From contig CM022665.1 of assembly GCA_012295275.1 (NCBI GenBank), forward strand, positions 13,472,476-13,536,475: DNA of 64,000 bases. The letters run 5' to 3'. This document shows positions 1 through 64,000 of this stretch, piece by piece. The notes below the pieces were generated by a model. It was not told the DNA's origin and did no database searches. It saw only the letters and a program-made list of their open reading frames with translations. The stretch's first letter is position 1, and each line of letters begins with the position of its first letter. The translations under genes and the position numbers were made by a program. Source of the DNA: Chrysomallon squamiferum (lineage: Eukaryota; Mollusca; Gastropoda; Neomphalida; Peltospiridae).

Positions 1-2987
1 CAACCCCCCCCCCCATTTCAAGAACACGAGTGCAGTAAACTTAATTTCTAAATATAGTTTTATAGGTATATACTATATATAGGTATGCAACCAGTATATA
101 TTTTCATATATTTTTGTGTATGTATGTGTCTTTTTACCCCTTCTTGTTCTTTTTTTTTTCATTCCTCTTTATTTTTGGCCTACCTGAAGTTTTAATTATT
201 CCAGTCCTTGCCAACCGGCTCTGCAAACGTAAACATTTTACGTATGACGTGCAATATTTAATTTATTAAGTTCGCCTGCTTGTCCGGTTTCCCACTATTT
301 AATTACTATTGTGCAACCAATAAGGCATGACCTTAAAATCACTCCGCTCATTAAAATAGTGCTATTACTATAGTAATTAAATAAACTAAAGAACATACGT
401 CAGTGGTTTGCCTCGGCCTTTAATCGGCCACAGTTAACCGATACTCATCAATCAATCAGTCAGCCAATCAATTACCACCCTCCCTCTCTCTCTGCTATAC
501 ATAACGCTGTATTACGCAAAACATTCAAGATAACGACTTGCATATTCCAGACAGGCGTGCTTTTCTCTTGTTTTATCTAACATACTGATAAGTTCCCAGT
601 GTGGCTAATTTTGAATACGGTTATTATTGAAACACGGAACAATATAATATTTGAATTTCAAGATCCGTATATCAGAGTCATGAAACTACTGATGTAAAAT
701 ACTATTATTGGCTGCATTTTCAAAATATCATATAATAAACTGCCATAAAATTACCTCACGGTCCACTTCGAGTTTCCAAAAAGTCTTACGATTGGAGAAA
801 ACAAAGTATATACTATAATTATATGTACTGAAAAAGCGAACTATAATGAAGTTGAAGTGGTTAAGGGCACGTCTTACCTACTAACAAGGATTGATTAACA
901 AGGCGCAGTGAAGCATTTTTTTTTTTTTTTATGAGACTGTGAGGCATCAGTCGCGGCTTCAAACTTTTGAAAATTTGAAAGTTCAAAGCTATGAAAGAGA
1001 TCACAGACTTATTCATTAATTCTGAATCCTCATCACCACCAAAATATTGCCATGCCCCACCTATTATACCCTTTAGGCTAGGAAAGATATTTGGAATCAA
1101 TTATGATATCATCTGAATAGCATTTCCTATTATTATTTTATTTTCGACAACAATAAATCTGGGGTTTAATTGCAAGTACTCGTGAATCTGTAATATAACG
1201 TAAGTTATTTATAATAACTATTATGCTGAATAACGGGGTATCAAACTGTTGAACAGAGTCCAGCTATATTTTAATTGTTACAACTCGATCGACAGTCACT
1301 AAATATTGAATGATGACAGAGCAAAGATAGAAGCTCGGTCTAACAACATTTTTAGTTTTAAAATGTTCGATATAATTGTTGTGAAAAATACAATATGTGC
1401 GAGAAGATTACTTTATTAATACTTGTATGGAACAAATATCTGACCGATGACTGAAGTGCTAAAAAATTGTACCACTGTACGACGATTTAAAACAGTCACT
1501 TATATTCTGAGTAATACAGTAGAATATAGGTCAACGTAATCGTTAAAAATCATTACAACTTCACGACTACTGGTATCTAAGAAATCTATTTGATTTTTAT
1601 CGAGCTTATTTGGATCAAAAACACAGTTGTATAAATAGCAGCAGATTCAGCTTTCGGGGTGGGGGTAACTTTCTGGCGAAATGTTTTTATAATCATCACA
1701 GAGACCAATAAAAAAAAAATATATATATTGCCCATCGACAAGACCGGATCCAAAAATCTAAGTTTAAAGACACAGAGGTACAAAGGACTGATATCTAGAG
1801 GATCGGGATCAATACTTAAAAATAAAGGGACGAATCTTTCTCTTTACAACGCTGTCTCCACCTCTTCTGTATTATTTTTGTTTTAGTCTTCTTTTTTTTT
1901 CTACAATTTTAGCCCTTTATATAAGATCATACATATCCCGCTGTGACAGGTATGATGCAAGCTGTTTATTCTTTCCACAAGATAGGTTTATATGTCTCTG
2001 TGTCTTTGTAATCAACATACTTGAACTATTATTTTAGCTCCGTTATCTCTCTATGATCGCCATTGCCTTGTCGGCTTTATTTTGTTGACTTGTGTGTTAA
2101 ACTACGGACATAGACTGGATCCAGAACTACTTGTTGGAATAATGGATTATTTTTAATGACACCGACACAAAACCGCATACAACTACCATTCTGAATTATT
2201 CACAATTTTAGAGATTTTGCCAAGCTAAAAACAGTTTTCACAGTAACAACAATAGTAACAATTAATTTTTGTGTTCAGTTTTCTTTTCTTATTAATTTTT
2301 TTCTTAATTTTTATTATTATTATTAATTTTTTATTAATTTTTTATTTTATTTTAAATTTGTACAAAATGATCCAAAAAGTTAATATAAAATGTCACATTT
2401 TTTATTCTTAAGAAAAAAAAATGCTTTGACAATTTCGTCATTTATACTTGTTTAGACATGTTCTTCATTTTCTTTTTCTTTCGCCCTCAGAAGTTCTTCG
2501 TATGCAATTAAGGAGCAATAAGCCATGCGCGAGAAAATAATACGGTAGTAAAGATTTCATATGGGTTGTGTTCACATTTTATATTTAAGATACTGAAATC
2601 ATAGAGGGTCCAGTGTAGAGGTTTCTTTCATACGTATAATAATCTTCACACACGAAACACACGTTAAGAACGCATGTCTTTTAAACACGTTCAAACAGAT
2701 TATCCGCTCTGTTAGCATCAGGCTAATGGGAGTGTGTTAGTCAATGTAAATTATAGTTTTAAACACGGACAAATATATTATGTCAGTTTGTGTGTGAATG
2801 TGGTGTGTATGTTGGTCTGTTTGTGTGTATGGGTTAGTGTCTGTTATATTCACAGAGATAGCATGTGTTCATAAATGTGAATGAGTGAGTGTATATAGAT
2901 AAACGTTCATTCGTGACATTTAATGTTTGTTCTGTTGTGACCTAGCCGTATCAATATTTGTATTTTCACACACACACAGACAGACAG

Positions 2988-3069
<82 letters not shown>

Positions 3070-4940
3070 GCATGCATGATTATAGTATGAACCATTTGAG
3101 AAAGGTATCACAACTATAAGCCACGTTTCAAATGGTTGATTGATTGCTCGTGTTTTGACAAAGCAGAGTAATTAGTGGCAGCCAGGTATAATTGAACAAA
3201 TTGATCGATGCAGGTTGAACAAGATTATTTTGTTTAGATCATGTACATGTTAACATGAAAGTCAAATTGGCAGTATTTTTTTTTATATATATATATATTA
3301 TCGAAAATAAGTTATGTATGAAATTAAATCAAGATCAACTGAGCTTCACGTTTAGTTTTTCAAAAGCAACGGTTCGTGCTTTACCATCTGTAGAAACGTG
3401 TAGATAAAAGATATATTGCTGCTAAACGATAAAAGTAGACCCTGAGTGTTTCCTCATTCACGTCCTTATGCACACTATATATACATATACTGACACCTAA
3501 GATACTATTAATAAATGTTTTTGTTAAATCTAATATCCATTGACTGTTTCGTTTTAAATAAAACTGAAATAGAGCAAACTGCTTGATAACAGAAATATTT
3601 TGCTTCCTTTTGTTGATTTTTAAGGAATCTTGATCAGTCAGTTTTATATTTGTTTTGATATTGCTAACTCTCTCTCTCTCTCTGAACCTCTGTATCTCTA
3701 TATCTGTCTCACTGTCCGTTTGTCTCTCTTTAACACGCACAGAAGCACGAAACTGTTTTCCCAACCTACAGCAAATATCAGAAAGACTCTCAAAAAAAAA
3801 AAAAAAAAAAAAATGTTCGTTGCTCCTGACAACACTCAGCAATGTTTCCTAAGAAAAAAGATTGATTTGTATCTGGGTATAGTTTACAAGATATCGTACC
3901 CTCTTTCCTTTCTTATCATGCGCGAGTATATTGATGTTTTTGTTATTTTCGACGTTCATGTATCGTTTTTCCTTGATCTTTTTGTTGATTGCATCCACAC
4001 TTTGCTCCGACTGCAGAAAATTATGGTCTGAAGTTCCGTCGCACTTCAGTGGCGGGTCCAAAGAGTAATAAGGAGATGAAAACAAATCTTGTACAAAACT
4101 GTTAGCATTTGCTAACGTACTTTTTGTTGTTTTTTCTTCTTCTTTGTTTCCATCATTATCTTCTACTTCGTTGTTTTATTATCACATTATGTATTACGTT
4201 TATGATTTTATAACGTTATATATATTTGGTTATGATCGCAGATTCCTGGCTTGACAAACGTACACCACACGTGACTAATGTGCATTTTATTAGACAGGCC
4301 AGTGACATGAACTGTCACCATGTTGTGTTGTGCGCTAATTAACCGTGTGCTTTCCTTCCTTGCTCAACCTCATCACCAAGTGGCCATAATTACCAAGCGA
4401 CACAAAGGATTTTCTATTGATGTGTTAATTATTGATGCTTGTTGTCCGAAACAGTTTGCATTTTTATTCACTCCACTCTTTATAGATCACAGCTTTGGCG
4501 TGTCCGACGAGTTTGTTATTATGTTGTTTTATTGTGAAAAACAAAAATACATTTTAAAAAATTACTCTTCTTTGAATCAGAAAAATAAAAAGAGAGAGGA
4601 AAAAAAGGAAAATTATAACATTTTGTAATTATGGTGAAAACTTAACAGGTGCATATTTGTTCGACCATAATAACAACACTGGATCTGAAAGAAGTATCTC
4701 AGTAAATTGTTTTCTGTTAATTATTAACTTTTGACAAAAATACTGGTTTTATCTTATGTTGCACCGATGTTTTGGATTACAATATGCGTTTTTCGCCGTA
4801 GTTTTCACTTTAATCACACGTTTTGATATTCTACCTGTCACGGATTCACGGAGGTTTGATTTTTGGTTGAGATAATTTGCGAAAGTATATCTTCTGTAAG
4901 TATTCTGGAATTCAATTTATGTCCATACTTCCACTGCAAA
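1..4940. other. AT-rich stretch with no supported gene
   Basis: Only simple repeats and short frames. Open frames here are low complexity or lack splice and codon support. Whether this is intergenic or 5' intronic to the array cannot be told. Confidence 0.6.
2968..3066. repeat. (CA)(CAGA)(GA)n microsatellite
   Basis: Compound repeat, mostly GA dinucleotides; spurious Leu/Ser-repeat frames arise on the minus strand. Confidence 0.95.
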
Positions 4941-5032
4941 ATGTTAAGTCGACGAAAGCTTGCTTCAGGTCTTTTCACTATAGAAGAACGTCCAAGATCT
5001 CGTTTTTCTGACAGCAGTCCAAAGAAAGATTC
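4941..5032 (+). CDS. ADGB: Candidate alternative first exon A
   Basis: ATG-initiated segment of 30 codons plus 2 nt ending at a strong donor (gtgagt). The peptide starts MLSRRKLASG and continues through RPRSRFSDSSPKKD; it is basic and Ser-rich, with no homology I recognise. Phase 2 with TC left over: joined to the exon at 31378 it would make a Ser codon and stay in frame. No other exon of a separate gene is visible nearby. The ATG sits in an aaaATG context. Alternative reading: first exon of an unrelated transcript, or a chance open segment. Confidence 0.6.
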
Positions 5033-6312
5033 GTGAGTACATATCAGATATAATTAGTATTATAGCCTGGTGGTATCGTGTTCTGGAACATGTCTGGGGC
5101 AAGCTCAGTTTTCTTTGGTGATTGTATTGCTTAGAGCGCTTACATTAGAATATAACTGTCGCAGAATCAACTTACCTCTACCCACTAACCGCTGTTTCCC
5201 GGTCCAGCCAGTGCCCTATGACTAGTGTATCAAATGACGTTATACGCCTTTTTTGTTCATGTTTTTCTTCTCTTCTGCTAAAGGAGTAAAAATACTGTTG
5301 CCTGTGTGTGTGTGTGTTTTGTTTTGTTTTTTATATCTAGAATCAAAGTAATTACTTTTATATTATTATTTCTGACATGATGAGATTTCCTTAAACAAGC
5401 ATTCATTAACCACTTCCTCAAAATCAGATTTTCAATAATTTCATAGGATTTGTTTTTAATAATTTAATGTTTTATATATATATATATGTATGTATGTATG
5501 TATGTATATAATGATTTTTCATATATGACTAAAACATTTATATTTTTATTTATCGCCATGTACATATATATTTATCCATACTTTTCCCTGTACCACAGAT
5601 AATAATGTAAATGTAATAACTGTATGCATAAGATCGGACAGTAATGTTCCGGAATGTCTTTTCGACCACTTAATATTAGGACGGGTTTTTGAAATTCATT
5701 CAATTTACATGTAATGTTTTATTAACTTAATATTTTAAAATTACTGATTCAGGCCATACTAATAAACACACACTGTTTATATTAATATGTTTCATTTAAT
5801 CTTTTAATTTACATACCATTGATTTTCCAGCGGTGCATGGTATTTTATAGATATATATTTAGTGTTCAGAGATATATTGTTGAATTATTATTATGTGACC
5901 TGTTTTGATATGGATAAATTGATGATCCGGAAAGCTTTGGAACCAAATCGAGGCTGTACGTGTATTTCTAAACCTATAATAGCGTGGAAAGAGCAACCAC
6001 TGACGACTCAGTCATTGTAGTTAATTTGCTTATGCCTTTTACTTCCCCCTTTTCAATCTTATAATGTTTTAATGTAGTTAGTCTGTTATATGCGCATGTG
6101 TGCAAGTGTGTCTCTGTGTGTATGTATGTATGTATGTATTATGTATTTATGTATATGTGTGCATGTGTGTATGTATGCATTTATGTATGTATGTATATTA
6201 TTTATACAGTTTCTCACTACTCCAGTGACATAACTTATATAATTGTTTGTGTTTGTTTACACTGAAGCCGTTTTTTCTACCTTAATATTTTATAATTTAT
6301 ATATTTATAGCC

Positions 6313-6313
<1 letters not shown>

Positions 6314-6384
<71 letters not shown>

Positions 6385-6386
6385 TA

Positions 6387-6418
<32 letters not shown>

Positions 6419-6421
6419 ATA
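6314..6421. repeat. (TC)n(CA)n microsatellite
   Basis: Pure TC run followed by CA run. Confidence 0.95.
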
Positions 6422-7888
6422 CAGTTGTATATAAATGCCAGTTAATAATATCAAATATGAAAACAATGTAACTGCCGCAGTACGAACTCAAATTATAGCG
6501 TTTTCTTCTCAGTAAATTAAAACAGCCTTACGAGATTCTACTAGCTGTAATTTGACCATAAGACAAATCTTAAGTATTAGCCGCTAAATTTTAAGATTTA
6601 TGAATACCTGAAGGGTTCACCTATAAATACCGTTATTTTCTAAGCAACTCGCTGCCCTGGATCAATAAACTAATAAAAGGCGTTGTTTAGAAATTCATTG
6701 CGGTACTTCTAAGGCCACAGATATTTTTTATTTGTTGTCTGAAATTTGACTGCTCATTTTGGGTAGTAGTTAACTGGAAGCTATAGTATGTAATTTGTGT
6801 GTGTGTCTGTATGCATGTGTCTATATACATGCGCAGTCTTGAGTGATCTTTAATACCTTATTTATATTTATGTATATATTAATATGACTATGAGTATATA
6901 ATTTAAGTCTATATATAGATGTATGTATGTATGTATATAAGTATGTATGTATGTATGAATGTGTGTACATATATGAATATATGTATGAATGTATGTACAT
7001 ATATGTGTATATGAATGCATGTGCACAGGTACACAAATATCCATGCATACACAGACTAATACCAAAAGCAACAGTACTTTATTTACAAAGAAATGAAATA
7101 TAGAACAACCTCTTAATGTTACTAATTTCAAGTTAATCCTGCGAACAAACACTTCACTACATACATAGAACTGTCCACAAATACATTATGTAATGTCAAC
7201 ATACCATACAAAAATTCGTAACATATCCATTTTTACGTGCATGTCGTCATAATACTTGAAATATAAAGGTATTGATTGCTTTTATTTATTAATTTATTTA
7301 TTTTTTAAATTAAGAAAGAATAAAAGAAAAGAATGAAAAAAAAAAAAAGGATGTATTATTTTAAAAGAAGGAAATTAATTTCAGAAAGTTTTAATTCACC
7401 TTCATAAATTAGAGATAACAGATTAAGACTGTCTGTCGTTTAATTTATTACAACGGTAAACTGGTGTTAGATAAATTTACAGTCGTCTTTGACCTTCGAG
7501 CTGTGTCAGTTTTTGACATGGACGTGTAATACTTTTTACACTTTGATACAGCATTTCACAGCGGGGATCTCTCATGTTTCAGTAAATCATGTCTCCTTGC
7601 AATTTGTTGCTTTATCGCGAGCATTTCAACTGGATCGCTGGATCAAGCCTTTTACCTGTAATCTTTAAACTATTCCCCATTCTAGACATTTTTCCACTAC
7701 CAATGTATTTATGACTGTGAATTGTTCTTTCAATTATTATTAATATTATTATTATTATTACATCATCATCATCATCATCAATAGAATCACATTTCAGTAA
7801 AATACAGTATTTATCCTTATAACTAAATATGCATATCTACCATACCAAACCCATAATCCAATCCCAGTATATCTCTGAATATCATACC

Positions 7889-7889
<1 letters not shown>

Positions 7890-7930
<41 letters not shown>
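7890..7930. repeat. (CA)n microsatellite
   Basis: Dinucleotide CA run. Confidence 0.95.
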
Positions 7931-7934
<4 letters not shown>

Positions 7935-8022
7935 CATACACACACAGTAAAGTTTACTTTAAAAGTCAAACATCGGTATATTAGCTAGCTATGATTCGAG
8001 CTTTTTATTATTTATTATATTT

Positions 8023-8092
8023 TATTTTGTTTTGTTTTGTTTTATTTTATTTTATTTTATTTTATTTTATTTTATTTTATTTTATTTTATTA
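8023..8092. repeat. (TTTTA)n / (TTTTG)n microsatellite
   Basis: Pentanucleotide run about 310 bp before candidate exon B. Confidence 0.95.
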
Positions 8093-8400
8093 TTACACGT
8101 GCAAATGGAATTTGAATATTTAATAAGCCTGTTGGAAAATGCATATTTTAAGATAACAGTATCAATGGCCAAGTAAAAATGAAAAAGACAGTGACACACT
8201 GACCATAAACAGACTAATTTTAGCATTACTTTTAAATGGCCTAAGGAAGTCTTACAGAAAAGGAATAAACACAGATTGAAGACACTTCAGCTACGACAAA
8301 ACTCGGTACTTAGTGTGGATGTGTTGAATTTAGTTAACCTGAACAACTGATTTCTACACCGCCAGTGGTTGTATAAAATGCTTACAAAATTACTTTCAAA

Positions 8401-8531
8401 ATGTCTGATTCTGAGATAAGAAAACGGAAATACAGCGACACAGTCAGTAAAGAAATCGAATCTTCTTCAGATAAAAGGGTGATTTTAACGAGATCGCCTA
8501 TTTCGCGACGCAAGGGCTCTTTTCGACAAAG
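8401..8531 (+). CDS. ADGB: Candidate alternative first exon B
   Basis: 43 codons plus 2 nt from ATG (aaaATG context) to a donor (AG|gtaatt). The peptide begins MSDSEIRKRKYSDTVSKEI and ends SPISRRKGSFRQ plus a split Arg codon. It is highly basic, with R-K-x-S type sites. Phase 2, so it would read into androglobin exon 2. Treating it as an internal exon fails: the nearest upstream acceptor (cgccag, about 8361) gives an in-frame stop. The segment is richer in CpG than its flanks. Function of this N-terminus is unknown. Confidence 0.62.
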
Positions 8532-9270
8532 GTAATTCTGTTAGATTAGCTGTATAAAGTATATCGTGAAGATGAATGAAATTATAGGCTGAAATACATT
8601 TTGTATACTACCAAGTGATGATGTTAACTCTTAGAGTGAATAACTATTTTTTATGTTAAAATATAAATCTGCTTCATTTATGGAGGTACTATTTTCCGTT
8701 CTGCCTTGGACAGCTGTGACATCATAACTTGTATAGGAATGTAAATAACAGTAACAGCGACAACAACAACAATAATAATAGTAATAATAATAATAAAGGT
8801 ATAATTTAAGGGATTCTTTTCAACGATAATAATAATGTACAACAGATATATAGTTAGCTGCATAATATTTTATTCTTAACTGTTATCTATATTATCAATA
8901 AGTGAGTGTTAAAACTGCTATTTCTATCATCTAAATATTTATTTGTTTGTTTTTAAGATGTGATATTAACATTAAGTATCGTTCACGATGATATTTTTCT
9001 GTGTTGGCATTACCAAATGCTGATGTCAATATTTTGAAAACAAACCTTATTATTTGGACTATTTCTTCAAAACTTTAGTTACTTCTTGAAATTATTTCTT
9101 TCCATGATATTTAACTTCCACAGAAAATACAGAATGTGTCATGAACATGCTTATGGTTTTCATTATGATGACAATAATTTGGTAGAAAAGGCAAGGCAAA
9201 TCTTCTTAACCGCGTATATTAATACATTTCTTTTACTATTAATTCAGTAATATCTACATGCGTAAACTAT

Positions 9271-9302
9271 TGCTATGACGTTCATTGTTAATGCTATGAC
9301 GT
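9271..9302 (+). promoter_or_regulatory. Tandem pair of TGCTATGACGT elements (CRE-like)
   Basis: Two identical 11-bp copies begin at 9271 and 9292, 21 bp apart (two helical turns). Each contains TGACGT, a CRE half site; the second reads TGACGTAA. They lie 162-193 bp before candidate exon C, consistent with its promoter. Confidence 0.4.
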
Positions 9303-9463
9303 AATAACAATGACTGTCACATGGCTAAAAATAATGGTGTAAGGCGCCGAAAGCGTGGTGTTTTTCTACAGTGGATAAGATATTTTGATACACGGACTGA
9401 AAACTTGACAAGAAGACTGACAGTTCTTCTCAAGAAGAAACTCTCTACGCAAAATACATTCTA

Positions 9464-9495
9464 ATGACGAGTTTGAAGCCGCCCGCTGCACTCAA
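9464..9495 (+). CDS. ADGB: Candidate alternative first exon C (short)
   Basis: Ten codons plus 2 nt: MTSLKPPAAL and a split Lys codon, ending at an ideal donor (AA|gtaagt). Phase 2. The segment is GC-rich against an AT-rich background. About 160-190 bp upstream lies a pair of identical TGCTATGACGT elements, a plausible promoter. The exon is too short to score by coding content; support is the donor, the phase and the upstream motif pair. Confidence 0.45.
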
Positions 9496-9929
9496 GTAAG
9501 TGTAGTTTTGAAAACAGTTCTCTGATCATTAGATTTTCGATTTGGATGTGTGATTTTTAGCATATTAAATTACATTAAAGAATGCCCCTCTGGGATGCAT
9601 AGTTCAGTGTAGGAGTGTATTTATAGTTTACTGTCTTTGACAGGATTAGAGGATTTATTATTACAGAGAACTTGTGTAATGGCTTTCATGTTTCCATTTT
9701 TCTAGCTATGTGTAAGAGATAGTAACCAACATTGACATTATGGAGTAGAATTCAGTTAAATAGTGACCCAGGTGTTAGCGCCATTTGAATCATCACTTCC
9801 CACTCCACCTAGAAACGTAGACCTTGGTTTATATGCAAATGTTATAAGTCAAACACAAAAATATCATCTGCTACGTTACTGACATTATACAGATGAATAA
9901 TACAAGTCACTGTTATGTGTTTGTAGACT

Positions 9930-10480
9930 AAATAATCACTTACATGAACATTGTCATTATCTAGGTGCAAAATATTATGTAAAAAATCACTAATATGAAT
10001 GTTGTCATAATTTAGATTTAGAATACAATGTAAACTATCACTAACATCAATGGTTATTATCTAGATTCAAAATACAATGTAAACAACCACCAACATCACC
10101 ATAGTGATTATTTAGATGTAAAATACAATGTAAACTATCAATAACATCAACGTTTATAATCTAGATTTAAAATATAATGTAAACAACCACCAATATCAAA
10201 ATAGTGATTATTTAGATGTAAAATACAACGTAAACAATTACTAACATCAACAGTTATTATCTAGTTGCACAATACAGTGTAAATAATCACTAATATCAAC
10301 AGTCATTGTCTAAATGCAAAATACATTATAAATTATCACTAACATAACATTATTACCTAGATTCAAAATACAATGAAAATAGTCATTAGCATAATATTCT
10401 CACTCCATACCAGGTGCAAAATACAATATAAGTAATAACTCTCATAACAGTATCATTATCTAAGTGCAAATCTGTGTCCG
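9930..10480. repeat. About 50-bp minisatellite, 9-10 units
   Basis: Degenerate units built on 'tatctagatgcaaaatacaa' and 'tgtaaacaatcactaacatc'. The aatac core recurs at about 10022, 10071, 10122, 10171, 10222, 10271, 10320, 10368 and 10420. Alternate units are most alike, so part of it has a 100-bp higher-order period. Confidence 0.8.
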
Positions 10481-10611
10481 TAATATACTTTCATACTTAT
10501 TGTCGTTATTTTAACCATCCTTATTGACTGATATTTGTGAAGATTATTACAAATTAATCCTAGCCATGTCATACACATTTAAGAATGTTAAACCACGGAA
10601 GTTTGCCGTTC

Positions 10612-10624
10612 GTTGCTAGGCAAC
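10612..10624. promoter_or_regulatory. X-box (RFX-type) motif GTTGCTAGGCAAC
   Basis: Near-perfect inverted half sites GTTGC and GCAAC with the usual short spacer, in a small CpG-containing island. It lies about 1.4 kb upstream of candidate exon D and has no open frame of matching phase immediately downstream. A likely promoter or enhancer element, by motif only. Confidence 0.45.
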
Positions 10625-11997
10625 GCAAGCTTAAAAGTTTCTAGCTCATCTTGAATATACACTTCTGTGGCCCCTCCTACGACACGCAAACCAAATGAAA
10701 TATGCTAACGGTAATGTCCACAAATTATTAACACGCCGTCATTCGACAAAGGCCAAACAATTTCCTTTCACGGCTTACCTTTGTTTGTAATGAAGTAATA
10801 TCTCAAATTTCAATGTACTGGGTGGGCAGCTCCATCGACAGAGACTAGACGATAAAAGCTTTTCTTTCTTTTTTTTTCCTTTTTGTCCAGTTTCATCATA
10901 GGTAACAGGTAAATATTAAGGAGAGTACAAAAAAGACCTGGTACTGTAAAAGATTAAAAATCCAACTACATGTATATTTATAAATAGGTTTTTAATTATC
11001 TCCGTTCATTCGGCGGGGTGTTCCGTGGCCTCTGGATTGAGTTTCTCTTTTAAATAATTCACATAAATTGACTAGGTATGGAATGTACGTTTTTCATGAT
11101 GTTTCTCTCTGGATGTCAGTCGGTAACAAAGACGGCTGCTTTGTAATTACACGTAAATGTTCATGTTTTTTTTTTGCCCATTGACAGGTGGGCAAGTTCG
11201 TTATTGTAAGTGCAAGGATTAAATAACATCCGATGGAATTAATAGAAATCTTTTTTCGACCAATTTTCAACACGATGGGATACATTAACATTTAATTTTC
11301 ATTGCCGTGAAACGGATACCATTGAGTGAAGTCTTCCTGTATCTTGGCGTTTCTCGTACAGTGCTAAATTATTCATTACGCTGATCAAGTCTGTTGTATT
11401 TTGTTATTAAAAAAAAGAGAGAGAGAGAGAGTGAAGTCAAAATGTGGTGTTACACAGCTTTAGGTATTAGAAAAATGAACAGTTTTCTGTTGAAAGAGTC
11501 ACTGTTACGGGAATAGTGGATTATTTCAGGTTTGCCTATCTTTTTTACTTGAAACAATTTTTTCAGCTGTCTGAGGAATCACCTGGACTCATATTTTTCT
11601 TCTTAGTAAATTCCATTAATTTGTCTTCACTCAGACGAAATCCTTCTGAATACTTTTCCTGTATTCATGATTCCTTTTAACAGCGATCTGGAGATAACTG
11701 CGATTGCTTTGTACATGTATTTCACTTTGCTTATAATGAAGCTACATTTAATGCAGCATTGTGTGACCGTTAAACATTGTTGCCAAAACCAAGAATACTA
11801 ATAAAAGAAGTTCCTAATAATATTCATAGGGATTTGCTAGCTGTAATTCTGAAGAAAGAAGACCAAAATGAAGATACAAAATGTTCTGCTATGCTTTAAA
11901 AGGCCAATGACGTAATACTGTTTATTATAACAAGATAATAAATGAGTCAGATTTTTTTTAATTTTACAAATCTTCATAAATTAACTCAAAGATTAAA

Positions 11998-12197
11998 ATG
12001 TCTGCTCGATCACGAGCTCAAAAGATACGACATGTTACGAGTGCATCTCGCGCTGGAAGGGGTGCGAAGGGAGTTTCCGCCGATGATTGGAATTCAGTTA
12101 GAAGGGGTTCGAAAGGAGATGAATTCAGTTGTTCACGTTCATCCTCTAGGTCATCTGCTGTTACAAGGCCGCCATCGGTCACTCGACCCGTATCCAG
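11998..12197 (+). CDS. ADGB: Candidate alternative first exon D
   Basis: 66 codons plus 2 nt, ATG in aaaATG context, donor AG|gtaagt. The peptide is Arg/Ser-rich: MSARSRAQKIRHVTSASRAG, then VRRGSKGDE, then SCSRSSSRSSAV, ending VTRPPSVTRPVS with a split Arg codon. The RRGS motif fits PKA-type kinases. It is clearly CpG-rich compared with its surroundings. An in-frame TAA lies about 27 nt before the ATG, which argues for a true first exon. Phase 2, compatible with exon 2 at 31378. Confidence 0.65.
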
Positions 12198-12936
12198 GTA
12201 AGTGTGACATATAGTCGCCACTGGAAATAAAATGTAGCTGAGAACGTTAATGCTGCTTTAATTTGGAAGACGTAATTAGGGCCTATATAAAATATGTACT
12301 TTACTATCAATAAACACACACATGTAACGGTATTCTAAAAAAAAAAAAAAACCCCACCATATTTGGAGCTTTTATTCATTTGTTTGTTTGTTATAATTAA
12401 ACTTACATTATTTTGCAAATGCTGATGAAATTTTCTTTTAGTTACATTTTTTTATCAACATATTGCACATGGAGTTTGGTTAAAAGTCAGGCCGTATCTT
12501 GGTATATTTAAAAAGATTTTAAATTAGCAAACTTAAAGAAAAATCCGTAATGTTAAGTTAATTATGTTGAATCAGCAGATATATTATTATTATTATGAGT
12601 TGATTTAAATCCAAAATTTTATATATATTAGAGAGGATATATTATTCAATATAGCATTGCTTTTTGACACTTAAAGTATATACCATGCACAAACACAGCA
12701 GTTTAAACCCTGTCTCTCTTTCCACACACACACGCGTACACACACGCATACATTACAGTTCTTTACAAATGCTGCTTTTTACTTTTTTCCCCACTTAATA
12801 ATGATATATTGGTATTTCACAAATTCAGTTGTAGTGTAATAATGGGTGCTATATTTATGTACGTGAACGAAAAAAGAAAAGCTTTTAGAAGACATTAGAG
12901 TCTGTAAAATAAGTAAAAATAACATAAATCATCAGA

Positions 12937-13010
12937 ATGACGTCGCTGTTTGTTATGAAGGCGGTACAAACGAATAATTTACGTGACTTCGTCGATTTAC
13001 GCTCGTGTAT
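12937..13010 (+). CDS. ADGB: Possible alternative first exon D2
   Basis: ATG followed by 24 codons plus 2 nt, with many CpGs, ending at AT|gtaatt (the same donor hexamer as exon B). The peptide begins MTSLFVMKAVQTNNL and has no RRxS motif. Phase 2. The sequence TGACGTCG, close to a CRE, overlaps the start codon. The donor is only moderate and the segment was found by looking for the phase, so this is weaker than A, B, D, F and G. Confidence 0.33.
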
Positions 13011-13512
13011 GTAATTTGGCATCTGTCATTTAGAAAATATAATTTACAAATGGCGGTTAAAATATTTCATTATCTTAACCTAGTACCACGGCCTCTCTTG
13101 ATCAAAACTCTCTGGAGAAGTTATACTCGGCTATGCCCATGAAAAAACATTCTCGATCAGTTCTCTAGTACTATTTAAACTTTTTATTAGACAGAAGTAG
13201 TTAAATTTTAGCAAATTTTCTAATACTGAAAGCCTAGCTCAGAAGTCTTCCCCCCTCCCGATAACGTATTACCCAACAACTTTTTTCCTTTTTCTTTCAG
13301 TCTATCTTCTTCTTCTATATTTTATTTATTTATTTATCATTTTTTAAAACTAGTCTAATATTCGTAATCACGTTCTGCTATTAAACAAGTAGAAATAAGA
13401 AAATCTGTTTTCTAAATCTAAACATTCCAAGGTCAAATTAATTATTTTGTAATTTTATAACTTTGATTCGATCTTGTAACAGCAGTTTTAGGTCCATATT
13501 TGATTCCATTTA

Positions 13513-13552
<40 letters not shown>

Positions 13553-14626
13553 TCATTTTAATGTGCAATATTAATGTGGAAAGTAGGTATTCGGTTAATA
13601 TAAAAACCAAAATTTACATTACGTCAGAATCTAAACTATTGATTAAATTTCATTAATTCAAATTCGTTTGGGTCTTAATTTTTATTAACGTTCATTCATA
13701 AATTAATCACAGTTATCGTTAATAAATGAAACAAATTTCTGATAATGTTTGTTTAAAATTAATGAGTATCGGGGATGAGCACAAAACCTACAGTTCCTGG
13801 GTTACCACTGACATTAAACGAGTACGTCTTAATGTTGACCTACCAAACAAAATCAAATTTTATATACATTATTATAATTTATATGTATCTTGCAACCATT
13901 GTATGTAGTGGCAAGAAAAATTTCTGCATTTTCACACACTGACCAAAAATATAGCTTTTTGAGACTGAGCCTTAATGACAAAAACAAATTATGCTATTTG
14001 CATATATTATATTGCTAAAAATTATTTCTTCAGTGTTTAATTGCTAGTTTTGATCTTAAAAGACGATTCTTGATTAGAGTTTTCATTATATATATATATA
14101 ATAACTGATAAATTGTTGTTATATGAGAACTGTTTTGTTTTGATGTCCTGTTACTGTTGAGAGCGGTTGAACTGATAATTAAAACAGTTATTTTCATTGA
14201 ATTGTTGGACTGCAGTATGTAAGGAATAAATGATTACTGTGTTATGACATCAGCTTTATCCTGCACACGTCGAATGGTCATGTGAAACTCATAATAGCCT
14301 CGTTGCAAATTGTCATTCTTACCTTGGCAGGCTAAAGCTGATGTCTTAAGATAGTAACCAGTTATTCCCTCTTTATAATAATATTATTTAAAACAGAAGA
14401 AATGCCAGTAGCATATTGCTATCGAGAAGAGTTTGCATTAACGCTCATGGAATGTTCACCTTGAACTACAAGACATAGGCCCGTACTGTATTGTAAATCC
14501 GAGGGACTGGAGAATAAATGATCACACCACCATATAGTTTTTCTTTTCTCTGATCGATATGTGTTTTTGTGTCCTTTCTTTCATTTTTATATATATATAT
14601 ATATAGCTAATGAAACTACCACCATA
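13011..14626. other. Between candidate first exons D2 and E
   Basis: AT-rich with an (ATT)n run at 13517-13552. A short ATG segment with phase-2 donor (MSTKPTVPGLPLTLN, 13775-13821) is possible but unproven. Confidence 0.45.
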
Positions 14627-14760
14627 ATGGCGTCCGCGTTCCTTTTCGAAAAACGTTCATTTTGTCGTATAAGTAATATTTTATACACTTCCATCAGATC
14701 AGTTAGTCCGAATTTCGGAACACAATCTAAGTTTTCACTAGAGAGTTCTGACAAAGGTCG
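14627..14760 (+). CDS. ADGB: Possible alternative first exon E
   Basis: ATG (ccataATGG) followed by 44 codons: MASAFLFEKRSFCRISNIL and then a Ser-rich stretch ending LESSDKG. Two donors are possible. CG|gtacat keeps phase 2 and would read into androglobin; AAAG|gtcggt, four nt earlier, has a better upstream match but gives phase 1 and a frameshift. A tiny upstream ORF (MKLPP) precedes it. Ambiguous donor, hence low confidence. Confidence 0.33.
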
Positions 14761-16037
14761 GTACATTTTACACACACACACACATCATCATCATCATCAT
14801 CCGACAGAAAACATTGATTTTCTGACCATTGTGCTGAGAATTACAAAGACTGGATTAATCTGGATATATTTACCATATTCTGTCGGATATAATTCCTACT
14901 ATGGAACTGATAAAAGCATTATTAAAGTGTATCTGTGTTTGCGCAAACATAAGTTTTATTATAAGCATGTGTGTGTCCACTGTTACAGTTATATTTATCA
15001 GAACAGAACAAAAATTAATAGATTTATTAGTTTCTTTCTCTTTGATTTTGTTCTTCATGTCGTTATTATTATCATTATTGTTGGTCTTCTTATTATTATT
15101 ATTGTTGTTGTTGTTGTTGTTGTTATTTCACATCTGCTTGCACATACGAAATTATGTTATTTCCTTCCCGGTATAAATTAATATTTTTATTTGGGTTTGT
15201 TTGTCAAACGGTTTTAAAGAAGTCTATATTACTGTGTCTCTTTGTATATGAATTATAATGTACTGCTGAATGTACTTTGAAGCCATTCTGCATCTTATCG
15301 TCTATCCGTTAGTCCATACAGAAGTACGTACAATCATATTAGTATGTATACCGTGTGTCAGTTTAGTGAAACATTTTATTTATTTATGTATTTGCTTATT
15401 TTATATTTTAGTTTGTTGTTGTTGTTTTTTTAAATATCAGTTGCTACACGCAAGTGTGTCAGTGGAGCAGTAATAAGACAAGTCTTCTGAAATGCTTCAT
15501 CAGCTGCCATTTTCCTTTCTTTGATATAGACAAATAGAAAAAGAAAACAAAAACCCATTCATATCATCATTGTTGCAAATGAATATATATGACATTTAAA
15601 ATGTAGCTTCACTAGTCATCTACCCGTATTCTTTCTCTTTCACTAACTTACTAACTCTATCTAGAAAAGTCCCAGTATTTGTTTCTGTTTTATACAGCAA
15701 TTCAAAGTCAACCTGAAATAGATTGATAAAAGTATAGCTGCGCGGCCATTTCGACCTAATGTACAATCGATATAGGTTATTATAACAAAAGAAAAAAGAT
15801 TTAATTTAAAAATAAAACATGCATGTTAAAAATTGTCAACACAATATCAAACAATTTCCACTGTAATCAAGTCTCTTGGAACATTAGACCCATCTGGTAT
15901 AAACTGCCTCGAGGTAAAAAAAAATAATAATTGTAATGAAAATGTTGCCAATAATCTGGGATAATGACAAAATATGACGTTAATAAATGGGGACAATTAT
16001 ACACACTTTTGGTACAATCGAATGAGAACCCGCCATC

Positions 16038-16051
16038 GTTGCTATGACAAT
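16038..16051. promoter_or_regulatory. X-box-like motif GTTGCTATGACAAT
   Basis: Differs from GTTGCYATGGCAAC at two positions, in the 3' half site. It sits in a CpG-rich patch about 1.3 kb upstream of exon F. The TTGCTATGAC core also occurs about 190 bp upstream of exon C. Confidence 0.33.
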
Positions 16052-17357
16052 CACTCACCTGTCAGGTGCGATAAGGTCATTAACTCTGATGAGGTTTCAT
16101 TTCACGTCTTTTATCAGATGAAATTAGCCTTGCATCCGTTTCCTGTAAACAGAAAACAGCGTTTCTTCCTGTTATTACCAAATTAAAATATCTCCTGTCT
16201 CACTGAATCTAACGTTAATTGTATACTATTATAACTGCTAATTTTATATTTATTTACTTATAAAACACACACACACACACGTAAACATACATATAAATTA
16301 CACATGAGTACATACATCATATGCAGAAAAATCTCACTTCTGTAATGTGATAAAATCGAAAAAAAAAATTTCAACTTTTCCCTCCTTTCGTTAAATAAAT
16401 AAATAAACCATCAAAAACAACAAAACATTAACTCTTTTACAATAATCTTTTTTCTTCTTTTGGGTTATTTATAGTTGTTTTTTTCTTTCTTTCTTTCCCT
16501 TTTTTTTTCTGGTTTTTTTTTTTTTTTTTTTTTTTGTCATTCTTTATTCATAATCGGATAAATAGTTTTTGTTGTACCTGTCCTTTTTTAAGCCGTATAA
16601 ATCACATCGCTTCATCTTTGATCGCCGAGTGGGTACTTGCAAAAAAGAGCTTATTTCTATTTTGTTTTCGTTTAATAGAGCATTAACGAATTTCTGTCAG
16701 AGGTAAATTCCCTTTCAGATAGTATGCCCATATGCTACAAAAAAAGTAATAATAATCTTCTTCGTATAAAAGACGGTTTCCATCCTCTCGGTGGCTCATT
16801 TTAACTTTCTGGAAACAGAGCCATAACCGTATATTCCAGGAAAAAACCTTCAGGAGATTCAAAAGGGAAAAAAATCTCAGTTGATCATCTGTAATATATA
16901 AGTTAAAATAAAAATTAAAAAAAAAGAAAGAAAATGGAAACAAAAGGAAGATTGTGATAGAAAATAATGTTTAAAACAAAAGAAAGAAAATATGACTAAG
17001 GATTTTTAATATATTTTGGGGGTTTCCTTTCAACGGTTAAGTATCTCTTAGGTATAACTTACTTACGGATGAACATATATTCAAAACCAATTTCGTAGAA
17101 AAAAAACAAGTACCGACAACAACAACAAAAGTTGCAGTCGTCACACAGATTTGAACGTAAATTCTTGGAGATCGATCATTAACATTTGCAACGTTTTGTA
17201 CACTGTTTTGCCAATAAATATTACTTTCACGTATGTCGATAAATCAAATGGAGAACAACAGAAACTGTTAAATAGACTGCACATAATTGTTTGTGTAGAG
17301 TTACGGGTTCTGGTTATAGCATTAGCATCAGTTGCATTATATTTTTGGACTGAAAAC

Positions 17358-17539
17358 ATGAAACGCCATTCCAAGAAGGAGCCAGAAGATGGCGGCCATA
17401 TTACAAGCGGTTTCCATGGCAACGTTGGTGGAGGTAGGAGGGTGTCACTTGGACAAGTTCACGAAATGTACTTGAAACAGCGGGGATCTATATGTGGATC
17501 CCCATGGGACAAAGAAGGCAAATTTGATTTTGGCGCAAT
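17358..17539 (+). CDS. ADGB: Candidate alternative first exon F, carries an X-box
   Basis: 60 codons plus 2 nt from ATG to an ideal donor (AT|gtaagt). The peptide runs MKRHSKKEPEDGGHITSGF, GGGRRVSLGQVHEMYLKQRG and SICGSPWDKEGKFDFGA with a split Met codon. RRVSL is a near-ideal PKA-type site. Phase 2. The frame is also open for about 200 nt upstream but has no earlier ATG, and that stretch looks like AT-rich chance sequence. The segment is GC-rich and contains a near-perfect palindromic X-box at 17410-17423. Confidence 0.66.
17410..17423. promoter_or_regulatory. X-box (RFX-type) motif GTTTCCATGGCAAC
   Basis: Both half sites (GTTTCC and GGCAAC around AT) match the RFX consensus GTTRCC-N2-GGYAAC closely. 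RFX factors drive ciliary genes, and androglobin belongs to that group in vertebrates. The motif lies inside the reading frame of candidate exon F, so it may be fortuitous coding sequence or a downstream promoter element. Confidence 0.5.
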
Positions 17540-18124
17540 GTAAGTTAATATGCTCGACGATTATTTTGTCTGTGGCTTGGAATAATGATGATGATAAGGA
17601 TGACGATGATGATGTTGATGATGATGATGATGATGTTGATGATTATAATAATAATAATATTAAATGACAGTTGATTAATAAAGGAATAAAAGAAACTAAG
17701 AACATTAAGCAAACATTAATGTAACTGAATATTCTTTAAATTAAAATATGTTTATATGTATTATTACAAGGACATCATCATAATATTATTATCATCATTT
17801 TATCACTATTTTTATTAATCAGTTTTATGAAATAATTAACCTTTTATAATCGTAAAAATCGAAAAAAAAAACCGAAAAAAAAGAAATTTGCTCTTATTAT
17901 TTCAGCACTGACAATCAATTTTATGTTATTTGATAGTATTTTATGTTACAATTGCTCATGATTAGACTTGCCAGACATTTTTATATATACGAGAATTCCG
18001 GTATGTACCAAACAAAAATGTCTATTATGGGAGTTTTATACTAAAACCCTAAGTAAAATGGACAGTTCTGTACATGTTGGATAGCCTTATATTTCAGACT
18101 TTTAAAAACATTTTCTCCGACTTC

Positions 18125-18185
<61 letters not shown>

Positions 18186-21100
18186 GTAATAGTAATAATA
18201 ATAATGTTTTACATATCAACAAACGAATATCAAATATGATTGGAACTAGTTAATACATATAGATAGACATATATAAACTGAGTATTATTTGTATTACTTT
18301 ATTTTATTTATTTATTTATTTTTATATTTTATTATTATTATTATTATTTTATTATTTTTATTATTAATTTTTTTTTAAACAAAACCATGAAGCACAACAT
18401 TTATAATAAGAGGAACAAAATGTAGTGTGTTTTTTTTGTTGTTTTTGTTTTGTTGTTTTTTCATTTCTGTTTTCTAGCACACCTGAATCTCATTTTGTAA
18501 GGTAAAAATCGTCTGTGTTCCGTGTTGCGGCGGCTGCGCGCAACGAAATGAAAACGATCTGTTATTGATAATTACTGATTGTCGTGTGTACAGACACTAA
18601 CGCTTCGTATGAATTAATATGTGCGCACGTGCGTATACGGATGCGCTTAAATGTAATATACATTATGGTCATCGTCATCATTATGACTGTGTAATATTTA
18701 TCACATATTATTATTATCAGTTACCTGAACATTAAAATGGTGTGAATCATTATGATTATCCTTTGGTTTAAAATGAACCTTATACCTCCAGGGTAACATC
18801 CATCTTTTGAACATGAAAGCTGTGAAGATAAAGAACAATGGATATGTATATGAACACCGAAAGAAAATGACACCGGTATTGATAATAAACTGATAATCTG
18901 ACCAAAATGATGATGCTTTCTATAATTATATATTTATGCGTCTAGAATTGATTTTTGGGTGTGCGTCATTGTTTCATAATTCAGAGTGGTGTATGTAACA
19001 ATATCGTGGAGGTAGTGATTTCACGAGGAAAGGCTATAGTTTATAATATTAACATTATTTTGGTTTTGCTATAGTTAGATTCGAAACTTACAGAGATAAT
19101 CTATTTTCGAGAGAAATGTTTATCATCTTGTACTAAATTTTAAAGAATTAAATTACTCCCTATCTTCTTTTTCTAGTTTTGAATAATTATAGTTTAACAC
19201 TATGCTACATAATAATTTTATAGCCATGGATTTTCTAATAACCAAAGGTGAAATAAGTTGGAAAAAAACAGGTATCTTGTAATGTCTGTCATCATTACCT
19301 CCACAGTCGTCATTATCATACTGCCATCATCACAACGATCGCCACCAGCATCAACATCATCACCGTCATTTTTGTTTTTATTATTATCGACAGTACAGAT
19401 CCTAATACTAATGAACAATTATTTCTTCTTTTTTTTCAGCCTTATGATCTGCATGATTTCCCACTTTATCCTTTTTTCACCATGTCATTTCTACAAGCCT
19501 CAATTAGAAAATATACTGCTTTTATCTGTTTTTGCATTATGTGATCTCATTTAAGAATATTGATTTTTTTCTTTCCTTTTATTTTGTCTTTCCTTTTTAT
19601 TTTTACTCTTCTTTCTTTCTCTCGTTCTTTCATACTTTTTTTTTTTTTTTTTAATCCAAACTAATTGCCTGCTTCATGAAGTCAGTTAGTTGGGTTCTCA
19701 GAATAATTGTTTTCGTGGCATCATTGTTCTTTTGAACTCGAAGTATTGGTAGTTCAGTTGTGTGTAGCATCTGCATATTTCTATATTAGAAAATATATAA
19801 CTTGCTCCTACCCTTATTTCCTTTTGTATTATTACTACGACTATGGCTACCACTACTACTATTATTATTAATACATATATTATTGCTACGTCCCAAGAAT
19901 ATTATTCCTAATATTCAGATATACATATCTAGTTAGTATACATTTTTAGTAACCACGAAAGAAAATAAAAAAATAAAAATAAAGAAAAACAACAACAACA
20001 AAGAACAACAAAAGAAAAGAAAAAAGAAAAATGTTACAGAAAATATAGGGGAAAATCTATAGCAGGCTAAGAATGACTTATACCATTCTGTAAATTTAAA
20101 TTTGTTGTTAATATATTACTTATTTATTTATTTAATTAAATCGCTGATTGAAACAGTCACGAGAAACGTTCTGATATGAATTCAAGTACTAAAATTTGCA
20201 TGTATTAACAGACACATAAAGATTATTTAGATTATTTCTGCATGACTAGGCCAGTAAGCCTTTATCCGTACTTCTCCTGTACCCTTTCCATTACGTCTGT
20301 TTTAAAATCCGTTCTAGTTGTGCGTCTGTATTTGTCTTAGTCGTTGTTGAAAATTATCTCGTTTTAAATATTTTTGTTTGTACGTTTTATACATGGTTAT
20401 GTGTGTTTATCTGTACACACACACACATTACAGACACATATATATTAAACAATATATGCACGCATACACACACGTTGATTTTTGTATTTATTTTAAACGG
20501 GCGAATGAGGTATCCTTGGAGTGGATCATTAGATCTATTAATTAATACTGAGAACTTATTTCCTCGTGTAATTACATTGTTCTGAACTAAAAGGCAGTTT
20601 AAATTGAAGAAATACAAATCTGTGATACAACAACAAAAAGCAAGTTTGAACTTGAATGTTTTCACGTGAAAGCGGTTTTAATTTACTGTGTTCAGCGACG
20701 CTACATCAATCAAGAGACCATTAAAGTATTTATCCATGACAAAGCAACCATACCAAGCCAGGTGTATCTACTTTTTAAGTTGATATGAACGGGCAAAAAC
20801 TCAATATCAAAACTTTGCCGCCCGGGGTACAGTAGATTCAAGGATCAATACGCCTCTCGGGATTCTGTTAGAATGTTTTCATTTCTAGTTTTAGTTTAAT
20901 GAATTCTAACACAGCGGAATCATTTTGTTTGTTTTATTTCTACCATTAAATAACAGTTTTGAAACGGAATATTAAATTAATTCTATATCATTGAGAATAA
21001 CTGTTTCTATTAATACCTATACTAAAACCATTACATCTGTTTGAAGTATGATATAATAATAATAATAAAAATTAAAAATATAAAATAAAATAAAATAAAA

Positions 21101-22438
21101 TAAATAACAACAACAACGACAACAATAAATAAATAAATAAATAAATAAATAAATTATTAATAAAGACGTTGTTCTTTTGTTAAATTTGCTTTTGCTAAAG
21201 AAAATCTGGCGAATGAAAACAAAATCTTAAATAACAGGAAAAACTACGTAATAAAGATTTTATTTGTAGAAACACTTACTCTACCTGTTTACCTTAAAGA
21301 TATATGATATAAAGTGTATACATCCGTTCTGTGACTGTAAACACTGCAGAATTAGTCACACCATGGTCCATTTAGTAATGCTTTCACGTGGAATATAATT
21401 ATTACAGATGCCGAGCAACAAGGCCGGGAAACAATAAAATTCTAAAGATGTTTGAGTTACATAAATTCCAACAGGGTCTGACAAACAATGCTTTTAAGAG
21501 TGTTTGTTAAGCGAGATACAGCCAGTATGATCGTTTCCATGAAAGTGAGCGGAGGAAATCAATTTTCGTTTCTGAGATCAGAGTAGAATTTTGATTAACT
21601 CGTCTGTTTAGTACATCAGTTTAATGATTTTGTAATGAAGAAGACACATATCCTCTAGACAATAAATAAGACTGAAATAAATCAAAGTCGTATGAAAACC
21701 TATTTCGTTTTTGCAAGAAAATTACTTTAACCGGTAACTGATTTCTTTTTCTTTTTAAAATGTTTTTCCTGCGGGTTTTTTCCGTCTCCGTGCTGTGTTG
21801 CTGTCATGGGCTCCAAAACAAATTTGCCATTAAAAAGAACATACATCTGAGTCACTAAAAAAATAAAATAAAATAAAATAATTTAGAATAAACATCTTTG
21901 TTTAGAATTTTTCTCATATAACATGATAATGATACATCTCATATTTACGTGAAGTTAATATGTAGGAATATAAGTGCATAATCAATTAAAATTAATGCTG
22001 ATAGGTATTTATATGTTGTATTATATCTAATGCATGCAGGCATATGTGTGTGTGTGTGTGTGCATATATAGGAAGGTGGGCAACACATGTATGTATAAAA
22101 TTTATGAATAGATTTTGTATTATTATTATTTTAATATTTTGGGCTTCGAACTTTATTAAAACTTGTGACACGATGTCATTCAGAATTCTTAAAATATATA
22201 TTTATGGCACTGAGACTATTGAATTTTCTTTATTTTTTCTTTAAGAAAACCCACTGCAAAATAAATTTATTGTGTGTATTTAAAATATATTTATATAACA
22301 TATTTTCAAACTATATAAATAATTATTCAGTATATATATATTTAAGTTCGATGTAATCCGAATTCATTTGTGTACAAATTAAATTAATCATATTGGCTAT
22401 TCCTTAGCTGCAGATTAAAATAGCATCGAAAGTGTATT

Positions 22439-22472
<34 letters not shown>

Positions 22473-22493
22473 AATAATTACACAAAAATGTAC

Positions 22494-22524
<31 letters not shown>

Positions 22525-23099
22525 TGTGAAATCAAATTAATTAAACAAAGGACTTTCATTCCAGTTTTTTGTTATTATTTATTTTCTGTTTCTGAATGCG
22601 CTTAGACCATATATTGCAATTCTTCAATGTACAATTACAAAAGGCCTATCTGTATTTACGTGTTACTTTAAACATTATTGTGTTTCGTTTTAATGGAATC
22701 TATAGTACTCTGTGGGATACGTGAACATGCAGTATCGTGTTGTTCTACGTACTGTTTATTTTATGTCTCAAACGGCTAAATCAACTTTCGCGAATTCCTT
22801 ACAACGTTCTTAAATCGGAGTCATAAGAATAGCCACTGGACCAAGACAATGTGGGGTGCTTCGCTTTAATACGATATCACTTCATTTCGTTGTTGGAGGT
22901 GTCTCGAAAAACCTCCAGTAAGATTAACTGACTGTTGAAAGATAACAAATTATTTATTTATTTTACATTTGAATTATATATTGTGCGTGGAACAGTATGT
23001 TCGTTTTCGCTTAAAAGGAAAGAAATGTTATCATTCCAGTTACAGGTGAAGTAATGGAATAAAACATTGGAAAATAGATACTAATAAAGATGCAAACCT
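17540..23099. other. Between candidate first exons F and G
   Basis: (GAT)n at 17585-17640, (TAA)n at 18126, many A/T tracts. A CpG-rich patch at 18525-18650 (gttgcggcggctgcgcgcaa) has no matching reading frame. Short phase-2 ATG segments at 20736-20761 (MTKQPYQA) and 21539-21582 (MKVSGGNQFSFLRS) are weak candidates only. Confidence 0.45.
18126..18205. repeat. (TAA)n microsatellite
   Basis: Trinucleotide run. Confidence 0.95.
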
Positions 23100-23509
23100 A
23101 TGCTGATTAGTGAATCAAAATTTTCAGACAAAAAAAAAGGTGGGGGTAAAAAAGTAGTGATTATGAGTAGGAGGACATCCTTGTTACCAACTGGCGGGAA
23201 AAGACTGGCTGCCAAACGACAGTCTATAAAAGATGGGCAACAGGCACTGCACAGAGGATCATTTTGTCTGTTCGATATTCAAGAAAAATATTTATACATT
23301 ACGATTCGCACTTATCCTTCCCACCCGGACACAGAGACAGAAATTATTATCGCTCAGGGACCGATATATCATGTAGACAGCAGACGTGGCTCTTTGCTAC
23401 CATCTGACAGAAGACAGTCTCTATTTCCGGTTGATAGGCGACCGTCTGTTTTCCCAGCTGACCACAGAGATGAGGTGATTACACCCGACAGTGACCGCAG
23501 AGATCATAG
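23100..23509 (+). CDS. ADGB: Candidate alternative first exon G, repeated RRxS sites
   Basis: The longest of the set: 136 codons plus 2 nt from the ATG at 23100, or 115 plus 2 from the in-frame ATG at 23163 (MSRRTSLLPTGG). An in-frame TAA precedes the first ATG. It ends AG|gtaaaa in phase 2. The C-terminal part holds three 9-residue repeats, SRRGSLLPS, DRRQSLFPV and DRRPSVFPA (23379-23459), with a fourth related copy at the N-terminus (SRRTSLLPT, 23166-23192); the repeats are visible in the protein more than in the DNA. Between them is FCLFDIQEKYLYITIRTYP. I do not recognise a domain. It would join exon 2 in frame, giving a split Arg codon. Confidence 0.68.
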
Positions 23510-23607
23510 GTAAAAGACGGGCAGAAATTAATATTTATGATAAAAATATATAATGAACAGTATATATGTATGTATTTATTAATGTGCATTATATAAAGGT
23601 AACTTCA

Positions 23608-23613
<6 letters not shown>

Positions 23614-23672
<59 letters not shown>
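23614..23672. repeat. (CT)n microsatellite
   Basis: About 100 bp downstream of candidate exon G's donor. Confidence 0.95.
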
Positions 23673-23677
<5 letters not shown>

Positions 23678-24068
23678 AACATTGTGAATAAGAAGCCACC
23701 AACTTGCAGACATGCCAAGGCTTGTCAGAGTAACTTTATTTTATTACTATTAGTTTTTTAACATTATTAATTTAATTTCCATTGCGTTTTTCGGATTGAG
23801 CACTAGCAAAAAGCTTTAACCACACACGAGGTATCAGTTTTCTTTTACAAACAACAATTAATTATAACAAAATCAAACACTGCTTACATTCATATAACAT
23901 GCAGTGTTGTAATTTGTATAAAAGGTATTACATGTAACAAATAAGAATGTAAAAAATTATATATCTATATTGGCAACAAACAAAAAAAAATAAAAAAATA
24001 AAAAAATAAATAAAAAAATAAAAACATAAAATAAAAATTTTAAATATAATTAATTAATTAATTAGCTA

Positions 24069-24073
<5 letters not shown>

Positions 24074-24122
<49 letters not shown>
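24074..24122. repeat. (TAA)n microsatellite
   Basis: Trinucleotide run in an AT-only stretch. Confidence 0.93.
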
Positions 24123-24123
<1 letters not shown>

Positions 24124-25202
24124 ATAGTAGTGTTAGTATTAGTACTGGTATTAGCATTAGTATTAATATTAGTCATTTTATCATTTATTTTTTTTTATTT
24201 TTTTTTTTTTTAATGACGCGGTGAGCTTGTAACACAAACATGTCAATAATAATAAATAAATAAAATAAAATAAAATAAAATAAAAATTAATAAAATGCAT
24301 AAATAAATGAAAAATCTTATTAACAACAGTTTTTGCCAGTGATTTACAAACGTTTGCAGGTTTACATTATCACGGGTTTACACGAACACACACACATTTT
24401 TTTTTTTATATCAGTATTTCATGGTTTACTTACATTTGTGTATGCGAAGTAAAGCTGGCAATCAGTGTGCATCCTCAGTAACCCTGAAATACTTAATTAT
24501 TAACAAGACTTTTGTGTAAAAAAACAACAACAATTTCTTTTTTTTTAAATTAATAGTAATAATAATTTCTTTAAAGTATAATTATTTCATTTGTTTCTTT
24601 TAATCAACAATAACAATAAAGTATGTTCCTTCAGCCTAAATTCAAAGACAATAAATGAATAAATAAAATTCGTTTTTACAGTCATTCCATCAGGCTAGTT
24701 TTTTTCTAACTCTCAAAGATACATTTCAGTGAGTGTTTTCTTCTAGTCCGTTTATTTTATCTTCAGCTTTACAAAATGTCACAATTGTCGAAGCTGATTA
24801 ACTTTGATTTAACACATAATTTAGTTTTATGAGAAGCATTATAAAAATGAACAGGTTATTAAAACCAGAAACATGCTCAAACACAGATCTGAATTTCGAT
24901 AATTTATGTATCAGTCTAACAAATCTCCATTTATCTCTATATCTGGGTTATGCAGTCATAAATTGTATTAAACTGTTTTCAATACCTTGTTATTTATTTA
25001 TTTTCTAACCGTTATTATTCGACCGTTGATATATTATTGCAGGTAAAACGTAAAAATCAGTGGGGAATAAATAGAGGCAATATTTGATTTATGAATATTT
25101 ATGTGATATATAAATGAATTATTACAATAGTTAATCGACCGAAGTAAAACATTGGGCTATCCTGTCATTACTACCCTCGCCCTTTTCTCGCAAGTACCAC
25201 AT

Positions 25203-25204
<2 letters not shown>

Positions 25205-25300
<96 letters not shown>
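25205..25300. repeat. (CT)n(CA)n microsatellite
   Basis: Compound dinucleotide repeat about 520 bp upstream of canonical exon 1. Confidence 0.95.
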
Positions 25301-25710
25301 ATCATACGGTTTTCTTAAAATCGATATTTTTACATTTTATTATTATCGCAATAAACTGTCTAGCTGTGAGATTAGAGCAGTAACTAATGAAGCTATAGAG
25401 AAAGTAAACAAAAATTATCCCTCTCGAAAAATAACAAAACAAAATAATAATAATAATAATAATAATATTAATAATAATAAAATAATAATAATAAATTTAA
25501 AAAAAAAAGAAGAAAAAAAAAAGAAAGAAAATAAATAAATAAATAGACAAAGTTCTTTTGATACTACTAAAATGTTTAATTACATTTATTTTTACATGTA
25601 AACATAATTTATCAATTTTTCATCGCATTAATGTGCAATAAATAAAATATTTACTCTTGCCGACACTTTCTTAATTCCAGTTTTTGACATATCCAGTAAT
25701 CGAGAAAGCT

Positions 25711-25748
25711 GCGCATGCACAGCGGCATTAGTGATTGGACATGGCAAC
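25711..25748. promoter_or_regulatory. Probable core promoter of canonical androglobin exon 1
   Basis: Within about 110 bp of the start codon lie GCGCATGCAC (9/10 of the NRF1 core, 25711-25720), an inverted CCAAT box ATTGG (25734-25738, NF-Y) and ATGGCAAC (25741-25748), one half of an RFX X-box. This is a typical TATA-less set for a ciliary gene. No transcription start can be read from sequence. Confidence 0.5.
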
Positions 25749-25819
25749 AAGAGCGACGAACGATACTTGATAAGTTTTCTCAATTGTTGTCAATGAAATT
25801 TCAGTAATTGTTTAATGTC

Positions 25820-25884
25820 ATGGCTTCAAAGGGCACTAAAAAGGGTTCAACTTTCAATCGTGTGAATTCTGCAACACCAAGAGA
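25820..25884 (+). CDS. ADGB: Androglobin exon 1 (canonical start)
   Basis: [20 protein letters not shown] and onward, 21 codons plus 2 nt, donor GA|gtaaga. The start resembles the vertebrate androglobin N-terminus (MASK, basic run, NSA). The ATG has a strong context (G at -3 and +4). An upstream ATG at 25815 opens a 17-codon overlapping frame in weak context. Confidence 0.88.
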
Positions 25885-28800
25885 GTAAGAACCTTTGAAT
25901 AAGTGCTCATTTTTAAAGTTATTTTTGTTCCTTGGATACAATATGGCTGCTACCATATAGCCTGTCAACTCCAGAAACCTCTTAGCGCACTTGTTAAGGT
26001 CCATGAAAGCTTGTTATAATAGTCCTAGTTTAACGACTTTTTAAAAGTCCATTTAATCTTTGACATATTTATATAGCTCTTTGTTAAAATACTGTTCACT
26101 GAGTCGAGATTTATTTCATATGATAACATTTATATATTTTAACAATTATTATTTTTTATGTTTATCAGTTCATTTATGATATTCAGGTGAATAATATAAT
26201 TCTGAATTTTATAGTAAAATATAATTGAATTACATTTTGTAATTAAATGTGATCTCTACATTTTTTTTTTTATCATGGTACTGTCTCTGATTATTACTAT
26301 AAAAAAAGTATTATTAATCGGTAACTATGCTAAATCATTAAACTGATTTTAATATCAAATCTGATAAACAGATATAAACAAATACTTCATATATTAATGT
26401 ATTTATTATAATTTTATAACTACATTATATCAATTTTTCTTAAATGTCTATTAATTATTCAAATAATGTTTTGTACACAGAACGTTAATTCTTTATCATC
26501 CATACAGCATAGTTATTCCTTGATGCCATAAAATAATTTTATTAATTTGTTTACCACTTTCATATTATTTATTTATTTCATATTTCATTATATATATATA
26601 CACACACACATCACCCCCCGTTAAACATATTTTTCTTTATATATATCAAATTTCAGAAAATAATTTTTTTAATTTTCATGTTTTGCAGGAAATTTTGCTG
26701 ATATATCTTATTGAAAGTATCAGTATATAAAATGTGGTATTTGGCATAAATTGATTAGTTACATTTGAATACATCTGGTATTTGTATTTTTCAAGAAACT
26801 GACATTGTATTGGTGTTCATTAGATAAGTGTACGAGTGAATGAATATGTTTGTGTACACTTATTTTTTGTGTGTTTAGATACGTGTCTTTCATATGTGAT
26901 TTCACTGCAATGCTTACTACTTCTAACAAAATAGTGATTTAAAAAGCAGAAAGAAAAAAGATTATTTCAAATAATGAAATTTTTGTATGTATGTTTAAAT
27001 TGTGGCTATATTTGTTTATATACATGTGTGTTAGTGAATGTGGATCCATATTTATCATAAATTTAATATATATACACAGGTGTTTTGCATAAAATAAATG
27101 TGCTTGTGTGTGTGTTACTGAATGTGGATTTACTTTTTTTTTATGTTATCATATATATAAAAAGAAACATAACAGAAAAAATATATATATACAAATATGT
27201 TTGTATACTAAATATAACTATTATTATTACAATTCTCAGAATATTCATTTATTACATTATGTGGACAGATAACAAATACATATATTTATTGTACATTATC
27301 TCTCTCTCTATAACTTGACATTAATATTAGTTTCATTATCATCTGCATCAAATTCATCATTACCATCTGGATATTTGTAAATGTTTTATTTACTGTTTCA
27401 GAAAAAAAAAGATATATATATATATATGTATGATCTATATTTAAACATAACATTATCATTTAGTGTGGATCAATTAGGACATGACATCCTACTCCAGATT
27501 TTTTGTCTATTTGTTTGTTGTTGTTTATTTGTTTTTTTATAATATCCACTACTCTGAGTGTGTGCCTATCTTTTCTGAAAATGGGATCATTCATTGTATA
27601 ATTTCTGTATCACTATTTAAAAACACTGTATTTTCACACGAGTTCAATTTCTAAATAGGAATGTTTCCTTTCTTTTATCTCATTAAGTTTTCAAATTAGA
27701 TTTGAATGAAGACTGATGCAGTTAGTTAGTTTCAACCAATCAGTGTAAATTGCTTTTAATGGCTTCAGTTAGGATTGGTCTTGAAAACTATTTTGAAAAT
27801 CTGTTTTTTTTTTTTTGGAAAAAAGTAATACTATTTAAAAAAAATATAATTATATATAGACTTAAGAGTATTTTGTTTATAATTAACACTGAAATATAAA
27901 TATTTTATTATTATGATTATTATTATCATCATTGTTATTATTTATATATTTTGTAATTAAAAAAAGTATATCATTTATTCATTATAACAGGTTTTTTACA
28001 ATTAATATTTAAAAAATAAAATGTTTCTTCTATTTTCCATTTCTACATATAGAAAGTTCTTGAAAATATTAATCTTCAGAAAAAATAGAATCATAATAAT
28101 TATTTATTTTTATTTACTTAATCAAGAATAGCCATATTAAATGTCTGTCTAAAACTACTAAACTCATTTACTGTGATCTGTCATATTGTTAGATTATTAC
28201 ATGTGTCATCATCATTAGCAGTAATAATACAACTAGTAACATTGACGTTATCATCAAATTCAAAAATCTTTATACATCTGTCATTAATAGGCTGAATTTA
28301 AACAGCTAATTACTGGGATCAAGTAAGACAAATACTGTGATACCATTACTAATAGACTTTATTTTTATTTTATTTGACTATCAGATAATAGTATTATTTA
28401 ATCAGTTTGTTCTCTCTATATCAAAGATCATCTTAAGAATAATGAAAATAAAATGGTATGATAGACAAAAACATGTAATTTGGATAGCCAAGATAATTTT
28501 TCATCATTTCTATCATTTGTTTATCTTTTCTTTTTTTGAAATTATTTTGTTTGTTTTGGTTTATTTTTTCTCTTGTTTGGGGGTGGTAATTGTCAGTTGT
28601 TTATATATACATTTAAAACATTTATGCATCTCATTTAGAAAAAGTATTTTAATTAATTTTTATTTAAAAAATAAAAATGTGAATTAAAACACATCTGAAA
28701 TAGATTTTTCCTTCTTTGTGCATTGTATGAAATGCAAGGAAGTTATGAAGAATGGTTTGAAAAATTAAAGTTAAATTTCTGAAACTCTATCTTTGACAGT

Positions 28801-29619
28801 ATTTGAAATTAATTCTGTCAGCTGAATGTCATCAAGATTCTGTGAAGTCTACATGGGCAGTTGTGTCACAGGCAGTCACTACAAATGTCATTATGTTACT
28901 TGACTGATTTATGTTTACAGTATTTTCTTGACAAATGATGCTTGAAACATAATACTTCTTATCTGCAGCTAGATGCAAATAGATCTTGGTGAGAAGTTGT
29001 TTAAGAATATTGTTTCAACTTCAACCAGGTGATATATTCATAAGTTTACAGAAATGGAATGAATAATATTTCTATGTCCATAGTATTGATTTTAATACTT
29101 TTTATTTCTGTTTTGTTGTTTGTTTTGTAAATTGTTTAATAGGAAGTAGAATATTTTTATACAGTAACCTTTTGAATGAAAGAAAATCAAAATTCCTAAA
29201 CTTTAGGATGTAAATACTAATATTATAATAACTTTGTTGCATCAGAATTAAAAACACTGTGTTTTTCTAAACTCATTATTTAAATGGCTGCAAACAATAC
29301 AACAACAAAATGATGCTAAACACTGGGGATTTTTAAATCAATATTTGTGACTGACAACACAGATCAAACAGCGCTTGGTTATTGATTCCACATGACAAAG
29401 AGAAAAACCTCCCTCCCTTCGTTCATTACCACTCAACAAGTTTTACCTGCACAGGTTAATGGACTGTTCAAGCCACAGGTTTAAGGACAATGGGGTTTTC
29501 AACGAAAGTGGGATTTAATCATCTTTTCCCCTGACCTCAGGTAAAGCAGTGTTTTGTGGCTATGGTCACGTTAGCATGGGTTTGGTTACCTGTTTAATCA
29601 ATGTAACTATTTTACATGG

Positions 29620-29660
<41 letters not shown>

Positions 29661-32600
29661 TTGATGTAACTTGCAGTAATAATGGAGTTGTTTGAGGTAT
29701 GTTTTATTATTATTTAAAGAAAGATGCTTTTTTTTTTTGTAAGTATAGAACAAATGTTTTCTCTTTGTTCTTATTTTACTTTTTGTATTTTATCTTTGTA
29801 GTTTTATCTTCAATTGTATATAACCCTTGCTTAAGAAATAATGATGGTTTTAACAGAATTCTTTGTACATCAGAAATATTAAAATATTGGATATGATCAT
29901 TTTTAAAGATGGGAGGATTTTTCTATTGATAAATATTCATTTATTTATTATTTTATTTGTCATCTTTTGTTTTATATGTATGTGTGATTTTGCATTTTCA
30001 TTTATTTTTGATTTTCTTACATTTTAAAGTATTAAATTCTTTATTCTTTAGTGAAGAAATTTTGATAATACTTGTTTTCAGAAGTTAAGACAAATTCTTG
30101 TTAATGTATCTCAAAAAAAAAAAAAATTCATTAATTATAATTTAAAGGTTCTGGGTTATAAAATAACAAAATAATGTTCTTGATATTCTTTTTCAGGTAA
30201 TTTTACTAATTAAATGTTTTCTTAAATGTTCTAAACATTTGAAAATATATTAAATACATTTTGCAAATAACAAATGTGTTTGGAATAAACTAAGAATAAA
30301 GTAACGTACTATTATTTACTAGAAATAAAATTATAAATTAAAATGAGGATGCCTTTAAATATGATTAGAAAACTAAATTGTTACAGTATGAAATATCTGA
30401 AATAAATTTATAGCTGTATAAAATAAATACAATTTAAACAAAATCATGGCAGTATAAAATATCTGAAATACATTTACAGCAATATAAAATAACTGAAATT
30501 TACTGAAATTTACAAAAGTTAGAATTATCTGACATTTTTTTTTTTATAGCAATGTAAAATATACAATTTACACAAAAGTAGAACAGTATAAAATATCTGA
30601 AATAAATTTATTACAGTATAAATTTAATCTACAATTTACACAAAATTATAGCAATATAAAATATCTGAAATAGATTTAAAGCAGTATAAAATAAATCTTC
30701 AGTTTACGCAATTATTACAGTATGGCTACCGATACATACAACATAGCAAATTATAGCACTGTTTTCTACTCAAGATTTCTTTGTTCACTTGCTATTGAAT
30801 CAATAAAGTTTCAGTACTTTTATTATTTATTGGAGCAGAAACCTTTAATTTGAAGTACATTAAAAATTAAATTTAGTTGCAATTCTTGTTACAATTTTCT
30901 TGCTACCTAGTTATAATGATGTGTGTGTAGATAATTATTGGTATGTATGAATGTTTTTTTTAAAATGCCAATTGTAAATAACCTCTTTCTTTGTCTTAGT
31001 TCTATATGTTCAAGTTAGGATATTTCTGCATGCAAAATATTCATAAATTAAATTTTATTTTATTTTTAATTTTATTATTTTTTTCTATCTTATTTGAATA
31101 TTTTTGTTTTAGTTTGTTATTTTATAGTATTATTTTATTTTATTTTATTTTATTTCATTTTTTATTTAATTATGCTTTATTTCATTTTGTTTTCTATTCA
31201 TTTCATTTCTTTTTCATTTGTATTTCTGAATAATGTATCTAGAAATTACATTAAAATAAAACATGTAACTTTATAAAGTGATTGTGATTTTATAATTAAT
31301 TTACTGACACCTCGTAATCAGTGTTAATTATTAACTGATTAATTAATTATACTTTAATTTATTTCATTTTATTTCAGGGCTGCATCTGTTGCTGCTAGTG
31401 CAGGAGGTCAGGACTCAAAACGTCCCAAAATTATAATCTGGCCTGAGTGGAATGATGCTGATATTAATGCTGAGAAATGGGTAAGAATTTTTAGAATATT
31501 AATAATAAAGATGATCATGATGATTCTTTCTCAAAAACAATTACAAATAAAATGAAATACTTTAAAAACAAACAAACAAACAAGTAAATAAATAAGTAAA
31601 TAAATATAAAAATAAATAAATAAGTAAGTGTAAATAAATAAATATATAAATAAATAAATAAAGTATAATAAAGTAAAACAAAACTTTGGAGTACAGTTGA
31701 GTAGTAATGATATTAATATATTATTAATTAATAAAGTGCCAGTGATAAAAATGAAGCTGTTGATGGTAGTCCTGCAGCTTTAATTAAACTCCAGAAAATT
31801 ATTAGGTTCAAATTGTTGATGTTTACCAATTAAACTATTTCTATTATTAATTAATATTACTTTTATTTTTGTTTTTGTTGTTATAATTATTCTTATTGTT
31901 GTTGTTGTTTTATTATTGCATTTTAATTTATTTTGTTTTTCATGTTCTTCCAGGAAACAGCCAGAAAAGATGACAGGAAAGGAAAATCTCCAGTTGTGGT
32001 TAGAAATTTTAAAATATATTTACACATTTACAAAATATGACAGTGCCAAGCCATTATTCTAATAATACTCCCTTATATAAGACAAATTTTATATTTATTT
32101 CTTTTATTTTTATAATCAAAATGAGAGATATTGTAGAAGTTTGAAATATATAATCTGTTTATTAAACAGAAACATTTTCCTTGAATGCAAAACTTTTTTT
32201 TTCATCTTAACATATATTTTATTCTATAATTAATATTAATGTTTCATTTTTCTTTTTGTTATTCTTTCCAGTTTTATTCAGTATATTCATTTACTTTCAT
32301 TTTAAAATATGTAATTTTATTTTGTTATTTGAATTCTATGTAAAATAAAACAGAAGAAGCATTATATTTTTTTTATTTTCTGAATATATGTATTAAATAA
32401 GAGAAAAGCAATTTCCCTTACTATTTATTCATTTTGCAATTTAGGTTCAGCATTATTTTGATGATCCAGATGGAAAAATTGAAATGCCCCCATCGCTAAA
32501 AGTAGACCACTGGAAACGTCCTCAAGAGTACATGCCTGATAGGGTATAAATAGAAACTCTTTTAAATAATAACTAAAATTATAAATGTTTTGCTTGAGAA

Positions 32601-35600
32601 ACAAATGAGTGAATGTTTAATGATACCACAGCACAAATTAACAGATGGGTGCATACACTTGAGAAACATCAACACTTAGTATCAGATGGTGTAATATAAT
32701 AAAATATAATAATTTTTGCTAACTGTATATAAATATAAACAAAATTTCATTAGAAAGTTTTACAGTATAATATGCCTAGGAAAATGATTTGTATTTGAAT
32801 TTTGTAGGATACATAACTGATGTATTAAAACATTGTTTTTATAGGTAATATGGAAGGAGATAATACTTTTAATTAGATAAACTGTCTGAAATATATTAAT
32901 TATAAATAATTTTGTTTTCAGACACTTGTTGTATTTGACCCCGAACAAATTGGTAATGGATTTGATCTTGTTTCTAACAATGAACATATCCATGACAGTG
33001 AGGTATGTTTTCTTTTCCAGTTTTAATTTGAAAATTTTTTAAATCTAATTCTGTTATCATATGTGCATAAATAAAAATAAAATTTGTTTTAAATTAAATA
33101 ATGTGACATACGTGTCTATCTATACATAAAGTATGTAACTGTATTCATGTACATACTTATGAATAATATATTAACAGATTAGGTAACTATACTGAAAATA
33201 AAATGGTATCATTCAAATGGTAGGGATTTTCAAAGTTCTCTGTGAAGATTTAATACAGTTTAGGTGGGGAGGGAATCTATGAATATTTTGAGGTGTGAAA
33301 TGTCTGAGTCCATTCATTATCATCCCTAATCTGCCTTTGATTTAACTTCATGAAAAGAATGATCTGTCACTTGTAAATACTTTCTCTGCATGTGTAACCC
33401 ATGCCTGACACCTGCTCTCACTCCTGGTTCCAGCTTATGCTTCAGATAACTTATTGATTTTCACCTGCTTTACAGTGGGAGGCTGGTCTAGATTACCCAC
33501 AGTTTAATCAGTTTTCACTAAACTGAATATTTACACAACACGTGGGAACAAAGGCTTGCTGTATTTGTTTTCCGTAGTTTTATCTCCACAACTTTACTAA
33601 TAGCTTCTGCTGAGCCATTTATCATGCAGCAAATAACCAAGCTGTACTTGATGCAACATGAAATATGAATGTACTGTTATTAATCTGTTCTCCATCTGCT
33701 GGTATATTAACTTTTTCTTACTTATGAAAGTCAGATTGATTATCTTCCTTTGAATCTTGCTATAGCTCATAGGTTAAAAGTGCAGTTTATTATATTCCTT
33801 TGAATCAAGTCATAGCTTGGTGATTGAAAGTCAAATTTTTTCGCTACCTTTGACTCAGGCTACAGCTCATGTTGAATGGCAGATTTATCTTCTTTTGAAT
33901 CAAGTTAAAGCTCATAGGTAGAATGTCAAATTTATTATCTTACTTTCAATTAGGCTACAGTCTGTAGGTTAATTTAGGCCTGAGGAATTGTAGATCTGTT
34001 CTTGGTAATGCACTGTGCATTTTTTTTTTTTTTAATAAGGCCTATTACCAGTTTATTAAATGCTGTGATTTTTTTTCTGTCTGTGGGAAGGTATATAAAA
34101 ATATTGTCTTTTTTTTTTTTTTATCATCATTACAAACAACAATGACAAAAAAAAAACAAAAAAAAAATCACCCACTATGATATTTAGTTATTCATTGATT
34201 CCATCAATTCATATTTCAAACACTATTTACTTTTTTATTTTGAATTTTTTTCATTACTTTTTTCCATGAATTGTTTCATCCACCTCCCTTTCTTCAGTAT
34301 AGTGTTTTGTATCTGAATGTGCCACAAGATGTCATAGACAAACTGATGAATATTTTACATACAATTATTATGGATTACCTTGAAATTTTAAAAAATACTC
34401 TTTATATATTTATATAGTTAGTGTATTTTCAGTTAATATTTGATACATTTTCAGTGTTAATAATCTATATATTTTCAGTTAATATTTTATATTGTTTCAC
34501 TTAATATTATGTATGTTTTCTGTTAATATTTTGAACATTTTGAGTTAATATATTGTATGTTTCAAGTTAATATTTTATACCTTTTCACTTAAAATTTTGT
34601 ATATTTTCAGTTAATGCGATACATCATTAGTCAGATAACAGCACTATGGGAAATTAACACAGTGAAGCTTCCTGAAAAAAACGACCCAAATGCAGCAGCA
34701 GTACCAGGAGAGGATAACTCACATACTTGGAAACCCTGGGAGCACATTTATTCCTTGTGTAAAGCTGGAAAAGGACCACATATGCCACTTTACAATGCAC
34801 ATGGTAAATACGTGGTGCGATTGTACTGGCTGGTAAGTACAGAAATGTTATATTTTTTATTTTGTTTACATATTCTTCTTATATCAAACTGTTTTGGTAG
34901 CCATAAGCATAGTATGATTCATACAGAAAAAAGGCAGTAAAACCATTATACTGGGTATGATTTATACAGAAGGAAAAAAATACAATAAAACAATGTCTTC
35001 ATGTCTGTTGTTATTATTTAGAGCTGAGGTTGCACTTGTTTGTCTTTGGTTGTTAATCCATTCACATCTCCAGAGCATCTGGAGTGAATAAATGTCAATA
35101 TGGTTTTAATTAATTTACAAGTGTTTTAGTAGTTGTGATCATAATATCTCGCTCCTGTAGTACTTAGTTTACTGCTGCAATCTTATTAACATAGATTACC
35201 AGCACTCACTGAAAAGATCCACGTGATGTTCCTCAAAGCTTTTCGTAACTCTGTCATCCCATTACTATCACCTTACTTTACTATAGATATAACCACATAA
35301 ATCATACAACTGCAGCCAGATAAATGGATTTTTAGTTTACAGTATTTGTTATTTTAAATTAAACTATAATTTGACACATCAATCTTCACAGAATCACACA
35401 TATCTTCAGAAGGCAATCTGTTTTTCAACCAAGCAGTTTTGTATGGCCTGTTTCAGACAGGATATTTTATTTACCTATGATTTATCAGTCACTGACACAG
35501 ACTAAACAGAAAAATGCAAAATAAGCTAATGAAATGGATTAGTCTTGGATAATTATATATAACAATAAACACTTTACCACTAGGCTTCATCATGCCCTTT

Positions 35601-38583
35601 CAATAATTCATTTTACCTTACAGAATTCTTAAATTTTAGCAAGAAAATACAGATTGTCTTATGGTTCTTTTGTTGATTTATTCCATTTTGTCTTATTTAT
35701 ATTACATAATAATTAGCTGTTTATTTGACTGATTATTTAGGGTTGCTGGCGAAAGATCTATGTAGATGATAGTCTTCCTTTTGATGAAGAAAACAGACTG
35801 TTGTTACCATGTTCACACATTGTTGAGGAACTCTGGCCCATGTTGTTAACAAAAGCTCTAATTAAAATAGCTTCTTTGGAGTGAGTTCCATCTTCATTTC
35901 ATATCTTTTTTTTCTTTTTCTTTCATTCTTTCCATTACTAAAGCAACCACTTTTTTCTTTCTTACTCTCATTCTCTTTTCTATTGTTTGTTGTTACATTT
36001 TCTGTATACTGTATTATTATATTTTTTTTTAAGTGATATTCCAAAAATAATAAGAATAAAGGAACTAACCATCATTTATTGTGAAAACTTTTTCATTTTT
36101 ATTCTAAGTTAACAAGGGTAAATATATTATTTATGCTTAATTTTTTTAAATTATCATTATTATTTTTAATCATTAATATCATTTTCATTTTTATTATTAT
36201 TACTATTATCATTATCATTATCATCATCATTATTATTATAGCTACAATGGAGGCAGGAGTTATTGTGAGTTTGGTGACTGCAGTATCATTCAGTGTTTGA
36301 CTGGCTGGCTTCCTGAGACTATCCCGATGCAGTGAGTTTTTAGCACAGTCAACCAGGATTAAAATTTTACCCACCACTTACTAGCTGTCTCTAATAATGT
36401 CACTCAGCTTTATAACACTGGTGTGGGATTTTACATATATCTGTGTGGATTTTGTATAATAATACTAATTACATACCAATGTTATTGGCAGCAAAATATT
36501 TATTTTTCAATTTAATGTTAATTTAAAATAGCATATGTAGTAATTTTCCTTATTTTTTTTTTATTATTATTATTTTTTTTTTTAAATCCTTGTTTTAATA
36601 ATTCCAAAACAAACAGAATGTTATTCAACTCTGAAGAAAGGTATTAATAAATTGTACTAATAATACTTACCTGTCAGTTTAAATAAAAAAAATAAAAAAC
36701 ACAAACTACCCGCCCCAAAAACCCCAACATTTCCCAAACAGGTGCATTATGTATGTATCAAAGAAAGGTTTTGATTATTTACAGTAATTTCCTCAGTATT
36801 TGTCATATTGCTAAAAGTATGGATGGTTTATTTTGATGTTTAATAATATCCCTGAATTTCCTAATCGGTATCAAAACACATCAGTAATTTATTGCTGCTG
36901 TAAATAGTATAAATATATTTAATATAATCAGTAAATAGCATTAGTTTTTAAATACATGATGTTATACAGACATTTTTGAAATAGCACTTTGCAGGATTTA
37001 CTAAGATATATGAAACAACTTTTATTTTGAAGTTTATTTTTAGGCTGGTAGTAACACTCTAGTTTGTATAAAATTTACAGAGTAGTAATGTTACAGCTTT
37101 TATATAGAATATATAGAATTTTGCATAGTTCTATAGAAGTTTGCAGTAGTTTTCTTTTTTTTTTTTTTTTTTTTTATATATAGATGTTTTTTGAGTAATG
37201 TAGTTTTTATATAGAAAACCTTTAATACAGAAAGACCAGTCTTAAAAAAAATAAATTCTTGTTTGTTTTCTTTTACCATAAATATATATGTATAGAAGTG
37301 TGTGTGTTTCTGTGTGTATGCGTGTGTGTGTGTGTGCGTGTGCGTGTGTGTGTGTGTGTGCGTGTGTGCGTGCGTGCATGTGTAAAGCCATGGACATGTA
37401 GGTGTAGGTGGATACTTGCATATTTGCATCACTTTAAGTATTGTTGATTATTTTTATTAAAAATTTATGTTTTGAAAACAAAAGAGTGACTAAAATTACA
37501 TTTAACTAGATTACATATACCAAATTTGTACCTTTCTTGTTTAGTTTTTCTTTTTTTCAAGACTGGCCTACTGAAGTGTGCAGTTGTTTTTATTAACACT
37601 GTACTAACATCACCCTCATTTTCTTTCGTGCACCATTCCTTACAGATGCTTTATCTCTGAACACATCTATGACCACAGCTTCTTCCCTTCCACCGGGGGA
37701 TCACCATTAATTTCCTCTAATGTCATTCTTCATAAATTCTTTGACTTGAGTGCTCAACGTAGCAGTGTCTTCGTGTCTGTTTCAAATGGAAGTTACGAGG
37801 CTGTAAGGCAAGAAAGTTAATATGCACATAATACATACACAACAGTTGATATACTTGTCTAATTTGTAAGTGTGTGTACATTGCATTCAGAAAGCAGTGT
37901 CTGCACATATCACACATCTGTTATTCTAAAGATAATAATGAATTATTTTAAATATATATTATTTGAAACTTAAAGGTTATTAGTGAATTTTTCATAATAC
38001 ATAATATATTATTTATTTATTTATTTATTTATGTATTTATTATTTTTTTTTTTTTAATTATTTTTTTTTATTTATTTATTCATTTGTTCTCCCATGCATT
38101 ATTACTTATTCTTTCTGTGATTGTAATAGCAATATTATATGTGGCATATTGAAAACAGTTCAGTAACCAAATTTAGCACATTTATAATTAACTTAAAATT
38201 GATGACTGATTTAATTTGATCAATCTGGGATGCTGCAACCAAATTTTAGAATCTTGTCTAATACATTATTTTAACAATTCATTAAACTGGTGACTTGAAT
38301 TAAACTATATTAACTTGGGAAGCTGGAACCAACTTTCCTTCATTTATATATTTTTTCTTTATAATTATTTTAATTGGATGTGATGTTTGCACACTAATAT
38401 GTATCTGGTTTTTTTTCATGTTTTTTTTTTTATTACTAATTTGAAAATCATGGAACATTTTATATTTAGAAATAAATTCTTTGGATAAACTTTGGTTTTT
38501 ATGCAACAAATCTAATCTTATATTGTAATAATGCATTGTTTGAATTTATTAAGCATTAATTAGCCAGAATATAAATAACTAAT

Positions 38584-38616
<33 letters not shown>

Positions 38617-38621
38617 TTTTA

Positions 38622-38652
<31 letters not shown>

Positions 38653-39557
38653 TTTTTTTTTTTAAGAACAAAAGAAAATGAGCCAACAAAACTACATCTA
38701 GAAAAGTAGCACAAATTTTCAGCAGAAAATAAACATACATGCAAATTGAAACATCTACATCATGCTGTCACATAAATCATATAAAAACTGACATAAAATA
38801 GAACTTCTGAAGCCTAAAATAAGTTTTTCTCTTCCTTTTGAATCTAGGTACTGCCACATTTCAGAGATCTGGAGCCTACTCAAGAATGTGTTGCCTTCCT
38901 GGCAGTTGCCTGTCCAAGAACCTGAAAAAACTGAAGCAGTTGATGTTGCAAAGAAGGAGTTAAATAATTCCCAGGTATGCAATCAACTTTATCAGGATTT
39001 CCTCATGCTGAGGTTCTGTGTATGGCAGTCTATGGTTCTCAGTTGCTAACTACTACTCAGCTAGCACATTCAGCATATTTAAAAATTTTCCATAGAGAAA
39101 CAGGACCATGAAATTAGCATGTCTTCATGACTACATGTCTAAAGTAATGAAACTAAATATGTTTTTTTATTTTTCCTTCTTGACAGGATTCTCAAAAAGA
39201 AGAGAAATCAGAAAAGGAAATAACAAAAGAAAGCAAACCAGAAGGTAAAGAAAAGTCTAAAGAAGGTGGCAAGGAGAAACCTGCTAAAGATTCCAAGGAA
39301 AAAGGTAAAATAAACAAATAAACAATAATAATAATATATATATATATATATATGTGTTTGTATGTATCTATGTATGTGTGTATTATATAATCAGTAAATA
39401 GCATTAGTTTTTAAATATGCGATGTTATACAGACATTTTTAAAATAGCACTTTGCAGGGTTTACTAAGATATATGAAACAACTTGTATTTTGAAGTTTAT
39501 TTTTAGGCTAAAGATGCCAAGGAAAAAGGTAAAATAAAAAAATAAATAATAATACTA

Positions 39558-39588
<31 letters not shown>

Positions 39589-42500
39589 CTATGTGTGTGT
39601 GTGTGTATTATTTATTCACACTTTATTGAATTATTTACTCAAGTTTTTTAAAATTATATTTACTTAATCATTATTGTATACATCCAAAATATTATAGAAA
39701 GCATGTTAATCTTTATGAAGCAAGTAGTCACAAGAAATTTCATTACTGTTAGAAAACTAATCTTTATCTGATAACTGATAATTTAAACAGGATGAGTGAC
39801 AGTGAAAAATATTATTGTTGTTTTTATTTATTTATTTAATTGTTTTTTTTAATTACAAGATGGAAAACAGTGTCATCAAATTATGGTACAAAAGAGAAGA
39901 TGATAATACACTTTTATTTAGTATAAAATACATAAAAAAGACTAATAAGTGTGTAAGCATTTTATTTAAAAAACCCAACATTAACTGATATTTCATGGGA
40001 ATTATATGATATAAACAAACTATAGTAGTCAAAACAGTAAACATTATGGTTTAAAAATAATATCTGTATATTAAATGAATTATTAAAATCTCTTTTGTAA
40101 TTTTAATTCAGAGAAAGGAAAGGATGGTAAGGAGGAAAAGAAAGAAAAGAAGGATAAAGAAAAAGGTGAAAAAGACAAAGACAAAGATAAGCACAGTAAG
40201 TAAATATACTTTAAAAAAAAATCATATTCATTATGCATGTTATAATTTACTATTTTTATACATTAATGTATATTATTATGTTAATATTGTGTTTTGGAAT
40301 AATATTCTGTTAAAAACCCCATCTATTTTCTTTATTATTGTTATTACTACAACTGCTACTATGACTATTTCTGTAACTTTTACTACTGTTACTACTACTA
40401 CCACCACCACTATTACTGCCATCGCTACTACTATTATTACTGCTACAACAATCATTACCACTATTACCACTACTAATATGAACAAACACACTGTTACTGC
40501 TACTACTCCTGTACTGTTATTATAATTGCTACTACTACTATTATTTTTGCACAGAAGATAAGTCAGTTGCTGAAGAAATGGTCATCCCAGAAAATCCTGA
40601 AGTTGTTGTCTTTGCCACTTACCATTCTACTCCAAAATATCCTGTCTCAGTGTCTGTGCTTGGAGAACATGTAAGATATTTTTAATGACACAACAATTTT
40701 ATAACCATACAAAAATTAGACACATCTGAACAGTATTATCAATGTATCATCCCTCCCACATAGGGTGTATAAAGTAATTTTAGAAAATTGTTGTTGTTTT
40801 CTTTTTATGAAAATTTAAACTGAATTAAAAGTATTAATTTTAATGGATTATTTAAATTTAAATTTTATTGTTTTTAATTGATTGTTTGCTATACAAGTTG
40901 AACATTATATCTAATAAGCATATTTGTGTTTGTTTACTAATCAGAACTATTTAGACTTTAAAAAAAAAAAATACAGGTGATTAAGAAAATAACAGGAATT
41001 TATGTTATTTCCCTCTGTCATTTGCATTAATGATGGATGATTTTGTTTTATGCAGGCTAATACCAGTGAGCATCTTCGACAGATAGGTCTCTCCCACCTA
41101 TTCCCACATCCAGTGTGGATCACCCAAACCAGAGACATCCCTCTTGAGCCCCCTCCTCCCCCTGAAGTCATTCCAGCATGGAAACTTATCCGTCCTAGAA
41201 TAAAAAAACAACCACCATCTGATGAACCCAGAGGTTTGATACATTTTTCTATTAAATCTCCATTATTAGTTTGTTTTATGTATTATTAATTTCATTATTT
41301 TCCGTAGTATTATCATTACTGGTATTATTGTTACTCTCACTATATTATTATTATTACTTGTATTACTGTTGTTATCATTATATTATCATCACTGTCATCA
41401 TCATTATTACATTTATTTTATTATTACTAGTATTATATTGTTGTTATTGTTTATTATTATTATTATTATTATTATTTATTATTATTATTATTATTTCTAT
41501 TATAGTGTACAGAATTGTATAATAATTTTCATTTCATTTTCTTCAGTTCCCCCAGAACCACCAAAGCCTATTCAGTGTCTTGAGATAACATCTCCATTTG
41601 TCAACTACAAAGTGAGCCCCATACCAATACCAAGTGAAACGTATGTACATATAAATCTATTTCTGTTTTCTTGCTTTTAAACTCCTCAATAGTTTTACTT
41701 AAACTAGTCATCTGTAGTAAGATCACATAATAAAATGAACTGTTATGTTTTGCAGTTTCAGTTTTTTATATTTTTTTATTATTAAATACTGAATTTTCTA
41801 GCAACAGAAACATATATTTATGTTTAATTTTATTTCATTTTTATTGAAAATTATTTGTACTTCTTTCTTTGTTTTTAGTTTAATTTTATTGTTTTTATTC
41901 AGAATGTTCAAAACTTTGTTATTTAAAATTTTATTTATTTCTGATGTATTATGAATATAATATGATGATTTTATTTACTATTACTATATAAATTACTTAT
42001 TTACTTCCATACTAACAGACTTACTTATTTATTCACTTACTTTATTTATAAATTATTTATTTATTTACAGACATAGATCAAGTTTTAGTTTAGAGCGTGG
42101 ATCAACAAGATCAAGACCAACCACTGCCACATCTGTGTCAGCCATTGTAGAGAAAGATGAATCTGGTCCTGAAGATGATGAGATGTTATTCCCACCCATC
42201 CCCGACGATTTAGGAAAACATGAGGTAAAACAATATTGTATGAACCCATAACTACAGTGTGGGGACAATATGAAACAAATAATATAAAAATTAATGTTAT
42301 GAATGTTACATAGATATGATTGTGTGTAACATCATTGATTAAGCATGTAAAGCATATGTACAATAAGACGTTAGAATCTGTAGAAACCCAGCTAAGTAAA
42401 TGGTTAAATCCATTCATTACATCTGAGAAAGAAAAGAGTTTTTGAATAATCTTATCAATTGCCAGTGATGGATCTTTTAAATGGATCATTTGGACAAAAT

Positions 42501-44579
42501 TTCACTATATAACCCTGGCTTATGATGAACATAATTTGAATTTTATTGCTTTATTATATTAAGTTTATGCATCTCTTTCTTGAATAATGTTTTTGTATAG
42601 GTTTTGTAAGTATGGACTTTTGTTTTGCTGTTTCACAGTTGTTATCTGAAGTTGCTATAGAGAATACTCCAGCCTCATCTAAGACTCATCCAAGTTCTGC
42701 AGGAAAGAAGAAACAACTAGGGAAAAAAGATGCCAAAGAATTACCTGATGTGAGACACACATTTTAATCTCAATTATGTAGAGAGAGGTTTTTTATTTTG
42801 TTGTATGCATGTGTGTTCCTGTACCTTCTTACCAAAAATACATTTAAATAACTATTGTGAAAATAAAAAGAATAAATAAGTTTTTGTAGATGGTTAGGAT
42901 TTTCAGAGTTCTCCGTGAAGATTTAATAAAATATGTTGGTACAATATTAATCATTATGAGTGCCATACAAAACTTCTGTAAAATAAATATATAAATATCT
43001 TTATACATCTGACTGTAATATCATTAACATAATGGAATTATTGTTTTTATCTAAAAAATTATTTCATAAAAAGAATAAAAATATTTTTGTTTTCATTATT
43101 TTAATAAAACAACTTTGAGATTTGATTTGATTTTTTAAAACAATCACTGAAATTATTTTACATTATTCAAAAATTATTTTAAAAATATGCATATACAAGT
43201 CCTGAAACTTATGTTGCTGTAATACACTTAAAAATTACATTATAATAGGTACTGTATTAAAATTTCTTTTATATTAAAATATAGATTATAAAATTAGAAA
43301 TATTTATCTTTCTACCTGTTTAAAAAATTATTCTATCATTGTGTATGTGTGTGTGTTTGTGTGTATATATATATATTTTATTTTTATTACCAGTCACCAA
43401 AAGCTGAAAGACGATCATCCAAATCTCCAGGAAAGGATAAGAATAAAAATCACAAATCTGACTCAGTGGGATCAAAAGAAGAAGATAAGAAAGAAAAAGA
43501 AAAACCAAAAGAAAAATGTATTTATAATTTTTATAATGTTTTATAATATTTAAAATGTATTGTAATGCTAAATAATTATGATTGTGTGGTCCATTAAAAT
43601 AAAGTATAATATGGTGTTTAATTGCTAGAGACTTCCTTTTTTAAATTTATTTATATTTTTTTATTCTTTTTTTTCTTTTTTTGTGATGTTTCTTACAGAG
43701 TAATGTTGGCAAACAAACCAACAACATCTCACCATCATGGGAATTTTGCCAGTTATTTACTCATTCTTTTTTGTTTACCTTCATCTTGCAGTAAATTGCA
43801 AGAAAAATATAGAATAGGCTAAATGAATTACTACAGAATTATTGTGTTATTGTTATCTTTTATTATAGCCTGGCACATCTACAATCATATAAGACACTTA
43901 GAAATGATTACAATTTTTTTTTTAGCACAACTACATTAAAATGGAAATATAATTATCATTTTACTCTTCAAACTGTATTTATTAATGGGCTTTCAAAAAT
44001 AAATTGCCTTGTACACAATTTTAACAATTAAAATACTTAAATTTATGTAAAAATTTATGATTAACTATTATTTTTGTTTCTTTTTTAATGACATTTATCA
44101 TATTGTTTTTCTTTTGTAAATATTCAGCGGATAAAAAAGAAAGTTTTGTGAAATCTGCACATACAGACCATGCAACATCAGATACTCATGAAAGTATTAT
44201 TCTACATGACAACGCTGAAGAAGCTGATGAACACAAACCTGAGGCAGAGGTGGCCTGTGTTGAGGATACTGAAAGTCAAAAACCTAAAAAGATTTGGGTG
44301 GATTTTGACCATTTCACAATATGTTTTAAGTAAGTGAAACCTTTATTCTGATTTGTATTATAATGTTCTCATATATTATTGCTGGAAATAATAATAAAAT
44401 ATATTAGTAGTTATCACAACTACTATGTCAACAACAATAATATTCATAGTGGTATTCATAATTATAATTAAGTAAACAAATAATAGACATATTATTAAGA
44501 ATAATGTTAGAAAAACATGAATGATAAATACACTGGTGTGCATGGTGGGAGAACTGGTGGGTAGGTGTGTCAGTGTTGT

Positions 44580-44638
<59 letters not shown>

Positions 44639-44935
44639 TTTCTGTCTGTATGGATGGGTGTATGAAAAGGTATTTTTATATGTAATACATAGTTTATGAT
44701 TATTATTATTATTATTAATATTTTTTAAAAAACAGGACTATCTTCATTTTCCATAAGCCAAACACATACTTGTGTAATCAGAAATATTCAGATCTCAGAG
44801 TAAGTAGCATTTTTGTATTTGTTGTTAGTTACTATTTTAATTCTGTTTCCTTGGATTTGTTCTGACATACTATCTTTATATTAATAGTAGAAATATATGC
44901 ACTTATTTTGTTTGATTCATTTTATTCATTCACAA

Positions 44936-44973
<38 letters not shown>

Positions 44974-47763
44974 AAAATGAGGAGGGAAGGGAGAAAATGT
45001 TTTGATTCAGAGTAGAATCAATTACTTTTTATATCTATATATATATATACAAATGTAAAAGGTTCATGTAGTGGGTTTATTATTATTATTTTTTTATTTT
45101 TTTTATTTCATTAATAACCTAAACTATTCTTAGCCAGTTTATGGATAAAAATACTCTTGGTTCCCACAGGTTTTCAGGGCTCCTCCTTGTTAATGAAAAA
45201 TCTCATGCTGTATGTCAAAAGTACCTGTTTAAATGGCACTAAATATTTGTTGATTGTACTGGAACTCGTAGACTTAGGTTTACCTTTTGGATTATTCAGT
45301 CAAGTTTATGGAGGGAGTAAGAACTTATTTAGACAGTTATTTTGTTTATTAGTAAAGTTAGAATAGAAATTAATTTTTTTGTTTGTTTCTGTTTCTATAA
45401 AACAGGAAAATGCATCAAGCCCTCAGGTTTGTTTATCTGTATATTCTGTAGATGCATAAAACATCACAAAGTTGCTATATAATATGAGTTTTCACCAATT
45501 TTTTTTTTTTTTTTTCTTTTTTTTTTCTGTGTGTGTGTTGTTTTGAAAAGTAGAAATGCACAATAATCAAGTTTACATTTTTCAGTCACCAAGTGAGTAT
45601 GCTGAATAAAATATTTAGTGAACAGCCTGGTTTTGAGTGTCATAACATCTTTAACATTATGGAACTATTGTTTTATTTTAAAATTAAAATTGTAAACAAT
45701 AAAAAAATAATAAAAACTTATTTTTAATAAAACAACTTTGATATTTGATTTCTTTTCTTTTTTTAAACAGTCTTTTGGTTTGTTTTGGGGTTTTTTGCTG
45801 TCTTTGCAGAACTTTTTCTTAAAATTCAGTTGATTTCATTTTGTTCATTTTTATCATGAAATAATTGCTTAAATTACTATTAATTTTTTATTAATGTTTT
45901 CAAAAAAGAAAAAATATTTAAATTGCTAATTATAATTTTCCAGACATTTGAAGTTTTTTTGCAGGAAATTATATAAAATATTTAAGTAATGGTGGATAAA
46001 ATGATGCAATATGATAAAGTAAATTTTGCTTTTGATGTAGAACATTTTGAATCCAAATACTGACTGTTCATTTTACAGAGAATAGAAATAAAAGCTAGAA
46101 AGTAGTTAACATTCATGAACTTTGTTTTATATTTATGATTGGTTTTAGAAATTATGATTATCTTTTTCTTTGAGACATATTAAAACATTTCAGTTACAAA
46201 CTAAAAAAAACAAAAAACATTCATGCATACATATATTTACACACATTCACATTATCTGTAGGTTGACAGTGAATGAATGATTTCATATAATATATTAAAC
46301 TCTATTTTGCACAAATAATTTTTTCTTTTAATTAATTTCTAAAAAATGTATAATCTTTTTCATTTATACATTTAGGCCCTGACTCTTGTAAAATTAATTA
46401 TTTCCATACCCTTCTGTTACTGCACATTACTGACATCAATTATAGCTTCAGTACAGAATTTAACATATCATTATTGTTAAAACTTTATTTAAACTCCTGT
46501 TAATATTTTTCAGTTTTATTATTACATAAATCACTGATTATCACTTATTATTATTTTTTTTTTCATTTTTATGACTTATGAATTTTTTTTTTTTATATTA
46601 TGCAAATAATTATAGTACATATTTTGTTTGATAAAGACCTTCAAGAATATCTAATTTTAAGCAAGTTTTAAATTCTACATTATTTGCTAAATTCTTTTAT
46701 AACTTGGGGCAGGTTTATTTTATTGATATCAACATTCCTATTAAGCAGCTGTTAAGAATATAATTAAAGTCAATAATTTTGAATTTTTTCAAATTTTATT
46801 TCTTTATTTTTTCAACATTGTAATAAAAACCTGGGTGGTATTATAATTACCAATAAATAAATAAAAATAAATTAATTAATTAATGTTCAAATACTTGAGA
46901 AACAGTGCATCTAAATAACGAAAATGTTTCATGTCCTTAGGATATTAAATACTTTATTTTAAGTTTATATTAATTTTATTTTTAGTAATTTATTAATTTT
47001 TTTTTAATAACTAAATGCATTTATTTGATTTTAAATACTGTATCATTTGTATTTGCTATTACATTTTTTATTATTTATTTAATTTTGATTTATGAGTTAT
47101 CTTAAATTTTGTCTTTGTTTAAGTTTGTTAAAATGAATAATACAGTACATGTGAAACCTAACAGATGCTTCTAAACTGAGTGATTGATTTTAACATGTAA
47201 ATTTTCTGTGCATGTTTGTGTTGCTGTTTTTCTAAACACTGAAAAACAATAAAATAAAACATTATTAATGTTTTGGTATGCAGTGAGTTTACTGCATTCA
47301 GTTCCACACTGCACAGGAATGGTATACAACATGTTCATTTATTTAAAAAAAAAATTCTTCTTATTTTATTTGTTCTATATTCACATATGTACTTTTCAGA
47401 ATGTTGTACCAGCAGGGGGCCCATCTACAGGTAAAGGTGATAAAAAAACAGGAGCAGCTGCTTCTGGGGTAAATTCAACAGCCTTGAAGATTCCCCATAC
47501 TCCCTCATTCCCCCAATTTACTTCCAATATATCTGGTGTGAGTACTGTGCATGTATATGATACTGCAGGCATAATCCAGACAAAGTGTTGTAAAACTCTG
47601 CCCTTTTAAATAACATGTTTTTAATAAATATCTCACCAGTAGTGGGTTAGTGATATATTGAAACATTTCGAGTTAAAATAAGTTATTAAGCCTAAATATT
47701 AAAATATAATAATTAACTTAAAATAAAAAAAATAAGAACAGTTCCTAAATTTAAAAATATATA

Positions 47764-47797
<34 letters not shown>

Positions 47798-49369
47798 AAG
47801 AAAGAAAAATTTAAAAATTAATCATTTATTTGCATATTTATAAAACAATTTGCTTCAAAAATTCAAATTATATTGAAACAACCATAATGATTATAGTCTT
47901 AACTGGAAAAGTTTTAAATAAAATTTAAAATAAAGCTTTTGGCAGTTAAAGATATTTGGTTGAATTGTCATAAAACAATATATTTAAGCTATTTTGTCAG
48001 AAACTATCTATATAATTTTTATCGAAATGTCTTTATATTATTTTATAGATTAGCTATAAAAAGAAATAATAATTAATTAATGAATAATATTGAAAAATAC
48101 ATAATTAACAAATATTGCTAAGTGAACAATACTTGAAACAGATTAATTGCACTGAAAATTAGTAAAATGCTAAAAAGAAATGGCAGAGTTTCATTTAACA
48201 TTTTTGTCCTAGACAATTTCCCCCATAATTCAAAACTGGTACATTTGATTTTTTCTTTGTTCCTTTATTGAATTTTTTTTTTCTACTTTTTTCTTTGCTT
48301 TTAATTAACATACTTAGAAATTGCTTTTGTTTCTTCTGCTTTTTAATTTTTATAAAAATTAAAAAATAAAAATAAAATAATAAAAAAAGTTTAAATTATT
48401 TTTAAAAAGTTATCTAACAAATATTGTTTCTACACTTTATAGTTAGTTTTTAAATGTTTACCAAGATTGCACCAAAATATTTTTTGAATCCAATGTACCT
48501 CTTAGAGATTGGTAACTTAATAAAAAAATGTATTCAACTTAGCCTGCAGTAGATTATTTATGTATTCACTCAGCTTTAAAAAAAAGAAGTAAAAACTAGA
48601 TTATATGTTGTGCACAGTTTTTAATTCAGTCCTGTTTATACATAATTCTGCACAGTTTTCAAATTTATAAATGTGTTACACATTTAAAAATGGTTGTGGT
48701 TTAACTGCCAAATAAGACTAGTTGTGTAGACAGGAAGCATTTTAAAATACAAATTAATAAGTATTTAATTCTGTAAAAAAAAAAAAAAAAATCACATATA
48801 ACAGTAAATAGTTTTTTTATGTCAAATGATCCTATTTAAATGAATATATATATATATAAAAGTAATAAAATATAATAATAAAAATAAATAATGATAAAAA
48901 AAAACAACAACACAATTTTATTTTTTAAAAGCTCCCATTTTAAAGTTAAATTTATTTACATGATTATTATAAAAAGTTTATAAATTAAAAAAGAAGGGAG
49001 AGAAAAGGTTAAACATATTGATAAATAATTTGTGCAGAACAGTTTATAAACAGTGAAGATTTCAAAATTGTGATCAACTTATAATTATAATCTTTTTACA
49101 CTCCCATATTACTTTTTTTAGTTAGCATGAGCTGTATCATATAATGCTACTTCCATATTGCATGAGTCAAGCAAATATTAATTTATGAGGTTGCCATTAA
49201 AAATATGAATATGTTTGAAAGAAGTAAAAGTTTAAGGTAATAATAATCTTGGGTTTTGTCAAGGGAGTTTGATGGGGATTTTTCATGTTTCAAAGTTTTG
49301 GTATTGTTAAAATATTTTTGTTTTTATTTGAGGTTACTTTTATTTTACTTTGTTTATTTATTTATCTAT

Positions 49370-49412
<43 letters not shown>

Positions 49413-52400
49413 TTATAAATTATTATCTTATTTCATTATTATTATTTAATCTTTATTGCATTTTTATCTTTTCAGCTGTTTAAAATTTACATTTATCAAT
49501 ATTTATGAAGTTATGAAAAAAAGAAGCCATTTTGACTATAAAATAGAATACTTAGGAAAGTAAAAACTAAAAGTTGATGGGAATAAATAAATCATCTGAA
49601 AAGTTATTATTTCAAAGTGGATTCATTTATTCTTCATATGAAAATAGTTTTTTTATTATTAAAAGGAAATCATAATAAGAATGATTAAGATAATCCTTTA
49701 ATCCAGTATAATATAGGATAATCCAGTAGTTATGTATCTTATCTATATTCAACTTGTTCTCGCACTTCAGTGTCATCAGATTAATATTAATGGCTTCTCT
49801 TATTTGAGTTCTGTTATTTGTTTAATGTTTTGGGGTTTTTAGATTTGTTTTTGTAAATTATAACAGTTGTGAAACTTTAAAAATAATAATTTATAAAACC
49901 TACAAATATTTTTGTTGATTATTCTTTTTTTATTATACTTATTTTTATTTTATTTTTTTTCTGCCTGCAATTAAAACTGATAAAAAAAAAAAAAAAAAAA
50001 ATTAGAAAGCATTTAAAGAAAAACTGCATGGCAAATTGTATATTAAGACTTAAAACTTTGATTATTAATAAATTAATGAATTTTACACAATATTAAGTGA
50101 CCTTATAGAGCATGCATTTGCTTTCATCTCTGGCAAACCTAAAGTATTTATTACCTTTCTCTATTCCTGTTTCCTTCATCTGTACAGTGACGATATAGCC
50201 TTTCATGTATTTGTTTAAATCTGTAACAGGGAGTAGTGCTAGCTGTTGGTTTCTTGTACCTATATCTGTTTATTACTAACCTCTGTGTCTTGCTATAAAT
50301 ATAGTGAAGATACAACAGTTCATTATTGTTTATGATTGTTTTATAAGTATCACCAATTTTTCCACTGTATCATTTAAGATAAAAATCTTGTGGCAGTGTA
50401 ACTTAAATATTTCTGATTATACATGAGGATGCAGTGGTGTGCAGGGGTGGAGCTGCTGTGGCCCCGGCCATCCAAATGGGGGGGGTGCATCCAGCCAGAG
50501 AAAAGAACTTAATAAATCTGGATGATTTATATTTAAATCGAGTAATGTCTTTGTTATGTTTCATCAGTGTTTACATATTCAAAATATCTTCCTTTCAAAT
50601 AATATTTTCAGTTTTAGGCCTTATACTTGAGTCTTTGGGGCATACAATAAAGGAGTTGGCCCCGGGCATCACCAGATCCCTGCACACCACTGTGAGGATG
50701 ACCAGAATCACTCAAAAAACATCAAATTTTAAAACTGCTAAAAGATACTGACCATTAATTACTTTCAACATTTTTCAAAATATGTTACTAAATGCTGTCT
50801 TTATTTTATATTTACCCATGACATATACTCGAACCATTTATTTGAAAAACAAAAAAATTGTTCATGCTTTTAGATTATTTTTCTTTATTTTACTTTATAT
50901 TATTTTATATTTCTGATGATTTTCAGTTTTATTTAAACATTTTCATAAATGTTTCTTTTTCTTTTTTCTTTTTTATTATTTATATATATATATATATATA
51001 TTTTAAAATGTATAACTATTTACACTTATGTGGTAAAATTATCATAGTTTAGAAAATTTGTATTTCCAATTATGAATGAGATTCAAGCAACATATTAAAG
51101 GTTTTTATGTGCAGTATAGTAAGTGAGCAAGGCAGTGTTCACATAATGATCATTATATAGTGATGTTGAAACCCATAAAATACCTCCAGAGTAAATAATA
51201 AACAATTTAAAAGAAACAAAAACAAATACACAAAATTATCATTTCTGAAATAACATGGAATATTCCAGCAGTTTTCAGTTCATTAAATACCCACCATGAT
51301 TAATACAAATTTAAGTTTTGTCATATATAATATTACATGTCGAAAGAGGTATTATTACTTTAACTCATAACTGACTAATAATTAATGTGTTTTTATTTTT
51401 ATTATTTTCAGCAGCCAACTATGGATGAGCGACAACCACATTATTTGTGTATCCTTTATCTCCAAGTGCTTCAAGTTTTTATACATAATTATTTTATTTC
51501 TTAAGTTAAATATATAATAACTTACAGTCTTAAATAGATTTTAAAAGTTAAAAAAATGTATCTACATGTTCATGACCAATAAATGAAAGAAAATGTTTCA
51601 GATGTTATGATTGACATATCGAAGGCTTTGGTTTGAACTTTCATGTCTACTCAAAGGGTCCTATAAAAGATATCTTGCTGTGATTTGAAAAAGAAGTCTT
51701 TTATTTGGCAACACATGTTTTCCTTTTTCATTATTTATATGGTCCTTAACCATATGAATAACAATATGTAACTGTTGACTTAAACATGTTGAATACATCT
51801 TTAAAATATTTCTCCTTTCTTTCCATATTGTTACTATTTATTCTTATGTTATAGCTATTGTGATGTTTTAAAATATAAATTTTTGTATCCAATCCAAATT
51901 TATATATCCTTGACCAATGTCAAGTTGTTGACAGTCTGAAACCAACAGAAATTGTCATTTCATTTTCCTCTCTGCCTCGTTGGTTTGAGCCACCTGTTGT
52001 CTCAGATGACAAGAAGTCTCATGGGAATTTGAAAAAAGACAAGGATATTGAGAAAGAGGCAACAGGACTCACTTGTAGCAGCCTGATGGAAGGTGAGTTA
52101 AACTGACAGAATGATACAGTTTAAAAAATAATAATAATATAATGTGGTCTCGGTTTCATGAGACATTTTTAGAAGTGAAAATTGTTAGAGAATGACTGAA
52201 GCCCAATTGGTGAGTTAGACTGATACATTGGCCTCATGATGAAAAGTCCATTGGTGAATTTAACTGATACATTTTGAAAAATAATAATAATAAAATAATT
52301 TGTTCACTATTTTGTATGCATGAAAATATTTTTAGAAGTGATAACTGTTAGAGAATGACTGAAGTTCTATTGACTAATTACTGTTTTCATTCTTAAGTTA

Positions 52401-55400
52401 CTTCTGTCAGAAATCTTCACCATACTAAAAACATGCATTATATACTTAAAAATTCCATCATTATAAATAAAAAATTACAAAAAAAATTTAAATTAATAAT
52501 AAATACAAAATTTTTCTTATGTAGGCAAAAGTTTGCCAATTCTCAGTGACTTCTGTGTCCAGATATGAGTTTAACAAAATATTAGGATCAGATATTAGTA
52601 TTTAATTTTTGACAGATTATTATTGAGTCTGTTGAATGATTATGAGACATACCTCAACAGTAACTTTTATTTCCATTATTTAAAAGTAGATTTATATATA
52701 CATTACAGTATCAGTTTCATTTGTTTGGGATTTTTTTTTTTTACTTAATGCCTTCAGAGGAGACACATGAACATCAAGGTAAAATTTATCATTTGTTCAT
52801 TTATATTGGTAGTTTTGTAAGAGAAATTAGTGTCAACAAATTATAGGGTTTTTCTTCTTAATTGTATGCATATATATTTGTGTCTGTATATGTGTATATG
52901 CAGGCAGTTAAGAGATAATAGAGATTATACATTTTTTATTATTATGTTGTCATCATTTAAAATGTTTAATTTGTAGGTTCTCTTGGTCGAGAGCAGATGT
53001 CAGCTCCTGTTGCTGTCCAGCCAGGAACTCTGGTTGCAGAACCTTATTCCTGGAAAAGTCTTGTTACAGGACAGCCAGTTCTTCATCTCAAAACAACAGC
53101 AACACGAGCTGCAGTTCTTAACCTACCAGCAGGGTATTGTACTGTTTGTAATAACCAATAATTACATACACGTTTTTATAGATAGCTGATATATATGTCA
53201 TTATATATCCGTCCCAATCCTTGTACAGATCCTGTTAGTACTAAATCATATCATACAGATTTAATTTGTAGAGATTCATCCCATTTCTAAATAACAACCA
53301 GATCCAAGTTATATATTATATTGTATGTGTTACATGTTGCAAAGTAATTCAGATCCAGCTTTTCCAATGTGGTATCATATTGATCCATATGTTACATATA
53401 ACACCTGTCATAAGTCACATCATGAAAATTTATTTCATATAATTATATCAAATCCTTTCAATGTTAGTTAAACACAGCCTTATACAATAGTACCAATCAC
53501 AGAATGTTAAGATGCACAAAACATTTCCATTTCATGTAGTCATTTCCAAAGTAATCTTAATATAATTAAAGGTGATTTTTTTATTTTATTATTATTTGTT
53601 TATATATATATATTTATATATAAAATAAATAAAAATTAATAACAATATTTATTTGATTAATTATTATTATTATTAATTATTATTTATTTTTTAATTTTTA
53701 GGGCATTGTGTTTGAAAAGACAAGCAATAGATAGGTTAATGAATCATATATATTTTTATGTTTCAGACGTCATGTTTTACGATTCATGATGAAGAGTCCA
53801 TTGGCCTATCACATTCATCTTTGTTCTTCTACTCAGTTTGTGTTTGGTGATGAGGATACTGTTATGGCTCAGCTCACTACTGTAAGTTCCTTTTGATAAA
53901 ACCATGTCATAGATTGTTGTCATTATTGTGATTATTATTGTAATTATTGTGATTGTTATTTTTATTGTTATTACTATTATTATTATTATTATTATCATCA
54001 TCATTATTATTATTGTATTATTATTATTATTATTATTATTATATTATTATTATTATTATTATATCATTATTGTCTTTGTTGTAATTATTATGATTATTAT
54101 AATATAGCAGCAGTTTCTTTGCATTTAATTTACAGATTATAGATTTAGTTAATTCAGCAGTAGACCTGCCATCCATCAGTTTAATAGATTTTTAGAAAAC
54201 AAACACCTAACAAATGTTTTTTTTTAAGAAGGATATAGCTTAGATATTTAATTTTACTAAATGTTTATATTCTCTGTCAAACTGCTTCAAACACTGCATT
54301 TCTGTTTTTAATTTATCAATCTACCATTTTTCCTTCTCTCTTTCTCGCCCCTTTTTCTGTCACACACAGCTTCTCTCTCAGAAATTTTCCTAATGTACAC
54401 TTTTCTTTAACATTTTCTGTTTCAAAAAGTATATAAAAATAAAGTTAAAAAATGACAGTAAAATAAATTTTTCATCTTGTTTTTACTCAGGAAAGTTGTC
54501 GTTTCCGTGACTGTGCAGTACAGGTGATACATAATCTTGGTAAATGTATCAATGCTCTGACCTCACCCAATCCCGAGACTTTCCAGCAGGCTTGGGAGGA
54601 GTTTATAGCTAGTCACTGCCCATATCGTCATGACAAACAGATGTCCAAGAGACACCATTTTGAAGTAAGTATTTTATAAAAACACTTTCCTTAATTCACA
54701 CAGTCAAATTTCTATTGTTTATCATTGCATGTACATTTCTTTTTGTGGACAGTTACTGGTAAATATAATTTGTTCAGGTATCTGCAGACCTCATTTACAC
54801 AGATCTCTCTTTAAAAATATTCATTACTAACACATAAAAGATTAATTTGTAAGTCAAATAATTAGCTTTTTGGAGTGAATTTGTTATTTATTTGGCTAAA
54901 CATTAACTGTTTATTATTTGTTGTCGCTGTGGTGTAATTAGTGTTATTATCATTTTCATCATCATTATTATTATTATTATTACCGTATATACTTGTGTAT
55001 AAGTCGAATTTTGGGGAGATTATATTAAGGTAATATTTTGGGGGTCGACTTATACATAGGTAATGCTTTTGTAGCTGTTGCTGAAGAGTCGCCATTTTGA
55101 CTATTTTTTGCTACGGGATGCATCTAAAATAATCGCGGTCTTTCAGCTTTTCAAAAATATAATTTTATCGTATAAAAAAATTTGAAAAATTAAATAACAA
55201 AACCAAATATGAATGTAAAACATGATATTCTTCCGTTTAATGACATAAAAATACATTTTAAAGTGAGAAAACCATCAGTACGGCGTCTTGCAATGATTTA
55301 GGCTATAGCTCGTGTAATACATGCATTTACGTTATTATGGTATGTTCATGCAAGTTACAGCTCGTGCAAGTTATGTTACAGTAGGCGTACAATGTAGGCC

Positions 55401-57971
55401 TTCATGGCACTGTCACACTGGTCTAAAAATAGTGATGGTGCCTGGAATCTACAGTCGACTTATACACAAGTAATACCTAAAATGACGCAATTTTTGGTCT
55501 TAGAATACACATCGACTTATACATAAGGTCGCCTTGTACACAAGTATATACGGTATTATTATTATTATTTGTCAACAGATTTTCAATCAAGCCTTCTATG
55601 TGATGTTACGAAAGATCCTTCAAGACATTCTTAGTCCTGAGCTGTCTTTTGCAATCCGGGCATTGGTTTTTGATGGGACAACACCAAATATTCTGAAACT
55701 TCGTTCTTTCAGTGCACCTGGTAAGGATTTTTATTTAATCCCAAACTTTGTCATATGTTTTAAAACCACCATAGTCACAACACCATTGCAGTTCTCAGTG
55801 TAGCACTTTTACTTTGACATTTTTATATTTGTTAAATGTCAATGGCTTAAGACAAAATGATGCCAGTTTAACATTTAAAAAAAATAGTTTTTATATGTTT
55901 CACTTCCAAGTAAATGTTGGTTTAGTGACATTTAATTAGTAAATGTTAATTATATGGTTAAATAAATTTTAATTTTATTCCCATTTTTAAATTGTCTTTA
56001 AACATCACCAGAGAAATAACAAAATACTTAATATTTCATAATCCTCACCAGTTAAATTTGTTACTCAATTTAAAACTTTTTCTCTTTATTTGCCCTAGTT
56101 ATTTTCTTCATATCATTACTTTTTTTTTTTACTTTTTTTTATGATAAAAATTAATTGAAATAGATTTTTATTTAAGAAACCGTGAAAGAAGATTTTCTAT
56201 ATTAAAATGTTGCTAAATGTGTTGTATATGTCTATGTAACTGTGTAGATATGCACAGTATGTTTCACAATTTTGATAATGATCTTTTCTCGTTTTAAAAC
56301 CTTGAAAACATAAGTATTGAAGGATAGTAAAGCAGAAAATAATTGCAGAAATAATTTAATTTCTGTACATTATCTTAATGTACAAGTCTGTTCTTACTTT
56401 TATATAGTTATAATCCTTTATAATAAAATATTTATAATGTGTAAATATAAAAACTGAAACAAAATATTAAATAAATAAATGAAAATTATCAATTTGAAAA
56501 ATATTTAATTAAAATATGCAGATATAAAATAGATGAAGTATTTCTGCATGAGTAAATGAATATCTATTTTACAACACTAAAACTTGTTTTAATATTAAAA
56601 CTTTTATTGTCCAAGATGTAGTTTGTTAAAAATTACTAGCCATGAAAATTAAAAGTTTTACTAACTGCATTAACAGCACCATTAATGACTGATTCAAAAT
56701 TTATTCTAATGCACAATGAATAAAACAACAAAATACAAGTTTACCAACTTGTGAAGCACTCTTTATCTTAAATTTGACAATAATTCAGAAGTAAAGCTTG
56801 ATCCCATTTTCCTAATTATATATGTATCTAAGGCAAAAATGTGCCTCTATGGTATATTCATCACTCAGCATTCTAATAATAATTTAAAAAATTATACACA
56901 AAAAAGAAAAACAAGAAAAAAGTAAAGTTTTATTGAAGTGATATTTTACTGAGCTGTTTGCTGAGAGGAGGTTTGTAACAGATGCTGTGCGATGCTAGTT
57001 TTATATCCATCTGACAATTAATACTTATTAATAAAGTGTAGAGTTTGATGTTATGTAGTTAATTACTTTAGTTTTCATTTTAAGTGTGTCTGTATGTGTA
57101 TTTCTCTGTATCTGTGTTTGTGTGTGTGTGTGTGTGATATAAATATTTCAGAAAGAAAATACCAGTAAATATAATTGATATATCTAAAAGAATATACAAC
57201 TTTTCTCATTTTCTTTTCTTTTATTTAAACCCATATTAAACAGCTCCATTCTCAATTACAAATATCTAAGTCACTGAGGCTTTATTTTTATTCTGTATAA
57301 CTAACTATATATATATATATATATTAAAGATATACAAACAGAAATGTTACAACTGTACAGAATGACTCTTCATGTAGTGTGTGCATGCATACACTCTAGG
57401 TGTGGTGTGTGTGTAATGGCGTGTAGATTAACAAACAACTGGTTGCTTTCAGAGACTGGTTCTGCAGCCAGTCAGAGGGGCTCAGGTAGACTGAGTCAAA
57501 GACTGAAGCGTAAGTGATAAGACATATTGTTCAGTCTCTCATCTACATATCGTATTCTCAGTTGTCTTCTTCATTTTTTTCCTGCATTTTCTCATCTGCA
57601 TTTGAAAGCAAAAATCTGCTCTCGAAAATTGTTTTCTGGTGTTACTGAAAAAATCAGGTTTTTGGAAATAACCTCTGTTTGTTTTATGTTTATGGGATGT
57701 CTTTTTCTTATTTTGTAATTTGTACATTTAATTTTGTTATTATAATTATATTATCGTTAATTTTGTTCATGTTGATGTTATTTTATTATTATTATTGTTG
57801 TTGTATTATGATTATTATTTTTATTTTTTTTTAAATAATTAGTTTATATTTATTTTGTTTTAAATTAAACTTACTAATAATTGTCTGTGAAAGTAAAATA
57901 ATGATTGTTTTATTGGTAATCGTGGGACATTTATTCACATATTCAATATATTTATTCTTTTTATATTATTT

Positions 57972-58020
<49 letters not shown>

Positions 58021-59778
58021 TGGAAAGGGAAATAATAGTTTTTGTTTAACAAAATATTTATATAAAATATTTAAATATTAAAAATAAGAAAAATACAAAT
58101 AAGAGTGAAATAACAGCATGAAAAGGGAAATGAGCATTATTATTTTAGATTATCATATCAAAATTTTAAAAATTACTTAGATTATAATTTTATTTTGTTT
58201 ATTATTTTTGTAAATAAAAAAACCCAAAAATAAAAATTATAAAATATAATAATATTAATAAACAAAGATAATAAATAATTTATATATGAAATTCCATATT
58301 TAAAAAATATAATAATAATACAAAATCAAAAAAATCTGTCTTCTTCATTAGTCAGAACTAACTAAAGTTGATATAAATGTAAATCTAACATATCTTGTAT
58401 CTCTGTTGTATTGTCTTTGGCACACATCCATACACATATATGTGTATATATATATATATGTAAACACACAGCACGCTTACCTATTAACAACTGTGCTTTT
58501 TGTTATACAGGTGGAAGTTTTCACAGAAAAAATATTTTTCTCTGAAATTACAAAATTATTTTATTTTTATGATTATAATTATGCCATTTTTTCACATAAA
58601 TATAAACAAATATAGAAATATGAACACCACAAATAAAATCACAAAATCTACATTCATGCACACACACACAAACACACACATCCATTCATCTTTAAACCTA
58701 GTTACTAGATAATACTGTATTATTTTAATTTTAAAATATTAAAGTTGTTTATGAAAATAAAAACTGAAATGCTGATCTTATATTTTCAGTAAATTCATTT
58801 GGTGTTTAAAATTTTCAAATTCTGTGCATAGTTTCCATATTGTTAATTTAAAAAAAAAAAAATTATTTCTACTAATGCACAAGCTGTAGGGTATTTCCAC
58901 CAGAATATGTAGAAAAAATAAATATGAAATAGAATTGATTACAATTATATATATATTACATATATATATAATCAGTTGATTAGTTTGTGTGTTCTTTATA
59001 ATAAATATGTTGATATCTTTTCTTTACTTCATTACTGGTTTATTTTTATATTTATTGGTACATAAACACAAAAGCTAGTTTGCATTAGTTTATTTTAGAA
59101 TTCAGTAAAATTCAAATAAAATTCAGATCATTATCCAATCTATCTGTATCTATATAAAATCATAAAAACTTCAGTGTTACAATGTAATTATTTTGTAAAT
59201 AAAAATTTAAAACTGAGAAATGTAATAAATTATTAATCTGAATAAATGAATTTTTGAAATGTTAGACGGGTGTGTTTATATTAATAATAATAATAATATA
59301 TATCATTCACATTGTGTGATAACAAGTAAAATATTACATAATAACAAGTATTTAATCTATATTTTGTTTTTTCTTTTTTTTTCTTCCTGCTTCGAATAAG
59401 AAGGCCCTTCTGAGGGTATGTCCAGCTTTATTATTTCATTTGTTTGTTGTATGTAGCTTTTGTTAGAGGTACAACAAGGCCCAGTAATACTGTCATAATA
59501 TCTTATTTTAAAAATAGTATGTTAAAAGATACTAAATTTATTTCTATTTTGATGATTTTTAAACATTTTGATTTGTTTTTGTTTTATTTGTTGTTGTTTT
59601 TGTTTTGTTTTTTAGTTCTGTTTTTTTTGTTGTTTTTTTAATTATTTAAAAAATAAATTATTATAGTACAAAGATTATCTGCTTTAAGTTTAAGTTGAAT
59701 TTTTAAAAATCTTTGTTAGTTTTATTTTTCTGTTTAAAATTTAAATTATCCAGGTGGAATGAAAAAGAGAAAACTAAT

Positions 59779-59821
<43 letters not shown>

Positions 59822-60843
59822 TCAGGGAGAGAAAAAGATAAACAAGTTAAATGTATTTCATAATTTTATTTTATTATTATTGTTTTTTGTTTTATTATTA
59901 TAAATTTAATTTAAAAAAAAAAAAATTAATTCTTAATGAGTTTATTAAAAGAAAATTAACAGTTATATTAAGGGCACTGTCATACTAAATATTACTATTT
60001 TAATCTGTAGTATTGAGTTTGTTTTAAGTCTCTGAAGTTTGTCAACTAATTTACATAATTATTCTCACCCACCAATAAATATAATATATGTTAGGTAGAA
60101 AATTAGTTTAGGAAATAAGTATTTGGCCTTCAGTAGTAATTAGTTGTTAGGCAATTAAAAAACCAAAACAATTAGTGAAAAAAGAAATTAATATAATATA
60201 GCTTTTTCCTTTTATATATGCTATCACTTTCCTTCCTCATGTTTTGGAAACTTTTCTGTTGGAGTTATCCTTCTTGAATCTTTCTCATTAATTTTTACGT
60301 ATGTGTATACTGTATTTAATCTTAATATATATATAATATGCAGCTAGTATAATTAACCCATTTGTGTGTTTTAAAAGCAAAATAATATTGTTCTTGTTTT
60401 GTTTTTTGTTTTGTGGTTTTTTGGGGGGGAGTTGTTTTCTGTTTGGTTTGTTTTTATTTGTTTCTTATTTATTAATTACTTACACAATAAATATAATCAA
60501 TATATGATAAAAAAAACAACAACAACAAAACAACACTTACAGTAATGATGTATATAAATATGTAGATATCATTTTACAAACTAGCTTTAGTTGTGAATTT
60601 TAAAAACTACAAATGTACACATTATTCTTTTCAAATAATAAGATTTACTTGTTTATGATATAAATGCATCCATTATAGCCCTATTTCAGTAACTGAAGTG
60701 ATGTCAGTTTTAAATAGATTTTTATATTAATTTAATTGCATTATTTTTTTTATAAAGTTGTGAGATTTTAACCTATTAATTCTGGAATTATGTTTTCAGT
60801 TTATTATGTCCATTTTTGTAAATATTTTCTATATTTATTTATT

Positions 60844-60915
<72 letters not shown>

Positions 60916-63706
60916 TTATTTGTTTATTTTTAATCAACTGTCATTATACTCTTTTTTATATAGCATTCATTGATTTAAAAAAATAATAATAGAATAAAAT
61001 TATTTTCAAAACTCACCTAATATACTCTTTATTAGTAGTCCTTCATTTTACTGTGAAAAGATTTTATAATTTATAATTATATATATCCTAGATTCTAACT
61101 TGTATATTAATCAACAGCAAGTTATTCTGATTTTTTTTTCAATTAATAAATTATATATTATTAAATGTTTAACTTTTTTATAAAAGAAATTATTTTATTT
61201 ATTTATTTATGATTTGATACTTATTGACATTGTGTCACAATATCAAATAATTTTTTAAACTATGTCTTTTAATCAGAAATGCATTACTAATCTGAGGTAT
61301 GTTCTTTCAGGTGATTTAGAAAGAATAGAGTACTGGGCCAACAAGTAAGAGAATTTCTTTACCGAAATGCATGACCACACCTCTTTTCCTCTCTATTTCT
61401 TTCTCATTCAAAAGTGATATAAAAAGATCCTTTGTTTATGTGGGTTTTTTAATTATAATAACCTGTAAAATGGCTAATTATATATAGGAATATGTATTTA
61501 ACATATAGCTAATAACTGCTTGTATTGATATATCATTAAGTATATATTTATCTCTTTTTTTTCTTATATGTGTTCTGTGACTACTTATGTCACTCAGTTA
61601 TGTACTTTTTCTGATGTTATCTGTTAACTATTTTCCCATTCATTGGAATTATATTTTTGTTAGAGTTATATTAGGTGCTGTGAAGATAAAAATGTAAAAA
61701 TCTCATTGTTAACTATTGTTTTAAAGGGAACCAACTCCTGAAGAACATGTAGCTGCTGTGAAAATTCAAAAGGTTTGGCGAGGTGCCAGGGTACGCAAAC
61801 TGAAACTTGCCAGAATCCAAGGTTTGTATAATTATATTTGTAATCTTACATATATGATGGAGAGAGCCATATAAATATATTTAAAAAAACCCACAAATGA
61901 TATAGATGTGGTAACACAGTGCATACAAGTTTGATCAAATAAGGACTCACTGCTGATAACATATGCTGTAAATTGTTAATTAATTTACTTTTTTTTTGTT
62001 GTTGTTTCAGGTACAGATGAAAATAACAAAGCTGTAGATCAGTTACTGAAAGCTTGGGCCATACTTGAGTCTAATGCAGAGGAGGGTGGCCTCTTTTTGT
62101 TCAGGTATATCTTTTTTTTTCTTCTTTTTATTCTGCGATTTTATTTTTAATTTATTTTATTATTACTATTAGTTGTAGTAGTGGCAGTAGTAATAGTAAT
62201 AGTAGTGGTAACAGTAGCATCAGGAGCAGTAATATTTGTTTGTATTTGTGTTATTTACTGTTTTTCAATATAATAATAATTACTTTTACAAAGAGTGGTT
62301 TCAGGTAAATACAGATTTCATGGTGAAGTAGTAATAATAATAGTAGTAGTTTTGTTTCTATTTGTGATATTCAATACAGTAATAATTATTTTTACAGAGA
62401 GATGTTTCGACTAAATCCAGACATCATGCCAAAATATCCATTTTACCAAGATGAATGGAACAAGATCTCGTATGCTGATTACAAAGGCAACTACCCTGAA
62501 CAACCTTCAGCTACTTGGTTTGTAGTATTCAGGTGAGTGATTAATACACATTTTTTTACATTACATTCATAATTAATACAATTTTATTTTTAATCGGTAG
62601 ATTGGTTGCAGTTCACTATATAAATTCTCTGTTCAACTGATGAGAAATGTACATCAAACAAAACTTTAAATTAAGTATATTTTAAACGAACTTCTGGCCT
62701 GTAAATGTATATAATATGTTTAAGACGCAGCTATCAAATTCTGTTATTGCTGACAATGAGAAGATTCTTACAAATATTTCATGCTGATTAATGAGGTAGC
62801 AATAGTGTGTTTTCCGCCCTAGTGTCATCATTAACTTCAAGGAAACATAATATTATGTTAATATATGTTCATTCTTCCATTCATTTTTACAGAGGTTTAA
62901 AAAAATAATACTGCCAATTCATATTATATAACATTATAAATTTTCTTTATGTGACATAGATATCATCTCAACAAATAAAAGAATAAAAATATTAAAATAA
63001 TTTTGTCTGTTCAGGGAAATATTCTACGTGAAGGAGGAGATGCTAGCAGTACCCAAGCTGTATGTTCCCATAAATACCTGTCTACTACGAGTTGTCAACA
63101 ATGACACAGGACAAGAGGTTCCAAAGGTTTTCCAGAAAGTGGCACCATTTGTGTACAAGAAAAACAAGGTTTAACAGAGATTTTCATTTCATTACTACTT
63201 ATTCTAGGATAATAATCAGAATTAATTTTGGAATAGCTATGTTATTTCTTTCTTAACATTACTAATTAAGTTTATTTACTATTATATTTTTTCTTTCTTA
63301 TATGAGTTTACCAATTATTCTGTACAAACTTGTGTATTATTCTATAATGCTGGTATTTTTATTTTTTTATGAAAATGATATATTTATTATAAACAATTAC
63401 TTTTTCTATGAAGGCTATATTTTTCTGTTATTCTTGATTTCTAAGTTTAATCCATCTCAAAAAGTCTGTAAAAGCTATTCAGTTATTCTTGATAACTGAC
63501 CTTTATTTCATTTCACAGAAAGGCTATACATTTGTTGCTGAAGCTCGAACCACTGAACAGCCTATCACTGGTGGGATGTGGCGGATGCGAATGATTGGTT
63601 CACTCAGTCCATTGCCTGCCCCTCGAGGCATGGAGGTGAATTCTGCCTTCAGTTCAAGAGAAATTAGAGATTATTACATTCCAAACAACAAAAACCTCAT
63701 TTTCAG
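25820..63706 (+). CDS. ADGB: Androglobin, 36-exon gene model, 3' end outside window
   Basis: Androglobin is a large chimera of an N-terminal calpain-like region, a circularly permuted globin split by an IQ calmodulin-binding motif, and a long C-terminal part. In vertebrates it is found in testis and ciliated cells. Identification rests on stretches matching the family as I know it: [137 protein letters not shown] and [11 protein letters not shown]. The 36 exons chain with matching phases into about 1320 codons without a stop; the human protein is about 1670 residues, so roughly the last quarter to third is missing. All introns are GT-AG. Exons 20, 24 and 30 are microexons and the least certain. 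Confidence is high for the gene and moderate for each small exon. Confidence 0.95.
29625..29657. repeat. Poly-A tract
   Basis: About 33 A residues in intron 1; no obvious retroposon body precedes it. Confidence 0.9.
30375..30725. repeat. Degenerate AT-rich tandem repeat in intron 1
   Basis: Repeats of 'agtataaaatatctgaaata' and 'aatttatagcaatataaaat', interspersed with 'caatttacacaaaa'; at least six partial units. Confidence 0.65.
31378..31480 (+). CDS. ADGB: Androglobin exon 2
   Basis: Acceptor atttcag, phase 2 in and phase 0 out. Ends [17 protein letters not shown], a hallmark of the family (WPEWxxADIN). It is the common acceptor proposed for all the alternative first exons. The Ala/Ser/Gly-rich start ([14 protein letters not shown]) is likely flexible. 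Confidence 0.93.
31954..31998 (+). CDS. ADGB: Androglobin exon 3
   Basis: Fifteen codons, phase 0 to 0: [15 protein letters not shown], matching the conserved KGKSPV just before the calpain-like region. The donor (gttaga) is weak. Confidence 0.85.
32445..32543 (+). CDS. ADGB: Androglobin exon 4
   Basis: 33 codons, phase 0 to 0, beginning [19 protein letters not shown] and followed by [10 protein letters not shown]. One of the most conserved N-terminal blocks of androglobin. Confidence 0.93.
32922..33002 (+). CDS. ADGB: Androglobin exon 5
   Basis: 27 codons, phase 0 to 0; [20 protein letters not shown] then EHIHDSE. Matches the family's FDLVSxNEH block at the entry to the calpain-like region. 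Confidence 0.92.
33217..33270. repeat. Dispersed repeat fragment (pair with 42890)
   Basis: 'ggattttcaaagttctctgt' followed by gaagatttaata closely matches 42897-42930 (aggattttcagagttctccg, tgaagatttaata). Probably parts of one interspersed family. Confidence 0.55.
33726..33975. repeat. About 50-bp minisatellite, 5 units, in intron 5
   Basis: Units carry 'cctttgaatcaagctatagc' and 'tcataggttgaaagtcaaat' variants; the ctttgaat core is at about 33747, 33797, 33847, 33893 and 33943. Confidence 0.75.
34424..34616 (+). repeat. 22-bp tandem repeat ending in exon 6 splice acceptor
   Basis: Nine degenerate units of ttaatattttatatattttc plus ag. The ttaa starts are at 34433, 34457, 34479, 34501, 34523, 34545, 34567, 34589 and 34611: one 24-bp step, then 22 bp each. 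The last unit supplies the real acceptor and the first bases of exon 6. Confidence 0.85.
34611..34832 (+). CDS. ADGB: Androglobin exon 6 (calpain-like)
   Basis: 74 codons, phase 0 to 0. Contains [32 protein letters not shown] and GKYVVRLYW. The last corresponds to the GxYxVRLFWxGxW strand of classical calpains. The expected calpain GDCW catalytic signature is not seen before it. Residues about 132-205. Its acceptor is the last unit of a 22-bp tandem repeat. Confidence 0.94.
35741..35880 (+). CDS. ADGB: Androglobin exon 7 (calpain-like)
   Basis: 46 codons plus 2 nt: [20 protein letters not shown] then [20 protein letters not shown]. Parallels calpain sequence around the DDxLP strand and the 'W..LLEKAY' helix. 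Phase 0 in, phase 2 out. Confidence 0.93.
36242..36331 (+). CDS. ADGB: Androglobin exon 8 (calpain-like)
   Basis: 29 codons with split codons at both ends, phase 2 to 2: [20 protein letters not shown] then GWLPETIPM. 'FGD.S.I..LTGWLPE' matches androglobin and the DFTGG region of calpains. Confidence 0.92.
36924..37046. repeat. Dispersed 123-bp repeat, copy 1 (intron 8)
   Basis: Runs from 'taatcagtaaatagcattag' to 'agtttatttttaggct' and matches 39386-39509 with only a few differences. Here it has no exon copy behind it. Confidence 0.85.
37300..37382. repeat. (TG)n microsatellite with interruptions
   Basis: TG run with gcg interruptions in intron 8. Confidence 0.93.
37646..37802 (+). other. 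Unassigned open segment with splice sites in intron 8
   Basis: A good acceptor (ccttacag) and donor (gtaagg) flank 52 open codons in the phase of exon 8: [18 protein letters not shown], then [19 protein letters not shown], ending SVSNGSYEA. Exit phase is 0, so splicing on to exon 9 would shift the frame, while exon 8 joined directly to exon 9 reproduces the family sequence. It could be a poison or alternative terminal exon (in-frame TAA at 37818-37820) or chance. I do not recognise the peptide. Confidence 0.35.
38848..38974 (+). CDS. ADGB: Androglobin exon 9
   Basis: 42 codons after a split Gln, phase 2 in and phase 0 out: [20 protein letters not shown] matches the family's 'VWELLKEILPEF' helix; then [19 protein letters not shown] opens the charged linker. 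Confidence 0.92.
39187..39304 (+). CDS. ADGB: Androglobin exon 10 (Lys/Glu linker)
   Basis: 39 codons plus 1 nt, almost all Lys, Glu, Ser and Gly, ending [13 protein letters not shown]. Phase 0 in, phase 1 out, donor gtaaaa. Low-complexity charged linker as in vertebrate androglobin. Its 3' end and donor are duplicated at 39507. Confidence 0.88.
39386..39509. repeat. Dispersed 123-bp repeat, copy 2 (intron 10)
   Basis: Copy of 36924-37046. Its end, tttttag, provides the acceptor for the 22-nt duplicate of exon 10's 3' end. Confidence 0.85.
39507..39528 (+). CDS. ADGB: Possible mutually exclusive 22-nt microexon 10b
   Basis: gctaaagatgccaaggaaaa then ag, with acceptor ttttag and donor gtaaaa. 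It is a copy of the last 22 nt and donor of exon 10 (one base different). Phase 0 in, phase 1 out, identical to exon 10, so it can replace exon 10 (AKDAKEK) but not follow it: after exon 10 it would give an immediate TAA. Could equally be a dead copy. Confidence 0.3.
40112..40195 (+). CDS. ADGB: Androglobin exon 11 (Lys/Glu linker)
   Basis: 27 codons with split codons, phase 1 to 1: [18 protein letters not shown] and EKDKDKDKH. Continues the charged linker. Donor gtaagt. Confidence 0.87.
40555..40670 (+). CDS. ADGB: Androglobin exon 12
   Basis: 38 codons, phase 1 in and 0 out: [20 protein letters not shown] and [18 protein letters not shown]. Corresponds to the family's 'VVYATFTPLYLFE' strand after the linker. 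Confidence 0.88.
41056..41233 (+). CDS. ADGB: Androglobin exon 13
   Basis: 59 codons plus 1 nt: [20 protein letters not shown], then [20 protein letters not shown]. 'YGLSHxxxHPV.VT.SR...L..PP...PPWKLIR' is typical of androglobin. The proline run is a short exposed spacer. Phase 0 in, phase 1 out. Confidence 0.92.
41547..41640 (+). CDS. ADGB: Androglobin exon 14
   Basis: 30 codons with split codons, phase 1 in, 2 out: [20 protein letters not shown] and [10 protein letters not shown], matching the conserved 'LEISSPFLNYRMTPFTIPTE'. Confidence 0.92.
42071..42224 (+). CDS. ADGB: Androglobin exon 15
   Basis: 51 codons, phase 2 in, 0 out: [20 protein letters not shown] then a Ser/Asp/Glu-rich stretch ending [11 protein letters not shown]. 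Poorly conserved linker, probably disordered. Confidence 0.85.
42639..42749 (+). CDS. ADGB: Androglobin exon 16
   Basis: 37 codons, phase 0 to 0: [20 protein letters not shown] then [17 protein letters not shown]. Lys/Ser-rich linker. Acceptor tttcacag, donor gtgaga. Confidence 0.82.
43394..43517 (+). CDS. ADGB: Androglobin exon 17
   Basis: 41 codons plus 1 nt, phase 0 in, 1 out: [20 protein letters not shown] then [20 protein letters not shown]. Lys/Ser/Glu-rich linker with an RRSS site. Donor gtattt is weak. Confidence 0.8.
44128..44329 (+). CDS. ADGB: Androglobin exon 18
   Basis: 66 codons with split codons, phase 1 in, 2 out. An acidic, His-containing stretch, then [13 protein letters not shown], which matches the family block 'IWLDFEDFCVCF' at the start of the region before the globin. 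Confidence 0.92.
44581..44637. repeat. (GT)n microsatellite
   Basis: In intron 18, about 100 bp before exon 19. Confidence 0.95.
44736..44799 (+). CDS. ADGB: Androglobin exon 19
   Basis: 21 codons after a split Lys, phase 2 in, 0 out: [20 protein letters not shown]. Matches 'IYIFHKPSSYCLNFQKSEF' of vertebrate androglobin. Confidence 0.92.
45406..45426 (+). CDS. ADGB: Probable microexon 20 (21 nt)
   Basis: Seven codons, ENASSPQ, phase 0 to 0, between a polypyrimidine tract with aaacag and a donor gtttgt. In frame with exons 19 and 21 or skippable without shift. Small size makes it uncertain. Confidence 0.5.
47400..47537 (+). CDS. ADGB: Androglobin exon 21 (linker)
   Basis: 46 codons, phase 0 to 0: [20 protein letters not shown], then [16 protein letters not shown], donor gtgagt. 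Low complexity with no counterpart I recall in vertebrates, inserted between the 'HKPNTYLC' and 'HYLFVDSLKP' blocks. Phase and splice sites support it. Confidence 0.7.
49350..49414. repeat. (TTTA)n microsatellite
   Basis: Tetranucleotide run in intron 21. Confidence 0.93.
50432..50692. mobile_element. Non-autonomous hAT-type DNA transposon (MITE), 261 bp
   Basis: The ends are perfect 15-bp inverted repeats (CAGTGGTGTGCAGGG and its complement), typical hAT termini. The element is flanked by a perfect 8-bp target duplication TGAGGATG at 50424-50431 and 50693-50700, the size hAT transposases make. No transposase is encoded; the open frame across it is incidental. It sits in intron 21. The intact target duplication suggests fairly recent insertion. 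Confidence 0.88.
51412..51448 (+). CDS. ADGB: Androglobin exon 22
   Basis: [12 protein letters not shown] plus 1 nt. HYL joins F of the next exon to give HYLFVDSLKP (vertebrate YYLFVDSLKP). Acceptor is ttttcagcag, a NAGNAG pair, so the first Gln may be optional (start 51412 or 51415). Confidence 0.88.
51925..52092 (+). CDS. ADGB: Androglobin exon 23
   Basis: 55 codons, phase 1 to 1: [20 protein letters not shown], then a charged stretch [20 protein letters not shown]. The first part is a conserved beta-rich block. The acceptor (tgtcaag) is AAG rather than CAG/TAG. Donor gtgagt. Confidence 0.9.
52093..52416 (+). repeat. Tandem duplication of about 162 bp after exon 23
   Basis: Two units, each with 'aactgata/aactgaca..aaaaataataat' then 'atttttagaagtg' and 'gttagagaatgactgaag'. 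The exon 23 donor gtgagttaaactga is copied at 52210 (gtgagttagactga) and degenerate at 52254. Confidence 0.75.
52758..52778 (+). CDS. ADGB: Probable microexon 24 (21 nt)
   Basis: Encodes ETHEHQ after a split Glu, phase 1 to 1, acceptor ccttcag after a long T tract, donor gtaaaa. In frame between exons 23 and 25 and skippable without shift. Confidence 0.55.
52977..53133 (+). CDS. ADGB: Androglobin exon 25
   Basis: 51 codons with split codons, phase 1 in, 2 out: [20 protein letters not shown] then [17 protein letters not shown]. Matches 'LLTAETFSWKSLKPGSLVLKIHT.ATKATVVRLPVG' of the family, a beta-rich domain before the globin. Confidence 0.93.
53767..53881 (+). CDS. ADGB: Androglobin exon 26
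   Basis: 38 codons after a split Gly, phase 2 in, 0 out: [20 protein letters not shown] then [18 protein letters not shown]. Matches 'GRHMLLFNAYSPVGHSIHICS..FVIGDE'. Leads into the globin. Confidence 0.93.
54491..54664 (+). CDS. ADGB: Androglobin exon 27 (globin E-F region)
   Basis: 58 codons, phase 0 to 0: [20 protein letters not shown], then [20 protein letters not shown]. By analogy with globins 'SHC' (about residue 1000) would carry the proximal His F8, as in 'LHCDKLHV' of haemoglobin. The family's distal E7 position, Gln in vertebrates as I recall, falls near 'RDCAVQ' and may be Cys or Gln here depending on alignment. Confidence 0.92.
54983..55553. mobile_element. Non-autonomous TIR element, TA target site, 571 bp
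   Basis: Inverted ends ccgtatatacttgtgt (16 bp perfect, then imperfect) are flanked by TA on both sides (54981-54982, 55554-55555), as for Tc1/mariner/pogo-like elements. Copies of a tataagtcga / tcgacttata motif recur inside near both ends. This 'CCGTATATACT..TATAAGTCGA' end type is widespread in animal genomes. No transposase frame. Family assignment is tentative. Confidence 0.75.
55579..55720 (+). CDS. ADGB: Androglobin exon 28 (globin G-H region)
   Basis: 47 codons plus 1 nt: [20 protein letters not shown] then [19 protein letters not shown]. Helical, hydrophobic pattern of globin helices G and H. The acceptor (caacag) lies 25 bp downstream of a TIR element. Confidence 0.92.
57453..57509 (+). 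CDS. ADGB: Androglobin exon 29
   Basis: 18 codons with split codons, phase 1 to 1: [19 protein letters not shown] small basic Ser/Gly spacer between globin and IQ motif, containing QRGS. Acceptor ctttcag, donor gtaagt, both strong. Confidence 0.75.
57972..58019. repeat. (ATT)n microsatellite
   Basis: In intron 29. Confidence 0.93.
59401..59415 (+). CDS. ADGB: Possible microexon 30 (15 nt)
   Basis: Encodes GPSE with split codons, phase 1 to 1, after a long pyrimidine tract and gaataag, donor gtatgt. A second acceptor three nt later would give 12 nt. Exon 29 can join exon 31 directly, so it is optional. Confidence 0.38.
59779..59820. repeat. Poly-T tract
   Basis: About 42 T residues in intron 30. 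Confidence 0.93.
60846..60913. repeat. (ATT)n microsatellite
   Basis: In intron 30; with preceding TTTA units. Confidence 0.93.
61311..61344 (+). CDS. ADGB: Androglobin exon 31
   Basis: 34 nt, [10 protein letters not shown] with split codons, phase 1 in, 2 out, acceptor ctttcag, donor gtaaga. Short lead-in to the IQ exon. Confidence 0.8.
61727..61821 (+). CDS. ADGB: Androglobin exon 32 (IQ motif)
   Basis: 31 codons with split codons, phase 2 in, 1 out: [20 protein letters not shown] then [26 protein letters not shown] fits IQxxxRGxxxR with W in place of the usual F, R or similar, the calmodulin-binding site that interrupts the permuted globin (about residues 1112-1122). Confidence 0.95.
62011..62104 (+). 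CDS. ADGB: Androglobin exon 33 (globin helix A)
   Basis: 30 codons with split codons, phase 1 in, 2 out: [20 protein letters not shown]. Aligns with globin helix A-B such as neuroglobin 'IRQSW..VS..P.EHG', including the conserved Trp. Its position after the IQ motif shows the circular permutation. Confidence 0.94.
62398..62532 (+). CDS. ADGB: Androglobin exon 34 (globin helix B and beyond)
   Basis: 44 codons with split codons, phase 2 to 2: [20 protein letters not shown] then [20 protein letters not shown]. 'LF..MF.LNPDIMP.YPF' parallels neuroglobin 'LFARLFALEPDLLPLFQY'. The end, 'YPEQP..WFVVFRE', is a family hallmark. Confidence 0.94.
63015..63168 (+). CDS. ADGB: Androglobin exon 35
   Basis: 51 codons after a split Arg, phase 2 in, 0 out: [20 protein letters not shown] then [20 protein letters not shown]. 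Beta-rich post-globin domain, strongly conserved. Donor gtttaa is weak. Confidence 0.94.
63519..63706 (+). CDS. ADGB: Androglobin exon 36 (last in window)
   Basis: 62 codons plus 2 nt: [38 protein letters not shown] and [17 protein letters not shown]. Calpain domain III/C2-like beta sheet pattern. Phase 2 out with AG; the gene continues beyond the window. Confidence 0.94.
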
Positions 63707-64000
63707 GTAATTCTGTGTACTGACAAATGTTCATACAGGAAAACATTTCAAAAGACAAATGTATGTATACAAACACATGAACAGATATACAGTTCACACA
63801 CACACACACACACACATGCACATATACATACATATACATATATTCACTCAACAGACACCTTTATGCAATGAAATACATGTATACACATTATGTTTTCTTT
63901 ATTTCTTTGTTAATTGTTATCATGGGTATATATATCAACATTTTTCTTTTTTTTTCATTTGCACATGTGAGTTATATGTATTCGTAACTCAAATATAGCT

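What the first reader, a model, noticed from the sequence alone, without database searches (positions are those of the whole stretch)
4941..31480. Tandem array of alternative first exons feeding androglobin
Six isolated ATG-to-donor segments (4941, 8401, 9464, 11998, 17358, 23100/23163) precede the canonical exon 1 at 25820, all on the + strand and with no downstream exons of their own. Every one ends in phase 2, the phase of canonical exon 1. Joining exon 2 at 31378 gives Ser, Arg, Lys, Arg, Met, Arg and, for the canonical exon, Glu; none gives a stop. If phases were random, six matches would be expected about once in 729. B, D and G cannot be read as in-frame internal exons because of upstream stops. 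The result would be a globin-calpain protein with many exchangeable N-termini from about 21 kb of separate promoters. I know of no such description for androglobin.
Basis: partly seen in the sequence, partly recalled or inferred. Interest (0 to 1): 0.88.

Follow-up and report, generated by a model that had tools for sequence, protein, structure and literature searches.

The report
Swappable first exons of androglobin
A snail-like mollusc's androglobin gene, known from other organisms as a cilia gene, likely can start from any of several spare first exons laid out upstream, which would give the protein interchangeable front ends; predicted androglobins of two clams, a scallop and another snail carry relatives of two of these front ends at exactly the same join.

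Summary
The six ATG-to-donor segments are where stated, on the + strand, and would all join androglobin (ADGB) exon 2 in frame. Two of six are now backed from outside the window. Exon G (23163-23509) matches the N-terminus of predicted Pecten, Dreissena and Mercenaria ADGB (Haliotis weakly); the end of exon E (17358-17539) matches that of Gigantopelta ADGB. Each match sits directly before the exon-2 residues. In Dreissena one protein with the ordinary start and one with a G-type start are otherwise the same (1112 of 1116 aligned residues). The core idea holds: an array of alternative first exons for ADGB. A, B, C and D have no significant relative; A and D are plausible, B borderline, C unproven. 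The 1-in-729 phase argument is post hoc. New here: CpG depletion starts just behind the ordinary exon 1, so the array lies outside it; the tails are rich in basophilic-kinase sites; three strong RFX-type palindromes lie upstream, none in the gene body. Best reading: alternative, likely RFX-driven promoters giving ADGB exchangeable, kinase-addressable tails. No transcript of this genome was available.

The parts
4941..5032 (+). Candidate first exon A (31 codons with the shared one), joins exon 2 as Ser
   Evidence: ATG to GT, phase 2; 4th of 15 in the neutral ranking; no homologue found. Plausible.
8401..8531 (+). Candidate first exon B (44 codons), joins as Arg
   Evidence: ATG to GT; 5th of 15, near the best - strand control, better-ranked donor in phase 0; no homologue. 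Borderline.
9464..9495 (+). Candidate first exon C (11 codons), joins as Lys
   Evidence: ATG to GT; too short to test. Unproven.
11998..12197 (+). Candidate first exon D (67 codons), joins as Arg
   Evidence: Best of 15 in the neutral ranking, donor CAG|GTAAGT; weak likeness to Mizuhopecten tail, 26 of 1000 shuffles reach it. Plausible.
17358..17539 (+). First exon E (61 codons), joins as Met; translation may instead start at 17466
   Evidence: End of E matches the N-terminus of Gigantopelta ADGB, 70% over 23 residues, tblastn E 1e-8, 0 of 1000 shuffles, same junction.
23163..23509 (+). First exon G (116 codons), joins as Arg
   Evidence: Matches N-termini of Pecten, Dreissena, Mercenaria ADGB (0 of 1000 shuffles each), Haliotis 6 of 1000; profile of the four finds this ORF alone among 2048 (E 7e-11; next 1.7).
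25820..25884 (+). Ordinary first exon of ADGB ([10 protein letters not shown]...)
   Evidence: Aligns with the N-terminus of ADGB from molluscs to human.
31378..31480 (+). Common exon 2 of ADGB, acceptor used by every tail
   Evidence: Spliced reading frame; residues AASxAAS begin here in other species.
3819..3833 (.). X-box-like palindrome, 1.1 kb before A
   Evidence: 16.5 bits with a recalled RFX matrix; enrichment control.
10612..10624 (.). X-box-like palindrome, 1.4 kb before D
   Evidence: 20.7 bits.
17410..17423 (.). X-box-like palindrome inside E, upstream of its internal Met (17466)
   Evidence: 19.4 bits.
1..25800 (.). CpG-normal domain holding the whole array
   Evidence: CpG o/e 0.90 over 4941-25819; change point 25.8-27.1 kb.
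26900..64000 (.). CpG-depleted ADGB gene body
   Evidence: CpG o/e 0.23 over 31378-64000, raised only at 54-56 kb by an insert.

Best explanation
The 21 kb upstream of androglobin's ordinary first exon very likely hold a set of alternative first exons of the same gene: two of them (E and G) match peptides that predicted androglobins of other molluscs carry directly in front of the exon-2 residues, and the rest would join exon 2 in the same frame. How it would work: each exon likely has its own promoter, and the transcript is spliced from its donor to the exon-2 acceptor at 31378, so the calpain-globin body stays the same while an N-terminal tail of 11 to 116 residues is exchanged. The ordinary exon is likely the germline (testis) start, because CpG depletion, a trace of germline gene-body methylation, begins just behind it; the upstream starts are then likely used in somatic ciliated cells under RFX control. 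The tails are dense in RRxS-type sites, so they likely let PKA or a similar kinase act on ADGB differently in different cilia. Shown: homology of E and G, the junction, the CpG boundary, motif densities. Inferred: promoters, tissue use, RFX binding, kinase.
For: Homology at the exact junction: G to Pecten, Dreissena, Mercenaria, E to Gigantopelta, 0 of 1000 shuffles each; tblastn of the Pecten tail lands on 23163-23435 and of the Gigantopelta tail on 17472-17540; profile of four G-type tails finds 1 of 2048 window ORFs. Two starts in one species: Dreissena P0002/P0110, 1112 of 1116 aligned residues identical; Mya P0087/P0105, 1690 of 1717. Of 15 alternative tails that end directly before AAS, 14 end in a residue that an NNG codon can encode, 9 in Arg (hand count). 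CpG switch. [RK][RK]x[ST] 11 against 3.1 in the array and 30 against 8.3 in 17 other tails, 0 of 2000 shuffles each. X-boxes 3 against 0.25, 0 of 150 resamples.
Against: No transcript from this genome. A, B, C, D have no significant homologue. Donors of A and G are weak (0.59 and -0.16, though ADGB exons 3 and 4 score lower still). Codon score does not separate frames. The other species' tails are mostly predicted isoforms. 8 of 17 tails, and C, have no [RK][RK]x[ST] site; the Gigantopelta tail has none; the looser Rxx[ST] is not notable in the array (245 of 2000). The CpG boundary by itself also fits an untranscribed upstream region. Loss of Adgb in Tetrahymena only mildly affects swimming.
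Confidence: 0.8

Rival explanations
1. Only E and G (with the ordinary exon) are real alternative first exons; A, B, C and D are chance open segments.
For: No significant homologue of A-D among 17 tails; B near the - strand control; C has 11 codons.
Against: A and D outrank every - strand candidate; A, B and D also carry the [RK][RK]x[ST] type of site; tails evolve fast and most isoforms are hidden by 90% clustering.
Confidence: 0.35
2. Some upstream exons belong to another, tissue-specific gene whose body lies beyond ADGB, so that ADGB is nested in it.
For: The array lies in CpG-normal DNA while the ADGB body is CpG-depleted.
Against: E and G relatives sit on ADGB itself in five species; no other protein matched the array peptides in the three searches (two of them capped).
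Confidence: 0.07
3. The other species' alternative N-termini are gene-prediction artefacts, and the upstream segments are relic or regulatory DNA.
For: They are mostly predicted isoforms, and automatic prediction can attach wrong first exons (general knowledge).
Against: An artefact would not recreate the same roughly 100-residue G peptide at the same junction in a scallop, two clams and this unannotated genome, nor E in Gigantopelta.
Confidence: 0.06

Closest known systems
Numbered predicted ADGB isoforms in public mollusc records (Pecten X8, Dreissena X7, Mercenaria X26, Gigantopelta X2)
   Same: Tails homologous to G or E at the same junction to exon 2.
   Different: Only automatic annotation; no description of the tails or of an array was found in the papers searched.
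Aplysia classical calpain AplCCal1 with an alternative transcriptional start (PMC5650170, passages)
   Same: Molluscan calpain-type protein with an alternative N-terminus from a second start site; it changes auto-inactivation.
   Different: Another calpain family, one alternative start; that paper left androglobin out of its analyses.
Alternative-first-exon genes such as PDE4/dunce and plectin (recalled, no call)
   Same: Several ATG-bearing first exons join one common exon and exchange a short tail.
   Different: Not known to me for a globin or a ciliary central-apparatus protein.
Mammalian ADGB promoter (PMC7949040, passages)
   Same: Cilia gene responsive to FOXJ1 and RFX2.
   Different: One promoter around the first exon is described; [quoted passage not shown]

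Membership tests
Androglobin | Sequence homology over the calpain-like and following regions | tested here: met
   76% identity to Gigantopelta ADGB over 1113 residues; Pfam Androglobin_II E 7e-15.
Androglobin | Permuted globin domain with IQ motif | tested here: inconclusive
   Matching pieces to residue 1390 of Gigantopelta ADGB lie in the window, the 3' end does not; domains not scanned one by one.
Alternative-first-exon array | Several ATG exons on one strand with donors compatible with one acceptor | tested here: met
Alternative-first-exon array | The exons are joined to the common exon in proteins | tested here: met
   For relatives of E and G in other species; not met or not seen for A, B, C, D.
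Alternative-first-exon array | Each exon has its own transcription start | not testable with these tools
   No RNA data; X-boxes are only suggestive.
PKA-regulated axonemal protein (considered) | Basophilic kinase consensus in the tails beyond composition | tested here: met
   with the limits given in the report.
PKA-regulated axonemal protein (considered) | Phosphorylation of the tails by PKA | not testable with these tools
   Only consensus density was measured.

The most novel reading that the evidence does not exclude
Molluscan (and perhaps wider bilaterian) androglobin carries an old promoter array that writes a 'tail code' on a protein of the ciliary central apparatus: each class of cilium or sperm gets ADGB with its own RFX-driven, kinase-addressable N-terminus, so that cAMP signals set the beat of each cilium type separately.
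Probability: 0.27. Interest if true: 0.82.

Novelty: new variant of a known kind. Interest (0 to 1): 0.64.

Why it matters
Androglobin's function is still unclear, and in the papers whose passages I saw it is treated as one protein with one N-terminus. An array of exchangeable tails, two of them with relatives in another snail (E) and in bivalves (G; lineages parted about 500 million years ago, recalled), gives a ready handle: which cilia use which tail, and what the tail does. It makes a testable link between cAMP control of ciliary beating and a central-apparatus subunit, and offers a reason why mollusc ADGB records carry many numbered isoforms. It also shows how a short first exon with no Pfam match can be validated by the peptide that relatives carry at the same junction.

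Tried and rejected
Pfam on A, B, D, E and F/G and on a stretch just before C (9300-9461): no family. PDB sequence matches of G, D and E: weak and unrelated, not used. Further first exons: tblastn of 17 alternative N-termini gave matches below E 1e-3 only in E and G. Tandem duplication as origin of the array: 20 of 28 direct-repeat families in 4800-26000 were listed; they are simple repeats or the block at 9954-10392, and none joins two array exons. Link of G to the deuterostome tails of Ptychodera and Apostichopus: not significant (18 and 33 of 1000 shuffles). Codon score as proof of coding: rejected by the frame control. tRNA and Rfam: nothing. A donor threshold of 5 was tried first and finds only D among the claimed donors; the later scan used -0.2.

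Full report
What was checked. I read the whole window and verified each claimed segment. All six run from ATG to GT on the + strand, leave two bases, and would give Ser, Arg, Lys, Arg, Met, Arg with the G that opens exon 2 at 31378. The ordinary exon 1 is 25820-25884 and gives Glu. Exons 1-10 (25820-38974) join to an open 378-residue protein; exon 9 needs a GC-AG intron. tblastn with Gigantopelta ADGB places pieces up to its residue 1390 along the window to 63707, so the gene continues beyond the window.

Chance. I enumerated ATG-ORFs of at least 25 codons with a donor in 1-25810. On the + strand 15 candidates remain, phases 0/1/2 = 7/3/5. Ranked by codon score plus donor score, the first five are D, E, F/G, A and B; the best of 8 on the - strand scores 6.7, against 10.0 for A and 7.2 for B. 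Two cautions: off-frame codon scores of B, E and G are as high or higher, so the score mostly measures composition, and for B and G this ranking prefers a donor in phase 0. The 1-in-729 argument is post hoc. C is too short to test.

Independent evidence. Three protein searches used the array peptides plus an ADGB stretch as positive control. The first (candidates of about 540-1718 residues, capped at 7988) gave 79 hits, all with ADGB-type Pfam domains. The second (about 1143-3636 residues, 7741 candidates) gave 131, of which 120 are listed. The third (about 239-760 residues, capped at 7996) gave 4. I then looked at what mollusc ADGBs carry in front of exon 2. Many start with the ordinary exon (MASK, MAAK and the like). 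Others start with something else and switch to the exon-2 residues (AASxAAS) at one point.

G-type tails: Pecten (41% over 108 residues), Dreissena (36% over 92), Mercenaria (28% over 123) and, weakly, Haliotis rufescens. With the array peptide shuffled 1000 times, no shuffle reached the score for the first three; 6 did for Haliotis, which is only suggestive given 102 comparisons. A profile of these four, built without the window, found the window's G ORF at E 7e-11 among 2048 ORFs; the next was E 1.7. Of the 102 exon-by-tail comparisons (6 exons, 17 tails of 8 residues or more), four are convincing and Haliotis is suggestive. Among the 25 printed, the next lowest counts are 12, 18, 18 and 19 of 1000; none of the comparisons with A, B, C or D is convincing.

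One gene, two starts. In Dreissena, P0002 starts with the ordinary exon and P0110 with the G-type tail; of 1116 aligned residues 1112 are identical. In Mya, P0087 (ordinary) and P0105 (a 57-residue tail) share 1690 of 1717. The database is clustered at 90% identity, so isoforms are hidden in clusters (50 members for Pecten, 85 for Ruditapes). Ptychodera, Apostichopus and Holothuria also have other tails at this junction, so the design may be older than molluscs, but their tails are not demonstrably related to G.

CpG boundary. CpG observed/expected is 0.90 over 4941-25819, 0.25 over 25820-31377 and 0.23 over 31378-64000; the one clear exception in the body is 54-56 kb (0.65), where an insert with terminal inverted repeats lies. 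The best single change point is 26900; positions listed from 25800 to 27100 are within 1.7 log units, against a gain of 144 over no change. In oyster the CpG ratio of genes correlates with measured methylation (rho -0.616), methylation is over-represented inside genes, and the authors mention a theory that missing methylation allows access to alternative start sites (PMC3840415, passages). I infer that the germline start is the ordinary exon and that the array is a lightly methylated domain of tissue-restricted starts. The pattern alone does not show that the array is transcribed.

Kinase-site density. [RK][RK]x[ST] occurs 11 times in the six array peptides (A 1, B 2, C 0, D 1, E 2, G 5) against 3.1 in shuffles; RRx[ST] 6 against 1.5. 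In 17 tails of other species the counts are 30 against 8.3 and 16 against 3.6. None of 2000 shuffles reached any of these four values. The looser Rxx[ST] is not notable in the array (245 of 2000) and mild in the others (42 of 2000). In Pecten, Haliotis and Ruditapes the ADGB body has 0 to 0.05 RRx[ST] per 100 residues and the tail 1.5-1.9; Gigantopelta has 0.11 in the body and none in its 23-residue tail. Limits: 8 of 17 tails have no [RK][RK]x[ST] site, the G-type tails are not independent of each other, and shuffling destroys local clustering. In Tetrahymena, Adgb belongs to the C1b/C1f central projection and Cfap174 was found in Adgb precipitates; loss of Adgb changed motility only slightly (PMC8175508, passages). 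Chlamydomonas FAP174 binds the anchor AKAP240 in overlay assays (PMC4901443, abstract). That puts an A-kinase anchor in the neighbourhood; that a kinase acts on these tails is inference.

RFX sites. With a matrix typed from recall, three X-box-like palindromes of 16 bits or more lie in the 26 kb upstream (3819, 10612, 17410) and none in the 38 kb body; 150 first-order resamples averaged 0.25 and none reached three. Mammalian ADGB responds to FOXJ1 and RFX2 (PMC7949040, passages). The site at 17410 lies inside E but upstream of its internal Met (17466), close to where the Gigantopelta protein starts, so E may be shorter than given.

Taxon. ADGB identity is 76% to Gigantopelta over 1113 residues, 67-68% to two Haliotis and 63% or less to the other 24 sequences compared, with Gigantopelta as sister at support 1.000. 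No cephalopod was among the listed hits that bear a species name, so a cephalopod was not in the tree.

Literature. 90 papers in the held library name androglobin; 30 were listed. Passage searches in five of them (with 62, 52 with 63, 53) showed no alternative first exon of ADGB. The 2026 survey mentions isoforms only as one possible explanation of near-identical sequences; [quoted passage not shown] Searches of androglobin with first-exon or promoter terms, with molluscs, and with alternative splicing added nothing in their listings, nor did alternative first exon with motile cilia (titles and abstract starts seen). Supplementary files and papers outside the library were not seen.

Verdict. 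E and G are almost certainly alternative first exons of androglobin, resting on protein homology at the exact junction; A and D are likely, B possible, C open. Promoters, tissue use, RFX control and kinase control are inferences in falling order of support.

Noticed in passing
9954-10392: Nine copies of a 43-nt unit spaced about 50 nt apart, 77-91% like the reference copy, between C and D (family D14).
   Followed up: no
54969-55567: Insert with 39-nt terminal inverted repeats (85% complementary) and CpG-rich interior inside a CpG-depleted ADGB intron, MITE-like.
   Followed up: partly
37646-37808: ADGB exon 9 must end at a GC donor (AAG|GCAAGA) to keep the frame, a GC-AG intron.
   Followed up: partly
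36910-37045 and 39385-39510: Two closely similar intronic stretches within ADGB, seen by eye.
   Followed up: no
P0112, P0003, P0106: Hemichordate and sea-cucumber ADGBs also carry other N-termini directly before the exon-2 residues, two of them rich in RRxS-type sites.
   Followed up: partly
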